A stretch of DNA of 64,000 nt from Ceratodon purpureus. Lineage: Eukaryota; Streptophyta; Bryopsida; Pseudoditrichales; Ditrichaceae. The stretch covers positions 13,900,023 through 13,964,022 of the forward strand of contig CM026433.1 of assembly GCA_014871385.1 (NCBI GenBank), in the 5' to 3' direction. Positions 1-64,000 of this stretch are shown piece after piece (within the stretch, counting starts at the first letter, position 1; each line of letters begins with the position of its first letter). Under the pieces are notes generated by a model, which made no database searches, was not told the DNA's origin, and worked only from the letters and a program-made list of their open reading frames with translations. Both the position numbers and the translations under genes were made by a program.

Positions 1-594
1 GGAAAACACCTGCAACCTAACCTACTCAGAGACAGAACCTAGACCGCGGAACTCAGAAACGAAGATTGCTCAAAATTTGGAGGACAGTGGGCACTGACTG
101 TCAAAATGCAGCAAAATAAGTATCAGGCTGCCAGAAAAACGAAGTCTAATATCCAAACAATCTCCGCCAAATTCACCCAACTTTCCAATTGCAGACCCAT
201 CTAAGTTAGTGATACCAACCAACCAACCAACCCAGCAGCCCAGTCATTGCCACTTACCACGCTAGCTCTCCAATCTGCACCAAGGGAACTCAAACGTGCT
301 AGCTCCCACTGCCCCACGAACGCAGCCCCCTCCTGAGTCTCCACAACGTCAAAATCCCCAGCACCCGCTCACTTAGATCTCCACGATCGATCGAGCAGAG
401 CAGAGCAGAACAGTCAGCAACCGTGCACATCAAGCTCCCAGAAAGCTCAACCTCGAAAGGGTCTGTGTAAAGGTGCACTAACTTAGCATGGCATAGGCCC
501 AGTCTGAAATCTCACTCACTACACTGCCAGCCCCCAAACCCACGAAGAAAGCAAAGAGTTGCAGCTCCTAACAGAACTTGGACGTTGAAAGATT

Positions 595-627
<33 letters not shown>

Positions 628-1847
628 CAGTGGTACCTGAGATTGCGACAAGTGCAAGCAAACTGCGGCACCAGGAGAATGATGAAATTAAATGTACTAA
701 CTTAGGAGCCAGCCAACATGAATAGTAAACCATTCCCAACTTGGCTGGTCTGTGAGTTGCGATGTAAGTTATGTGAGATGGGTGCACTGTGCAGTGAAGG
801 TGGAGCCCTCGAGTCAAAGGTGGAATTGGCCAGCAAGGCTGGCGTCACCGGCAGCTGGATGCTTCTCTCGTGGCGACGACGCGTGCACTGCGGGTCCTAC
901 ATTTATGAGTTGAGTGATACCTCCGCGAATGACTTGCAGGACCACCTTGCTCAGTGCACCCTATTCCCCGAATCAAATCATTGCCTGCAAACCTTACTTC
1001 ACAAATTCACGCTCTCTTCCACCCACTACGCTGTAAGTTCCTGATCCATGGAACTTGCTCTGCAAGCTCGCTCCTGCTGTCAACTGAAGTGCATAGCTTC
1101 TTCACTACGGGGCTTCTGTTGCTCATTCGTGAATGTCCGCATGTTCTTTCCGAAATTTACGAACCCCACAGGCTTGACATTTGCAAGATTTTCTGGCTTC
1201 TCTTTCACGTTAAGATAATTGAACATTCAAAAGTCACGTTTCGAGCAAACATGTAATACGGTGTTTCTTACGGCTTGTGCTCGAATTCAAAACAGGATAC
1301 TCTTGAAGCGTTTAAGTTTATCCCGTAAGACGATAAACTTGTTCAACCCTACACGAAGGTGGTGACCGATTGCCCGTTTCATGTCGGTCAGCAAGCCACA
1401 CTATTCATTATTAAGACTTCTAGAAAAACTCTACAATTTCAGTCATCGACATAAACCACCAGCATGTCACAACACTTCAATAGGTAGTGAAGAATGGTAT
1501 GTAGTTGGTCATTCACATCCACCAAATCAAAATCACCTAGTACTTTTATAAACAAGATACGTCCAAAGCAAATATCTGTCTTGGGACAGAAACTCACGCA
1601 ATGTGCTCGCATGTTGACATAATCATGGGACTACACGTAGAACTGTCTTTTGATGATGTCGGACAACACGCAAGAGGACTAAGTTAAACCTCTACCTGAC
1701 TACTACCTTCCCTTCAATTGGTGTTGACAATGGTCACACCGTCCAATTTCAATAATCACCGACGTCAAAATTGGTGGCTCTCCTTCTGTCTGAAGTCTGA
1801 CCTAAACTCCCATCACGACACCCGCCATAATTACAATCAAATTCGCC
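1..1847. other. 3' flank of the Dre2 gene, no gene seen
   Basis: No convincing gene is present. Open frames here are short, and one of them (Glu-Pro repeats on the minus strand) only reflects the GGCTCC microsatellite at 595-627. The stretch is ordinary mixed-composition sequence downstream of the Dre2 stop codon and would include its 3' UTR. Confidence 0.5.
595..627. repeat. (CCGGCT)n microsatellite
   Basis: Five and a half perfect copies of a 6-bp unit are visible. It creates a spurious Glu-Pro repeat frame on the minus strand. Confidence 0.9.
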
Positions 1848-4235
1848 TCACGCATCGGCCACCAACAGTGAACTTCCAAGAGTGATCTGCGCACGAAAAA
1901 AGGAAAAAGTTGAGAAGCAGGCAATACAGGTATATTTCCAGCATATTATAACATAAGAACAAAAACATTAGATATCTATAAAACCAGCTAATAATATTAG
2001 CTAATAGTACAACATAATATTTAGAAACGTTCGTCCAGAGGCCAATTGATGTGCACACAATCTTTACCTTCTTCCTAGAATATCCACACAAAAAAATGAA
2101 GACTCACCTTCTCTCCAAGCTTGAAAGTAGGCATGCCCCTATAAGGACATCCAGCACAGCGAAAGGCATCTCCTAGTCCACACTGCCAACACCCATATTG
2201 ACGAAATGTCAGCTCCTAAAATCCACCACTTCAATGTTCATTACTGGTTACGCATATGAACTGCTTTACCATAATACATTCCTAATAATCTGTCTAAGTC
2301 GGGCAATGTAAACTTCGCATGCCATACATTCTACAATGCTACTGTAGGGAATAGGTAACATAAACGGAAGCCTTCGAAGCATCGAACTACAATTCCTATA
2401 AGCTGACTTGCTGCTTACACTTCCACAGGCAGATGACGGATTGTTGATTTGTGCAGCTGTAAGTTGAGCCTCCTCTTCTTTCTCTTCAAGTTCTGCGCGC
2501 CCACATGAACAGTTTTTGCAAGCCTTCTTCGTTGGAGCACAGCTCTCCGCCACTGTCACAAGCACATTTTCCATTATGTGAGCCCTTCAGCTGTCTATTC
2601 ATTCCGAGTTGTAAGCAAACCAAAATTAGATATATAGCCAGCAAACTCATTTACCAGCTCCGAATTGGACACTCACCAGGCAACTCAGGTGCCTTCAGGT
2701 CTTCCTCTGTCAGGAGATCATCCTCGTCAATAAGTTCATCATCATCATTTTTGAAATCACTAGAGAATTCCAATTTGATAGTCGCTTTGGTGATTGGCAA
2801 TACATCATCCGTCACGTCCCCAGAAGTGAGCTTCACCGCTTGATAGTTGCCGTTTGTTCTAGTATTACCTGTCAAGACAGAAATCATTAACTTTATCAGC
2901 CTTGGTCATGTCGCCAGAGCTCAGCAAATGGCAACTGTCACTTATGATGGGTTTCCTCGTCTATCACAAATAAATTGCTCAAGTTGAAATTTTCTGAAAG
3001 AATTATAAAGATATTAGTAACAAATTAACCTCTCCACTCCACCTAAAACTGTTTTTAAATACCCTTTGAAAAATCTGAAAATATTCAAAAAAAGTTAATA
3101 TTCAAAATGCAATGGCAAATAAGAAATGCAAACATCAACTAAAGGCATGAAAGCTCACCATTTTTGCTTACAACCTTCCTCTTGATCTGGAATACAGATC
3201 CTGAGTCCCAAGAAGGCTTCTTAACTCTCACCTAAAATCCAAGTACATTTACACATTGTGAACATAAAGGCGTTGCCACAATGCAACTCTAAGTAAGACC
3301 TTATCCAGTTGATAGCTTCTGTGTTTCACAATATGAACACACATAGACACCTAAAACTAGAAACACAAAGACAAGAGATGGAAATGCAAAGAAACAGCCA
3401 AATATTTCAGAAAATGCTGAAAAGACAGGATGCTTTTCTCCAGATTATACAAAATGGACACATCCTTCCTACACATCCAAATTGCTGAAGTGCCTAGGTT
3501 CTGATTCAGTAAACAAAGCTCAAAGATCTAGTACTTACGGCAATAGGCTTCAGGGCTTTAGAATTTGTCAATTCAGCAATTTCTATATTCACAGACTCGA
3601 CAGCTTCAGCGTTAACAAAGCCAGCAAGCAGCAAATTTCGCTCCAACGTAGTTTTCGTTAACGCATCAAGTGGCTCTTGAATCAAGAAGTCACCACCGGG
3701 CTTGAGAACCCGGGAAATCTCCGATAGAAGAACCGAGGAATGGCGTCCTGGTGTTTGCATCACTGTTACGACCGCATCTAGTGATGATGTCCCAGCCTCA
3801 AGCTTGCCATCTTCAAGAACAGAACACAAAGGATTGACAAGAATGTGAGTCAAGCAGAAGCAACCCTAAAATCACAAGGTGGAACGCAACTTTCATATCA
3901 GGGACAATTCACTGAAAGAAAGACTTGCCAGGAGACTGTTAGAGTCGGTTAGTCAAGGATGGTGCCTGACATTGTAAACCCTACCAGTGTAGATTACCAC
4001 AAAGGCATTGGCAATCTTGCATCATGTGTGAGCAAAAATAAATTTGTATTTGGCAGCTATAAAACAGAAAACGCACACCAAATACATGCATACCTGTATC
4101 CTGAACATTGGTCAAGGTTTGCAATGAAGCCCCGCCAGACAATTTATCCACAAAAATCTTGTTAACCCATTGTTCCACTGAGTCCGGAAGTGTTTGCACA
4201 TCAGAAACCAACAAAACACCAGCATTTCCGGCCAT
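1848..4235 (-). CDS. DRE2: Anamorsin/Dre2 (CIAPIN1) homologue, 7 exons
   Basis: Dre2/anamorsin is the Fe-S electron-transfer protein of cytosolic iron-sulfur cluster assembly; it receives electrons from the diflavin reductase Tah18/NDOR1. Proposed exons on the minus strand are 4235-4086, 3865-3539, 3231-3159, 2868-2677, 2552-2419, 2182-2108 and 1886-1848, giving about 329 residues. Exon 2 carries the N-terminal methyltransferase-like fold ([11 protein letters not shown]). Exon 4 is an acidic linker. Exon 5 holds the first cluster site ([17 protein letters not shown]) and exon 6 the second ([18 protein letters not shown]). The last exon ends SSLLVADA. Exons 2-7 join in phase with good GT/AG sites. 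The end of exon 1 is uncertain: the strongest donor (4093) is out of phase, so I used the in-phase donor at 4085. An upstream in-frame ATG exists at 4307. Family identity is very secure. Confidence 0.93.
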
Positions 4236-5794
4236 GTTTTGCCCTTCCGTTGCCGTCTTCTCTACCTTTGCAGGAAAGATTTGTAAAACAGTTGATCTAA
4301 AAATCACCTGGAAAGACGAACAGAAGAGAGTCAGACACTATCGAACCACCCTGCTGGACACAAGCTCACTTAATCTGAGGCAACTTCTTGAAGCCAACGA
4401 AGCAGCGAAAGAAACTCCTCAGTCGTATACACTACAGCGCGAATACTTCTTTTGAAATTTAAGGTCGTGGAAAACACAAGCTCTTTACCATATGCTCATC
4501 CAAGAAAAGCAAGCCCAAGCCCAGACTGCAACCCGCACAACAATCCCCATGTCTAAGGGACACGAAAAGAAAGCAAATATCATGATAAGCTTCAATCTAG
4601 CGACAAGAAGCCCCACAAATCAAAGGCATCCAAACTCATCCACACCCACACGCAGTGATTGATAATTACAACTAAACACTTTGTATCGTCTAAGTGAAAT
4701 CCCTCGCATAGTGCAGCCTCCCAGGTCACCTTCACAAAAGCATAAAATTAATCCACATGCGATCGAGTGCTGTCAGCTGAGACAGAGACTGTGACAGGCG
4801 CTGTGAGCTTTAGTCTGCGGCAGTCACTGACATCGCTCTCTGAGATGGAGGCAGGTACAAATACCACTGACCAGAATGCTAACCCTCAGAACATGGCAAG
4901 CCCTAATACTGCTCATAACGAGCCACGCCCAGACCAAGGCCCACCTAAAGCCTAGAACACCAAGGGAAAAGGAAAAAGAAAACGAAAAAACAAAACCCGG
5001 TTCACGCAGAGCAGGTCATGGACACCGTAGTTCCAAACACCGGCAAACCCTACGTGTGATGCGTATATATATTATTCCCTCGTCTCACCACCCTGACTTG
5101 ACGTGACCTGAGAAGCCAAATTCGAAAGCCGTAGAGAAGGGAGAAGGGAATGTTGTTCATAGCTTGAAGAAAACAGCATGTGCGACAGCGGAGAAGGTAA
5201 TGACAGAAAAGACGATACGAAGGAGCACATGAGCATGAGCATGGGCATGGGCAGGGTCATGTTTTGGAGGCACGAGGTTGAGGAGGGCACTTACCCTGGA
5301 GCGGGGTTTGTTGGCAGCAGGTGGACGAATTGAACAAGGAGATGGGGAGATGGGGAGATGGTGAGAGTAACGATGGGCGGGCGGGCGGGCGGGCGAGGAG
5401 AGCAGACGTGCATCCACAAGAATCTAGTACTAGTAGTAGTGGTAGTGTGCACTTCCTTGGTTACGCCCACCACAGAGGCACTTGCAATTGCACCATCCCA
5501 CCATGGAGTCATGGACCATGCTGCACACGCACACTGCACACTGCACACTGCACACCCACTGTACCCGTGGCCAAATGCCCAAATCCCACCACGCCACCCA
5601 AATCCAACACTAGTCTACCACATGCGTACATTCTCGGCTGGGCAGGTCTAGATCGTGGGTAGATTTGGGTGGTAAGGGGCGCGGTGGAGGGGGTAGGGTA
5701 GCGCAAGTGGGGTAGGGGAAGGGGATGAGGGCAGGCAGCGCGTGCCTTGGCGCCGCCCTGGGGTTTGAGCAGTGCTGATGTGGCCGTGCGGCGG
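4236..5794. other. Upstream region of Dre2, no gene seen
   Basis: This probably holds the 5' UTR and promoter of Dre2. It contains short simple-sequence runs (GGGC repeats near 5376-5397, a CACACTG-rich stretch near 5522-5560). Overlapping open frames between 5.1 and 5.7 kb show no family motif and look like GC-rich chance frames. The MULE begins at the right end. Confidence 0.45.
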
Positions 5795-5803
5795 GGGGGA
5801 CGG
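5795..5803. repeat. Left 9-bp target-site duplication of the MULE
   Basis: gggggacgg abuts the first base of the left inverted repeat. The same 9 bp follow the right inverted repeat at 14727-14735. A 9-bp duplication is the usual length for Mutator insertions. Confidence 0.9.
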
Positions 5804-6094
5804 GGGTCTCTTTAGTTTCCCCCAACGAGCGTAGCAGTTCGTTTTTTCCCGGGCAGGGGCAGCCCGCTCCTCCCCGTCCCTCCGCCCACCCGACCCGAGC
5901 CCAACCCGACCCACGCCGCGGCCCCGCCCGACCCCCCGCGATGCCTCCCCGGCCCCGTGCGCCCTCGCCCGCCCGTGCTCGTCTCCTCCGCCCGCCCGCT
6001 CCCGTCGTCCATCCGGCACACTCCTCATCCAACCCCTCGCCGTCCACGTCGTCTCTCTCCCATCGCCGCCCGCGTCTGCAATCGAAATCAATGC
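5804..6094 (+). repeat. Left terminal inverted repeat of the MULE
   Basis: A 291-bp, very GC- and CpG-rich sequence that is the reverse complement of 14436-14726 with no gap seen. It ends at the shared ATGC (6091-6094), after which the two sides diverge. It probably contains the promoter of the plus-strand gene. Confidence 0.95.
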
Positions 6095-6634
6095 GTGTCC
6101 TAGGTCTCTCTGTGTTGCGTTGTGGGGTTTAGGACAGGTGATGGCGCAAGTCGAGGTTTTAGGTGTTTAGGGTTGGAGCACACGAAGGAGATGTGTAGAG
6201 AGTCGTCGATTTCGTGCTGGAGGTGGTGACAGCATGCGAGCATTTCATTAATTAAGGTCTCGGAGGTGTTGGGGAGAAGTCTTTCAGCGGTCGCACGGGA
6301 GGAGCTATACTCGAGCGGACTTCGTCGCTGCGGGAGAGAGAGCGGGCGATGTGCGGGGTTTACTCTTAGGTGCGGTGTGCGGGGTTTAGTCTTTGCTGCG
6401 GCGCCGAGGGGGGCGTGCCGTCGTATGTGCGATTCCTGGGATTAGCGTGGAGGAGGGGATCCAGGAGTGGGTACACGATCAGGAGGTGGAAGGTGACGGC
6501 GGGGGTGAACTTGGTGCGGGAAGGACGATAGGAGTTCCAAGGGGGGGCGCGAGAGCATAACGTCGACCGCAGCATCTCCGTCTCCTTCCACTTAGGGTTT
6601 CGGGTACTGGCAGCGTGGGCGCAAGACAGAAATC

Positions 6635-9600
6635 ATGTCGTCCCTGTCCTCCCTGGTACGTCCTTCTGAACTCTACGCTGAGTCTGCTGTATTTGTTGAA
6701 GCACACCCCGTAGGATGCCTTCATCAGTCTCTCGTAGTCCGGTCTGTTTCTGAGGTATTTGCGTTTTTTTTTTTATTATTAGGGTTTCCTTTCGATCAGT
6801 GCTGTCAGACCATCTTCCTCAATTGCCCCTGCTGCCTTACCTCAATTTCTCCCCCTGGCAATGAAGTCGCCGGTCATGTAGTAGAGTCTGTTCTGTTTGA
6901 TGTGTAAGTGTTTGTTATATTTCTTATTTCCTCCTCCCTTAGTACATTTGACTTGCTCTTATGGTATTGTTTCTTCCTTTTTTGTTTTTATTTCGAATTT
7001 CGTCTTATTGCCCAAGCTCCACTGCCATTCCTGTCACTGATCTCACCAGCTTCCAATTTCTCTGTTTTCGCCATGCTTTCAGACCACTCTTCTCTTCACC
7101 ACGTATTCATTGCTGTAATGGTTTAGTTCTTCATTCTCGTTTTTATTTCTTCAAGTTAAAGCTTATTCGGCATTTGCACTCGGTTTAGGGTTAATTCACT
7201 GCTGGATTCTCCTCCTTCCAGATTGCCGCAACCAGCGCTCCTGACCTCTCCCGGCTCAGCGACGAGGACGCATGCCGCGTGCTGAAAGGAAGAGCAACTG
7301 TGTTGGACGTGAGCAGTTTGTCGCCAGAATGGCAGGATAAGATCGCAACGCAGACTCCAGGGATCGTCGAAGGGGTAAGACTGACCTTCTCCTCCCTCAC
7401 TCTTTAATTCTTGGTGCTCTTCATTTTACCATTGCTTCATTGATTACTAATTCGGATCTGTTCTTCGTGTAAACAGCTGAAGGTGAAGGGGAAGTTTGGG
7501 GACGAAGAGGTCATAGTATGCCAGAGTACCTGGACATGCTATGACCCCAACAGGGACGCCTTCACCATGTCGGAGTACGACTGGCTGATGGTGGAGGTGA
7601 ACCTGTTGTGGCGTAGGAAGTATGCGTCTTCTTCAGGGTCCGGGAAGGCACGTGCCAAAATTCCATTCGTCTGCAGATATTGCAACGTCGACATGGTTGA
7701 CAAAGCCAACCTTGGGTGGCACAGGCAGAATGACCTTTGTGCGCATTATGACGCGAAGAAGAGTGGAAAGCTCAAAATCTATCCCTCCAGGGGTCTGGAC
7801 GGCAATAAGGAGTCCCGCGCTGTCTTCCGCAAGTACAATCTCCCAGTACCATGGCAGATGGTAGGAAAGCACATGCGGCCGAAGGAGCCAGTTTCCGGGA
7901 GGAAGGGGAGAGTGGTCCTCGACTCAGATACCGGGGAGGACAGCGGATCAGGAGAGGACGACTTCATGGAAGACGCAGCCGGTGGTGGAGGACCCGACAT
8001 TGTCAACTTGTCGAGTCCAAGTGGGGAGCGAGCGGATCCCGCCACGGTGCAGCCCCCAGAAGTGAGGACCCCGTATTCCGGCGTAGACGTGGGGAAGGGG
8101 CCGAGCGTAGCAGAGGTTCTGGAAGGACTGCGGCAGCAATCCAAGGGGAAAGGCGCTGCGACCGGGAGCTCACATAAGGGGAAGACAAAGGCCAAGGTGG
8201 GAGAGAGTAGTGGAAAGGGAGCGAGAAGTACAGCAGCTGGACAAACGAGGGACCGGGCAGGGGGTGGGGTTCTCTTCCCGGAAGGGGTAGGCGGTAGGAC
8301 AAGGGCTGCACAGGCGGGGTCGCCGGGATCACAGAAGGGTAAGCGAGCATGGAGGGAGGGGAGCGAGCCGGCGGTGGATGGAAGGGGAGAGGATGCGGTG
8401 CCAGCAGCGCAAGACGGAGAGGACTCAACCGGGCAAGGTCGGCCAGGCAAGCGTCCCGGTCATCAGCGGGCGGGTTCGCAGGAGCGACTGTCGAGTTCAG
8501 GATTCCGTATCGACACTGTGAAGAGGGTGCGGCCCACTACGCTGCCGAAGGATCCAGTTGCAAGGGCGAGGGCGGAGTGTCACATCGCGGCGCGTGAGAG
8601 GGCCGCACAGCTGTTTCCCCCAGTGCCTACTTCAGCTGCACCTGAGAGGCCCGGGCCACCGCCGGGGCTTTACGCACTTGTTCATTGTACCGGAGATATC
8701 CTCGCACTAGACTCTCTCCAGGATCTGCATGCGCCAGTGGAAGCGCTGCGGGGTCTGCAAGAGTTAGGGCAGTTAGGCAGGAAGGTCGGCAACGCATGGG
8801 GGGCTATCCAATTCAGCCCCGACTTGCTGGTAAGCTTCGCGGATTTCTAAGTTAAATTTTTTCTGTCCGCCCTCTACTTTTTTAGCTTTATGTCTTACCG
8901 GGTTTGCTTTGCATGTAGGACAAGTTGCCGGGTGCCACCATGGACGCAGTGAACAAGTGCAAGGCAGTTTTCATGAAGAAATCACCAGCTGATATTGAGA
9001 AGGAAATACAGAAGTTCTACCTTCACCATGACGACGTCTTGAGTTACCCGGCACGGCAGGCACAATACGAGGAGTCCATTCGGATTGTTGAGGAGAGTCG
9101 GGCTGCTTACATGAAGGACGAACTGGAAAAGTTTGAAACAGGGTTGAAGATTGCGGCCGAGGCAGCCGAATGGGACTGGTCCCCCCTGTACGCCAACTTC
9201 ATTCTGAATCCGATGCCGCCTATCCTTAGTCGACCTTTCAGTCACACGAAGGAGGAGTTCGAAGGACTTCTGGATTGGCTGCGAGACGAAGGAAGCCGTA
9301 TTGGTGTCGCCAATCCCCCGCCCCACTTTGCACGAGCATTGAAGCTTTTTAGCCGGAGTGAGTTGGGAAGTCGTACACCTATGTTGTGCCCGGTGAAGGG
9401 CTTGACTGCTGCCACCCTCAATGCCCGTCCCCAGCAGGTGCTGTTTGCTATGGAAGAACTCATTAGAGTTGGGAAAATCTTCTTCCCTACACTGGATACC
9501 ACGGGGGAGGACTTTGCTGATTTCCGGGTTGTGTTAGACTCGGGAGACAATACAGGCAAGCAGGTCGAGAAGTACACGTCGTGGAGGTCGAATACTTTCA

Positions 9601-10121
9601 TTCGTGCTTGTTTGGACATGGTTGCATTGGACCAGGCGGGCGTCATGCGCGACATGTGGCTGAACCGGGAGGGCGTGGACCGCGAGGCTGTCTGCAGGTC
9701 TTTCAGATCTGTTCTCCTTCTCCGTGAAAATATAGACTTGGAGTACTGTCTGGGGTCCTTGGAGTGTACTGGTGTTTGGCCGAAGGCAGGTGAGGACTTC
9801 TTTGAATCCGCGAAGGCCATGCGGAGGGAGAGCTTAACTGTCTGCAAGTCAAAAATTAGTGCGTGGAATTTGACAGATAAACTTGAGGACCTGGATGACT
9901 TCCGACCATCCCAAGTTCTAAGCACTTTTGATCATGCCAAGTTCGAAGCTGCGTGGACAGCATTGTCGTCTCAGGGAGAGGGTTCGCACGGCTCGGACAA
10001 GGAAGGATGGAACAACGTTGCATCACAAGGCGAGGGGGAGGACGTCTCCGGAGTAGGGGAAGAGCTCGAGTCGGCCACAACTTCAATTTCTCCAATAGTG
10101 CTTTTCACAGGGGCAGCGTAG
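6635..10121 (+). CDS. MULE accessory protein of unknown function (about 909 aa)
   Basis: I do not recognise the family. Four exons join in phase 0: 6635-6655 (MSSLSSL), 7222-7374, 7477-8829 and 8919-10121, with clear gtacgt, gtaaga and gtaagc donors and pyrimidine-rich acceptors. The third exon encodes a possible zinc-binding segment (CRYCNVDMVDKANLGWHRQ, C-x2-C then H and C), followed by a long low-complexity basic, Gly- and Ser-rich stretch. The last exon is a better-ordered, mostly helical region with many Trp and Leu residues. It lies inside the Mutator element, starts about 540 bp inside the left inverted repeat and runs towards the transposase gene. By position it corresponds to the second gene of MuDR, but a captured host gene or a DNA-binding cofactor is equally possible. 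Confidence 0.7.
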
Positions 10122-10858
10122 TACCTCTCAGTTAAAGTCTGTTCATTAGGTCAGGGTGTCATGGTGCTTGCTAACCCCGATTGGAAACCTGGTCCGATTG
10201 GAGAAGTTCTGAGAATGTATTTCAAAATAGTGTATAGTTACGTGACTGTTAGCGTACATGCCTGCAAGTATATATTAGGACAGGCGCTGTATTATGAACA
10301 GCATTAGCCGCTACTGGTGCCGGATTGGAGTTGCTGGGTACCGTGTTTTTTGAGTGTCTCACTGTACGAAGATCATAGAACTTGTGTATGTTCCTGTAAA
10401 TGTTTGCTTAAAAAGAAAAAAACAAAAATTCCGGAAATGTGTATGGCACAGCTGCGGAGACTGCGTCTAATGCGTACCAGTACCCAGTGACACGGGAATA
10501 GTGTACATGCAAAAAAGTAGAATATTTAGATTATAAAAAACTGCACATCCATAAGCAGAGTGGATGGGAAAATAAACTCTTGGAATCTTAAATTTGAAAA
10601 TCACGAATTAAAATAAAAAGTTAACATACGAATGTGGAGATACAGCTTTCAGAGTACCATTATAGGACAGACCTGTCCTAATGACAAAGAACCTGTAACA
10701 GTTTTCAAATGAAAAGCATTTCAGTCCGATCATATGAGAACTCTCGCCAAAATTCAAATGAAATGCTGTAAACTACACCTCAATGCCCTGTGTGTAGAAC
10801 AGGCAAGAAGTTTTTCCGCTGTCCTTACGATTCAGTCAGAATAAGAGCACCTACTGTT
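10122..10858. other. Spacer between two convergent MULE genes
   Basis: AT-richer than the flanking exons and without a gene. It should contain the 3' UTRs and polyadenylation signals of both genes; AATAAA-like and A-rich runs are visible around 10410-10620. Confidence 0.5.
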
Positions 10859-13800
10859 CTACCTAGCTTGACTCGTCCTAGTGCTAGTTTTCTTCCTACC
10901 GGTCTCAGAGCACGCCTTAAATCGTCGGAGAGTCTTCGGTCCAGGCCCAACCTTAAAGGACGGCTGGGATAGTGGGTGAAGAAGCCCCTTCTCCTTCTTG
11001 GCCCTAAGGGCAGACATCTTCCCTTTAAATTCATGAGCAAAAGCCAGAAAGTGAGACCTAAGGTCAGTGTCTTCTTCAGCCACCCCTTCCGCTTCACGAA
11101 GAACAGCTTTGAAGTCTAATAACAACTTCTCCGGATTATCAGTTCTCACAGTGCCTGTCCTTGAATCTGCAGCACTGTCAGCTCGACCAGGTGCAGATAC
11201 AACGTCCATACCAGCTGTAGCATACCCCATCTGGATAGTACCCCTCAAAGACCCTGCATAACGAACAATGTCTCCAGGATGCACATCTTTGTTAATCATC
11301 CTGAAAACCTTCATAACATGTTTACAAATGTTCCCCCTCATGCCCAAGGGACAGTTGCAGCTAGCCCAATCAGAATTCGGACTGGTGATGACCCAGATTA
11401 CTGGAAAATTGGTCTGTGAGGCCACGTAGGCCACATCTTCCTCTTCACAGATTCTAACGTGCTCGTCAGGAATTTCTTCTGCCCTAATCACAGCATTCGC
11501 CACTACACCCTCAGCTTTCCCATTCTTTATAAAACCATACAACTTACATTGCACTGCATACCAGTAGTGTGTTAAGACGTCTTTCACCAGATGGTAAACC
11601 AACCAATCCACACGCCTGCCGTCGAACTTCTGTCTGCTTGTCCTAAGAATCGCCTTCAGATTAGCATGATAGCTCTCCACAGCTGCATTCGTGTCCTGAT
11701 TGGCATGAGGGATGTTTCTGAATCCCTTGACCCACATCTCCAGCTTAGGGATCCACTCCTTCTCGAAATAGTTGAAAAACGCCTTCGCCTGTGGATATTT
11801 CGCTTTCAGGTGTTCGAACCTGTCCTGAGCGGATTTCACAGCTAGCTCACCCTGTAAAATTCCGTTTCCATACATCAGGTCTGCACAAGCACTAAGTACC
11901 TCTGCTCTTAAATAGTTTGCTTTTATCTTCTGGGTTGCATTTTCCAACCATGCTTTTCTAGTATGCCACAGACAGAGCAGGATCTTGACGTCATTGTTTG
12001 CATGTCCTTCCATCGTTTCTGTCTCAGGCCAGACCTCCCTGTTGGACACAAAGAAGGCGGTCACAGTTAGGACAGATGATTATAAACGGTAACTGTGTAC
12101 AAAGCGAAACCCTACTACAGAGATCCAGGAACTATTACCTGATGGCATTCAGTTCAGCGTCATCATTATCCACAAGGAATGAAGTAGGCTTCCAGTCTGG
12201 CTTGATTGCCTCACAACGCTCTTTTAATTTCCTTAGCCATGGCACAATGTCAACTTTCCTGGACCTCCCTTGTATAGTAAATGCCACTGGTATGCCTTGC
12301 TCCCAATCATCAAACACCATGACGGTGTAAAGTGGGTACTACAGGACCACAGAGACAGGACGATCAGTATAAAGACAGGGTGTCCTAAACAAGGTACTGG
12401 CAGAATTTAAAAAGACAGGGATCTTAGAGAGGTCTCTCACCTTAGGAGCGTTTGTTGAGAATGTGGCGTCCATAGAGAGTGCTTTGCGATGTCCGTGCCT
12501 GACCATCATTTCCAATTGCCAATCTGTCTGAATGGCCAGGCAGAAAGGGTCATCCTCATCAGGTGGTGGATCGTTCAGTTCTATGTTCCCATACTCCTTG
12601 TAATGATAGAAGGAGTGTGGATTTTCGTCAGTCCACATTCGAACACTCATTGCGTCCCTGGGATGTTTTTCCCAAAGCTCCTTTGCCAACTTGTTAGCTA
12701 TATTGTAGACATCACTAGGCATGACAAAAGTGTCCCTCGTTGCTGGTATGTTGTCCCGGGCACACCTCAGAACCTCTGCTTTGTGATCTGCCATGACCTG
12801 GGCTGGCGACTTGCCTGCCCTAAGTGAGTCTGTAATCCACTGTTTTGTCGCAGGTGACAGATGCCCAGATAATCCAGCTCGCTGTCCTCCGAACTGCTCG
12901 CCATGACAGGGCTTCCCAGCTTTGTCTGTGTGTGTCATGCAGTGAAATTGAATTGTGCAGAGCTTTTCATCAATCTGCAACTGCTTTGCTACGAAGTTAC
13001 ATTGACAACCTCTCTTCATAGACATCCCTGCACGAATTTTGCCCACTCTTGTTTTCCTCTTAGGTTTCACAGCGGCATCCAGTAAAGCCTGCGCCTCCAA
13101 TAGTCGTTGTTGCCCCTCCTTGACCCTGGCCTGTTCCTCTGCGTCTTCGTCAACTGGATCTGCATTCAGGTCCACCGGGGGTTCTTTCTTACCTTTCTTC
13201 TTAGGACGTGGTTTCACTGCAGCCTCTTTTGCTGCCTTGTCCACGATCTTCTGGGCACGCTGGAGAATCTTCCGATGGTTTGTCGAATTCTTCTTCTGGG
13301 TCAGACAATGTGCAAAAGCTTTCTGCACCTCTACCTTATAGTGCTTAGTGTAATCCTCAGGCCCAAATTGACACCAGTAACTGTAATTCAACAGAGCAAT
13401 GTATCAGTCAACATATGTTGCAGTCTAATGCATTAGAACAGGAAGTTATAGGTTTAGGACAGGTCGAGGTTTACCTGATCTCCTGTACAGCCGAATCTGC
13501 TCGCACTTGCTTCCTGTCATCCTTCTTTATGCATTTCCTTGCTTCTTCGACAAAGGTGCATGGATGCTGCCTTGCAGTCATTTCCCCTTCAAGGAAGTCA
13601 TCCAGTCTGTTCCAGGGTATGGTGGCCTTCTGAGTTTCTCGGCGTCGACCACAGCCTTGATTAGACTTACTCTCCCATTGCAGATCAGTTCTGCTGAAGG
13701 GCCCTGGAGGTGGAATCTGTACTGAAGCCAGCACCCTGTCCTTAGGAAATCTCCAGGACGGCCTAGGCTTCTTAGTACTCGCCCCAGCCTTCTCAGATCT

Positions 13801-14193
13801 CCCTCCCACTCCATTGTTACTGTCTTCTACTTTCATGCTGTGACGCACTGAATCTCCAGCATCTGGTACTTCAGCATCAGAACCGCTGCCCTGCACATCA
13901 TCGTCCCCCTGCCCAACAGTCTGTCCGGATGATTCATGACTGTCCCCGTCCCTGTTCCAGTTAAAGCTATCGTGTTGTGCAGCAAGATCCACAACATCAA
14001 CGTTCAGATCTAACAGAACCTGCTGTCCTGAAGTCGGTCGAGATTGGGGCAGAACTGCAATAGAGGCATGCTGCACATGAACTCCTGGATCTCCATCGAA
14101 ATCCCACGCATTGAAGTCCTCCATCTCGGCCAAGAAGACCCCTGGATGCGCAGACGTCTCCCCCTCCTGGTTAGGACCTTCGGCCTCCATCAC
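10859..14193 (-). CDS. Mutator-like (MULE) transposase with SWIM zinc finger
   Basis: The DDE transposase of this element; it would bind the inverted repeats and catalyse cut-and-paste transposition in the nucleus. Exons on the minus strand are 14193-13475, 13380-12441, 12338-12139 and 12038-10859. All phases agree, giving about 1012 residues. Visible landmarks in order are: an acidic N-terminus; a Lys-rich linker; a Cys/His segment (GCQCNFVAKQ through the FHCMTH part); the first catalytic Asp in ALSMDATFSTN; YTVMVFDDWEQG; the second Asp in SFLVDNDDAE; the conserved CLWHTRKAW; the acidic AAVESYHANLK motif; and a SWIM finger (CNCPLGMRGNICKHV). No stop or frameshift was seen. The gene starts about 240 bp inside the right inverted repeat, consistent with a promoter in that repeat. 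Confidence 0.93.
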
Positions 14194-14435
14194 AAGAGCA
14201 GCGACTCACAGATCTGAGCTCCTCTCCCCCCTCTCCAGCAACGATCCGCGACAAACTACCGAGAATTGCGACGTGTACCAAGGTGGAGACCTAAACCGAA
14301 CTAGTCTCCACAAGCAATACAACACAGCCATTGCAAGGAAAACACAGAACCCTGTCCTAAACCATCGCAGCAACGTCCCTGGTAGTGACGCCGCCATGAA
14401 GCTCAAGACGCTACAGGCGTATAACAGTGACGGCT

Positions 14436-14726
14436 GCATTGATTTCGATTGCAGACGCGGGCGGCGATGGGAGAGAGACGACGTGGACGGCGAGGGGTTG
14501 GATGAGGAGTGTGCCGGATGGACGACGGGAGCGGGCGGGCGGAGGAGACGAGCACGGGCGGGCGAGGGCGCACGGGGCCGGGGAGGCATCGCGGGGGGTC
14601 GGGCGGGGCCGCGGCGTGGGTCGGGTTGGGCTCGGGTCGGGTGGGCGGAGGGACGGGGAGGAGCGGGCTGCCCCTGCCCGGGAAAAAACGAACTGCTACG
14701 CTCGTTGGGGGAAACTAAAGAGACCC
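14436..14726 (-). repeat. Right terminal inverted repeat of the MULE
   Basis: The reverse complement of 5804-6094; the two copies appear identical. Such identity implies recent insertion, since the two ends of a Mutator element diverge after it lands. Confidence 0.95.
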
Positions 14727-14735
14727 GGGGGACGG
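14727..14735. repeat. Right 9-bp target-site duplication of the MULE
   Basis: gggggacgg, identical to 5795-5803, directly follows the right inverted repeat. Confidence 0.9.
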
Positions 14736-15142
14736 GGGGGGAGGTTCGCATCGCAGCGCCTTCCCTTCTCCCTTCCTTTCTTCCTTTCTTCCTTTCTTCC
14801 TTCCTTTCTGACTGTGCCTTCCTTGCTTCCCATTCCATTTTCCAGCCCTCTCCTTCCGTCGGTGCCTGCGTGCCTGCGTGCCTGGTGCCCTGAGTGAGTG
14901 CAGGTTTCCCCGTGAACGTCACGCCTTCCAGCGCCACCACTGCAGTGCTAACTGCACTTCAGTGCTGTGCTGTGCTGTGGTGATGGTGGTTCTGGATCAC
15001 TCTGGATCATGGCCAGGCTCTCTCTCCCCACCTCTGTCATGGCCCTTCTTCTCATCCTAATATTGTTTTTTCACTCTACTACTAACTTAAGTTACTCTCT
15101 TTGTCCAATCACATGCATTACAGCAACCCAGGACCCCACCAT
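14736..15142. other. Host spacer between MULE and CACTA, CT-rich
   Basis: About 400 bp with no gene. It contains a CCTTTCTT-type pyrimidine microsatellite around 14760-14810. This is original flank of both transposons and would have been contiguous with the sequence left of 5795 before the MULE inserted. Confidence 0.6.
15140..15142. repeat. Left 3-bp CACTA target duplication (cat)
   Basis: cat precedes the left CACTAG terminus, and cat follows the right terminus at 53121-53123. Three bp is the usual En/Spm duplication length. Confidence 0.8.
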
Positions 15143-15160
15143 CACTAGTGGAAAAATGGT
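15143..15160 (+). repeat. Left CACTA terminal inverted repeat
   Basis: CACTAGTGGAAAAATGGT. It pairs with 53103-53120 with two transitions. The subterminal part contains GGAGTACACCGAGC, echoed at the right end as GGAGTACACTGAAC. Confidence 0.9.
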
Positions 15161-16031
15161 TTCCCTACACCACAGGAGTACACCGAGCTGAGCTCGTAGT
15201 GTACAGATCAAAATTTCGGCCAATGAAATTGAATGGATAATTTCTGCGGTGTACTGCGAATCGGGAACAGCGGGGAGAAATTGGAGGGTGGGTCATGATG
15301 GCATGAGGAACTCCGAGTTTCCATTATTGGAGTGCGGGTTGCATGTTGAGACCCGAGACTGGATGATTCATCCATGGTGTGCTTTTTCTCGTCCCCATTG
15401 TAATTGAGTCACAAGCCGCGTGAAAGCTCTCACCATTACGTGCGGCGGTGATGTTGAATTAGTGGGCGAAATTCGTTATTGTTCGAGAACCTGATGGAAC
15501 ATGCCATGCCCTGTGGGTATTAGTTCAGGGTCGATATCCGGATAGTGAGATGTAAACTAACAAACCCGTTCCAACTGCGATATGAAGAGTCATCCCGGGT
15601 ATATTCCACGTCGTTTACAGTAGCTTCTAGGACAATGGGGGTAATTAGCACTCGATGAGTGTGGTTCTGTTCTGCTCTGGAATGACAGACGACTGATCTA
15701 TACAAGCAATCCAAATGCGAAGCGATTGGCAATGATTCAATCTACATGAAGAGACTGTACCATGCTACACTGGAAGTAGATATTCGTCCTGCACTATCTA
15801 ATCCGACTTCTCCCACCATCAGGATGAATTCAAAACTACATTGTTCAGTGCCATTTGCAGCAACGTATGAGATTCGACAATACTTGTCTTCAGCGGCTGT
15901 CCAAAAACTGTGATCAAATACTGTCTCCAATGTCATCAGAACTAATTCGATTACAGCAAATGAAGTAAGGAGCAGACAGTTGAAATTGGGTCCACGCGAT
16001 TAGTACATGGAGTCGTATGTAATGTGCTTGC
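15161..16031. other. Left CACTA subterminal region
   Basis: No gene. It holds short repeated motifs (GGTGTACTGCG near 15246, ATCCGGATA near 15536, CCCGGGTATA near 15593) that recur near the right end of the transposon and are candidate transposase-binding sites. Confidence 0.55.
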
Positions 16032-17368
16032 CTACAGTTCGGTTAGGAACACTGCCAGCTCCTGCAAGTGCTTCAGTTCACCGTCGATGTCAGCGTGAAC
16101 ATATGCGTACTGTTTCTCAGCCTCTGCCAATTCATTCGTCACCTTCTCAACAAGCGCCGTCTGACGTTGAACTTTGAATGCCCACATACTTAGGGCACGT
16201 TTTGCGAAGTCGACATTTTTGAACCAGGAATTGTCCAGAGTTTCACACATTGATTTGAAGGCCCTTCGAGCAGAAATCTGCTCAAAATCATTGGAGGTGC
16301 CATCTTTACACGCCGCCACGTACAATTCATGAGCTCTTTCGTATTCAGCCGAGGTCCTCTCGTAATTCTCATTCTTCTCAGCGAGTTTTCTATTCAGGAA
16401 TTTGAGGTGATCTTTCTGCTCAGACAACCGCACCTTGAGGAGCGCAACTTCTTTCTCCGTATTGTGGGAGGCTTCTCGGAGCTTCATCCGCTCTGTTGCC
16501 ACCGCGTGCGTGACTCCTTTGCGGGCGAGGTACAGGCCATACAGAGCTGTTGGAGATAGTGTCTTTCGACTGGAGAGAGTTGTTAGGCTTTTTGATGTTG
16601 CAGCGCCACTGTCGCCGTGTTCATCTCGAGGCTCCATCTTCGCTTTCCCCTTCTCGTCCGGCAAAACATGCTGCTCCTCAGGCGGGATCGGTGGATATTT
16701 CGGCGGAATCTCGTCTCCAATGATCTGCGTTTTTTAACATTACATTATAATGCGCGTACTGCATATTTCCTACCAGAAGGATTTTCTGAATGTCACCATA
16801 AGAAGCTTGAATTCGACATTACGTTTCAGAAATTCTGTGGTAGGTTTATATTCTGGCTTACCTTCACGTCGTCGACCGGGATCACCTTTACTAAGGGAGG
16901 CAGTGGCACGAGCAGGGCTGCGTACTCGGAGAAGACTCGAGGGACACCTGTGTGTGACTGATGGGGGTGAGTCATCTTGTAGGCAAACTCAGCCCAGTTG
17001 ACGTCTTCACCTGCGGCTTCTGCTACTAATCCACGTGCAAAGTGGAAGGGAACTACTGAGCTGCATGGCCAATTAAGCTGTAGGACGCGAGTAAACAGTT
17101 CGGTGACGTATCGAGCGTACTCAGGACTGCCGTGATCATCGAAAACAAAGCCGTGCATAACCTTTGGACCCATGAATTCGGCCACTGCCTCTCGGGACGG
17201 CATCAGCTCGCGTGGAGTGACTGTTGGCACAAGCCCGACGTCATGTAAGCGCATGAAGGTGACGAACCACTGAATTGATGCAGCCTCCAGGACTAATGGT
17301 GCGCCTTCGGGTTCCTCTACTTCGGCCATGATCGCGCGCGAAGAGTCGACCTCAAAAATAGAGAACAT
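16032..17368 (-). CDS. CACTA accessory coiled-coil protein, function unknown
   Basis: Two exons in phase: 17368-16862 and 16724-16032, giving about 399 residues; an internal Met at 17329 (MAEVEEPEG) is an equally good start. The N-terminal exon encodes a globular-looking domain with no motif I recognise. The second exon begins with a Pro-rich segment and continues into a long heptad-like coiled coil (about residues 230-390) rich in Lys, Glu and Leu. It lies between the left terminus and the TNP2 gene, on the same strand as TNP2. A structural or DNA-bridging cofactor is possible, but nothing in the sequence proves it. Confidence 0.6.
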
Positions 17369-18542
17369 AATTCATTAGGCAAGGAAGAGAGTATGCATTC
17401 AAACAGAGTACTACTCCACACAAGCAAATTGATTTTGCGCTAAGCTAATTGACAAGGGCGAGTACATGTACAAAGATGCAACAATAACTACAATTAACGA
17501 AACCGCATGAACGAGGCAAACATACAGCAGGATCGGTTGCCTATGCACCCACACTGTCGCAAGCAGCGTAATGTTTGTCCATGGAATATGTCGACAGCCA
17601 ATTGGTACTCGCAAATCGGGAAAGGGGAAGCAAGCGCGCGGGAGCTTGCGTACCTGACGAGGACTCCGCTGGAGACAGGAGTTCCGAGGTGAGGTGGGAA
17701 GGTCTGCGCTACGACTTCGGAGCTACTGAGGAGGCAGACTGATCTACGACTACATGACGAGCGCCTTGATGAAGGAGATGGGATTAGGTTTTCTGAAATC
17801 CGTGTAGGAGGAGGGAGGTCTTGTTATGGCCGCCCACGATAATGCAGACTATTAATGGGCGGATCGACATGATTAGATCGTGTAGCATGCGATCAAAATC
17901 AACATGGAAAACGCACTCATTTTATGGGCAACAATTTTCTGACTGTCACTTCGCCCATCTGGGTTGATTGATCGGTTTAGGGTGACGTGGCGAGGTACAT
18001 GTTCAGGGACAAATGGAAGATATCCACGGCTGAGGAGGTTATCGTCCGGGTATATAACGGTGATCAGGTTTTCTGGCGGGTATATCGCCATCGACTCCGA
18101 TTTGACGGATATATGCTGGGAGTGACCGGGCATCGAATCGACATAACCACATGCATGCCGGTTACACCGTCGTTGTCCGTGTATCATCCGAAGTACCTCA
18201 TCCAGGTATCCTCCTGACAGTCTTACCGTCAAGCAATCCAAGTGAGAACATAATGTTTTGCGATTGGATATGGGATGATGATCGTCTGACAATGCGAAGC
18301 CAGTACATTGCAAAGGTTTGAGTTTATAATGTAAAGAGCATTTGCGATACTTGAAAGACCATTGAAGTGAATTCTTGCGTGTTTATACATAATCACAATC
18401 GAACTTGAATTTCAGATGCTTCTTTATTGCAGATGTACTACAAAGGCGAAGCAAGCGTACGAATTAGGCATACATGGCAGGACATGGATATCAGTCCAGA
18501 ACAAATTCACGGACCATCGTATGGCATGTAATCGTCCTCGTA
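17369..18542. other. Intergenic CACTA DNA with CGGGTATA motifs
   Basis: No supported gene. CCGGGTATATAACGG (near 18046) and GCGGGTATATCGCC (near 18076) resemble motifs near both CACTA termini. The promoter of the accessory gene should lie at the left side. Confidence 0.45.
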
Positions 18543-21500
18543 CTACTCGTCGTCATAGACGGCGTCGTCCTGTGCTGGAATTTGAAGAGCCTCAAGAATA
18601 TCGACTGCTGGGAGGGGCACCTCCGCCACTGGTGTTTGGAGGTCAGCATTGGAATTTTGAAAGACTTCGGCACGAAGACGCCGGGGAATGATACCATCGC
18701 TGTCCACACGCTGTCCTGTACCGCCAAACATGGTGTGATCGTGTTCCCCTGTCTCACGTTTTGATCTTGGTTCATGCGACAAAACGACTTTCCAAGTTGG
18801 ATCGCGCTGATCGTCCATAAAAAAAACCTGGGAGACGTGTTCAGGAAACACGTACTGGTTGTGGTTTTCTCCGAAATCCATACAGTCAAGTTTGGCCATC
18901 CAGAAGCCATGGCGGTCTTTCTTTATTGTCGATCGGCCCTGGTCGCGTTGTTTCACCCATGCCACTTTCATTACCACTGGTTTGAACGCCCCATAATCCA
19001 CCATTAGAATATCCTTCAATATGCCGATATCCACACTTCCGAGCTCCTGTTCACTCAACTTCCGTGCAATTCCGGCATCAAACGTAACGTGGCTGGGAAG
19101 TGTGTCACCTGCTTGACACCGAAACATCGAGCCATATGCATGCATAAACTTGTAAGAGCCTGCATACTCTGAAGGGGGACATGATAGTCGAACGAGATCA
19201 CGAGACAGAGGAACGTTTTGTCGTCGGAGATCTTGCACATGGTCATATAACCAATGAGGGAAGGTGTCCAGCTGATGAAGTCCTTGAGGATATGCATAGT
19301 TTGAATTTCCCCTGCGCCGACGCCACGACAGTCGGAAGGATTCTCGAGCGATCTCGCGCGCCGCAGACCTCTCTTCATATTCACTAGACAGGAGATAAAA
19401 AAAATTAGCTCTACTTATTACACTTCATATGCCATGCCTAGATTAATGACAAACCTTGTGATTCACAGGCAACCGCCATACAAGCAATCGTTGAAGTGAG
19501 GGGAGGGTCAAATTTACAAAATCAACTAATCCTGTACACTCTCACTTACCTGAGAAGCTCTGCCGTGTGTATGGAATGTGTCACTACGTATTCGTGTATC
19601 TCACCGATGCTTTCACGGTCTAGACGGACGCTCTTTCGGTCGCCCTTCAGTACTTCGCTGGTGTCCCTCGCTTCCTCCTCAGGGTCCCAAATCCGTCGGG
19701 TGGAATGAGCATACTCTTGGAAGAACTCAGTGACAAAACCTAGTGCCTCATCCACCGCATAACCCGCAGCCATACTCGCTTCAGGGCGAGACTTGTCCCG
19801 CACGTAGTGAGTTAATGTCCCCATGTATCGTTCGACGGGGTAACACCACCGAGCTGTAATGGGTCCACACCAATAGATTTCTTCGACAAGGTGAATAGGT
19901 AAATGGGCCATGATATCCCAGAATCCGGGTGGGAACCACACCTCAAACATGCATAAAGCCTCTGCAACAGATGTCTGCAAATCATTCAAGTCATCAGGGT
20001 TAATAACCTTGGCACATATGCGCTGAAATGCGTGACCAATACGAATGATGGCGTCTCGTGGACCATCGTTAAGAATGTTTCGAACGGCAGCCGGCATGAT
20101 CTGTTGCAGTAAAATGTGGTGATCGTGACTCTTCAATGCAGCCAGCTTTCCATCACCGACGTGTTTTCTCAAGGTTGCACTGTACCCTGAAGGAACCTGT
20201 GTTGCGGCCACTAAGCGGAGAAATTGCCGCCTTTCTTCCTCGCTGAAGACATATGGGGCTCTCGGTTGCAGGTATGCTTCGCTGTTTGCCCTTCTCCGAA
20301 GCCAAAAATCTCTCCATCTTTGGGTTTCACGGTTCTGCTCAACATCCTCCATATCTTTCCGAATTGCCGGACCATCCTTCTCTCCCATCAAGTAATTCAG
20401 AATATTTGCTGATAGATTCCTCTCCACGTGCATGACGTCGAGAGTATGACGAACTTTGAGTTTCTGCAAGGGGAAAGTAATTGGGAGGATTACAGAGTAT
20501 TGAACATCCAACATTCAACAGCATTGTTGCTTACGTCCACGACTTTAAGCTTTGCGATTCGTTAGAACAGCAATCACCTCTACAAGAGGACCGATCTGGG
20601 GCACAAGAATTTCGAGATAAATAGATACTGAGAAACACAAAAATTAAAAGAATCTGCATACAGCGAGGAAAAACTGACTCTACACGGAATTTCACACTAT
20701 ACATACATGGTAACAAATTAAGAGTGACAGTGCATCGGATTCCCATACCTCCCAGTACGGGAGTCTCCACAAGGCGCACACACGATTTATTCCATACACC
20801 CTAGCTGGGTCGTTGCTTTTGGGGGTAGAACCGTTGTATGTGAAGGTCTGACGCAGACGGCCGTAAAATACGTGATCCGCTGCTGAAATTCGAGATGGCG
20901 GAGGTCTGTGTTCGCTCTTCCCGTCGAAGTCGTCCTCGTTTGAACGCCACTCATGGTCAGCGGGAAGCCACCTCCTATGTTGGTTGTCCCAGACGTTCTT
21001 GTTGAGGAATCTTGAGCACCTACTGCAATTCGACGGTCCACATACCGGGCAGCCCATGTATCCCTTAGTGACGCACCCGGATACAATTCCGAGAGCCGGA
21101 AAGTCATGTATCGTCCAGAGTATCATCGCCCGCATGGTGAACCATTCGCTTCCTCTGTAAGCTGCTGCATCCCACGTATGTACTCCAACACTCCATAGCT
21201 CTAAAAGTTCTTCAAGTAAGGGCTCCAAGAAGACGTCGAAGTTGGAGCCTGTAACCGATTGTAGCCCGGGGATGAGGAGCGCCAGGATTATGAAGTGCTT
21301 TTTGGTAGATAACCAAGGTGGAAGATTATAGTTTAGAAGAAGAATTGGCCATGTTGACCAGGTAGACCTCTTGATTGAAAATGGATTGACACCGTCGGTG
21401 GCCAATCCCAACCTCACATTTCGGTGCTCCTCTGCGAAATCTGGGTAAGTGCTGTCCACAAGAGCCCATTGACGGGAATCACTTGCCTGTCTCTGCAACC

Positions 21501-22784
21501 CCTCAAGGCTTCGATTTTCCCAATGGTGTGTCTGTAGTGCGGCTTGGACTGGAGTTTGGAACATTCGCTGAAGACGTGGGATGAGGGGAAAATGGCGAAG
21601 CACTTTCATGGGCACTCTTGAATCTCCAAATTTCTTGTATCGCGGGGCGTCACATATCCGGCATTTGTCGAGGTCTTTGTCCGCCTCTCCTCTGAACAGC
21701 ATACAGTTGTTCGGACAGCAATGGATAGCATTATAGGCCAACCCCATCATCTTCAATTTCTTGGACGCTACGTATTCTGACCGCGGCATTGTGTTGATTA
21801 GTGGCAGGATGCTACATGCCAGTATCTTGAAAAGGTCGCTAATGAAGGCATTCGAGGTGCCATGCGTTCTGCACAAGTTCAATAAGATTAATGTCGCCCC
21901 AAGTGAAGACAACGATGCTCCAACGAACAACAGTGTGCGAGCGCTGTCTTCCAGAAGAACTTCTTCAGGGGTTAGTTCGGATTGGAATTCATCGTTCACC
22001 GCATTCAAGTCGTCGTCGACACGGCCATGACCGACAAACTCTCCAGCTCCATCTTCACTCGTTCCCCCGTCGTCGTAATCACTGGGATGTCCTGGATTAA
22101 ATTCCTCATGTCCTACAGACCGTTGAGTCTCCGAACGGTGTTGATTGTCATCTGCCTCTTCCGCGGCAGTGTGGGGGAAGGACCCAGTCTGATCATCTTC
22201 GTGTACATTGGTTGCAATCGGCACGTCGTTAGTGCTGTCTGAATTAACCGCCGTTAGGTTGTCATAGTGATTGAGTGCGAAGTGAACAATCCCTGCTGTG
22301 TCCAAACCTGCATCCATCTGTTCCGCTGCTGTCCATAGTCTTCCCCTTCCCCTAACCCCATAGTCAGCAACAATAGCCGCGTCCCACTCGTCATCTGACG
22401 AGTCTTCTACACCGTCCCAGCCCTATATGAAAGTATCATTTACGGCAGTCAGCAAACTAACCATGCGGATGATTGCACACTTAGAATTATAGTAGATAAG
22501 CACCAAGTGTCGAAGAAACGATCAAAGAAAATGCAAGACTGGCTTCTTTGTATTACCTTCGTACGTCCTCGTAGGTAAGGGTATCTCCCAACCTCATTGA
22601 GATGGACCCGAACCATAGATCGTTTCCGCTTGCTATGCACCTCGCCCATGCCGATGTTGCATGGGCACCGAACCGATTGCAAACCCTTTCTGGAATATAG
22701 AAGTTCCTCTCGCTCTAGGACCTTTGCGTCTCGATTTCTACACGGAATGGGATTGTCTATAGGAAGCCCACGTATATCTGCCAT
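18543..22784 (-). CDS. TNP2-type CACTA transposase, 4 exons, about 1218 aa
   Basis: The catalytic transposase of En/Spm elements, acting on the CACTA ends in the nucleus. Exons on the minus strand are 22784-22557, 22422-20749, 20463-19550 and 19383-18543; all phases agree and no stop is seen. Landmarks in order: a Cys-containing N-terminal segment; an acidic linker; CPNNCMLFRG followed by a Cys-rich CRICDAPRY segment; the Transposase_21 core with ILWTIHDFPALG and KGYMGCPVCG; the VRHTLDVMHVERNL junction; a DUF4218-like block (MAHLPIHLVEEIYWCGPI and YPVERYMGTLTHYVR); and a C-terminal DUF4216-like block (FFMDDQRDPTWKVVLS). It appears intact, so the host CACTA element may have been able to supply its own transposase before or after the nested insertion. 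Confidence 0.93.
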
Positions 22785-25599
22785 GTCGGGGATTCGGAAA
22801 TTTCAGACGCATACAACAATGGAAGCTGCAAGCACAACAGACAGTAAGAGCATGCCATTAGAATGTGAACAGAAGGACTAACGCAGGGCCACAACATATC
22901 GGTTGGACGTGAATCCACTTAAAAATGCTGCTCGCGCATTGCTCCTCAGATTGTCCATACTCTGCCCTGTAAACGTAAGTGCCCGACCAAGAGAAAGAGG
23001 AGTTTCCAGAACTCCCAAAGGAAAAAAACGCAGTGTCCTTCCAGTAGGCCAATGTAACTCGCAGCATAAGAAGTTCTATTCCAAATAAAAAAAAATTTGA
23101 AGAAGAGGAATAAGGGTTCGGGAGGTGGTATGTGGATAAGGAAATGTGCAGACTTCAGAACAACTACAGCCAATGCTACTATCCTAGCTATCAGAACTGC
23201 TGCGAAAAAAAAAATTAGGTCATTCACCCTTACGTTGACAGGGATGTAGAGCTTCCGGGTACTGAATCAGCACTGTCGGAATTATTTCGATCATCATAGG
23301 AGCAAGTGACATGTTTGAACTACGGTTCATGCAATCCAAGCACAAGATTATACGAGGACTCACCTATCCTTCACGAGATGCCTGACATGAGCGCAGCCTT
23401 GCACGCCGTCTCGAGTCAGGAATCTAACTCCAGAGGATGGCCGCGAAGACAGTCGGATCGCACTCCTTCAGCCTGCGTAAACCCTATCACCAGAGATAGG
23501 CGAAGCATTCTTGACTGTTCCTTGAATGCGTGGTTTGATATGTTGGCGAACGTTAATACGAAGATATACACCTCGTAGCTTGTGAGACCGTTACGAAGGT
23601 AGGGCATGTCGGAGCGCTCATCTAAACACAACCTGTCCACGCCCTGCACTAAATTCAGCCCCCTCCCCCACGTTGATTTCCTCCCTTCTCTGTCGCGATG
23701 TATCCTCCAGCCACTCAAATGCTAGTAGAATCAACCTTCGGTGTACTTAACAGAACTCGCCAACTCTGGCGGTGTAGTCAACAGCATAGTTCAGTCTCTG
23801 ACAACCCCTTGAGCAATGAGGGATCCGGCACATCAGTCCTACTACAGTGATTCCCAATTTTAGTCCTGCTGCGAATAGAAAATGCCTCTGCAAGAAGTGG
23901 ACTTTTGAGGTAATCACGCACAGTTTTCAAATTCCCATGTGAATTTAGTGGTATCATCGACTACCAGCATCGAGGGGCAAATCCAGTGGTGAACCAAGAT
24001 TGGCCCTTCACCTGCGTGCCGCCATTCCACTGGTTAGGGACAGACCCGTTTCAGTATTGCAGGACACAAATGTAATTTGTATTTTATAACATGGCGTCTT
24101 GAATTAGGGTTCATGGAAGTCAGTATAAAGCCTCGTAAGAATTGATCGGCGAAGGTATTCAGAGTTCAGAGAGTTCAGTCTGACCGCTAGATCTCCTTTG
24201 TCAAGTGTTGCGTTGTGTTCTTGTAGTGTCGTCGGAGAATATGTTGGGAAGGTCACCATCTACGCTCGCCTTGTAGACGGCGACCCCCCAAACTCACGTT
24301 CCCTCTACACCAAGGACGTGCTCCCCCACGCAGACGCTTGTTCATGCAGGACTCCGCATTTTCTTCTTACGACGGGATCCGCAGCCGTTGGGTTGTCATT
24401 GATAGCTGTGATCTTCTCAGGACGTGACTTCTAACTGGACATGGATAGGAATGGTTATCGCCCATTCCATGTTGTGATGTCCGCCTTAATGTTTACACTC
24501 ACTGGACTAACAGCCATCGTATCCACGCAACGAGTTCTGGGTCCGCTGCATTTTTGTCGATTCAGTATTCGTCCCATTGCATGCTTGTCACGAGGAGATA
24601 TATTACCTCACTGTGGCACTTCAGCAACTCCCACAACTCAGTTGCGGCTCAATGTCCACGCAAACTTCATTGTCCCTGTCAATGCTCTACATTTTTGTCG
24701 CAGTTCTCAATTCCCTTACTCCACACTAACTGCCGCGTCTTGTCGTGCCAAAAATAAGATGAGAAGGTGGATCAGGCTTAAACGCACCACCTGCAATAAT
24801 AAAACACCTGTCACTTACAAATTCACACGCCCTACGTACTGTTACAAATACTCACCGAAATAGACATCACATAACTCCTTTTAATATTCCATGGCTATTT
24901 CCCACGCACTGACGCCATAATACAGCCCAGAACACATTCTACACGCATTAGCATTTCACTACCACACTTTTAGGGCAACTCTCTCGCAGTATCTGCATTT
25001 TTCCAAGACGCTTCCACGCCACGCTCTGAACATTGAGCCCTTGTGTCAATGATCTCTCGAGATACGGCACCCCACTTCCCTTCTGATCTTCCATTGCATC
25101 GATGTCTCCGCTTTGTTTCCAAGTCTTCTAGGGCGCGCGTCTAATTCTTAGTGAAAACGAGTGACTGAGAACGGTCGCACCATTCTACGTGTTTATACCG
25201 CTCAGAGTTGCATACGTAAGACCTAAACAATGTTTACCGATGCGCTCCTGTTGCAATAGGAGAGGGTCACATTCGCGGGTGCTCTTGCTCCGCGCCTACC
25301 CTAACGGTAGTACCGCGCTTCCAGGGCGCCGCCACATCTCCTTCTTAGCAGATCGCCTAGGTTTTGAACCGAGGTAGACCGATTTGGGACGGCACGATCG
25401 GGGGGTCATAGATGTACATGTTTAAACGCTAATGGACATGGATTCCCTAGATGCAGGTAGCCAGACTGGCACATCGAAGTGCGCGGGTATTTATGAAGCA
25501 ACATCGACAAGGAGACATCGCATCTTCGAGCCTGTCGATTGCTGCTACCCGGTGGAGTTCCTGTCTCAAGGTCATTCCACGTCCCTCTCTATTGCAATT
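22785..25599. promoter_or_regulatory. Divergent intergenic region between the two main CACTA genes
   Basis: A 2.8-kb gap between the start of the TNP2 gene (minus) and the start of the TNP1-like gene (plus). No convincing coding exon is seen; the open frames are short and lack motifs. By position it contains both promoters. Confidence 0.4.
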
Positions 25600-26718
25600 A
25601 TGTTTGGAAGACCTGGCTCAGGTTCACCCGCGCACCTGAACAGAATGTCCCACTCTCGTTCTAGCCCGGTAAGGAAATCTCCACTCATGCATCAATGCTT
25701 GCTTACCATGCACAATTCTTCCGCATTTCCATCGGCAGAGTGACTAGTGTTTTGAAGGCGTGGAACCGTGATCCGCCCACCTTGTTTTACCTCGTCCCAA
25801 TCTGTTGCTTTATCAGTCTTAATTGCTTCCTGAAAACTTCGCGTATCTGTTGCAGCAGGCGCCATCGGCTTCTCCACACCCCGCTGGCAACACCACACCA
25901 CGTGGCATGGTACCGCTCGACATCAGAGGGAGGGCCCCTTACATGATACCTCCGGGCAGTGGCAGGCGTGATCTGAGCGGGGGACATGCGAGAGTGCAGC
26001 CGATCCGGCCCCGTGTAGCCTATCCTCCGACATCAGTCATGTCAGCCCCCTCTCCAAGTACTGCGACACCTCAATGTATTCCAGTGAGAAGTTCTCATTC
26101 CGAACCGCACCTTGGTTACATGTCTAACTGTCCAAGTACACCCCCAGTGATGCCTTCGACTGCGGCAGTACTGGCACCTCAAACTGCTCCAGTACGTGGT
26201 CGATCTCTTCAACTTGCGGCACAACGTGATGCAACGAATGCTGCGAGACGTCAGAATCGTCACCTTGATCAAGCTGGATACGACGAGATGCGGGTTGCGC
26301 ATGCGGCAGGCAGACCCGGTCGTTTTCCAATCCCGACTACTGCATCTGGAGAAATCATTGGTCAGCGGACCAAGTGGCATCGGGCCGTAAGGGCCATTGC
26401 AAAACGAACACTCGATTGGTCCATCAGAGAACACAAGAAGCACCCAAAATCCTGGAAGTGGAGTCTCGATACTATTCAGCGTGAGCTGGATGAGATGTTC
26501 TCATTTACGGTACCCGTGCGCGAGGACGTACTGGAGGAGTATGTCACAGGATTCATCAGCAACGACCGCTCGAAATGGAAGAAGTTCTGGACTGAGAATA
26601 ATTATACGAAACACGAGGACTGTCCCGACGAGGCTTTCACTATGTTAGACAAGTATTGGAGAAGTGATGCCGGCAAGAAGGAAAGCAAACTCGTGAAAGA
26701 AAAACGTGCCCGCGTGGG
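25600..26718 (+). pseudogene. Transposase_24/TNP1-like CACTA gene, 5' part, interrupted by nested element
   Basis: Exons 25600-25668 (MFGRPGSGSP) and 25856-26718 join in phase 0. The second exon begins with a Pro/Ser-rich region and then contains the conserved block of plant En/Spm second proteins (PF03004, Transposase_24): LDWSIREHKKHPKSWKWS, FISNDRSKWKKFWTENN, DEAFTMLDKYWRSD and KESKLVKEKRARVG. The frame then runs into the nested element and stops about 12 codons later. The downstream half resumes at 50316 in the same frame after a repeated 14-bp segment. The gene was therefore intact until the 23.6-kb insertion. In En/Spm, a second protein of this kind (TNPA/TNP1) binds subterminal repeats and works with TNP2. 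Confidence 0.88.
26705..26718. repeat. Left 14-bp direct repeat flanking the nested element
   Basis: cgtgcccgcgtggg, identical to 50316-50329. It encodes the same RARVG codons in the same frame on both sides, so one copy is a duplication of target sequence. It is separated from the inverted repeat by 4 bp (aaat). Confidence 0.88.
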
Positions 26719-26722
26719 AAAT

Positions 26723-26788
26723 GCTATTCTGCGAGCGATGAGCGGTGAGCGGTGAGCGGTGAGCGGTAACTTTGCGGAAATTTTGATG
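26723..26788 (+). repeat. Left terminal inverted repeat of the 23.6-kb element
   Basis: Begins GCTATTCTGCGAGCG and includes several tandem GAGCGGT units, then TAACTTTGCGG and ATTTTGATG. It aligns without gaps to the reverse complement of 50244-50309. Confidence 0.88.
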
Positions 26789-27897
26789 TTTAGGGTGAAG
26801 TTTCTCACTCTATAACTGCAGCATGTTGGTTTTATTTTTATTTTTATAACAAGGAGTATGACCTTAAAAACACCTATCACCGTGCGTGCCTATTCCCGTG
26901 CATGCATGGATACGAATTTAGGAAATGAAGAGTATTAGATCATTTACGAATCTTTTATGAATATAGTCTTGTCCTTTACTTAGTATCTAAGTCTATTATC
27001 AATATAAAGTAAGACTAATATGAATATAAAGTTTAGCCAAGTAAGAGAGATAAAGGAACAACTTGGTGATCACCATTAGACTATTTGGAAAATTTTCCAT
27101 TAATTGATTGTATTTTAATTTAGTCGCTGAGTCTATTATTATTATGAGGTCTAGGCAGAGAGAGAGATAAAAAGACTGCTCAACAACTGCAGATTTTTCA
27201 TTTATCAGATTTTTCATTTATCCGATTTTTCTTTTATCCGATTTGAGTTTGTTTATGTCAGTTTGGGAATGGCCCCAGCGATTATCCTTTGCGAGGTACG
27301 ACGTCCATTGCTTTCTCTCGAGAAGTATAACTCACCAAAGCCACTGCCCAAGTGACGGAAATATAATGTTGGTGGTTTGCTTATATCGAAGTAATGTCTG
27401 ATTAGGCCAAAGGTTATGGGATAATGAAGCAACGAGAATGTATTGCGGTCTCGAGGTAATGTCTGATAATGAAGCTCGGCTCGAAGTGCTGTGATCTCGA
27501 GAGTCCTTATGTGCTTAGTCCTTGAACCGAAAATTAGTGTGATTGTATTAATTAGTGTGACTGCATGGGTTAGAAATAAAAATAATTACTGTGATTGCAT
27601 TAATTAGTGTGACTGCCTGGGTTATAAATAAAAATAATTACTGTGATTGCGAATGAGATTACTTGTTGTCTCAAACCTGTGAGAATGGAGATTCTATGAT
27701 TCAATTAGAGATTTTGTGATTTAATTAAGGATTTCCTGATTCAAATTAAGTAAGCATAAAGAGGAACACAATTTAAGAAAAAATTGGAATAAGTTCTATA
27801 GCATTTACGAAAAAAAGGAAAAAGAACTAAAAAAAAAATAGGCATCAAAGAAAGAAAAAAGAAGCATAGAGTGAAATTCCGGACCTAAGTTGTATAA

Positions 27898-28139
27898 GTT
27901 CTATAGAGGGTGGGTAGCCTGGATTTTGTGCTGAATAAGATAAGGACTGGGACCCAGCAATCTGTAGATTTTAGAGGGATATTTATGACTAGAAACTTGG
28001 ATTAAAAAAGTGTAATGTAAAGAGTTAGGTACATTACAGAATCTTAATATGAAACTGGAACCCCGACAGTTCCAATAAGAGGACTTCAAGTATGCGATTC
28101 AAGAGTGGTCGGGGCCGAGTAGAGTTTATTCGGAGTTTA
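27898..28139 (+). repeat. Direct duplication, copy A
   Basis: Starts TTCTATAGAGGGTGGG and ends with GTGGTCGGGGCCGAG plus AGAGTTTATTCG. The second copy lies about 970 bp downstream at 28870-29113. Weaker similarity extends upstream (ATAAAAATAATTACTGTGATT near 27580, 27630 and 28495). Confidence 0.85.
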
Positions 28140-28184
28140 GTGAGTCTCCCTAAATTTCTAGGTTGGCATCATGCAAGATTGTGC

Positions 28185-28392
28185 TAATTGTATGGGTGAT
28201 GTGTATGGGATGTATGGGTGATGTGGATGGGATGTATATGCGATAATGTGTATGGGATGTACGGGTGAAGTGTATGGGATGCATGGGTGATGTGTATGGG
28301 ATGTATGGGTGATGTGAATGGGATGTATATGCGATAATGTGTATGTGATAATGTGGTTTGGTTTGATGTGTATGTGATAATGTGATAATGTA
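28185..28392 (+). repeat. TGTATGGGATG-type minisatellite
   Basis: Imperfect tandem copies of a unit of about 20 bp (GGGTGATGTGTATGGGATGTA and variants with TGCGATAATG). The minus strand reads as a spurious His/Ile/Thr-rich frame. Confidence 0.8.
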
Positions 28393-28869
28393 CTGCGGTC
28401 TCCAAGTGTTGCGGTCTGGACAGTCCTTAAGTGCTGACTACTCCAAGAGAAAATTAGCGTCAGTGCATTAATTAATGTGACTGCATGGGTTATGTATAAA
28501 AATAATTACTGTGATTGCGAAGGAGATTTCTTGATGTTGGGACCGCATGGATATAATTAAGCAACTTCAATCCCGAGATCTACCCTAAAAAGACCGAACT
28601 TAAATTGTAGCTCAAACCTGTGAGAATGGAGATTTTGCGATTCAAACGAAGGCGATGGCTTAGTGGGTTTCATGTCCAAAAAATTAAAAAAACCAATGAG
28701 TATTATACCAATTAATATAAAAAACAAAGGTAATTAAAATAAAAGTTAAGTAACCATGAAGAGGAAAACATTTCCAGAAAAAAATGGAATGAGCTTTATA
28801 ACATTTACGAAAGGAAGGAAACAGAAGTAAAAAAAGGAATATGTAAAATTCCGGAGCAATTTCGTTGAG

Positions 28870-29113
28870 ATTCTATAGAGGGTGGGAGGCCTGGATTCTG
28901 TGGTGGACAAGATTAGGACTGGGACCCAGCAATCTGTAAATTTCAGAGGGATATATATGACTAGAAACTTAGATTGAAAAAATGTAATGTAAAGACATGG
29001 GTACATTACAGAATCTTAATATGAAACTGGAGCCCCGAGAGTTCCAATAAGAGGACTTCAAGTATGCAATTCAAGAGTGGTCGGGGCCGAGCAGAGTTTA
29101 TTCGAAGTTTTGG
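28870..29113 (+). repeat. Direct duplication, copy B
   Basis: A diverged copy of 27898-28139 in the same orientation, with scattered substitutions and few indels. Confidence 0.85.
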
Positions 29114-29713
29114 GAAAGGCTCCTGAAATTCTTTAAGGCAGTAGACAAGATTGTGCTAATTCAGCTCATAGGTCTACGAGGAACTATTCACTCACAATCC
29201 TAAATAAAAATAGGGTAAATATAGAGTATGATTGGCTTAGATCCATTTTATCTTCGTTCATTCATATACCGGTTAGTTTTAATACGTTGCTGGGCCATTC
29301 ATACTATGTTCATAGGGGCGATTCTTAATGCTCGCACTCCTCGAGCCTCCTAGCTTATGTACAAGTAGGCAGATATCTGACCCGCTTCATCTGCCAGATT
29401 TTTACCTGTTAAAGGCTATGTGAGCTGTATTGTTTCGTGCTGGAGTCTCAACAACTGACATTATCGTGTGAAAGTAAGTTTTGACGTCATGGCGCCGGCG
29501 CCATATCATGTCTTCTTAACACTATATCGATTAATGCAGAGGATCAGGGACTATCTGTCCGGCGGACAGAAGACTGGGTGGCGGTGTATCATTAAGGGAT
29601 GCGAAATACGATCATAAACATGGACAGACTACTGTGAATATCAAGGAGATGCCGCCGGCGCCTTGACGTGAGATTGACGCGTTAGTGCATCATATATCAG
29701 GAGCAAGCGGAAC

Positions 29714-30439
29714 ATGCATTTCTCAAAAGACCTGAATGCTTATTTCTTTCTAAGGCGGAGAGTATTATCATTTCGTTGCCTCGTAACTATGTCTCCTCTT
29801 ATGTTTAGCCTCCACTCAGGATCACAGTTCGTGCTCAACCTTGGGACAATGCTGGAACCGCAGGTTGGAGATATAGTTATACGTAGAAGGCGGGCGGATT
29901 CCATCATCCGGTACTATCTATACAAGTCTCCGGAAGAGTGGTACCAGTATCATAAGACATGGCTGCTGAAGATCTTCCCGTCGTCAGTTCTTTCTGCTTT
30001 AGATAGTGATCGAAGTGATCTCCCTCCGAACATGAAGTGCATGATGCTTATGGTTTGGGAGTACGGGCTTGGATTCAAGGAGGCGATGACCGGAGGAATA
30101 CTTCTTCCGGAGGCACAAGACCCCGGACCGGCGCAAGTGCTCGGTTTAGGACGCGGAGGAACCGTCCCCGACCAGAATACTATTGTCCTGGCATTTACGC
30201 AGCCGAGTCTGCCTCATGGTCCAACATTTTTGCGTGCAGATTTCTGGAAAGAAAAGTACCTCCACAATGACTACGCAAACCTTATGGTCTTCTCAGTTGT
30301 AGACTCCGTCATTGGACCTAACAACTCCACTAGAACAGTGACGAATTGGAGCAGAGCGGGTTCGTCCTGGACATCCACTAATTCAATCACAGGGGCTTTA
30401 TCGCAATACTTAGGGTTGACCCTCGTAAATCTAGGCTAG
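29714..30439 (+). CDS. Hypothetical ORF, possibly a degenerate gene
   Basis: A 241-codon open frame with MHFSKDLNAYF at the start and MVWEYGLGFKEAMTGG in the middle. I do not recognise it. Other frames in the same interval are also long (30037-30270). A different frame downstream, about 30384-30555, reads like coding sequence (FIAILRVDPRKSRLV, then WLHCLESNMVMLILEDM) but is preceded by an in-frame stop. The pattern suggests an older multi-exon gene now broken by frameshifts, or introns I cannot place. It lies inside the 23.6-kb element near its left end. Confidence 0.35.
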   Translation: MHFSKDLNAYFFLRRRVLSFRCLVTMSPLMFSLHSGSQFVLNLGTMLEPQVGDIVIRRRRADSIIRYYLYKSPEEWYQYHKTWLLKIFPSSVLSALDSDRSDLPPNMKCMMLMVWEYGLGFKEAMTGGILLPEAQDPGPAQVLGLGRGGTVPDQNTIVLAFTQPSLPHGPTFLRADFWKEKYLHNDYANLMVFSVVDSVIGPNNSTRTVTNWSRAGSSWTSTNSITGALSQYLGLTLVNLG

Positions 30440-31630
30440 TTAGGCCCACTTCAGCTAGGAATATTGAGTGGTTGCACTGTTTGGAGTCGAATATGGTCAT
30501 GTTGATATTAGAGGATATGTGTACGTCTCTGAAGTATTATCAAGGAAGTCAATAAAATGTGATAATTTATTGGTCTTACTCGCATCGCGTCCCACTGGAC
30601 ATTCCTTATGTAACCCGAACTTGACATCCTTATGTAACCCCAACTTAACATCCTCATGTAACCCCTTATGCCATCTCCTTCACTGAAATCAGAGACCCTT
30701 CTGCCATCTCATTCTGGTCATTGTTTTCAATTTTACCCTTTCGTGAAGGGCCCTCTGGAGCAACCTCGCAGCCCTTGGCATAATGCCTCGGCCCCGAGCA
30801 GTCATCATGGGGTCCCTCACTCTGGTCAATTCATGGTTTCTTACAGTTGTTACTGGAGCCCATTGAAGCAGCGGTGAAGCACTTGACATAATGCCTCGGT
30901 GCGGAACTCTTGTTCTAGGTTCTCACAGTCTGGTCAGTGCATGTTTCTTTTAGCGCCCTTTGATGTACCCAGAAGCACTTGGCACAATGTGTACGTGCCG
31001 AGCACTGTTCCGTGGGACGACCATATGTAATAATCGCAGTGTAGAGCGGGAGAGGATAAGATGAATGGAAATAGGGGGTGGAATGCCAGAACCCGAAAAG
31101 AAAATAAAGCATATGTTAACGAAAAGGAAAAGTGCGGATGGAAAGGAAAAAGAAAAAGGGAAAATGGAAATGCAAAAGAAGGAATGAAAACACTAATAAA
31201 GGGGATAGGAATGAGACTGGATAGTTCGAGTGGAAGGGAGAAATGAAATTATTGGACTGAATGGATAAAGAAAAATACGAATGATGTTAATGAAAAAGTA
31301 TGGTGCGAGTGGAAGCGATAAATGAGATATTAAATACGGAATCAAAATAGAAGGAATCAGAGAATGGGATGTTAATTATAAAGAAAGATCCGTGAAGAAG
31401 GAATAAACAAGAAATAAAAAAGGGAATGATAGAAGAAAAAAATTGCGGGGGGGGGATAAGAATTAGAGAGGACATTTAAAGTGGAAGGAGAGTATGCAAA
31501 TAATGAGTGGAATGGGGAGAAGGATAAAAAATAGATAATGCAACTGGGAATTAAGAGAATTCATATACAGAGCTTTCGCTAAGCCCTTCAGTAGATGCGA
31601 GATCTACATCAACTAGCTTACGGCCCTAAC
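30440..31630. other. Noncoding, short repeats then A-rich DNA
   Basis: Contains three copies of a CCTTATGTAACCC-type unit near 30603-30665, and repeated TGGCATAATG/CCTCGG segments near 30775-31000 including a GCCTCGGCCCCGAGCAG copy of the element-wide motif. A purine-rich, gene-free stretch follows to about 31560. Confidence 0.5.
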
Positions 31631-34600
31631 TCACATTTCCAAAATGTCCTCCAAAGTACTGACAGAGCGTTCTTCAAGGTCGGACTCATCAACGGACGAT
31701 AGAGTGATTGAGGAGGGGCTAATATCTGAGAGATGATCGTCTGACTCATCGGCTTCAATATCAAGAAACTCCAACGACCTACTTGGTGCATTTCTAGATC
31801 TACAGTAACGGTACGAACCACGAGCTAGTTGGATAGCTGCATCATTTGCATAAGATGGAAGAATCCAAGACTGTGGAGGGCTCCGGTGGAAATGTGGATC
31901 AGAAAAAAAAGGACGATGCACTGGATACCTCATGTTATCGCATCTGCAAATGTAAATGGCAAGTTGTTTATAAATCCACTTTACATTGAATGCGTGTATA
32001 TGAGAGGTGACACTAGAGAAAAAGTGTCTAAACTCACTTCTTGAATCGAGATCTCTTCACGATCTTCATGACAGGAACTTCTTCCTCAGGATCCTCATTG
32101 CTGACATGCTGTGCGGTGCCGGCTTCAGGGATCGAAGTATTCCGAATTAATGGTTCCAACAAAGCCTCGAAAATGGCTGCATCAGCCTCCAAGGCCACAA
32201 TGTGGCGGTCGATGTTGCGGCAGGCATGGATAGATGAACCTGAAACACATCCCAAGGAGTTTATATGATGCTAATAGTGTTCGTTACCAAATAGGGAGGT
32301 ACTGCAACATGGATTACAAAAATTTATTTGGTACAAGAAACTGACCGGTTGCTGCCGTACAGTCTAATATGACGTTGCCCGGATCTGAAGCAGCTTCAAT
32401 CAACATTTCCATGAGTACCACCGATTTCTCCCGGGGGCCTCTCCATGGCCTCTGTCCATCACACTTCTGGTTCTCGGGGAGAACAATGTTCTGTAGGCAG
32501 TCATCACGGCCCACGTTTACACCGTGGCGGCTAAGAAGCTTGGGCACAGGCCTGAAAGCGAACTTTGATGGAGGAACTCCGCTTCTCACTGCCAGGGTAA
32601 TCCCGAACCTGAGTGTCTGCATCCCAATTTCAAACACTAAGTTAATATTAACTCATGAGGACTCTGTGATGGCATTCACATGGAGAGACTTCGAACTCGC
32701 ATCGGGCCCGAGCAATGATGACTGACTGCACAAGATCAGAAGTTTAATTCTAAATACGCTCCTCTGAATGGCTTTCTCCCCATGGCATTCTGCCACGGCC
32801 GTGACCACTAGATACTGCAAGCACACTGCTAGTATTACTAACTTCTTCGCACAGGCTCCTTGTCCAAGGAAACGAGAAAAACTATGAGCTGAATTTTAAT
32901 GGATAATTGGAGAGTACCTATAAAAAACCTGTGTGACTACAAAGCAATAGAGGGGGAATAATGTTTAGCTACAACTTACAGTAACGGATTGATCCAAGGG
33001 TGATGTTAGGTGGAGTCGGTTCATTGCCCACCATTCCTTGCGGACTTTCATCCCATACGTATCACAGTAACCTAGAATCTTGGATTTTGTTGTTGCACGA
33101 AAAGGATGAAAAAGTATCATCGCCCCATCATCGTGCAGGTGATTCTCAGCAAAGTCAAAAATGCTTTGCAACCAATCAGGAGCTCCCTCATTCCAAGCGG
33201 GGATGGATGCAGGAGGGTCTGAGATGCCTGGGACAGGGAGGTTCTCTGGTAAGTCAGCAATAATGAGGTCAACAAACGGGTGACTTACTTGATCTCCGTT
33301 CAAATGCAGGGATCTTCCGCCAGTAACCTGCACATAAAGAAAATAGAGTGAAGTCAATTATACAAGAAATAGCATCCGAAACTCAGGGGGCTTGAAGATG
33401 AAGTGAGGTCGTACTCTCACTCGTAAATCCAAGAAACAAATGTACAAATCTTAAGAATGTACAAATCCAAAAATCAAACAGCTAGCATCTAAGCAGGACT
33501 AACAGGAAGCATCCAAGCTTGATATCATTCTCTCCAATAGCCAAGGCTCCCTCTCAAGGCTCTCCTCGGCCCCGATCAGACATGGGTGAGCAGGCTCGGT
33601 ATGTCCAGCGCTTGCAGCCTGAACTCTATATCCAGCCTAGCTTTGCATGCGAGAGGTTGACTTTCCTTCTTATTTGGAAAGAGTTCAGCTACCAAGGCTC
33701 TCTCTAAGGCTCTGCTCGGGCCCGATCAGACATGGGTGAGCAGGCTCCGCATCTCCAGCGCTTGCAGCCTCAACTGCCCATCAGGTCGAGCATTCGAGCG
33801 GGGGTGGACTATTAGTCTTTTTTTCAAGCCATTCCCATGCCAAGGCTCCCTCTCAAGGCTCTGGTCGGCCCCGATCAGACATGGGTGAGCAGGCTCGGTA
33901 TGTCCAGCGCTTGCAGCCTCAACTCTGTATCCAGCCTAGCTTTGCATGCGAGAGGTTGACTTTCCTTCTTATTTGGAAAGAGTTCAGCTACCAAGGCTCT
34001 CTCTAAGGCTCTGCTCGGGCCCGATCAGACATGGGGGAGCAGGCTCCGCATGTCCAGCGCTTGCAGCCTCAACTGCCCATCAGGTCGAGCATTCGAGCGG
34101 GGGTGGACTATTAGTCTTTTTTTCAAGCCATTCCCATGCCAAGGCTCCCTCTCAAGGCTCTCCTCGGCCCCGATCAGACATGGGTGAGCAGGCTCGGTAT
34201 GTCCAGCGCTTGCAGCCTCAACTCTGTATCCAGCCTAGCTTTGCATGCGAGAGGTTGACTTTCCTTCTTATTTGGAAAGAGTTCAGCTACCAAGGCTCTC
34301 TCTAAGGCTCTGCTCGGGCCCGATCAGACATGGGTGAGCAGGCTCCGCATCTCCAGCGCTTGGAGCCTCAACTGCCCATCAGGTCGAGCATTCGTGCGGG
34401 GGTGGACTATTACTCTTTTTTTCAAGCCATTCCCGTGCCAAGGCTCCCTCTCAAGGCTCTGGTCCGCCCGAAACAGACATGGATGGGCAGGCTCCGCATG
34501 TCCAACGCTTGCAGTCTGAGCTGCCAATCGACCAGAGCATTCATGCGAGGGGTGGGGTTATACTTTTTTTTCCTAGCCATTCCCTTGCCAAGGCTCCCTC

Positions 34601-37600
34601 TGAAGGCTTTGCTCGGCCCCGATCAGACATGGATGACCACGCTCCGCATGTCCAGCGCTTGCAGTCTAAATTGCCCATGAGCCCAGCATTCTTGCGGAGG
34701 GTAGACATTAATTCTTTTTTTAAAGCCAGTTCCCTGCCCAGGCTCCCCCTAAGGCTCTGCTCGGCCCCGTTGAGTTATGAAAGATACAATTCTCTCGAAT
34801 AGGACTAAAGAGATGGTGAAATTTAGTTTAATTATGCAATGCTGAACTTAATTATGCGACTGCTGGGCTATGCAAAGTGACATGTGCTATCATTCAGGCA
34901 TGAGTCGATTCAAAAGGATACGAAGTACTTTACCTTGAGAAGGAAGTCCTTGATATCCAAATACATTGGTGTGAAGTCGTCACCTCTGCCTGCTAGGACG
35001 TCGTCGAGGGATGAGTTCAGGATCATTTCTTTATTGTGGCCACAGTCCACAACATCGTTAAATTCGAGAAGCTGATTGAGTTCATCATAGGTTGTTCTTC
35101 TTTTTCTACTCCTTGAGGCCGTATGCTCTTGCTGCCCGGAGCCTTGAGAGGGACTCTCAGTATCCTCCTGACCCGGGGTAGTGACCTTCTTCTTGCCTTT
35201 TTTGCTGTTCTTTCCTGTGCCCTCTGCTGCTTCTCAAGCTCCTTCTGCTCCGCCTTCTGCTCGGCCTCTCTCACTTTTTGGGCCTTCTTACGGTCCTCTT
35301 CGATCCTCCTCTTGAGCGCCTTCGCTCTCTCAGTTTCATCTTCTATTCCGATGAGATCAACCATTTCTATACCAGACTCCCCAATGGCGTCCCTGGACTT
35401 CCTGAGCTCGATCTCGAACGCTGGAGTAAAGCTCGGCACACAGTCCAAGTACCATGCACCTGCGGTAAGGTGTGAAGTCGTCCATGTCCGCTGCTGCAAA
35501 GCGGAGAACATGCATGCTGGACTCGATCGATCGACCCAGGCTGCAAGAAAAACAGGAAGGTTTTCCTTCGAGATTGCTTGCTTAGCTAAGAGCTCGTATT
35601 TGAAATACCTTTGCAGGACGAAACACACAATAAACCAATTAGCTTTGGCAAGAATCGGATAACAGAGTAAACAGCTCGTGTTTGAACTAGCCTTCTCGAG
35701 AGTTTCAGGCAGCTTACTGGAATTTGTATCGTACCATCAGGTAGTCCTATATAAATCATACCCTTGACCAATGCCATTGAAATAAACCAATGTGATCAAA
35801 TGGCTAATAAAACTACAGCAAGCCTCGTACTTTTTTCAAAATTAAAAGTGAGCTCACTGCCATGATAACAACCAGATGACAATTTATATGTAAAGGCCAC
35901 TGTCACTAGCGCAAACAAAATGTGATGTAAAGGATGCGTACCGGTAGAGGAGACGCCTGACGATCAGGTCTGCTCCCTTCAAATCCCGGAACTCGTGTCC
36001 TTTTTGGAAAGCTTCATTTCCACGAAAGTACGAATAAAAGACATTGTCCCACAGCTTCATTCGGCAATCCTCCACATAAGCAGGCAATGACATTGGGTCC
36101 CCTGGTACTGACATATCAATGATGATACGGTCTTGACGGACGATCTCGTCAAAGGCTGCCGTGGCTTGATCAGAGAGCTGTCCAATTTCCATACAAAATG
36201 TAAGCGAGGGCTGGACTTACCTGTGTTGAGGTCGTAAGGAAAATGGCCTTGCATCTGATTACAAATTCCTCAACCAAAGTGCGTCAACAACGACGAGGTA
36301 ATTTTGTGAAAATAATACCTCAGCCCAGAATGTGGCTTTATGGAGCCAAAGAGTTAGCTTCTCTTCGTTCACAGGCTTTGGTGGGATCTTCCGGGCCTCG
36401 CGGGTTGCAGCAGACGAATTAAAGTATTCAAGCCACTGGATCTTGGCTGCTGCTGTGGCCCTGGCGGTCACAATTAGCTGCAGCTTCTCAATAGTCAACT
36501 CCGTATTGCTGGAGTTCAAAGAGTAATGTCGCTCGACCTGCATAGCGAACATTGGTTCAGAAACTCTGCCTAGAAGTGGCTGCATAAAGTATGAGCTGCC
36601 CGGCGTAAACTACGCCATGGACATCTTGGTTCAAACCAAGTGTGATAGGGGCCGACCATACTGGCTTGGCCAGGCCAAGTTACACTTCGCCCTAACGTAC
36701 GGAGCTGCAGGATGAAAAGACCAGGCACGGATAGAAATCGTTCAAGGCGGCCATGAAAGTTCTTGACCCACTGTGATCGGGGCCGAACACACTTGCAAAT
36801 ACTTGGAATTGCGCTTTAAAAAACAATATGTATGAAGCGTTGCATTAATAGTACGTACACTGTCGACATATTGCTCAATGGAAGAGTCCAATTTAATTAT
36901 TTACCTCACGTAACCAAGCAGGTGTAAGCTCGGGATTGGCCACAGCGACAAATTTATTCATCTTCTGTCTCAGCTTCTCCGTTACCTTCTTTACGGCAGC
37001 TTTCATGGCAATTAGTTTTTCTGCTTCTGTGACATCACCGTCATTCTGCTCCAAGAATCCCCTTAGACCATCGTCGGCTGCACGGCTGATCTCATGCTGA
37101 AGAAGCTCAGAAAGTTCAGGTATAGGAGAAGAGGTCAGCGGCAGTAATATAATTCATTGGTGCAAGACCGTGGGGACACATGCGGACAAAATTCAAATGG
37201 AAATGAAAACGAAGAGTTAAACCTGCCTTACATCCACCAAAAGAATCAACATATTTGAAATGAATCCTGATTAAATACTGCAGTCGGAGCTATACTGCGA
37301 CCGAACATGGTAGAAGCCCCTTCTGATGCTCTGTTTGAAAGCATACCTGGAAGATGAAACTTGTGAACACTTTTATCGGCAAGGTCTGCCACGTATTGTG
37401 CTTTGTTTTCTTGCATCTCTTTAAATCAGAATCCGACAAGATATCCTTGAATTCATCCAAAGGCATCAAACCATATTTTTGAACCCTGAAGAGGGTATGA
37501 ACTGGATTGGTTTTGACGTGAGAGTCCTCCGTGTGCCTAGCAAAAGAGAAATTATTAGGAAAACTAGCACACAAAGGAACACCGAAAATCAGTTGCATAG

Positions 37601-40600
37601 GAAAGTAATGGAACAATATTGTACTTCCTTGAAATGATCACTGACGAAGAGGCAGAACTTACTTGTTGATATTGTGCATCAACTGCATGACTAGACCAAT
37701 CCTCCCCTTAGTGTCTAGGAGAATTGAGTCAACCAAGTAATGCCAGGACTCCTCCATCTTGTGCAATCGATTGATATGGTTCGTCCAGGCTTGGAATCGA
37801 TGGTTTCCATCACAAATAAAGAACATCATGTTTGTAAAGGAAGCTAGCTCTGGAATTGTCAAGAGGAAGTTATTAAATTCATCATTTTTCTGGGCCCAGA
37901 TTGGTCCCCACTTTACCTTGTCAGCCTCAGTAACCTCTCTGGTCTTCCCGTCTTCATCAGTAGTTGAAACATAGAATACAGAGGCGCCCTCACGATATCC
38001 GTGAACAAACTCCTGCTCGAGTTTTGAGAGGTCACTTTGTAAGGTTGGGCGGACCATTGGCATGGCGTGCAGTCGGCAAAGAGGAATGTTGAATCTTGAA
38101 GCACTATGTGGCTGCACTCGGAGATCTGCAATTGTTGAAACCGAGTTAAGCTTCTGTCGCGTTCGAACATCATCCTCATTCCCCACGTATGCATCCCCAG
38201 CGGAATCGTCATCGCCATCTGAATCATCGTCAGCGCAACCAGTTTTCTGTGTCAAAGCCAGCGTATCCTCGTCGTGTACGTCGTCGACTACATGATGGTG
38301 GTCCTGCAAGCACAGTAATCTCACATGTCAGCAAGTTCTCATACTAGTTAATGAGCAAATCACAGCACTTCAAAGGTACTCAAATATTACCAGATAGAAT
38401 TGCATAGCCTCATTGCCCAGGTACAGGCATACAACAAGAATTATATTCAAAGAGTATTCGCGGGTAAACGATAAAAGAATGATGGATAAAAAACAATGAG
38501 CACCCTCCTAAATACCGCCGGGCTCAAATCACACATGAGAACTAATGCACAGCAGTGCCTGTGCACATCATGAAGCTAGAAACAGAGCATGCGCTCGACA
38601 TGAGGGGCCTCCCCTTCCATGTCTGATCGGGGCCGAGCAGAGCCTTGAGAGAAAGCCTAGGCAACTGAATTGTACAAAAAAAAAGTATAACTCCACCCCT
38701 CGCATGAATGCTCGGCTCGATGGGCAGCTCAGACTGCAAGCCGTGGACATGCGGGGCCTGCCCTTCCATGTCTGATCGGGGCCGAGCAGAGCCTTAGAAC
38801 GAGCCTTGGCAGCTGAATTCTTTCCAAGAAAGAATGAAAGTCAACCCCTCGCATGCAAAGCTAGGCTGGATACAGATTTGAGGCTGCAAGCGCTGGACAT
38901 GCGGAGCCTGCTCACCCACGTCTGATCGGGGCCGAGCAGAGCCTTAGAGGGAGCCTTGGCAGCTGAATTGTACCAAAAAAGAAATAAAAGCAACCCCTCG
39001 CATGCAAAGCTAGGCTGGATACAGAGTTGAGGCTGCAAGCGCTGGACATGCGGAGCCTGCTCACCCATGTCTGATCGGGGCCGAGCAGACCCTTAGAGGG
39101 AGCCTTGGCAGCTGAATTCTTTCCAAGAACGAATGAAAGTCAATCCCTCGCATGCAAAGCTAGGCTGGATACAGAGTTGAGACTCCAAGTGCTCGACATG
39201 CGGAGCCTGCTCACCCATGTCTGATCGGGGCCGAGCAGAGCCTTAGAGGGAGCCAAGGCTATTGAGTTGTACAAAATAAAAGTAAAACTCCACCCCTCGC
39301 ATGAATGCTCGGCTCGATGGGCAGCTCAGACTGCAAGCAGTGGACATGCGGGGCCTGCCCTTCCATGTCTGATCGGGGCCGAGCAGAGCCTTGAGAGGGA
39401 GCTTAGGCAGCTGAATTGTACAAAATAAAAGTATAACTCCACCCCTCGCATGAATGCTCGGCTCGATGGGCAGCTCAGACTGCAAGCGCTGGAGATGCGG
39501 AGCCTGCTCACCGATGTCTGATCGGGGCCGAGCAGAGCCTTACAGGGAGCCTTGGCAGCTGAATTCTTTCCAAGAAAGAATGAAAGTCAACCGCTCGCAT
39601 GCAAAGCTAGGCTGGATACAGAGTTGAGGCTGCAAGCACTGGACATGCGGAGCCTAGTCACCCATGTCTGATCGGGGCCGAGCAGACCCATAGAGGGAGC
39701 CTTGGCAACTGAATCGTACCAAAAAAGAAATAAAGGCAACCCCTCGCATGCAAAGCTAGGCTGGATACAGAGTTGAGGCTGCAAGCGCTGGAGATGCGGA
39801 GCCTGCTCATCCATGTCTGATCGGGGCCGAGCAGATCCTTAGAGGGAGCCTTGGCAGCTGAATCGTACCAAAGAAAAAGACTATAACTCCACCCCTCCTG
39901 TGAATGCTCGGCTCGATGGGCAGCTCAGAGTGCAAGCCGTGGACCTGCCGGGCCTGCCCTTCCATGTCTGATCGGGGCCGAGCAGAGCCTTAGAGGGAGC
40001 CTTGGCAGCTGAATCGTACCAAAAAAGAATGAAAGTCAACCCCTCGCATGCAAAGCTAGAATGGATACAGAGTTGAGGCTGCAAGCGCTGGACATGCGGA
40101 GCCTGCTCACCCATGTCTGATCGGGGCCGAGCAGACCCTTAGAGGGAGCCTTGGCAGCTGAATTCTTTCCAAGAAAGAATGAAAGTCAACCCCTCGCATG
40201 GAAAGCTAGGCTGGATACAGAGTTGAGACTCCAAGTGCTCGACATGCGGAGCCTGCTCACCCATGTCTGATCGGGGCCGAGCAGAGCCTTAGAGGGAGCC
40301 AAGGCTATTGAGTTGTACAAAGTAAAAGTAAAACTCCACCCCTTGCATGAATGCTCGGCTCGATGGGAAGCTCAGACTGCAAGCAGTGGACATGCGGGGC
40401 CTGCCCTTCCATGTCTGATCGGGGCCGAGCAGAGCCTTGAGAGGGAGCTTAGGCAGCTGAATTGTACAAAATAAAAGTATAACTCCACCCCTCGCATGAA
40501 TGCTCGGCTCGATGGGCAGCTCAGACTGCAAGCGCTGGAGATGCGGAGCCTGCTCACCGATGTCTGATCGGGGCCGAGCAGACCCGTAGAGGGAGCCTTG

Positions 40601-43421
40601 GCAGCTGAATTCTTTCCAAGAAAAAATGAAAGTCAACCCCTCGCATGCAAAGCTAGGCTGGATACAGAGTTCAGGCTGCAAGCGCTGGACATGCGGAGCC
40701 TGCTCACCCATGTCTGATCGGGGCCGAGCAGAGCCTTAGAGGGAGCCTTGGCAGCTGAATCGTACGAAAAAAAAAAAGAGTATAACTCCACCCCTCCCAT
40801 GAATGCTCGGCTCGATGGGCAGCTCAGACTGCAAGCCGTGAACACTTCCATGTCTGATCGGGGCCGAGCAGAGCCTTAGAGGGAGCCTTGGCAGCTGAAT
40901 TCTTTCCAAGAAAGAATGAAAGTCAACCCCTCGCTTGCAAAGCTAGGCTGGATACAGAGATGAGGCTGCAAGCGCTGGACATGCGGAGCCTGCTCACCCA
41001 TGTCTGATCGGGGCCGAGCAGACCCTTAGAGGGAGCCTTGGCAACTGAATCGTACCAAAAAAAAAGAGTATAACTCCACCACTCGCATGAATGCTCGGCT
41101 CGATGGGCAGCTCAGACTGCAAGCCGTGGACATGGCGAGCCGTCTCACCCATGTCTGATCGGGGCCGAGCAGAGCCTTAGAGGGAGCCTTGGCAGCTGAA
41201 TTCTTTCCAAGAAAGAATGAAAGTCAACCCCTCGCATGCAAAGCTAGGCTGGATACAGAGTTGAGGCTGCAAGCGCTGGAGATGCGGAGCCTGCTCACCC
41301 ATGTCTGATCGGGGCCGAGCAGAGCCTTACAGGGAGCCTTGGCAGCTGAATCGTACCAAAATAAAAGAGTATAACTCCACCCCTCCCATGAATGCTCGGC
41401 TCGATGGGCTGCTCAGACTGCAAGCCGTGGACATGGCGAGCCGTCTCACCCATGTCTGATCGGGGCCGAGCAGAGCCTTAGAGGGAGCCTTGGCAGCTGA
41501 ATTCTTTCCAAGAAAGAATGAAAGTCAACCCCTCGCATGCAAAGCTAGGCTGGATACAGAGTTCAGGCTGCAAGCGCTAGAGATGCGGAGCCTGCTCACC
41601 CATGTCTGATCGGGGCCGAGCAGAGTCTTACAGGGAGCCTTGGCAGCTGAATCGTACCAAAATAAAAGAGTATAACTCCACCCCTCCCATGAATGCTCGG
41701 CTCGATGGGCTGCTCAGACTGCAAGCCGTGGACATGGCGAGCCGTCTCACCCATGTCTGATCGGGGCCGAGCAGAGCCTTAGAGGGAGCCTTCGCAGCTG
41801 AATTCTTTCCAAGAAAGAATGAAAGTCAACCCCTCGCATGCAAAGCTAGGCTGGATACAGAGTTCAGGCTGCAAGCGCTGGACATGCGGAGCCTGCTCAC
41901 CCATGTCTGATCGGGCCGAGCAGAGCCTCACAGGGAGCCTTGGCAGCTGAATCGTACCAAAATAAAAGAGTATAACTCCACCCCTCCCATGAATGCTGGG
42001 CTCGATGGGCAGCTCAGACTGCAAGCGCTGGAGATGCGGAGCCTGCTCACCCATGTCTGATCGGGGCCGAGCAGAGCCTTAGAGGGAGCCTTGGCAGCTG
42101 AATCGTACCAAAAAAGAAATAAAGGCAACCCCTCGCATGCAAAGCTAGGCTGGATACAGAGTTGAGGCTGCAAGCGCTGGAGATGCAGAGCCTGCTCACC
42201 CATGTCTGATCGGGGCCGAGCAGAGCCTTAGAGGGAGCCTTGGCAGCTGAATTCTTTCCAAGAAAGAATAAAAGTCAATCCCTCGCATGCAAAGCTAGGC
42301 TGGATACAGAGTTGAGACTGCAAGCGCTCGACATGCGGAGCCTGCTCACCCATGTCTGATCGGGGCCGAGCAGAGCCTTAGAGGGAGCCTTGGCAGCTGA
42401 ATCCTACCAAAAAAAAAGAGTATAACTCCACCCGTCGCATGAATGCTGGGCCCGATGGGCATCTCAGACTGCAAGCGCTGGACATGCGGAGCCTGCTCAC
42501 CAATGTCTGATCGGGGCCGAGCAGATCTTCTTTCCAGTGAACGCAATCGAAGCATGTGTATACAACCCATCATATAGACTTCACAGCCTTTCTTCTAAAC
42601 TCTGCTACTACAATGCTCGGCTGCAAGCAGATGAAAATTGAATTCTGGGTTTTAGATCTACCTGGTCAACTTGCATTTGTTCATCTTCTCCTCCCGTATT
42701 GCTAGGTTCCTTGTCCGCCATCCTTCGATTCTCCAAACCACAAGAGGATTTAGATACGGATTTGGGACTGCCAGAAGTCGCAGCAGTTCGCAACTTCGTA
42801 GGCCGGCCCCGCCTCGCTCGACCTGATGCAGAGTCTCCTGATTGCGTGCCTTCTTCCTGCGCACAGTATTGAAGTAGTCAGAACTGGGTTCGAAATGAAG
42901 AGTTCCTCAGAGGGGAAAAGCAGCATGAGTAGGAGGTCGAGGGTACGATCATACAGAGGTCCGAGGCCTTGAGGAGACTGAGCCGATGGTCTCAGCTCAG
43001 AAGTGTTCCAAGTGCTTTCGAAGCATGAACCCTAGATCCCGTAATTCAATAACTTGCAACTGAATAATTACACTAGAAAATCACTTATGAAATCCAAGGT
43101 TTGACTGGAATATGAACTACGGTAGTCATCATTGCTAACCTCCGAGGTTGTCATTTTCCGTGGTGAGCAAACCTCTTCGTCTAAAAATGCGAGTTTGAGT
43201 GGCTGAACCTCTCCATCATCAAACGCATCACCGTCACGAACTTCTTGGTTGACACCAGACTGATTAGACTTTCCTGTCCTCCTTCCCATTGTTGAACGCA
43301 AGTTGTATGGAGTAGAGGGACCGCCCCTAGACGCTAACTTCCGTAACCTCTCTTGACGTCGCTCTCTTCCAACTGCCCGACTAAATTCGATCTTCGCTTT
43401 CGCACCCGATCTGGTTATCAT
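31631..43421 (-). CDS. AT-hook / ParB-like / beta-class DNA methyltransferase-like protein, 12 exons
   Basis: Exons on the minus strand: 43421-43140, 42856-42662, 38303-37663, 37536-37347, 37096-36905, 36579-36319, 36177-35942, 35608-34934, 33327-32980, 32616-32346, 32239-32038 and 31943-31631. Every junction keeps phase except one problem inside exon 8. About 1268 residues. Domains in order: an AT-hook (RRGRPTK, near residue 110); an acidic stretch; a ParB/sulfiredoxin-like motif FFICDGNHRFQAW near 323; a helical middle; a Lys/Glu coiled coil; then a permuted amino-methyltransferase fold with motif IV first (LIIADLPENLP, near 915) and motifs I-II later (VILDCTAATGSS, RHIVALEAD). That order is the one seen in beta-class N4-cytosine/N6-adenine DNA methyltransferases. 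Bacterial and phage proteins pair ParB-like with methyltransferase domains. The catalytic D/S-P-P-Y is altered here to DLPE, so activity is doubtful. Exon 8 holds an A6-run frame slip (35198-35203) or an unusual 77-bp intron. Acidic C-terminus. Confidence 0.82.
33535..34775 (+). repeat. 150-bp tandem array, forward orientation, about 9 units
   Basis: Units recur every 149-151 bp and carry CTCGGCCCCGATCAGACATGG, alternating between two variants, so the higher-order unit is about 300 bp. It lies in intron 8 of the methyltransferase-like gene. It is the same family as the 38.6-42.5 kb array but in opposite orientation. Confidence 0.92.
38595..42525 (-). repeat. 150-bp tandem array, reverse orientation, about 27 units
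   Basis: About 27 copies of TGTCTGATCGGGGCCGAGCAG at roughly 150-bp spacing. Two monomer types tend to alternate, one with GAATTCTTTCCAAGAAAG and one with GTATAACTCCACCCCTCGC. It occupies most of intron 2 of the methyltransferase-like gene. Because 150 is divisible by three, minus-strand frames stay open through several units; these are not taken as genes. Confidence 0.95.
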
Positions 43422-43829
43422 CTCTGTGAATGCTAGTTCGAGATCCTCTTTTTAATCCATGACATGCCTCTGCCACATTAATCTATGAACAAACAATATG
43501 CTGAAATGTACTCGAATTCATCATTACATAAATGAGGTAAGATTGTAATATCTACTCATCGATGTTCCAGAAAGTTTGTTGAACTTCCATAGTGCCAGTT
43601 ATTTACTGTATCTTAACCACCCTACGAAAAAAACGCCGTCTTCGATTATAGGCGTCCATTAATGTAGGGCACTTTAAAAAAGAAGAAATTACTTCAAGTG
43701 GGGCGACTCCATGCTTGGTACTGTCAATCCCTATATAAGTGGAGTGAACGTCTCATTCAGTATCAGAAGTCAGTAGCTTCCATATCAGACCTCTCCTGCC
43801 TGAGTAGAACCTTGTGAGCTTCATACGGG
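43422..43829. promoter_or_regulatory. Bidirectional promoter region, TATA box at 43732
   Basis: A 408-bp gap between two divergent start codons. On the plus strand CTATATAAG (TATA box 43732-43739) lies about 90 bp upstream of the ATG at 43830. The same CTATATAAG box precedes the RING and kinase genes at the right end of the window. Confidence 0.6.
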
Positions 43830-44279
43830 ATGGAAAGCAACCCGATTCAGTCCCGCAGTCACCTAGCTTCAGGTTCACAGGAAGAGGGAGTTGAGCACGT
43901 GTCCTTAGATGAATTTCACGGTCCTTTTGAACCAGTTCTGGAATGCAATTCCCCTCACTGCAGGAAAGTCGATGTCCCCATCGATGACGTGCATGCAATG
44001 GATGATAGGAGCTGCAGCGATTCGCTTCAACCAAAACTGCCTGAAGTAGAGCGCACCCAGGGCAATTCAACTGAAGCATCCCATGCCTATGCTAGAGTAG
44101 GGGTCATCAAACCAGGAACATACTCTAGACTTCTTTTAAGAAGTAACCCCCGCCCTAGAGGACGCAAGCTAAAGAGTACAGGATGCTGGGCAGCTCAGTG
44201 CATTGAAGGGCCTCAAGGAGATAGTATCAATGAATCAAATACTGCTGAGAGATCTAAAAAGCGCAGCCGCCAAATGTGA
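43830..44279 (+). CDS. Small basic protein with AT-hook-like motif, 149 aa
   Basis: A single open frame starting MESNPIQSRSHL. Family unknown. Residues near 108-116 (RPRGRKLKS) resemble an AT-hook core, and the C-terminus (KKRSRQM) is basic like a nuclear localisation signal. A Cys/His pair (ECNSPHCRKV) might bind metal. A TATA box sits about 90 bp upstream. It is divergent from the methyltransferase-like gene, which also has an AT-hook, and lies upstream of the transposase gene on the same strand. A DNA-binding partner role is inference only. Confidence 0.55.
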   Translation: MESNPIQSRSHLASGSQEEGVEHVSLDEFHGPFEPVLECNSPHCRKVDVPIDDVHAMDDRSCSDSLQPKLPEVERTQGNSTEASHAYARVGVIKPGTYSRLLLRSNPRPRGRKLKSTGCWAAQCIEGPQGDSINESNTAERSKKRSRQM

Positions 44280-44719
44280 TTTAGATTAGTGGGCCATGCA
44301 GTAATTAGATGATGATTCTAAATCCTGAAGACGTAGATGATTCCAATGTACTCTTCACTGTTTTATTTTGTCGAAGATGCTGTTATTTATTGTAGGTTTA
44401 CCGTCATTATATGTCATGGCTCTGTTACTGCAGCCTTAATCATAGGTATTGTGATTGGGCCAGCCTAATTCTCCGCCATGTCCAGGGTTGTGGTACTTCT
44501 CAATTACATAATTCCTATACAGGTACATACAGTTCAACAATGATTAAAGTTAAAGCCACGATGATGATGCATTCCACTCCCTGAAGTTTTGATTGTTAAT
44601 AGGTTTCCAACATGATTGTTTCCCTGGTGCTTATGCTCTCATATGTTTACGTGTAATCTCCTTTGCTTACTTTCTGCTAACTCGAGTCAGTGGTGAGGGT
44701 GCCACTTAATCTGCTCACG
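44280..44719. other. Upstream region of the WRKY/GCM1-type transposase gene
   Basis: No gene seen; AT-rich. It presumably contains the promoter and 5' UTR of the transposase gene. An AG acceptor at 44690 may indicate a 5' UTR intron. Confidence 0.4.
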
Positions 44720-47700
44720 ATGGCCTACCTTCGTGCGGACTCGCATTCTGTCCCGATTACCTTTCCATTGGGTGTAGACGGGTGTGCTATGATCAGTTCC
44801 ACAACTCTGAGTCTCCGATTTCGGTTACGGGAGGACTCTCTGCATGTGGAAGAGGAGTTTTTTGACGACATTACTGGTGGACTCTCGCACGCAGTGGGTC
44901 AGTTGTCAACTAAGAATGAGATTGGAACATTCTGGATGCTGAGACCTGGGAAGTATAGAGTTTACGGAGTTACGGAGTCTGGCCTAGGTGCCTCTACTGA
45001 ATTGCTTACTCCCCGGTCGTCCACAACAGTTTGCATAGAGTCTGAACCATTGTTGAGGAAGGTAAAAACCGAGCCAGGTCTTCAGACAATCTATGAGTTG
45101 AGTGATGGATCCGATAGTGAGAATGCAGAGGAGACCACTCTAATCCATGAGAGCAAGGAGAAGACAGTAATCCATGAGAGCACAGAGAAGACTGTAATGC
45201 ATGAGAGCACAGAGAAGACTGTAATCCATGAGAGCAAGGAGAGGACAGTGCCAATTCCAGACGATAATCGTGAGGAAGTGGTTCTCTCTGCGAAGTCGTC
45301 GGTTGCGTCTACGGTTGCTGTCTCCCCTTCAGAGAGCGTCGTTCAGTGCCTCATGAAGCTTAGCATCCGTAAGAGGTCCAAGAGTGTTCTGTCGCGCATT
45401 GATTTTAATGCAATTAGAATGCAGGAAGTTCAGTTCCTCCCACCAGTGTACAACGGCGATGTCATTTTTGAGTTCCCACCCATTGGTGCTTACGGCCTTC
45501 AGTCTGGTGCGAAGCAGTTACGTGGAATGGATAGGAAGTATGACGGCCACCCCTGGACTCGAACAGTGACGTCGAATATTCAGAACGACCTCAAGCTGAC
45601 ATTCCGTTCTTCGTCGTGCCTTGGCCATCTGCGCTGTGACAATGTCAAATGTGAGTACCTCTCTCGTGAAAATAGGAGTGCGCAAGTGAACGAGACTGAG
45701 TGGGATGGAATTTCCGAGAAACTGTTCGAAGTTGGATGTACTGCGCCGCAGAGTTCCACTGTACTCTGTAAATCTTGCAGTACGCCACCGACCTGCGTTG
45801 CACTTTGCCCTGCAAAGATTTACTATGTCACTGCAGGACCTCACATGACGAGAGCGTGCGTTCACTTGGGAACTCACAACCACCCAGTGAAGTCCGGCGA
45901 GAACCGCGACTTCGTCGAACACACTGAGAACTTGATCAGGGAGCAGGTGGAGCGTACTCCGTCCGCCACCAATTCCGCCATCGTCCTTGAAACTGCGAAG
46001 GAGTTGCTTGGCCCGTTACTTCTGGCCAAGGAGGGTGAACCGCAGAAGATTCTGGAATTAGAGGAGCTCGAACCAATCTTCGACCGCTGTAAGCACCTTT
46101 CTTCCCCAAACATCAGAAACTGCATTACGTCGTTCAAGGCTGTTAGGCGCTTTGGGACCATGGACAGCATCAGAATGCTGCGAGGCTTCAGCAACTGGAA
46201 GTTTATTCAGAACAACATGTTTCCGGGGCAAGGCGATGATGCTGCGAAGGTGTATGTCTTCAAGATGTCTGAGGTAGGGCCGGGTTCTGGAGTCGATCTA
46301 GTTAAGCGTATGCAGACTGGCGGAGACTTGGAGAATGCGTGGATCATGTTTGACCACGTGAGGCGAGTTAGGGACTGGGTAACGATGGCCTGCCACGTCT
46401 ATGACCCCACCTACTGTCGGATAATGACAATCGCAGCGTGCGACATGCAGTCAGAGGACACGGCAGCCCAATCCGTCCTCTGGAAGAATCTGAATGCTAT
46501 CATGGAGACCCACGGGGTTCTGAGAGTAAATTTTAAGGGCTTCATGGCAGACGGTGCCCAAGCAAATTTCAACGCAGTTCGCATAATTTATGGGAGCGGT
46601 AATCCCTCCGAGAGGATGATTGATAGGGAGAGGACATGCTTGTTTCATTGGAGGCAGTCTTTGGAGCAACATACAAAGGCTGACATTCGACCGGACTTGC
46701 GAGCGCAGCACATCAAACTCTGCCAGCAGTACAAGAACGCGACGACAATGGCCGAAGCTGAAACAAAGTTTTTGGCAATCCGAGCATGGTGGATGTCATC
46801 CGGCGCTGCCACAGAAAAAGGGCTCTCAAATCTGGAAACGTGGCTCGCGTTCTGGCACCACCGCTATCGCCAATGGGGAGGCTTCATGGAATTGGTAATC
46901 AAACTTACGTCCTTTCAATCTTTGTCGCATCTAAATAAACTTCCTGTATAGTCAGCCCTCGAACACCCTAAACCCTAAACCTAACCACCAAGGTGTGCAG
47001 AATCACAGCGAAGATGAGCTCGCGGAGATGCCGTCCTGCAACCTTGCTGAATCAATCCACAACAGGTGGAAGCAGCAGTCTGGAGATCGGGGCAGCGACT
47101 TATATGTCGCCGCTGTGGACGACTTTGTACGGGCCTTCATGCAATGCGTTGCCTACTTCCAGTTCCTAAAGGGGGAGCGACCTGGAAAAGGTCCGTCAAA
47201 AGAGGAGCTGAAGCTCCGACGTGCACAGAGGTCTGCAGCGAGAACAGGGAATCCGAAAGTTCTACATGAAGCGATTCTGAACATGCCAGGAGCACAGGAA
47301 TGGTGCACCAGGAACCCGCATCTTGAAGGGGAGGAGGTCTGTGTGTCTCTGAAACGAAAACCCGATGTTGCCTTCGGAGATGAGCGGGAGTCTCATAGGC
47401 CAGATAAGATCAGTGTGTCAAGACCTCGTGTCCAGACCCGAGCTGCACGCCGGGAGAGCGACTATCCTCCGACGGTGGTAATTGCAGACTCCCCTACAAG
47501 CAGCGAAGAGGACCAAGCCGACCTTCACCCCAACCACTCTCCACCTCCAGTTGACTACCATCACGTCACTTCAGTTGAGGAGACCGCCTGCAACCCTTCA
47601 GAGTGGCACATTGCACGACTTCCTAAGACATCCGCCAAGGCCTGCTTCGCCCAACATGCTGTATCTGAGAAGAAATGCGTGGCACGGATTGTGCAGAACG

Positions 47701-48452
47701 GGAAGAGCACTGCTGCGCCCACATACACGGGCCCCATGAAGAACTACAAAAAAGACAGAGTAGAGACTCATCAGTTCTTTTTCTGTAATGACGACATTGA
47801 CAGGTGCGTCAAGGGTAGCAGACGGAAGTGGGTCTTATCGGTGCCAAAGGTACCTGAGGTTTGGCCCGTGAAGCTTGGAACGAAGCTGACGAAGAAAGAG
47901 ATCTTGTCTCTAGAGAGTGCTGGCTTTAGACTCCCGCAGCAGAGGGAGATGTCACCGAGAAGACTCTTTCAAGACCGGGCACCGGCACTGGACTTCTCGG
48001 CCTACCCTACGCCGGCAAATCCAGATGAGTTCCCTACCCGGCGGTCAGGAAAGCTTATCCGACGGAACAAGAAGGCCCCGTCAACAAAGCATAGCAATAA
48101 TTGTGCCTCTGCCTTGTCGTTGAATGGGAAGGTGAGCAAGTTGTGCATGCTGCCAGCCCCAGCCCTGGGATGCATAGTCACACTGGACTCTGGGAAGCTT
48201 CCAAAGATACAGCAGTATTACCTGACGATTTCGCAACACCCTGCCTGCACTTGCCCGTATTTCAAGGAGATGGCAATGCAGGCACTTGGGAAGCGGGGTC
48301 AGTGGGCTAGTTGCAAGCACTTGTACTATTTGTTCAGTGTAGTTTGCGCTCTAGACTCTGAATCGGATACATTCATTCACGCACCTAGTTTTAGCTTCAA
48401 CGAGGTGAAGCGAGTCCTGGAGAGTGGCCTTCTGAAGTACTTGGACAACTAG
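44720..48452 (+). CDS. MULE-like transposase with WRKY/GCM1-type zinc cluster and SWIM finger
   Basis: Likely transposase of the 23.6-kb element. Two exons, 44720-46894 and 47001-48452, join in phase 0 (about 1208 aa). The open frame extends upstream to 44690, but the first ATG is at 44720. Landmarks: an N-terminal 9-residue tandem repeat (HESTEKTVM type, about residues 143-175); a WRKY/GCM1-type zinc cluster near 270-390 (SSCLGHLRCDNVKCEYL then GTHNHPV); a DDE-like core with an Asp in WIMFDHVRRVRDW, then GFMADGAQANF, the conserved RTCLFHWRQSL, and CNLAESIHNRW across the exon junction; and a C-terminal SWIM finger (CTCPYFKEM ... WASCKHLYYLF). WRKY/GCM1 fingers are known from Mutator-related transposases. 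No stop or frameshift is seen, so the element may be autonomous. Confidence 0.85.
45147..45252 (+). repeat. 27-bp coding tandem repeat in the transposase
   Basis: About four copies of a 27-bp unit (ATCCATGAGAGCAAGGAGAA and variants) encode the 9-residue HESxEKTVI repeat. A minus-strand open frame here is its shadow. Confidence 0.9.
46960..46985 (+). repeat. Interstitial CCCTAAA telomere-like units in an intron
   Basis: ACCCTAAACCCTAAACCTAA lies in the single intron of the transposase gene, close to the 3' splice site. Confidence 0.8.
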
Positions 48453-48687
48453 TGATATCTGAGTCGTTGTTTGCACATGTGTAACCTGAATTCATTTCAA
48501 AGGTGAAGTAGTGAGACTAAAAGGGCCACTACCCAGAATTTGCAGTAGCACTGGATTCCATATCTCCATTTTCGAGTGAAATTCGCTCTGAATATGCAGA
48601 AGCATTGAAAACAGTTGTTAAGAAAGCAATGTTCGGGCGCTATTTAATTGCTGAAGAGGTCCGAATAATCGTGATTATGAAAGAGTC

Positions 48688-48885
48688 ACGTAAGTGTGGT
48701 CGGGCCCGAACAATCCTTTTTTCAGGGTTTAGGAGGGAGTCACCTAAGTGTGGTCGGGCCCAAACAAACCTTTTTCAAGGTGTAGGATGGAGTCACCTAA
48801 GTGTGTTCGGGCCCGAACAAACCTTTCTCACAGTCCATGAGGGAGTCACCTAGGTGTGTTCGGACCCGAACAAACCTTTTTACAG
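48688..48885 (+). repeat. Four tandem copies of a motif with TCGGGCCCGAACAA core
   Basis: GAGTCACCTAAGTGTGGTCG and CGGGCCCGAACAAACCTTTT recur four times at about 50-bp spacing, just downstream of the transposase gene and about 1.4 kb from the right terminus. The core matches the motif in the 150-bp arrays and near the left terminus. Confidence 0.85.
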
Positions 48886-49043
48886 ACTCTCCAAACGAAT
48901 CAGAGTTTTACGGCAGTCTCATTCAGAGGGAGGTCTATTAATGACCCACCTTTGTTAAATTTCTGTCGATTGCTGTATGTGCGTAGGTGTGTATGTTGTG
49001 TTGCACATGTATGTTCCAATGACCTCCTTGGTGTGCGCAGTAC

Positions 49044-49735
49044 TCACAATCCATTGTCTTCCAGTTTTTGACGCTTGCTAGGATTTTTATTAACCACATT
49101 GGCTGTTGGCTGACAGCCCTCCCCATCCACTGCTAGCTGAGGACGTGTAATCCAATGAAATTGTTTTATCCACATACGGCTGTTTTGATTACAGCCTCTT
49201 GTTTCTAGAAAAATACCATTGTCATTTGCTTGGCAAGCGCAATCAATATACATCATGGGATCATCCGGGTCATCAGAAGGTATCCATAGATACACATCCT
49301 CGCGGAATTGCCTTGTTGCTGTGAGAATGAACTTGCATGAGTCTTTTTCGTAATAAAATGTCGATGTGTAGCTCTTCTTAAAATAACTCATGCTGTACGT
49401 ACATTTTCAGCTTCTCTCTGAAGACGGGATGGAAGTGTTCTGACTGTCGTAGCACCACTTACCGGTCCATAAACCAGCATCAATTCGGGGTGAAGGTCAT
49501 TAAGTATTGAAACAGAGTAGTCGCCAAGTGTATCAATCAATCCCGAGATGTATGGATTTATCCTGAACTGGCCCTTCTGCAGAAAGTGCCTAAAGCCTAA
49601 ACCTCGAGGAGGACTGAACTGAGAGACATATAGTCCATCTTCTTCAGTCTTCCAACGACATTGAGGTTCCTCAGTACGTGGCCATTCATCACAGATTGGA
49701 CAGACATCGTCCGATTATCCTGCCAAGACTTTTCG
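49044..49735 (-). pseudogene. Gene remnant of unknown family
   Basis: Two adjacent minus-strand open stretches look like coding sequence but are in different frames. The upstream stretch (about 49715-49405) starts near CPICDEWPRTEE and contains FRHFLQKGQFRINPYISG and GDYSVSILNDLHPELM. The downstream stretch (49391-49044, 115 codons) contains DSCKFILTATRQF and a Cys/Asp-rich middle. A TAA precedes the first. Either an intron or a frameshift separates them. I do not recognise the family; it looks like a decayed cargo gene of the 23.6-kb element. Confidence 0.4.
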
Positions 49736-50243
49736 ATGTATTCAACTGAAGTTCAAGCACTCATTCACTCGGTTGTATAAAGGCAAAATGTTATCAATAA
49801 TTGAAGCTTGATGTTTTGAATCGTTGGAGGCATTTGAAGAGGTGACCGTTTGAAAGGTTGTTGTAATATGAAAGATCAATTTAGCGTGTATAAAAAGATA
49901 CAAAGTCTCAACTGTCATACACGAGGGACAATATCTGTACCTGAACCAACATTTGCGAATTGGAACAGAAGGCCGCTACTGCGTGACCGTCACCTCAGTG
50001 CACGTCCCCAAAATAAGCCCCAGCCGAATAGTTCTTATGACAACATTCCACGAGTGCAAGCCCCTACTGCCCACTCACCCTAAACCAACATTTTCCACGG
50101 CCATAGATCCAAGTCCTTCAGTCATTTCACTGAAATTGTCCACGGCCATAGGTCACGTTACGAACTATATTTAGAATTTTAAAAACTAAAAAAAGTTGTA
50201 AAACCATAAAATACTGTATCCTTACCGCTCTAAATCATATTTT
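49736..50243. other. Right subterminal region of the 23.6-kb element
   Basis: No gene seen. CCACGGCCATAG occurs twice (near 50097 and 50140), and TTACCGCTC occurs again just inside the inverted repeat. Confidence 0.5.
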
Positions 50244-50309
50244 CATCAAAATATCCGAAAAGTTACCGCTCACCGCTCTCCGCTCGCCTCTCAACGCTCG
50301 CAGAATAGC
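50244..50309 (-). repeat. Right terminal inverted repeat of the 23.6-kb element
   Basis: The reverse complement matches 26723-26788 at 60 of 66 positions without gaps. Six bases (gacgtc) separate it from the flanking 14-bp direct repeat. Confidence 0.88.
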
Positions 50310-50315
50310 GACGTC

Positions 50316-52171
50316 CGTGCCCGCGTGGGCGCTACATCTACTTCGAGTCTTCCCTACAGCGACGACTCCCCGACCCAGAAGCGTCACCGACACGACACCG
50401 ACGCTCTTGACTTACCACATTACCAAGACAATGACTACAATGACGATGAGTTGAACGGAATGTCAAGCCCTGTAAGTGTCCTTCTCTATTTTACAGATTA
50501 GGTTTAGCCTTCATGGTTCTCCTATCTGTCATATAGTTCGTGGACACACATGGTTGGGACTTAATGCTTATTGATTCATAGCGCATATTGCCCATGCCCT
50601 TCTCAATTCACCCTAACGTACTTGCCATCCATACCAGGATTACAACACGGTGACATTCAGCACTCAGACACCGTTTAACAGCTTTGATAGTGGCGGATCA
50701 GAACCTTCGGTGCCTCTCGGCCACGACTCTTTCATGGACGCCAACACTGAACTCGCCAATCCCATCAAACGCCGATCACCACCGACTACATCGAATCCCT
50801 CCTTGTCAGACGTCCACACCCCACATGTAAGTGTCCGTTTTCTTTATGAGGAATATCTCCACATTCAGATTGGTATGCAATGTTAGAGCATTCTCTAATT
50901 ACATAATTTTTACAGGCCATGGTCTCCACAGGATATCGGGGCCATGTCTATGGCGATGACCCCACTTCACATCAACTGGTGCATTACCGATCCGGGTACG
51001 CACAAGATCAGCGGGGGGACGAACGTGCTCGCATAGAAATGCTCGAGTCAAGACTAATGGGATGCGAGGACTCGAAAGTGGCCATGGAATCCCGCCTAGA
51101 TTTTATACAAGCTGATGTTAGTAGTACTAGGAATGCAATGCAGGAACTCATCGCCATGATCAAACGTTCTGCGTCAGAGAGTAGACACCCGCGTGGACAT
51201 ACCGCGGATGCTATTGAAACACATCAAAGTTCTCCACATAAACCAGGTACCTCGTAATTCCCTACTCTTGAAGAAGCAATCACCACTCTATTTTTGGATA
51301 TGAAATTAATTCTAGCAACACTCATATTGACCGCTCTTTTCCAGAGTCACCGACGGCGAGCATGAAGACAGTGCTACTGTCACCAGCATCTGCAGTGACC
51401 GAGACCATCAACAAAGCAAAGGAAAATGTTGAGACGCGGGTGTCAAGCGGCAATAGTCGGAGTCCTAACAACAACGAAACGACATTTGAGGCAAACACAC
51501 CGCGCCTACCCATGCCCAGTGATGAGACAGCAAAGGCCAATGGCGATGCAGTCGTTGCAGCGGTGACATTGCCAGTTGACGATCTGAGCACTGCAGCGCC
51601 CTCGGACAATGATCCACCCATTGATGTTGCCGCATGTGGCTATCACACGAGGCCCGACCCTATACTGACGCCAATGGAGACTCCGAGGGAAATGATGGAC
51701 ATTCTGCTTCCTCAAGCTTCGGACTGGGACAATGACTTCGAACCTCTACCTCCTCGACGAATCCAGCAAACAACGGTTGTGCCTGTTGAGACCCGCGGAC
51801 GGAAGAAGGGCAAAACAACGTCCATGTGCACAAAAGTGCCTCCGGAACCCATACTTCCTCGAGACGAAGGTTGTGACCCAATCTCCGTAGGAAAACCGGT
51901 CTGGATTCTTCACGAACAATTTCCTCTGATCGTGGTTGCGCAGGGGAAGGCAGGTGTGGCCTGGCGGACAAAATCTAACAAACTAGGGGCACAGTGTTCA
52001 GAGGGACACCAGTGGATTCACGTTCACAGGATCTTCAAGCATTCTGTACCCCTCTTGTTCCCCGAACCAGAAGTGGGATGCTCTGTTCTGGAAAGCGCTC
52101 TCCCCCCGGCACAAGGACGTCACAAACAGATTATGTGGTCATCTCGCCACCTTATTACATACAAACCGTAG
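50316..52171 (+). pseudogene. Transposase_24/TNP1-like CACTA gene, 3' part
   Basis: Continuation of the gene broken at 26718. Exons 50316-50471, 50638-50826, 50916-51246 and 51345-52171 join in phase. The first 14 bases are the duplicated target. Joined to the 5' part with one copy of the duplication, the product would be about 806 residues with no stop. This half holds an acidic linker, a predicted coiled coil (ERARIEMLESRLMGCEDS), a Ser/Thr/Pro-rich stretch, a basic patch (RGRKKGK) and a C-terminal domain (VGKPVWILHEQFPLIVVAQG through WIHVHRIFK) resembling the TNP1/EN/SPM C-terminal family (PF03017). Without the 5' part it lacks a promoter and start, so it is probably silent. Confidence 0.87.
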
Positions 52172-53102
52172 ATCATATCACAATCGTGAATCACAGTAGC
52201 AGAAGTCAGGCTTGGTCGATGCGTACCCGCATTTGTAGTTCCAGGATCTTGACAGTCTTCCGAGCACCTTAGCAATGGCATCCCCATTGTACGCATTTAT
52301 ATGGATTTGTATCGCCTGGTTTCCTCATCCAAATTTGTCGTATCATTGACTCAGAATCAAGCTTTGTCGGTGTCAAATGCTGCATTCAAGACCAGAATAT
52401 CACGTAATTAGCGAGATGAAGTTGTTATTCTTTCACCGACAGCATTGCTTTGTATGTGCTGAAACCCTAAACCAGCGGCCAAATCGGGATGTATTCAATG
52501 ATGATGCTGTCACTTCCGATTCCTAAAAATAAATTAGGTCCCAACCCCTGATGATTGATCTGCCGTCATGCACCAACGTCCATCCATATTAAGACCCCCA
52601 AACCCGATCCCATACCCGGCGCACATACCCCAGAATTCCAGATCCGGATACTACCGGGTATCTACCATTGCACATGTCGATAAGGTTATACAGGTGCAAA
52701 ATCCCGGGTATAGACCGGAATGATATCCAGACCCTTAATCGTCACTTACCCTGAAACATAGGTTGATATCCGAATATTTTTCCCTCATAGGATATATGCA
52801 GCCGGTGCATTTCATTTACCGGCACTGTACAATGTAAATCGAGATTGAGCCAGCAGGCTCTAGTAAAGACAGCTGTACCACAATTCCACTGGAGGAAATT
52901 ATCATCCCACAACTGTTGATCGACACGGTGGTCCCAAGTCGAGGTCCCACGATGGCACAGCGATTAACAAAAGTAACGCTGTCAGTCCTTCTCCCGCTGG
53001 TGAGTACCAGTGCCGGGTTACACCGCGCCCCCTATTGCAGTACACCCTGGTGTGAAGACCGGAGTTCAGTGTACTCCGCAGTGTAAAGCCTGGTCTTGGC
53101 TG
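52172..53102. other. Right CACTA subterminal region
   Basis: No gene. Repeated CCGGGTAT (near 52650 and 52704), ATCCGGATA (near 52640) and GTACACC/GTGTAC elements match motifs near the left terminus, as expected of transposase-binding subterminal repeats. Confidence 0.55.
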
Positions 53103-53120
53103 ACCACTTCTCCACTAGTG
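53103..53120 (-). repeat. Right CACTA terminal inverted repeat
   Basis: The reverse complement reads CACTAGTGGAGAAGTGGT. It is followed by cat (53121-53123), the target duplication. Confidence 0.9.
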
Positions 53121-53123
53121 CAT

Positions 53124-55194
53124 ATCCATTCACAATAATAAAATATAATCAAACATCACCCTCAGTTACTCCTCTGCAATTTTGAAAAACTACACCTACC
53201 ACAGTGGCTACCAGGACGACCAACTCATGCATGTAAGTGCTCCATCTCATGTAACTTGATTTCAACCCCAAACATACCCAACATACAACCGCATTTCAAT
53301 GCTATGCTTACAACTTTACTCTGACAACCACAGGTTTTCATGTTAACCCCTAAAGGACAATCATCCACATTTGGGCTTTTTTGGAATTTGGGCATGTACC
53401 TATGAATGCAATTTCTATCAAGATTTTCTGAAATTTTTATTGAAGGTGGGCCGTTCGGAGATCTTTGTGTGGGTATTTTTATTTTTCAATTCCGGCATCA
53501 GGATCAAAAGTTATGAAGGTTTAAGTGTCAAACGCTGCTCGTCGGGCAGCTGCTGAATTTTTCTAAGCCACTGTGAATGCAGCAAATTCTGCCCAAAACT
53601 GCCCAAAACTGCCCAAAATTGCAAAAATCTGCCAAAATCTGACCAAAGACGAAATTTCGAAATTCCACCAAAAATTGAGATTTTGATATTTTTCAAAAAT
53701 AAAAATTTCTACGTATAGATAAGGCAGTAGAGCATGTTTCCACCGTTTGGATTTTTAATCAAAATTTTTTTCATATGCTATTTTTATTGTCCAAAAACGG
53801 CCTTTGTTTGTGAATTTCAGTATACCCCCTAGCGGAAAATGATTTTTTTGGCAACTTTCCACAACGTTTTTGAATATAATTTTCTCAGCACAATTAGCTA
53901 ACTCAGTCTTCTTTGACGTGCATCAAAACCCCCAAAATCCATAATGCAAAAAAATGGTTTTTTGGGCCTTCAAAACTCTGCTGTCATCTTTTTTTGCGGG
54001 GAAAAAAACTTGTTATTCTACTTTGAACGTTAGGATCTTGCAATTGGTGAGGAATGAGTGTGTAAGATTTGGTGGGCATGTAGACATAGAAGTTAGCTAC
54101 AAGATCTTACGGTTAGATGTTCTAAAAAAGACCCCAAGTTTGCAAAAACCACCTTGCTTTGAAGAGGGGCTGTTTTGAGGCAGTTTTGATGAAAAATACC
54201 CTTAGAACTTTAGGGGTTAAGCATCTAGTATAAATAACATGGCTTACTCTGTGGCTTACACGTTTTTTTAGCAAAAACATGGTCACTCTGTCCAAAATAC
54301 TAAACTATTTCTATTCTTATCATGATTTCAACTTCAGTCAAGTTACATGAGATCCATGAATTCTAGAGGAATCCAAATTCCAAAATACATAAAATTGGAT
54401 ACTAATCCATGAATCTTAAAATGACAACATTCATATGGGTTTAAGAATATTCAACATCCTTCAGAATGGCATGACATTCTACAATTGATTTATACTAAAA
54501 AAAATATTGAGAAACTCTTACAACGGTTCTTCCTTCCAAAACTCTATTATAAATTTATAAATTGCATCCTAGAGAATTATCATACATTTAGTAATTAGTC
54601 TTATCGATGTACATCACTTCAAGTCTATGAAGAACATTTGTATTAAAAGACCATTGGTCTAATTCTTTTAACAACCCGAGTATCTTATAAATGATAAAAC
54701 ATAATTTATATTAAATGTTGAATTTACATGAATGCCATTAAAGAATACTTCATAAAATTTAGAAAGAAATCATTTTAGAGAAAGAAAAAAAAACTTCAGC
54801 CTCCGAAGGAGACCGACGTGAATTAAGTGCCTGTTAGATTTACCCCCAATCCAAAGTCCACAAGACAAAGGTATGGAAGTAAAGATGTAAATTTGAATGT
54901 GAGTTTGGACACCAAGCCACGAGCTCGTTGTTGGTTGGTGGTGAGCGTTTCTCTCATATAACTGGTCCACGTTTGAACCCCGATAGAATTGTGTTGAGCA
55001 GATGTGGAAATGAAGTGGCTTGGTAGTGCTGAGTGAGCAATCGGAGACAAGAAATGAGTTGTATCAACCAACAGCCCATCGTGCTATCATTTTCATTTCA
55101 CAAGTCAATCAATTGTAGAATTTCATATATGATTAATAAAATTGATTAGTACAAAACAAGTTCAACAAATAAATTGAAAACTGTAGATGAAGAG
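53124..55194. other. AT-rich flank without a supportable gene
   Basis: About 2 kb. Short open frames only. A GCCCAAAACT run at 53584-53650 is locally repetitive. Several A/T homopolymers. No family motif was recognised. Confidence 0.5.
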
Positions 55195-55500
55195 GTACTC
55201 CTTCTGTCTGTTGCGGACGGCAACCCTAAGATAGAGCAAGGGACTAAATTGAGGGGATACCTCAAAGGGAGACAAGAATAGACTAGAAGTGAAAGGATTC
55301 CTCAGACAAGACTGAGAATAACACTTGAAGTGGGAAAACTAGAAGTGATGTTGATAACTCGAAGAGTATGTACAACTGGTGTTGAAGAGAGTGAGGAGCA
55401 ATGGCCCTCGACTCTCTATTTATACTAGGCTAGAGGAAACTTCCGCAGAAAGGTCCTAGAGACCTTGGGAAGCATCCATAAGACCTTCCGGACAGGGTTG
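55195..55500 (-). mobile_element. Possible solo or truncated LTR remnant
   Basis: On the minus strand a TATA-like AGTATAAATAGAGAGTCGAG is followed by a C/T-rich leader with CTCTCTTCA, and ends near GGGTTGCCGTCCGCAACA. This promoter-leader arrangement resembles the long terminal repeat of a plant Copia/Gypsy element. No coding region, primer-binding site or second LTR was found, so this is tentative. Confidence 0.35.
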
Positions 55501-55537
55501 TCTATTCGGACGGACATGGGCAAAATTTCCGGACATA

Positions 55538-55560
55538 GACGGACGGACGGACGGACGGAC
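55538..55560. repeat. (GACG)n microsatellite
   Basis: Five or more GACG units within a wider CGGACA-rich stretch (55497-55590). Confidence 0.8.
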
Positions 55561-55721
55561 CGGTCGGTCCCCGGACATACTCGGACATTGAGGGGAGGAG
55601 GAAAATTACTAAGTTAGTTTTTTTTTTTTACAACTTACCTATAGGGGAAACATATTGATGACATGGACAACGAACGATGGCGGGGAATTCCACATATGCA
55701 AAAGGGGTGCCAGCATGTGTA

Positions 55722-55925
55722 GGGGGCGAGAGCGGGTTCAGGGGGGCGCGAGCGGGTTCAGGGGGGGGCGCGAGCGGGTTCAGGGGGGGCGCGAGCGGGT
55801 TCAGGGGGGGGGCGCGAGCGGGTTCAGGGGGGGGCGCGAGCGTGTTCAGGGGGGGCGCGAGCGGGTTCAGGGGGGGCGCGAGCGGGTTCAGGGGGGGGGG
55901 CGCGAGCGGGTTCAGGGGGGTTCAG
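55722..55925 (+). repeat. G-rich minisatellite 1 (GGGGGGCGCGAGCGGGTTCA)
   Basis: About nine tandem copies of a 20-25 bp unit with variable G-run length, 3' of the RING gene. It generates spurious GGRERVQ frames. Long G runs give strong G-quadruplex potential. Confidence 0.93.
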
Positions 55926-56178
55926 GTAGATAGTAAATTTTTGACAATGCAAAAAAACCTAGCATTTTCATCAGAATAATATATTGGGGCTAAGCGCAAT
56001 GACAAAAGTGTAAATTCAGCATAGAAAAAATGAGATACTCGTGAGCCAAAATACATGGACTTTGCAAAGTTGTATACATTTATGAAAGTAAAAGCATTTC
56101 ATTACCAATTCAAACCAAAACATTACAAAAACTGTAGTATATGAAAACTAGTCACTTAGTACTAAGTTGTAACTATTC

Positions 56179-58557
56179 CTATTCATCTGCATCTACTCCC
56201 GCTGTGCCACTTGGTCCCGCTCCATCGTCCAGCGTCAAGCTGCGCCTGGCTCTCGTCCGTGTTCGCCGGAATGGGCCATCACTTTCACTGAGAGAACGCA
56301 AAATTTGCGAGTTCCTCAATTCTCTCAATGTACGCAATGTCTGTGGAGAGTGTTCCTCCAGAAGAAAGTCAACAGCCTCATGTTTGAAAATTAACTTCCA
56401 CTCCGAAAGAGACATTTGGACTGCATCACGGGCGGTCAAAGACATGAATTGACCTTCGAGGTCTGTAACCAATTCCCCGTCCTTGTTCCATATGAGGCCT
56501 TTTGGGTGATTACCAAGTTGGAACTTCCTATGCTTCGGATCCCAGTATCCATTCAAAGTCTGATAGAAGAAATTTCGTTTCCCTTGGTCCTCCTTCTTTG
56601 ATCCAATTATCTTCTTTGCCACCCTCACAATCTGATTGGGGTCATCCTCCCATCCCAACTCGTCACTTACATTGCTCTTGAAGACCGAGTGAGTCTGGGC
56701 CCGCCAACTCCAAATCAAATCTTCCCCCCACATGTTGCGGTACTGTTCACCTGGTGTGTTTTCGGGATTTCTCTCATGGCTTGGTGGCATGTATGGAGTG
56801 AGTCCAAAAACCTCGTACAAGCGTTCATGGAACGGGGATTTGCACACCGGGCAAAATCTCCTTACCAAAAAAATGTTAATTAAACACATAGGATGGAACA
56901 TGTGGGTACATGATCCAACTGCCCATCCACCCTCAGGACCAAATGGATTTATACACACAGGGCATTCTTTTGAACCATCCATCACCCACGGTTGAGGATT
57001 TGGCCAAAGCTTTCTGCTATTAACTCCTTCCTTCATTTGAAGATCATGGCACGAAGTTGCGTTTACATCGAAATTCAACTTGGCCCAATCTATGAGTTCA
57101 GGATTCGATTCTTGCTTTGCCATGGTATCTGGATACATATCATCTGCGTTAGTCCATGAAGTGAGGCCAAAATTCCTTCGTTTGTTGTGTTGCAAGTACG
57201 ATTCGTCGATCTTCTTGAACTCTAATGCAATTTGGCGACCGCGATCAACGCTGAGAATGGTTGCCACTTTCCACTCGTAGTATGCTTTAGCAAACTTAGA
57301 AACAAGGAGCCGCAAATCATTATTGGCTCTCTTCAATGTCTCCACTTCTCCCGTTAGAGCATCGGGTGGAAATGACAAGGAATCTTGACTTAATGGTCCA
57401 TCGATGTCCACATAGGGTCGCGGGTATGGGGCTGGTGGAGGCAATATCACTCCAACTCGTCGTCGTTTTGCTGGAGTGGAAATATTCTCCAACACACCGG
57501 CCGTTGCAACATCAACCGTGTTGTTGATGTAAGATTCATCCACCAACATTGGATCTTGAACTACAGGTATATCATTGGCTTGAGAAGACTGAGGTCTTTC
57601 TCGTTCTTGCAATTGATTGCGCAAATCTGATATTACTGCATCTTTTGCTGCTGATTCCAATCGTAGTTTTCGGATGGTCTCTTGTAACTCTGCAATGAAG
57701 CCATCCTTTTCTATTAGCTGTAATTGTAACTCCCCGACCTCCTCGGTCTGGTTAGACTGGTCATTTCTAACTAGAACCGGCATGCCAAGAACCATCGTAG
57801 GTTCAGTTCCGACCACGTCCAAATTAGCTGCCGTATTTGGATCGTTTTCCACGAAGATGTTGTTCGCATCGTCGTGAGGTTCTATGACGTCCGCTGGATG
57901 GTTCATTGGAGGCTCTACAGCCATATTTGCTGGTGCTGCAATTCTACGTGGTGGACGTTCTCCACGACGACCATCGGAATCAGAATCTGGTTCAGACTCT
58001 GCTGTATCAGGCTCCCGCACTTGTGTTTTTTCCTTCATTTTTTTCCCCAGGCCACCATCTGCGTATTTCCTTTGTTTGGGAATGTCACGCTCTGTCGGCG
58101 CCCTAACACTCGGCGTGGATTTGATGGTGGACCAATCCACCACTTTGTGAAGCACCACCTCAGCATACACCATTCTGCAAATGAACAATGGTACTTCATT
58201 GCGTTCAACACATCGTTGCTTGTATAGATGCTGGTAAACTTGTATAGAACGTTCAACAAACTCCGCATTCAAGCAATAATAGAGGTTAGCCTTGTCTGAG
58301 ATCCTGTGTTTTCTGTGCCGATCATGTGGAAATATTTTTGTGATGTGGCACCACTCAATGAATTCCTCGCATGTGGAATATTTCCACGGTTCCGGCTCAT
58401 CTTGCCAACCTCTAAATGCCAACTTTGTGGGGTTGTTCAGCACATGGAGCCGCTTCTTCATCTTCTTGCCACCACGCTTCCGTTCACGATCTCTGATTTT
58501 CTTCTTTTCGGCCTTGGTGAGTGGCCTTTCCTCCGCCGGATCTGGGTTTCCCTCCAT
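56179..58557 (-). CDS. RING-H2 protein with coiled coil, 792 aa, intronless
   Basis: A single uninterrupted frame. The N-terminus is strongly basic (KAEKKKIRDRERKRGGKKMKK), then a conserved-looking Trp/Tyr-rich domain (about 45-150), an acidic linker, a coiled coil (about 265-320), and a RING finger near 530-575: C-x2-C, then SCTHMFHPMC, then C-x2-C, giving a C3H2C3 (RING-H2) set. The C-terminus is Arg/Ser-rich. RING-H2 domains usually confer E3 ubiquitin ligase activity; substrate unknown. Its promoter has CTATATAAG (plus-strand coordinates 58892-58900) beside a G-rich minisatellite, as does the kinase gene at 62.3 kb. Long intronless frames and shared promoter repeats suggest a mobile or virus-like origin rather than ordinary host genes, but no terminal repeats were identified. 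Confidence 0.8.
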   Translation of the reverse strand: MEGNPDPAEERPLTKAEKKKIRDRERKRGGKKMKKRLHVLNNPTKLAFRGWQDEPEPWKYSTCEEFIEWCHITKIFPHDRHRKHRISDKANLYYCLNAEFVERSIQVYQHLYKQRCVERNEVPLFICRMVYAEVVLHKVVDWSTIKSTPSVRAPTERDIPKQRKYADGGLGKKMKEKTQVREPDTAESEPDSDSDGRRGERPPRRIAAPANMAVEPPMNHPADVIEPHDDANNIFVENDPNTAANLDVVGTEPTMVLGMPVLVRNDQSNQTEEVGELQLQLIEKDGFIAELQETIRKLRLESAAKDAVISDLRNQLQERERPQSSQANDIPVVQDPMLVDESYINNTVDVATAGVLENISTPAKRRRVGVILPPPAPYPRPYVDIDGPLSQDSLSFPPDALTGEVETLKRANNDLRLLVSKFAKAYYEWKVATILSVDRGRQIALEFKKIDESYLQHNKRRNFGLTSWTNADDMYPDTMAKQESNPELIDWAKLNFDVNATSCHDLQMKEGVNSRKLWPNPQPWVMDGSKECPVCINPFGPEGGWAVGSCTHMFHPMCLINIFLVRRFCPVCKSPFHERLYEVFGLTPYMPPSHERNPENTPGEQYRNMWGEDLIWSWRAQTHSVFKSNVSDELGWEDDPNQIVRVAKKIIGSKKEDQGKRNFFYQTLNGYWDPKHRKFQLGNHPKGLIWNKDGELVTDLEGQFMSLTARDAVQMSLSEWKLIFKHEAVDFLLEEHSPQTLRTLRELRNSQILRSLSESDGPFRRTRTRARRSLTLDDGAGPSGTAGVDADE

Positions 58558-58903
58558 CGTGGTGTACTGGTAAAGTTTTCTGTGTTAAAAAACACACCAA
58601 CTCCGCAAAACTTCCCCCAATTGATTTTAAAATTTTCCTCCGTGGTTGATTATGGTATTGTAACTATACTTTGTGGCCCACCCAAGTATTCAGCAATAAG
58701 CCACCATGAGGTAGTTTAGGGCCCGAATTCCCGGATGAGCGTACAAAATAAGGCTGAAAGCTGGTACGTGGCGTTCTCAAAATACTGAAGACCCCACCCA
58801 AGTACTCAGCAATAAGCCACCGTGAGGTAGTTCAAGGCCTGAGTGCCAAGGTGGAGCTAAAAAAAGTGGGGGGGGGAGGGCGCCCCCTTCACTTATATAG
58901 TCG
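58558..58903 (-). promoter_or_regulatory. Leader and TATA box of the RING gene
   Basis: On the minus strand CTATATAAG is followed by a purine/G-rich start region and a leader. The leader contains a direct duplication: CCCAAGTATTCAGCAATAAG near 58681 and CCCAAGTACTCAGCAATAAG near 58797, each continuing through a CACCRTGAGGTAGTT block. The duplicated segment is about 60 bp, offset by about 116 bp. Confidence 0.65.
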
Positions 58904-59119
58904 GGGGGGGGGGGGGGCGCGAGCGGGGTCGGGGGGGCGCGACCGGGGTCGGGGGGGCGCGAGCGGCTGAGGGGGGGCGCGAGCGGGATTAAGGGGGGGC
59001 GCGAGCGGGTATGGGGGGGCGCGAGCGGGTATGGGGGGGGGGGGCGCGAGCGGGTTCAGGGGAGGTGCGCAAGCGGGTATGGGGGGGCGCGAGCGGGATC
59101 AAGGGGGGGCGCGAGAGGG
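58904..59119 (+). repeat. G-rich minisatellite 2
   Basis: About nine variants of GGGGGGCGCGAGCGGG with different tails (TCGG, ATTAAG, TATG, TTCAG). It lies directly upstream of the RING gene's TATA box, C-rich on that gene's sense strand. Confidence 0.93.
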
Positions 59120-59470
59120 TCCCCCCATAAAACAAACTCTCATTTCCTTAGGAGTATCATTGAAGAAGGTTGGAAGACAATAATAAAAACAAATGCAATG
59201 GATTTTTTCACCATTTCTCTCTAAAATAAAATTAAAAATTATAAATGAAAATGGGATATGAAAATAAGGAATACTGATTTGAATAATTTGGGGATGAGAA
59301 ATCAAATTATAGAAAAACAATCATGACTATAATAAGGGACTCGGGATAAAAAGGGATGAATAACATGGGATGAAAGAAGTTATCAAGATGAATAAATGTC
59401 ATGGTGGTTAGAAACTGAAATATCCCATAACGGAATACTGATCTAATGCACCATGAATAATATAATGTTG
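59120..59470. other. AT-rich spacer before the satellite
   Basis: No gene seen. AT-rich sequence with no motif recognised. Confidence 0.5.
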
Positions 59471-61830
59471 ACTACAAGAAAATTAGTGTATTAATATTAG
59501 AATAAAATAAAAAGAATAGCATGGTGTGGAAGAGAGTTCGATTAGAGTTTAAAAAAATAAAAATTATAATGCATTGAACATATGGATCCTACAATGCTCT
59601 AACATATAATAAAAAAAAAAGAATCATAAAGAAGGGCTCGATGCAATTGGTTTGGCATATAAACGGAATAAAATTAAATCAATAGCATGGAGTGGAAGAG
59701 ATAAAAGGAATAAAATAAAAAGAATAGCATGGTGTGGAAGAGAGTTCGATTAGAGTTTAAAAAAATAAAAAATATGAAGCATTGAACATATGGATCCTAC
59801 AATGCTCTAACATATAATTAAAAATATAAAGAATCATAAAGAAGGGCTCGATGCAATTGGTTTGGCATATAAACGGAAAAAATAAAATTAAATCAATAGC
59901 ATGGAGTGGAAGAGATAAAGGGATTAAAATAAAAAGAATAGCACGGTGTGGAAGAGAGTTCGATTAGAGTTTAAAAAAATAAATAATATGAAGCATTGAA
60001 CATATGGATCCTACAGTGCTCTAACATATAATTAAAAATATAAAGAATCATAAAGAAGGGCTCGATGCAATTGGTTTGGCATATAAACGGAAAAAATAAA
60101 ATTAAATCAATAGCATGGAGTGGAAGAGATAAAGGGATTAAAATAAAAAGAATAGCACGGTGTGGAAGAGAGTTCGATTAGAGTTTAAAAAAATAAAAAA
60201 TATGAAGCATTGAACATATGGATCCTACAATGCTCTAACATATAATTAAAAATATAAAGAATCATAAAGAAGGGCTCGATGCAATTGGTTTGGCATATAA
60301 ACGGAAAAAATAAAATTAAATCAATAGCATGGAGTGGAAGAGATAAAGGGATTAAAATAAAAAGAATAGCACGGTGTGGAAGAGAGTTCGATTAGAGTTT
60401 AAAAAAATAAATAATATGAAGCATTGAACATATGGATCCTACAGTGCTCTAACATATAATTAAAAATATAAAGAATCATAAAGAAGGGCTCGATGCAATT
60501 GGTTTGGCATATAAACGGAAAAAATAAAATTAAATCAATAGCATGGAGTGGAAGAGATAAAGGGATTAAAATAAAAAGAATAGCACGGTGTGGAAGAGAG
60601 TTCGATTAGAGTTTAAAAAAATAAATAATATGAAGCATTGAACATATGGATCCTACAATGCTCTAACATATAATTAAAAATATAAAGAATCATAAAGAAG
60701 GGCTCGATGCAATTGGTTTGGCATATAAACGGAAAAAATAAAATTAAATCAATAGCATGGAGTGGAAGAGATAAAGGGATTAAAATAAAAAGAATAGCAT
60801 GGTGTGGAAGAGAGTTCAATTAGAGTTTAAGAAAATAAAGAATATGAAGCATTGAACATATGGATCCTACAATGCTCTAACATATATTTAAAAATATAAA
60901 GAATCATAAAGAAGGGCTCGATGCAATTGGTTTGGCATATAAACGGAAAAAATAAAATTAAATCAATAGCATGGAGTGGAAGAGATAAAGGGATTAAAAT
61001 AAAAAGAATAGCACGGTGTGGAAGAGAGTTCGATTAGAGTTTAAAAAAATAAATAATATGAAGCATTGAACATATGGATCCTACAGTGCTCTAACATATA
61101 ATTAAAAATATAAAGAATCATAAAGAAGGGCTCGATGCAATTGGTTTGGCATATAAACGGAAAAAATAAAATTAAATCAATAGCATGGAGTGGAAGAGAT
61201 AAAGGGATTAAAATAAAAAGAATAGCATGGTGTGGAAGAGAGTTCGATTAGAGTTTAAAAAATAAAGAATATGAAGCATTGAACATATGGATCCTACAAT
61301 GCTCTAACATATAATTAAAAATATAAAGAATCATAAAGAAGGGCTCGATGCAATTGGTTTGGCATATAAACGGAAAAAATAAAATTAAATCAATAGCATG
61401 GAGTGGAAGAGATAAAGGGATTAAAATAAAAAGAATAGCATGGTGTGGAAGAGAGTTCGATTAGAGTTTAAAAAAATAAAAAATATGAAGCATTGAACAT
61501 ATGGATCCTACAATGCTCTAACATATAATTAAAAATATAAAGAATCATAAAGAAGGGCTCGATGCAATTGGTTTGGCATATAAACGGAAAAAATAAAATT
61601 AAATCAATAGCATGGAGTGGAAGAGATAAAGGGATTAAAATAAAAAGAATAGCATGGTGTGGAAGAGAGTTCGATTAGAGTTTAAAAAAATAAAAAATAT
61701 GAAGCATTGAACATATGGATCCTACAATACTCTAACATATAATTAAAAATATAAAGAATCATAAATAAGGGATCGACGCAATTGGTTTGGGAGATAGACG
61801 TTTTACAATTAAATCAATAGCATGGAGTGG
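59471..61830 (+). repeat. 214-bp AT-rich satellite, about 11 units
   Basis: The marker ATGGATCCTAC recurs at about 59582, 59790, 60003, 60218, 60432, 60646, 60860, 61073, 61288, 61502 and 61715; spacing is 208 bp for the first pair and 213-215 bp afterwards. Units are nearly identical, differing mainly in A-run length and single substitutions (CACGG/CATGG). Alternating variants hint at a 428-bp higher-order repeat in the centre. No coding potential. Confidence 0.96.
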
Positions 61831-61995
61831 AAGAGAGGCTAGAGCTGCATGAGAGGTTGTGCAAGAATAAAATCCCAATACTTTGTATTTTTTAATTTGT
61901 TTTATTTTATTTTTTTCTCTTAGAAAGTAGTGTAGAGATTTCATTATTTCCAGAAGAGAAATAGAAAATAAAAAATGAGATCTAAAACAAATGGA
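61831..61995. other. AT-rich spacer
   Basis: No gene. It separates the satellite from the third G-rich minisatellite. Confidence 0.5.
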
Positions 61996-62162
61996 AGGGG
62001 GGGGGGCGCGAGCGTGTCTGAGGGGGCGCGAACGGGTTGGGGGGGGGGGCGCGGACGGGTATGGGCGCGAGCGGGTACAGGGGCGCGAGCGGGTGGGGGG
62101 GCGCGAGCGGGTACGGGGGGGGGCGCGAACGGGTATAGGGGGGGCGCGAGCGGGTCCGTGGG
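61996..62162 (+). repeat. G-rich minisatellite 3
   Basis: About seven copies of a GGGGGCGCGAGCGGGT-type unit, ending immediately before the TATA box of the kinase-like gene. Same family as the arrays at 55.7 and 58.9 kb. Confidence 0.93.
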
Positions 62163-62328
62163 GACTATATAAGGTGGGGAGAAGCTCTCGCCCCCCTCAC
62201 TCCTTCCCACTGCGGCTCCTTGTCCTGACGTGTGAAAACACGCCTTGCTTGGAACTGCTTATGTGGGAAGTCTTCATTGGGGCGGGGGGGGAAGTTGTTG
62301 AATTTTTTTTTCAGGGATTTACTTTGCG
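62163..62328 (+). promoter_or_regulatory. Core promoter and leader of the kinase-like gene
   Basis: CTATATAAG (TATA box 62166-62173) follows the G-rich array directly. The ATG lies about 160 bp downstream. Confidence 0.7.
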
Positions 62329-63909
62329 ATGTCTTCTAGACAAGGCTCCGGCAAGCGGCCTATGTATGTGGACTTGGATGCTCCAGATGCGGTGGACCCT
62401 ATGAGTTGCGTAACACCTCATGGTTCTAGTGGTTCTACTCCTTCATCTAGCTCGAAGGGTAAAAAGAAGAAGAGTATACCAGCGCACGAGAAGGATGACG
62501 GTTATCCACCATTGGAGTATACGCATTTCATCAGGAAGGTGGCCGTCGAGTACTACAAGGCCCGTACCATACGAATGTTGAAGGCAATGTACCTTGATCA
62601 CGGAGAGGATGGTATCTACAACCTCCAACGTGATTTGGAAAGGGAATTTTGGAGCGCATTGGAAGGATCAGAGATGTACATGGATTGCATGACGAAGTAT
62701 TTTCACAGCCCGAAGTGGTTGACACAACAAGTGAGTAGTGCTACGACAAATGTCATTCATGTGTTTGAATCACATGTGAAGAAACCACAAGGCGAAGAAT
62801 GGAGCAACCAAGACAAAGTGTTTATTCAAAAACTGACAACGGTTCAGGAGGCATGTCAGAGATGTTCTAAGGGGAAAACAAAGATTATGCCTTGGAATGA
62901 GCAAGCATTGAACTCAGCATTGGAAGCACACATGTATGGTGCATTGATATGGATTCCGGTTACGGCCAAGGTTGTGCCATTATCTGGCTTCAATGCCGAG
63001 GGGGGGTATGGCAAAGTGCGAAAAGTGCGAATAGCCAATATGAAGAAAATTCCAATTCACATAGAATTTGCGGGAAAACTTTCCAAGGCTAAAACCGAAG
63101 TGAAGAAGCGAGAGGAACGGGCGATTGAGGCCACGGTTAACCCCGTAGAGCATCCGGGTGTGATAAAATTTTGGGCCATTCACGCTAAGACCATGGAAGC
63201 TTATACCCTGTGGTGGAATGGAGATTGTCTCCGCAACTTCCTCAAGATAAATGAGAAGGCATCCGAGGCAATAGATTACAAAGAAATTTTGAAGTCGAGG
63301 GATATGCCCATGGAAGAGTGCCAAAGAATTGTTGCCTACCGAAAGAACCGGGGAATGTTGGCGTGGAGTCTCATCTACGTTATGGACATAGTCCATAAGG
63401 CTGAAATCCTCCACAACGACTTAACGCCATCCAACATTCTACTCCACTTTCCACCTCATGACAAGAATAAAGTATATATTGGTGTGTGCGATTGGGGTGT
63501 GGCAAGCAGAGTCATTGAGAACAAGGCCTCCCCTTATGGTGTGATGGACCCCGATGAACTTGTACAAGTAAAGAAGAGGAGGGTAGGAGTTGCACCGGAG
63601 TTGTTCTTTTTATATGGCAAAAAAGATGATGAGGAACGGAATTTGGAGCGCATGAAGAGGATGCATCCATGTACGACGCTATCTGATGCATTTTCGGTAG
63701 GCCATTTGGCAAAGACAATATGGAGAGAAGAAGATTGCCCGGAACTCTTCAAGGATTCAATCTCAAAGATTGTATTCTCATCAAAGTTGGATGGCTTGCT
63801 TAACGAAGATCCTACAAAGAGGCTTTCACTTGCAAAAGTTGTGAATGATTTGATGAGCCCCCCTTACAACTTCCAAGCTCCCAATGGTTGTTTTAGATAC
63901 ACATTGTAG
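62329..63909 (+). CDS. Protein-kinase-like protein, 526 aa, intronless
   Basis: A single frame starting MSSRQGSGKR. The N-terminal third (about 1-200) is a Lys/Ser-rich stretch, then a helical domain of unknown kind. The C-terminal part is a protein kinase fold: Gly loop GGYGKVRKV (about 224), a candidate ATP-site Lys in FAGKLSK, a Glu-containing helix (EERAIEATV), a WWNGDCLRNF hinge-like region, the catalytic loop ILHNDLTPSNILL (HND in place of HRD, about 359), DWG in place of DFG (about 387), and APE (VAPELFF, about 422). The catalytic Asp, Asn and metal-binding Asp are all present, so activity is plausible. Its promoter architecture matches that of the RING gene 3.8 kb away, and the two probably belong to one repeated gene family or element. 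Substrate unknown. Confidence 0.85.
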   Translation: MSSRQGSGKRPMYVDLDAPDAVDPMSCVTPHGSSGSTPSSSSKGKKKKSIPAHEKDDGYPPLEYTHFIRKVAVEYYKARTIRMLKAMYLDHGEDGIYNLQRDLEREFWSALEGSEMYMDCMTKYFHSPKWLTQQVSSATTNVIHVFESHVKKPQGEEWSNQDKVFIQKLTTVQEACQRCSKGKTKIMPWNEQALNSALEAHMYGALIWIPVTAKVVPLSGFNAEGGYGKVRKVRIANMKKIPIHIEFAGKLSKAKTEVKKREERAIEATVNPVEHPGVIKFWAIHAKTMEAYTLWWNGDCLRNFLKINEKASEAIDYKEILKSRDMPMEECQRIVAYRKNRGMLAWSLIYVMDIVHKAEILHNDLTPSNILLHFPPHDKNKVYIGVCDWGVASRVIENKASPYGVMDPDELVQVKKRRVGVAPELFFLYGKKDDEERNLERMKRMHPCTTLSDAFSVGHLAKTIWREEDCPELFKDSISKIVFSSKLDGLLNEDPTKRLSLAKVVNDLMSPPYNFQAPNGCFRYTL

Positions 63910-64000
63910 TTCCATAGTGAATTACGTTTGAAACATTTTGATTGCCTATGTGGCCTTGTTTGCACATTTCGAATATTTTAATAAATCGTTTTTTCGGCGT
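63910..64000. other. 3' flank of the kinase-like gene
   Basis: Short tail to the window end. AATAAA-like TTTAATAAATCG near 63978 may be the polyadenylation signal. Confidence 0.5.

Follow-up and report, generated by a model that had tools for sequence, protein, structure and literature searches.

Three described groups of transposons bear on the moss element that we analyze here. Passages in the literature on MULEs give a range of 8-11 bp for their target-site duplications (PMC6446971), give sizes of up to 7 kb for Pack-MULEs (PMC6431247), and identify VANC as the anti-silencing proteins of the VANDAL MULEs of Arabidopsis (PMC5735166). The giant transposon Sola1-1_Ec32 of Ectocarpus, as presented in parts of PMC12477816, is 21.5 kb long and encodes an accessory protein of 1104 amino acids with ParB-like and N4/N6 methyltransferase domains. 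The same parts cite red and green algal elements with comparable cargo. On this account, ParB/methyltransferase cargo in giant transposons is already known, in algae.

We examined a window of 64,000 nucleotides from the moss Ceratodon purpureus (contig CM026433.1, positions 13,900,023 to 13,964,022). A preliminary description of this DNA reported an element bounded by 66-bp inverted repeats, and these are present: 60 of the 66 positions are identical, without gaps (self-BLAST E = 3.5e-19), and a genome comparison showed that the repeat cores are present in other copies as well. The 14-bp direct repeat reported at the junctions also exists (CGTGCCCGCGTGGG is found at 26705 and 50316 and nowhere else in the window), but the duplication itself is 10 bp. 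We set the boundaries of the element from 8 other paired copies and from further single ends (see table). Among about 40 places listed for each end, the left tip is GGGAAAT in all 21 distinct left ends that we read, including the window (a 22nd left end has TGGAAAT), and the right tip is NNCGTCC in all 26 right ends that we read (19 + 7). One spurious fuzzy match (L064) was left out of these readings. Because the tips are constant in other copies, the 14 bp include four letters, one C and the GGG, that belong to the tips of the element and match the flanks by chance. Similarly, the supposed spacers of 4 and 6 bp between duplication and repeats turned out, when the ends of other copies were compared, to be tips that belong to the element and are unequal. 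All 9 paired copies have a duplication of exactly 10 bp, which excludes a 14-bp duplication with spacers, and a nested relative has a 10-bp duplication as well.

Table. Features of the moss element and its flanks, in window coordinates
Feature	Position	Strand	Details
Left target-site duplication, 10 bp	26706..26715		GTGCCCGCGT
Complete element, 23,601 bp	26716..50316	+	GGGAAAT to GACGTCC
Left tip, 7 bp	26716-26722		GGGAAAT; outside left repeat core
Left terminal inverted repeat core, 66 bp	26723..26788	+	
Isolated palindrome cores	28109, 29081, 30788, 32702, 36777		non-coding; span 28109..36786
Gene B	31631..43421	-	12 exons; AT-hook-like exon 2, ParB-like exon 3, methyltransferase-like exons 9-11
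Gene B, exons 1-6	43421-43173, 42856-42662, 38303-37663, 37536-37347, 37096-36905, 36537-36319	-	
Gene B, exons 7-12	36177-35942, 35608-34934, 33327-32980, 32616-32346, 32239-32038, 31943-31631	-	
150-bp tandem array	33540..34769	+	~8 units, palindromes; gene B intron 8
150-bp tandem array	38587..42525	-	~26 units, palindromes; gene B intron 2
Small gene, 149 aa	43830..44279	+	basic segment (TYSRLLLRSTPRPRGRKLKS in other copies)
Transposase gene, 1208 aa	44720..48452	+	exons 44720-46894, 47001-48452; intron 46895-47000
53-bp tandem array	48683..48881	+	3' of transposase gene; palindromes TCGGGCCCGAACA plus close variants
Right terminal inverted repeat core, 66 bp	50244..50309	-	
Right tip, 7 bp	50310-50316		GACGTCC; outside right repeat core
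Right target-site duplication, 10 bp	50317..50326		GTGCCCGCGT

The element was also said to be nested in a CACTA gene. The reading frame is indeed open across the joint once the insert is removed, but the CACTA identity of the gene was not confirmed: the open reading frame at 25823-26752 has no match in Pfam. CACTA-type Tnp2 and DUF4218 open reading frames lie nearby, on the opposite strand to this one.

When the 362-Mb moss genome was searched with the two ends, there were at least 42 matches to the left end and at least 68 to the right end. Inverted pairs of ends recur in the genome, together with duplications, so the element passes the check that the preliminary description had suggested, and the paired copies range in size from 20 to 37 kb. 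In other words, this is an element with paired ends, many copies, and 10-bp duplications at different sites. Three other copies are 100% identical (rounded) to the window over 800 bp at each end, which implies that the element moved recently. Exons of the transposase and of the ParB-like/methyltransferase-like gene (gene B) occur together in all five other copies for which at least 30 kb of interior was read (C12, C1, C11, C2, and C13). For 2 of the 10 copies that we tried (C11 and C2), the right end was not found within the 50 kb searched, and the placement of both genes within a single element is putative for those two. A nested second family also has transposase and gene B exons (50-51% and 31-47% amino acid identity).

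Both genes had been reported from the window and were found there. The transposase has conserved Asp residues, and its C-terminus (exon 2) has a CxC..CxH pattern, read by eye, which we take to be SWIM-like; MULE transposases have a zinc finger at the C-terminus, often of the SWIM type. No MULE or SWIM model from Pfam matches the transposase, and a search of solved structures by sequence, using the transposase profile, gave nothing useful. The structural model of exon 1 has a pTM of 0.40; its top match among solved structures is ISCth4 (Foldseek probability 1.00, E = 5e-4, TM-score only 0.23-0.29). We take ISCth4 to be a member of IS256, and IS256 to be a relative of Mutator. The 10-bp duplication and the ISCth4-like model point to a known superfamily, so of the "new large transposon lineage" that was proposed, the large cargo-bearing DNA transposon stands and the novelty of the lineage does not. 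Judging this together with the whole explanation given below, we think it highly probable that the element is a giant, recently mobile DNA transposon of the Mutator superfamily (MULE-type). Among viral contigs, we found no relatives of the transposase or of the ParB-like exon. Among genome contigs, there was one relative of the transposase, 4.1 kb, from desert crust (L001); it lies in a cyanobacterial MAG, apparently as contamination.

Gene B and the transposase are both under purifying selection, with dN/dS of 0.11-0.23 for gene B and 0.12-0.15 for the transposase (four comparisons). This selection, and the co-occurrence of gene B with the transposase, support the view that gene B is a permanent part of the element rather than a passenger. 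Some copies are damaged: compared with two related copies, the window's gene B is shifted out of frame by 1 nucleotide in exon 8, exon 3 in C11 has two in-frame stops, and exon 9 in C2 has one. (The start of exon 8 was read by eye; an alternative start was ruled out, as two other copies support the other frame.) The motif in exon 2 is, we presume, AT-hook-like. Exon 3 has a CDGNHR-like motif, with C164, D165, N167, H168, and R169 invariant in 50 aligned sequences; we take this motif to be ParB-like, and the ParB label comes from it and from the published algal analogue. No ParB model from Pfam matches the gene B protein. The structural model of this exon is poor (pLDDT 64), fold searches with it gave no informative match, and searching the sequences of solved structures with the ParB profile gave nothing useful. 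The AT-hook-like small gene of the preliminary description was also found, as a small basic gene with 52-89% amino acid identity in five copies; the C12 copy has one internal stop.

An element-specific motif and 150-bp arrays had been reported as well, and we found both; the arrays are in introns of gene B. The motif is a 16-bp palindrome, TGNTCGGSSCCGANCA, with a 10-bp core, TCGGSSCCGA. The palindrome has 80 strand matches in the window (0.39 expected), all of them within the element. There are 40 cores in the element, none of them in coding DNA, and no core in 40 kb of flanks. The two 150-bp arrays are inverted to each other in the window and parallel in C12 and C1, so we rejected the idea of a conserved inverted-array hairpin in the pre-mRNA of gene B. 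Dense arrays are not universal, since the 50-kb stretches of C11 and C2 have only 10 and 7 cores, and the outer copy of C13 has one 16-mer palindrome. The 4.1-kb transposase relative, L001, has no palindrome.

We propose that the ~66-bp inverted repeats are the binding sites of the 1208-amino-acid DDE transposase, which would move the element by cut-and-paste, with a 10-nucleotide staggered cut. The gene B protein would bind the 16-bp palindrome, whose core is amplified in the intronic arrays, and the bound protein would coat the element and prevent its silencing, as VANC does on the VANDAL MULEs of Arabidopsis. Taken on its own, self-binding and VANC-like anti-silencing by the gene B protein seems plausible to us, if somewhat short of probable. 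It is speculative, and rather unlikely in full, that giant transposons of plants have domesticated a ParB-parS-like system, in which a ParB/pseudo-methyltransferase loads at arrayed 16-bp palindromes, spreads, and marks and protects the element from silencing.

The protein that binds the palindromes could instead be the transposase or a host protein. In that case, the palindromes would control transposition or act as enhancers, with some other function for gene B. Transposases can bind repeated subterminal sites, and there are also palindromes downstream of the transposase gene, as well as others within the leftmost 2.4 kb of the element. But the two main arrays lie within introns of gene B, and the 66-bp repeats contain no palindrome. 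We rate this alternative as unlikely.

If the gene B protein does bind the element, it might act by modifying the DNA or by occupying it. Active N4/N6 DNA methyltransferases have a motif IV of the form (D/N/S)PP(Y/F/W), for which there are two candidate positions in the homologues of gene B. The first candidate, placed by its position after the VDLII strand, is D[LIM]PE in 20 of the 25 homologues; one has DIPM there, and 4 have DCQE. The second candidate is the place paired with the DPPY of DpnA in a non-significant HMMER segment. Here 19 of the 25 homologues have a DPP, NPP, or SPP triplet with T, S, R, or N after it, and the remaining 6 have other residues. None of the 25 has Y, F, or W at either candidate, and the aromatic residue is also absent from the window and from five other copies of gene B. 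Its absence from these relatives suggests that occupancy of the DNA is a likelier mode of action for gene B than the addition of N4/N6 methyl groups. That gene B might encode an active methyltransferase, whose ParB-like region guides N4-methylcytosine or N6-methyladenine onto its own element, strikes us as quite doubtful in light of those 25 sequences. Still, gene B matches PF01555 (N4/N6 methyltransferase; E = 1.2e-6, 29.1 bits versus a cut-off of 26.7), its methyltransferase-like region matches DpnA (E = 1.4e-6), it is under purifying selection, and the [DNS]PP triplet is retained in those 19 homologues; passages of PMC12477816 suggest such activity for the algal proteins.

The arrays and the palindrome might also be functionless, selfish intronic satellites, with the palindrome kept only by homogenization of the units. 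The arrays are homogenized within copies, the number and orientation of the units vary between copies, and other short stretches of the 150-bp unit are nearly invariant as well. But no other part of the unit is as well conserved as the palindrome core, with conservation of 0.994 for the palindrome versus 0.867 for the remaining unit (83 units from three copies, using only array matches of at least 120 bp, or 83 of the 89 listed). The core also occurs at 7 sites outside both 150-bp arrays, 2 of which are in the 53-bp array, and in 11 of the ~13 units of a different, 139-bp array in the nested family. This makes satellites distinctly improbable. Finally, there is almost no chance that the element represents a new superfamily with 14-bp duplications: the 14-bp repeat was seen at the window locus only, and when lengths of 4 to 19 were tested, all nine pairs matched at 10 bp and at no other length.

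How does the moss element compare to the known systems? KDZ elements have 8-bp duplications and CACTA elements have 2-3 bp. The giant elements of these two groups differ from the moss element in their transposases and duplication lengths; its 10 bp is not the 8 bp of KDZ. The likeness to the giant KDZ and EnSpm/CACTA elements of algae and fungi, as covered in parts of PMC12477816, is in size and in having accessory genes. With MULEs and IS256, the moss element shares a duplication of 10 bp, within the MULE range, long inverted repeats, and, tentatively, an ISCth4-like transposase model. Unlike MULEs, which are a few kb, it is 20-37 kb, has unequal 7-bp tips beyond the repeat core, lacks a Pfam match, and combines a two-gene design with palindrome arrays. 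As in VANDAL elements (in passages of PMC5735166), an element-specific short non-coding motif is spread in tandem repeats, including in introns of the accessory gene, but the VANDAL motif is YAGTATTAY instead of a 16-bp palindrome. The moss accessory protein is ParB/methyltransferase-like, and we liken it to the VANC system by description.

Sola1-1_Ec32 is also likened to the moss element by description: in both, the accessory gene is ParB/methyltransferase-like and on the opposite strand to the transposase, but the algal element belongs to the Sola superfamily and the moss element probably to Mutator. In the passages of PMC12477816 on Sola1-1_Ec32, there is no mention of arrays of binding sites or of the loss of a catalytic residue. 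The palindrome arrays offer a concrete candidate binding site for ParB/methyltransferase accessory proteins, and the absent aromatic residue makes methylation versus occupancy directly testable. As a complete and recently mobile giant from a land plant, probably of the Mutator type, the element joins the few giant DNA transposons described from eukaryotes. The new aspects are the combination of Mutator and moss, the arrays of palindromes, and the change in the methyltransferase motif; those arrays and that motif, along with its size and moss host, keep the element noteworthy next to its algal counterparts.

We searched for the ends of the element in the 362.5-Mb genome (151 contigs, one of 110.5 Mb). 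The 66-bp inverted repeats of the preliminary description were borne out (60/66 positions identical), and the first and last 800 bp of the element have at least 42 and at least 68 matches in the genome. GGGAAAT precedes the repeat core in all 21 distinct left junctions that we read, counting the window, and a 22nd has TGGAAAT instead. All 26 right ends that we read (19, plus those of the window and of the copies C5a, C5b, C5c, C12, C1, and C13) terminate in NNCGTCC.

When we tried to pair the ends of ten copies outside the window, eight paired, each with a 10-bp duplication, so the search for paired ends at other loci succeeded. The duplication is GTGCCCGCGT in the window and GTATTGATCA, GTTCTCTCTA, CAGTGCCGCC, ATGCCTCCGG, TAGATGCTGC, TTAAGATTTG, GTGACAGCAT, and GCGCGCGAAA in the other pairs. 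Among lengths of 4 to 19 bp, ten was the sole matching length in all nine pairs (the eight copies and the window), and the 14-bp duplication proposed earlier must be replaced. The tips and the 10-bp duplication seen across copies thus give the bounds of the window element (see table). As computed from match coordinates, the other elements are 24,497, 22,831, 24,938, and 22,126 bp, ~19.8 kb, ~27.5 kb, 35,523 bp (including an insertion of ~13 kb), and 37,064 bp (including a nested relative). For copies C11 and C2 (left ends near G000:C11:8797175 and G000:C2:22596888), no right end was found within the 50 kb fetched of each. The transposase begins to appear far inside, at 36-49 kb of the sequence examined, which marks these two as very long or composite elements. 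At another match, L028 (G000:C5:10741954-10742654), the left flank resembles transposase coding sequence by eye, so this copy seems to have inserted in a relative.

Coordinates of the elements and of other features of the window
Feature	Coordinates	Length	Remarks
Window locus in genome	G000:C13:13900023-13964022		
Window element	26716-50316	23,601 bp	Bounds from junctions of paired copies and further single ends
Nested element	C13:11501246-11515816	14,571 bp	Inside the C13 copy; own inverted repeats
Second putative element	5804-14726		Perfectly identical 291-bp inverted repeats (5804-6094 / 14436-14726); weakly SWIM-like ORF (10859-12079), other ORFs on opposite strand; flanking 12-bp direct repeat, G-rich and hard to interpret
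CACTA-type ORFs	19549-22422, minus strand		Tnp2 (PF02992, 7e-71) and DUF4218 (5.9e-31)
Three related G-rich arrays, spaced apart	55722-55920, 58902-59120, 61997-62163		Units of ~20-22 bp
AT-rich tandem array	59503-61836		11 units of 214 bp, 97% matches, strong GC skew; between RING-finger ORF and kinase-like ORF

The transposase (1208 amino acids, two exons) matches none of the Pfam models. We modeled 458 residues of exon 1 (pLDDT 77.5, pTM 0.40), and the best match of the model was the ISCth4 transposase (prob 1.00, E 5e-4, TM 0.23-0.29). Together, this predicted similarity and the duplication length indicate that the transposase probably belongs to the Mutator superfamily; PMC6446971 gives 8-11 bp as the range of MULE target-site duplications. 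Asp558 and Asp624 are kept in all 48 metagenomic homologs aligned with the window (48 of 51 entered the alignment; 20 of the 48 were also in a second comparison). dN/dS for the window versus C12, C1, C11, and C13 is 0.12, 0.12, 0.15, and 0.12. There is thus good support for the element being moved by a Mutator-type transposase. By eye, the intron position is shared with L001 (CADCWO010000080.1), a eukaryotic-looking, intron-bearing relative inside a cyanobacterial MAG (AVDCRST), which is probably contamination.

Gene B has twelve exons on the minus strand. Leaving exon 8 aside, AG/GT flanks and exon frames are kept in 11/11 exons in C12 and 9/11 in C11, in which the first comparison did not find exons 1 and 2 (exon 1 was later found, at 83%). 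Exon 8 is a single open frame in C12 and C11 and has a 1-nt frameshift in the window, so versions with an open frame exist and the window's version either is defective or contains a sequencing error. Gene B is also partly decayed in copies besides the window's, C11 and C2, with two in-frame stops in exon 3 of C11 and one in exon 9 of C2. Without exon 8, dN/dS for the window versus C12, C1, and C11 is 0.22, 0.23, and 0.18, and versus C13 it is 0.11, with dS above 1. Exon 3 has 293 homologs in metagenomes.

The C-terminal part of gene B matches PF01555 and DpnA. Motif IV of the methyltransferase fold has two candidate positions, which we compared across 25 homologs that this exon retrieved at 53-91% identity. 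Directly behind the VDLII strand, the window, C12, C1, C11, and C2 have DLPE and C13 has DVPE; the homologs have D[LIM]PE (20), DIPM (1), or DCQE (4). Eleven residues downstream, 19 of the 25 have DPP, NPP, or SPP, and 6 have other residues; this placement rests on a non-significant HMMER segment that pairs the gene B protein with the DPPY of DpnA. None of the 25 has an aromatic Y, F, or W at either placement.

With at most one mismatch, TCGGSCCCGANCA has 80 strand matches (versus 0.39 expected), all between 28106 and 48872. The element contains 35 sites of the 16-mer TGNTCGGSSCCGANCA and 40 of the palindrome core, and neither occurs in 40,399 bp of its flanks. None of the 40 cores lies in coding sequence, and 7 lie outside the two 150-bp arrays. 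Across 83 array units from three copies, conservation is 0.994 for the palindrome versus 0.867 for the rest of the unit; the eight best-conserved 16-bp windows all overlap the palindrome, and further short stretches are nearly invariant too. C12, C1, and C13 have 35, 33, and 12 cores and 33, 31, and 1 16-mers; 50 kb of C11 and of C2 hold 10 and 7 cores.

The nested element accounts for 11 of the 12 cores in C13. It has a 10-bp duplication (GAATATGGCC), a transposase 50-51% identical to the window's, gene B exons 31-47% identical to the window's, and a 139-bp array that contains the 10-bp core but lacks the 16-mer's outer bases. Because it carries all of these, the gene pair, the duplication length, and the palindrome core travel together in two families. 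In L076, an 86% copy, gene B DNA matched at 80-83% within the 5 kb fetched.

In the literature we searched, which most subscription journals lie outside, we found no description of a MULE from a moss that carries this kind of cargo; PMC6431247 is a review of giant transposons in eukaryotes. The anatomy of the arrays, the selection on gene B, and its altered catalytic motif suggest that the product of gene B may act as VANC does and bind the element that encodes it. VANC proteins of Arabidopsis VANDAL elements are described in PMC5735166 as binding an arrayed motif of their element and counteracting silencing.
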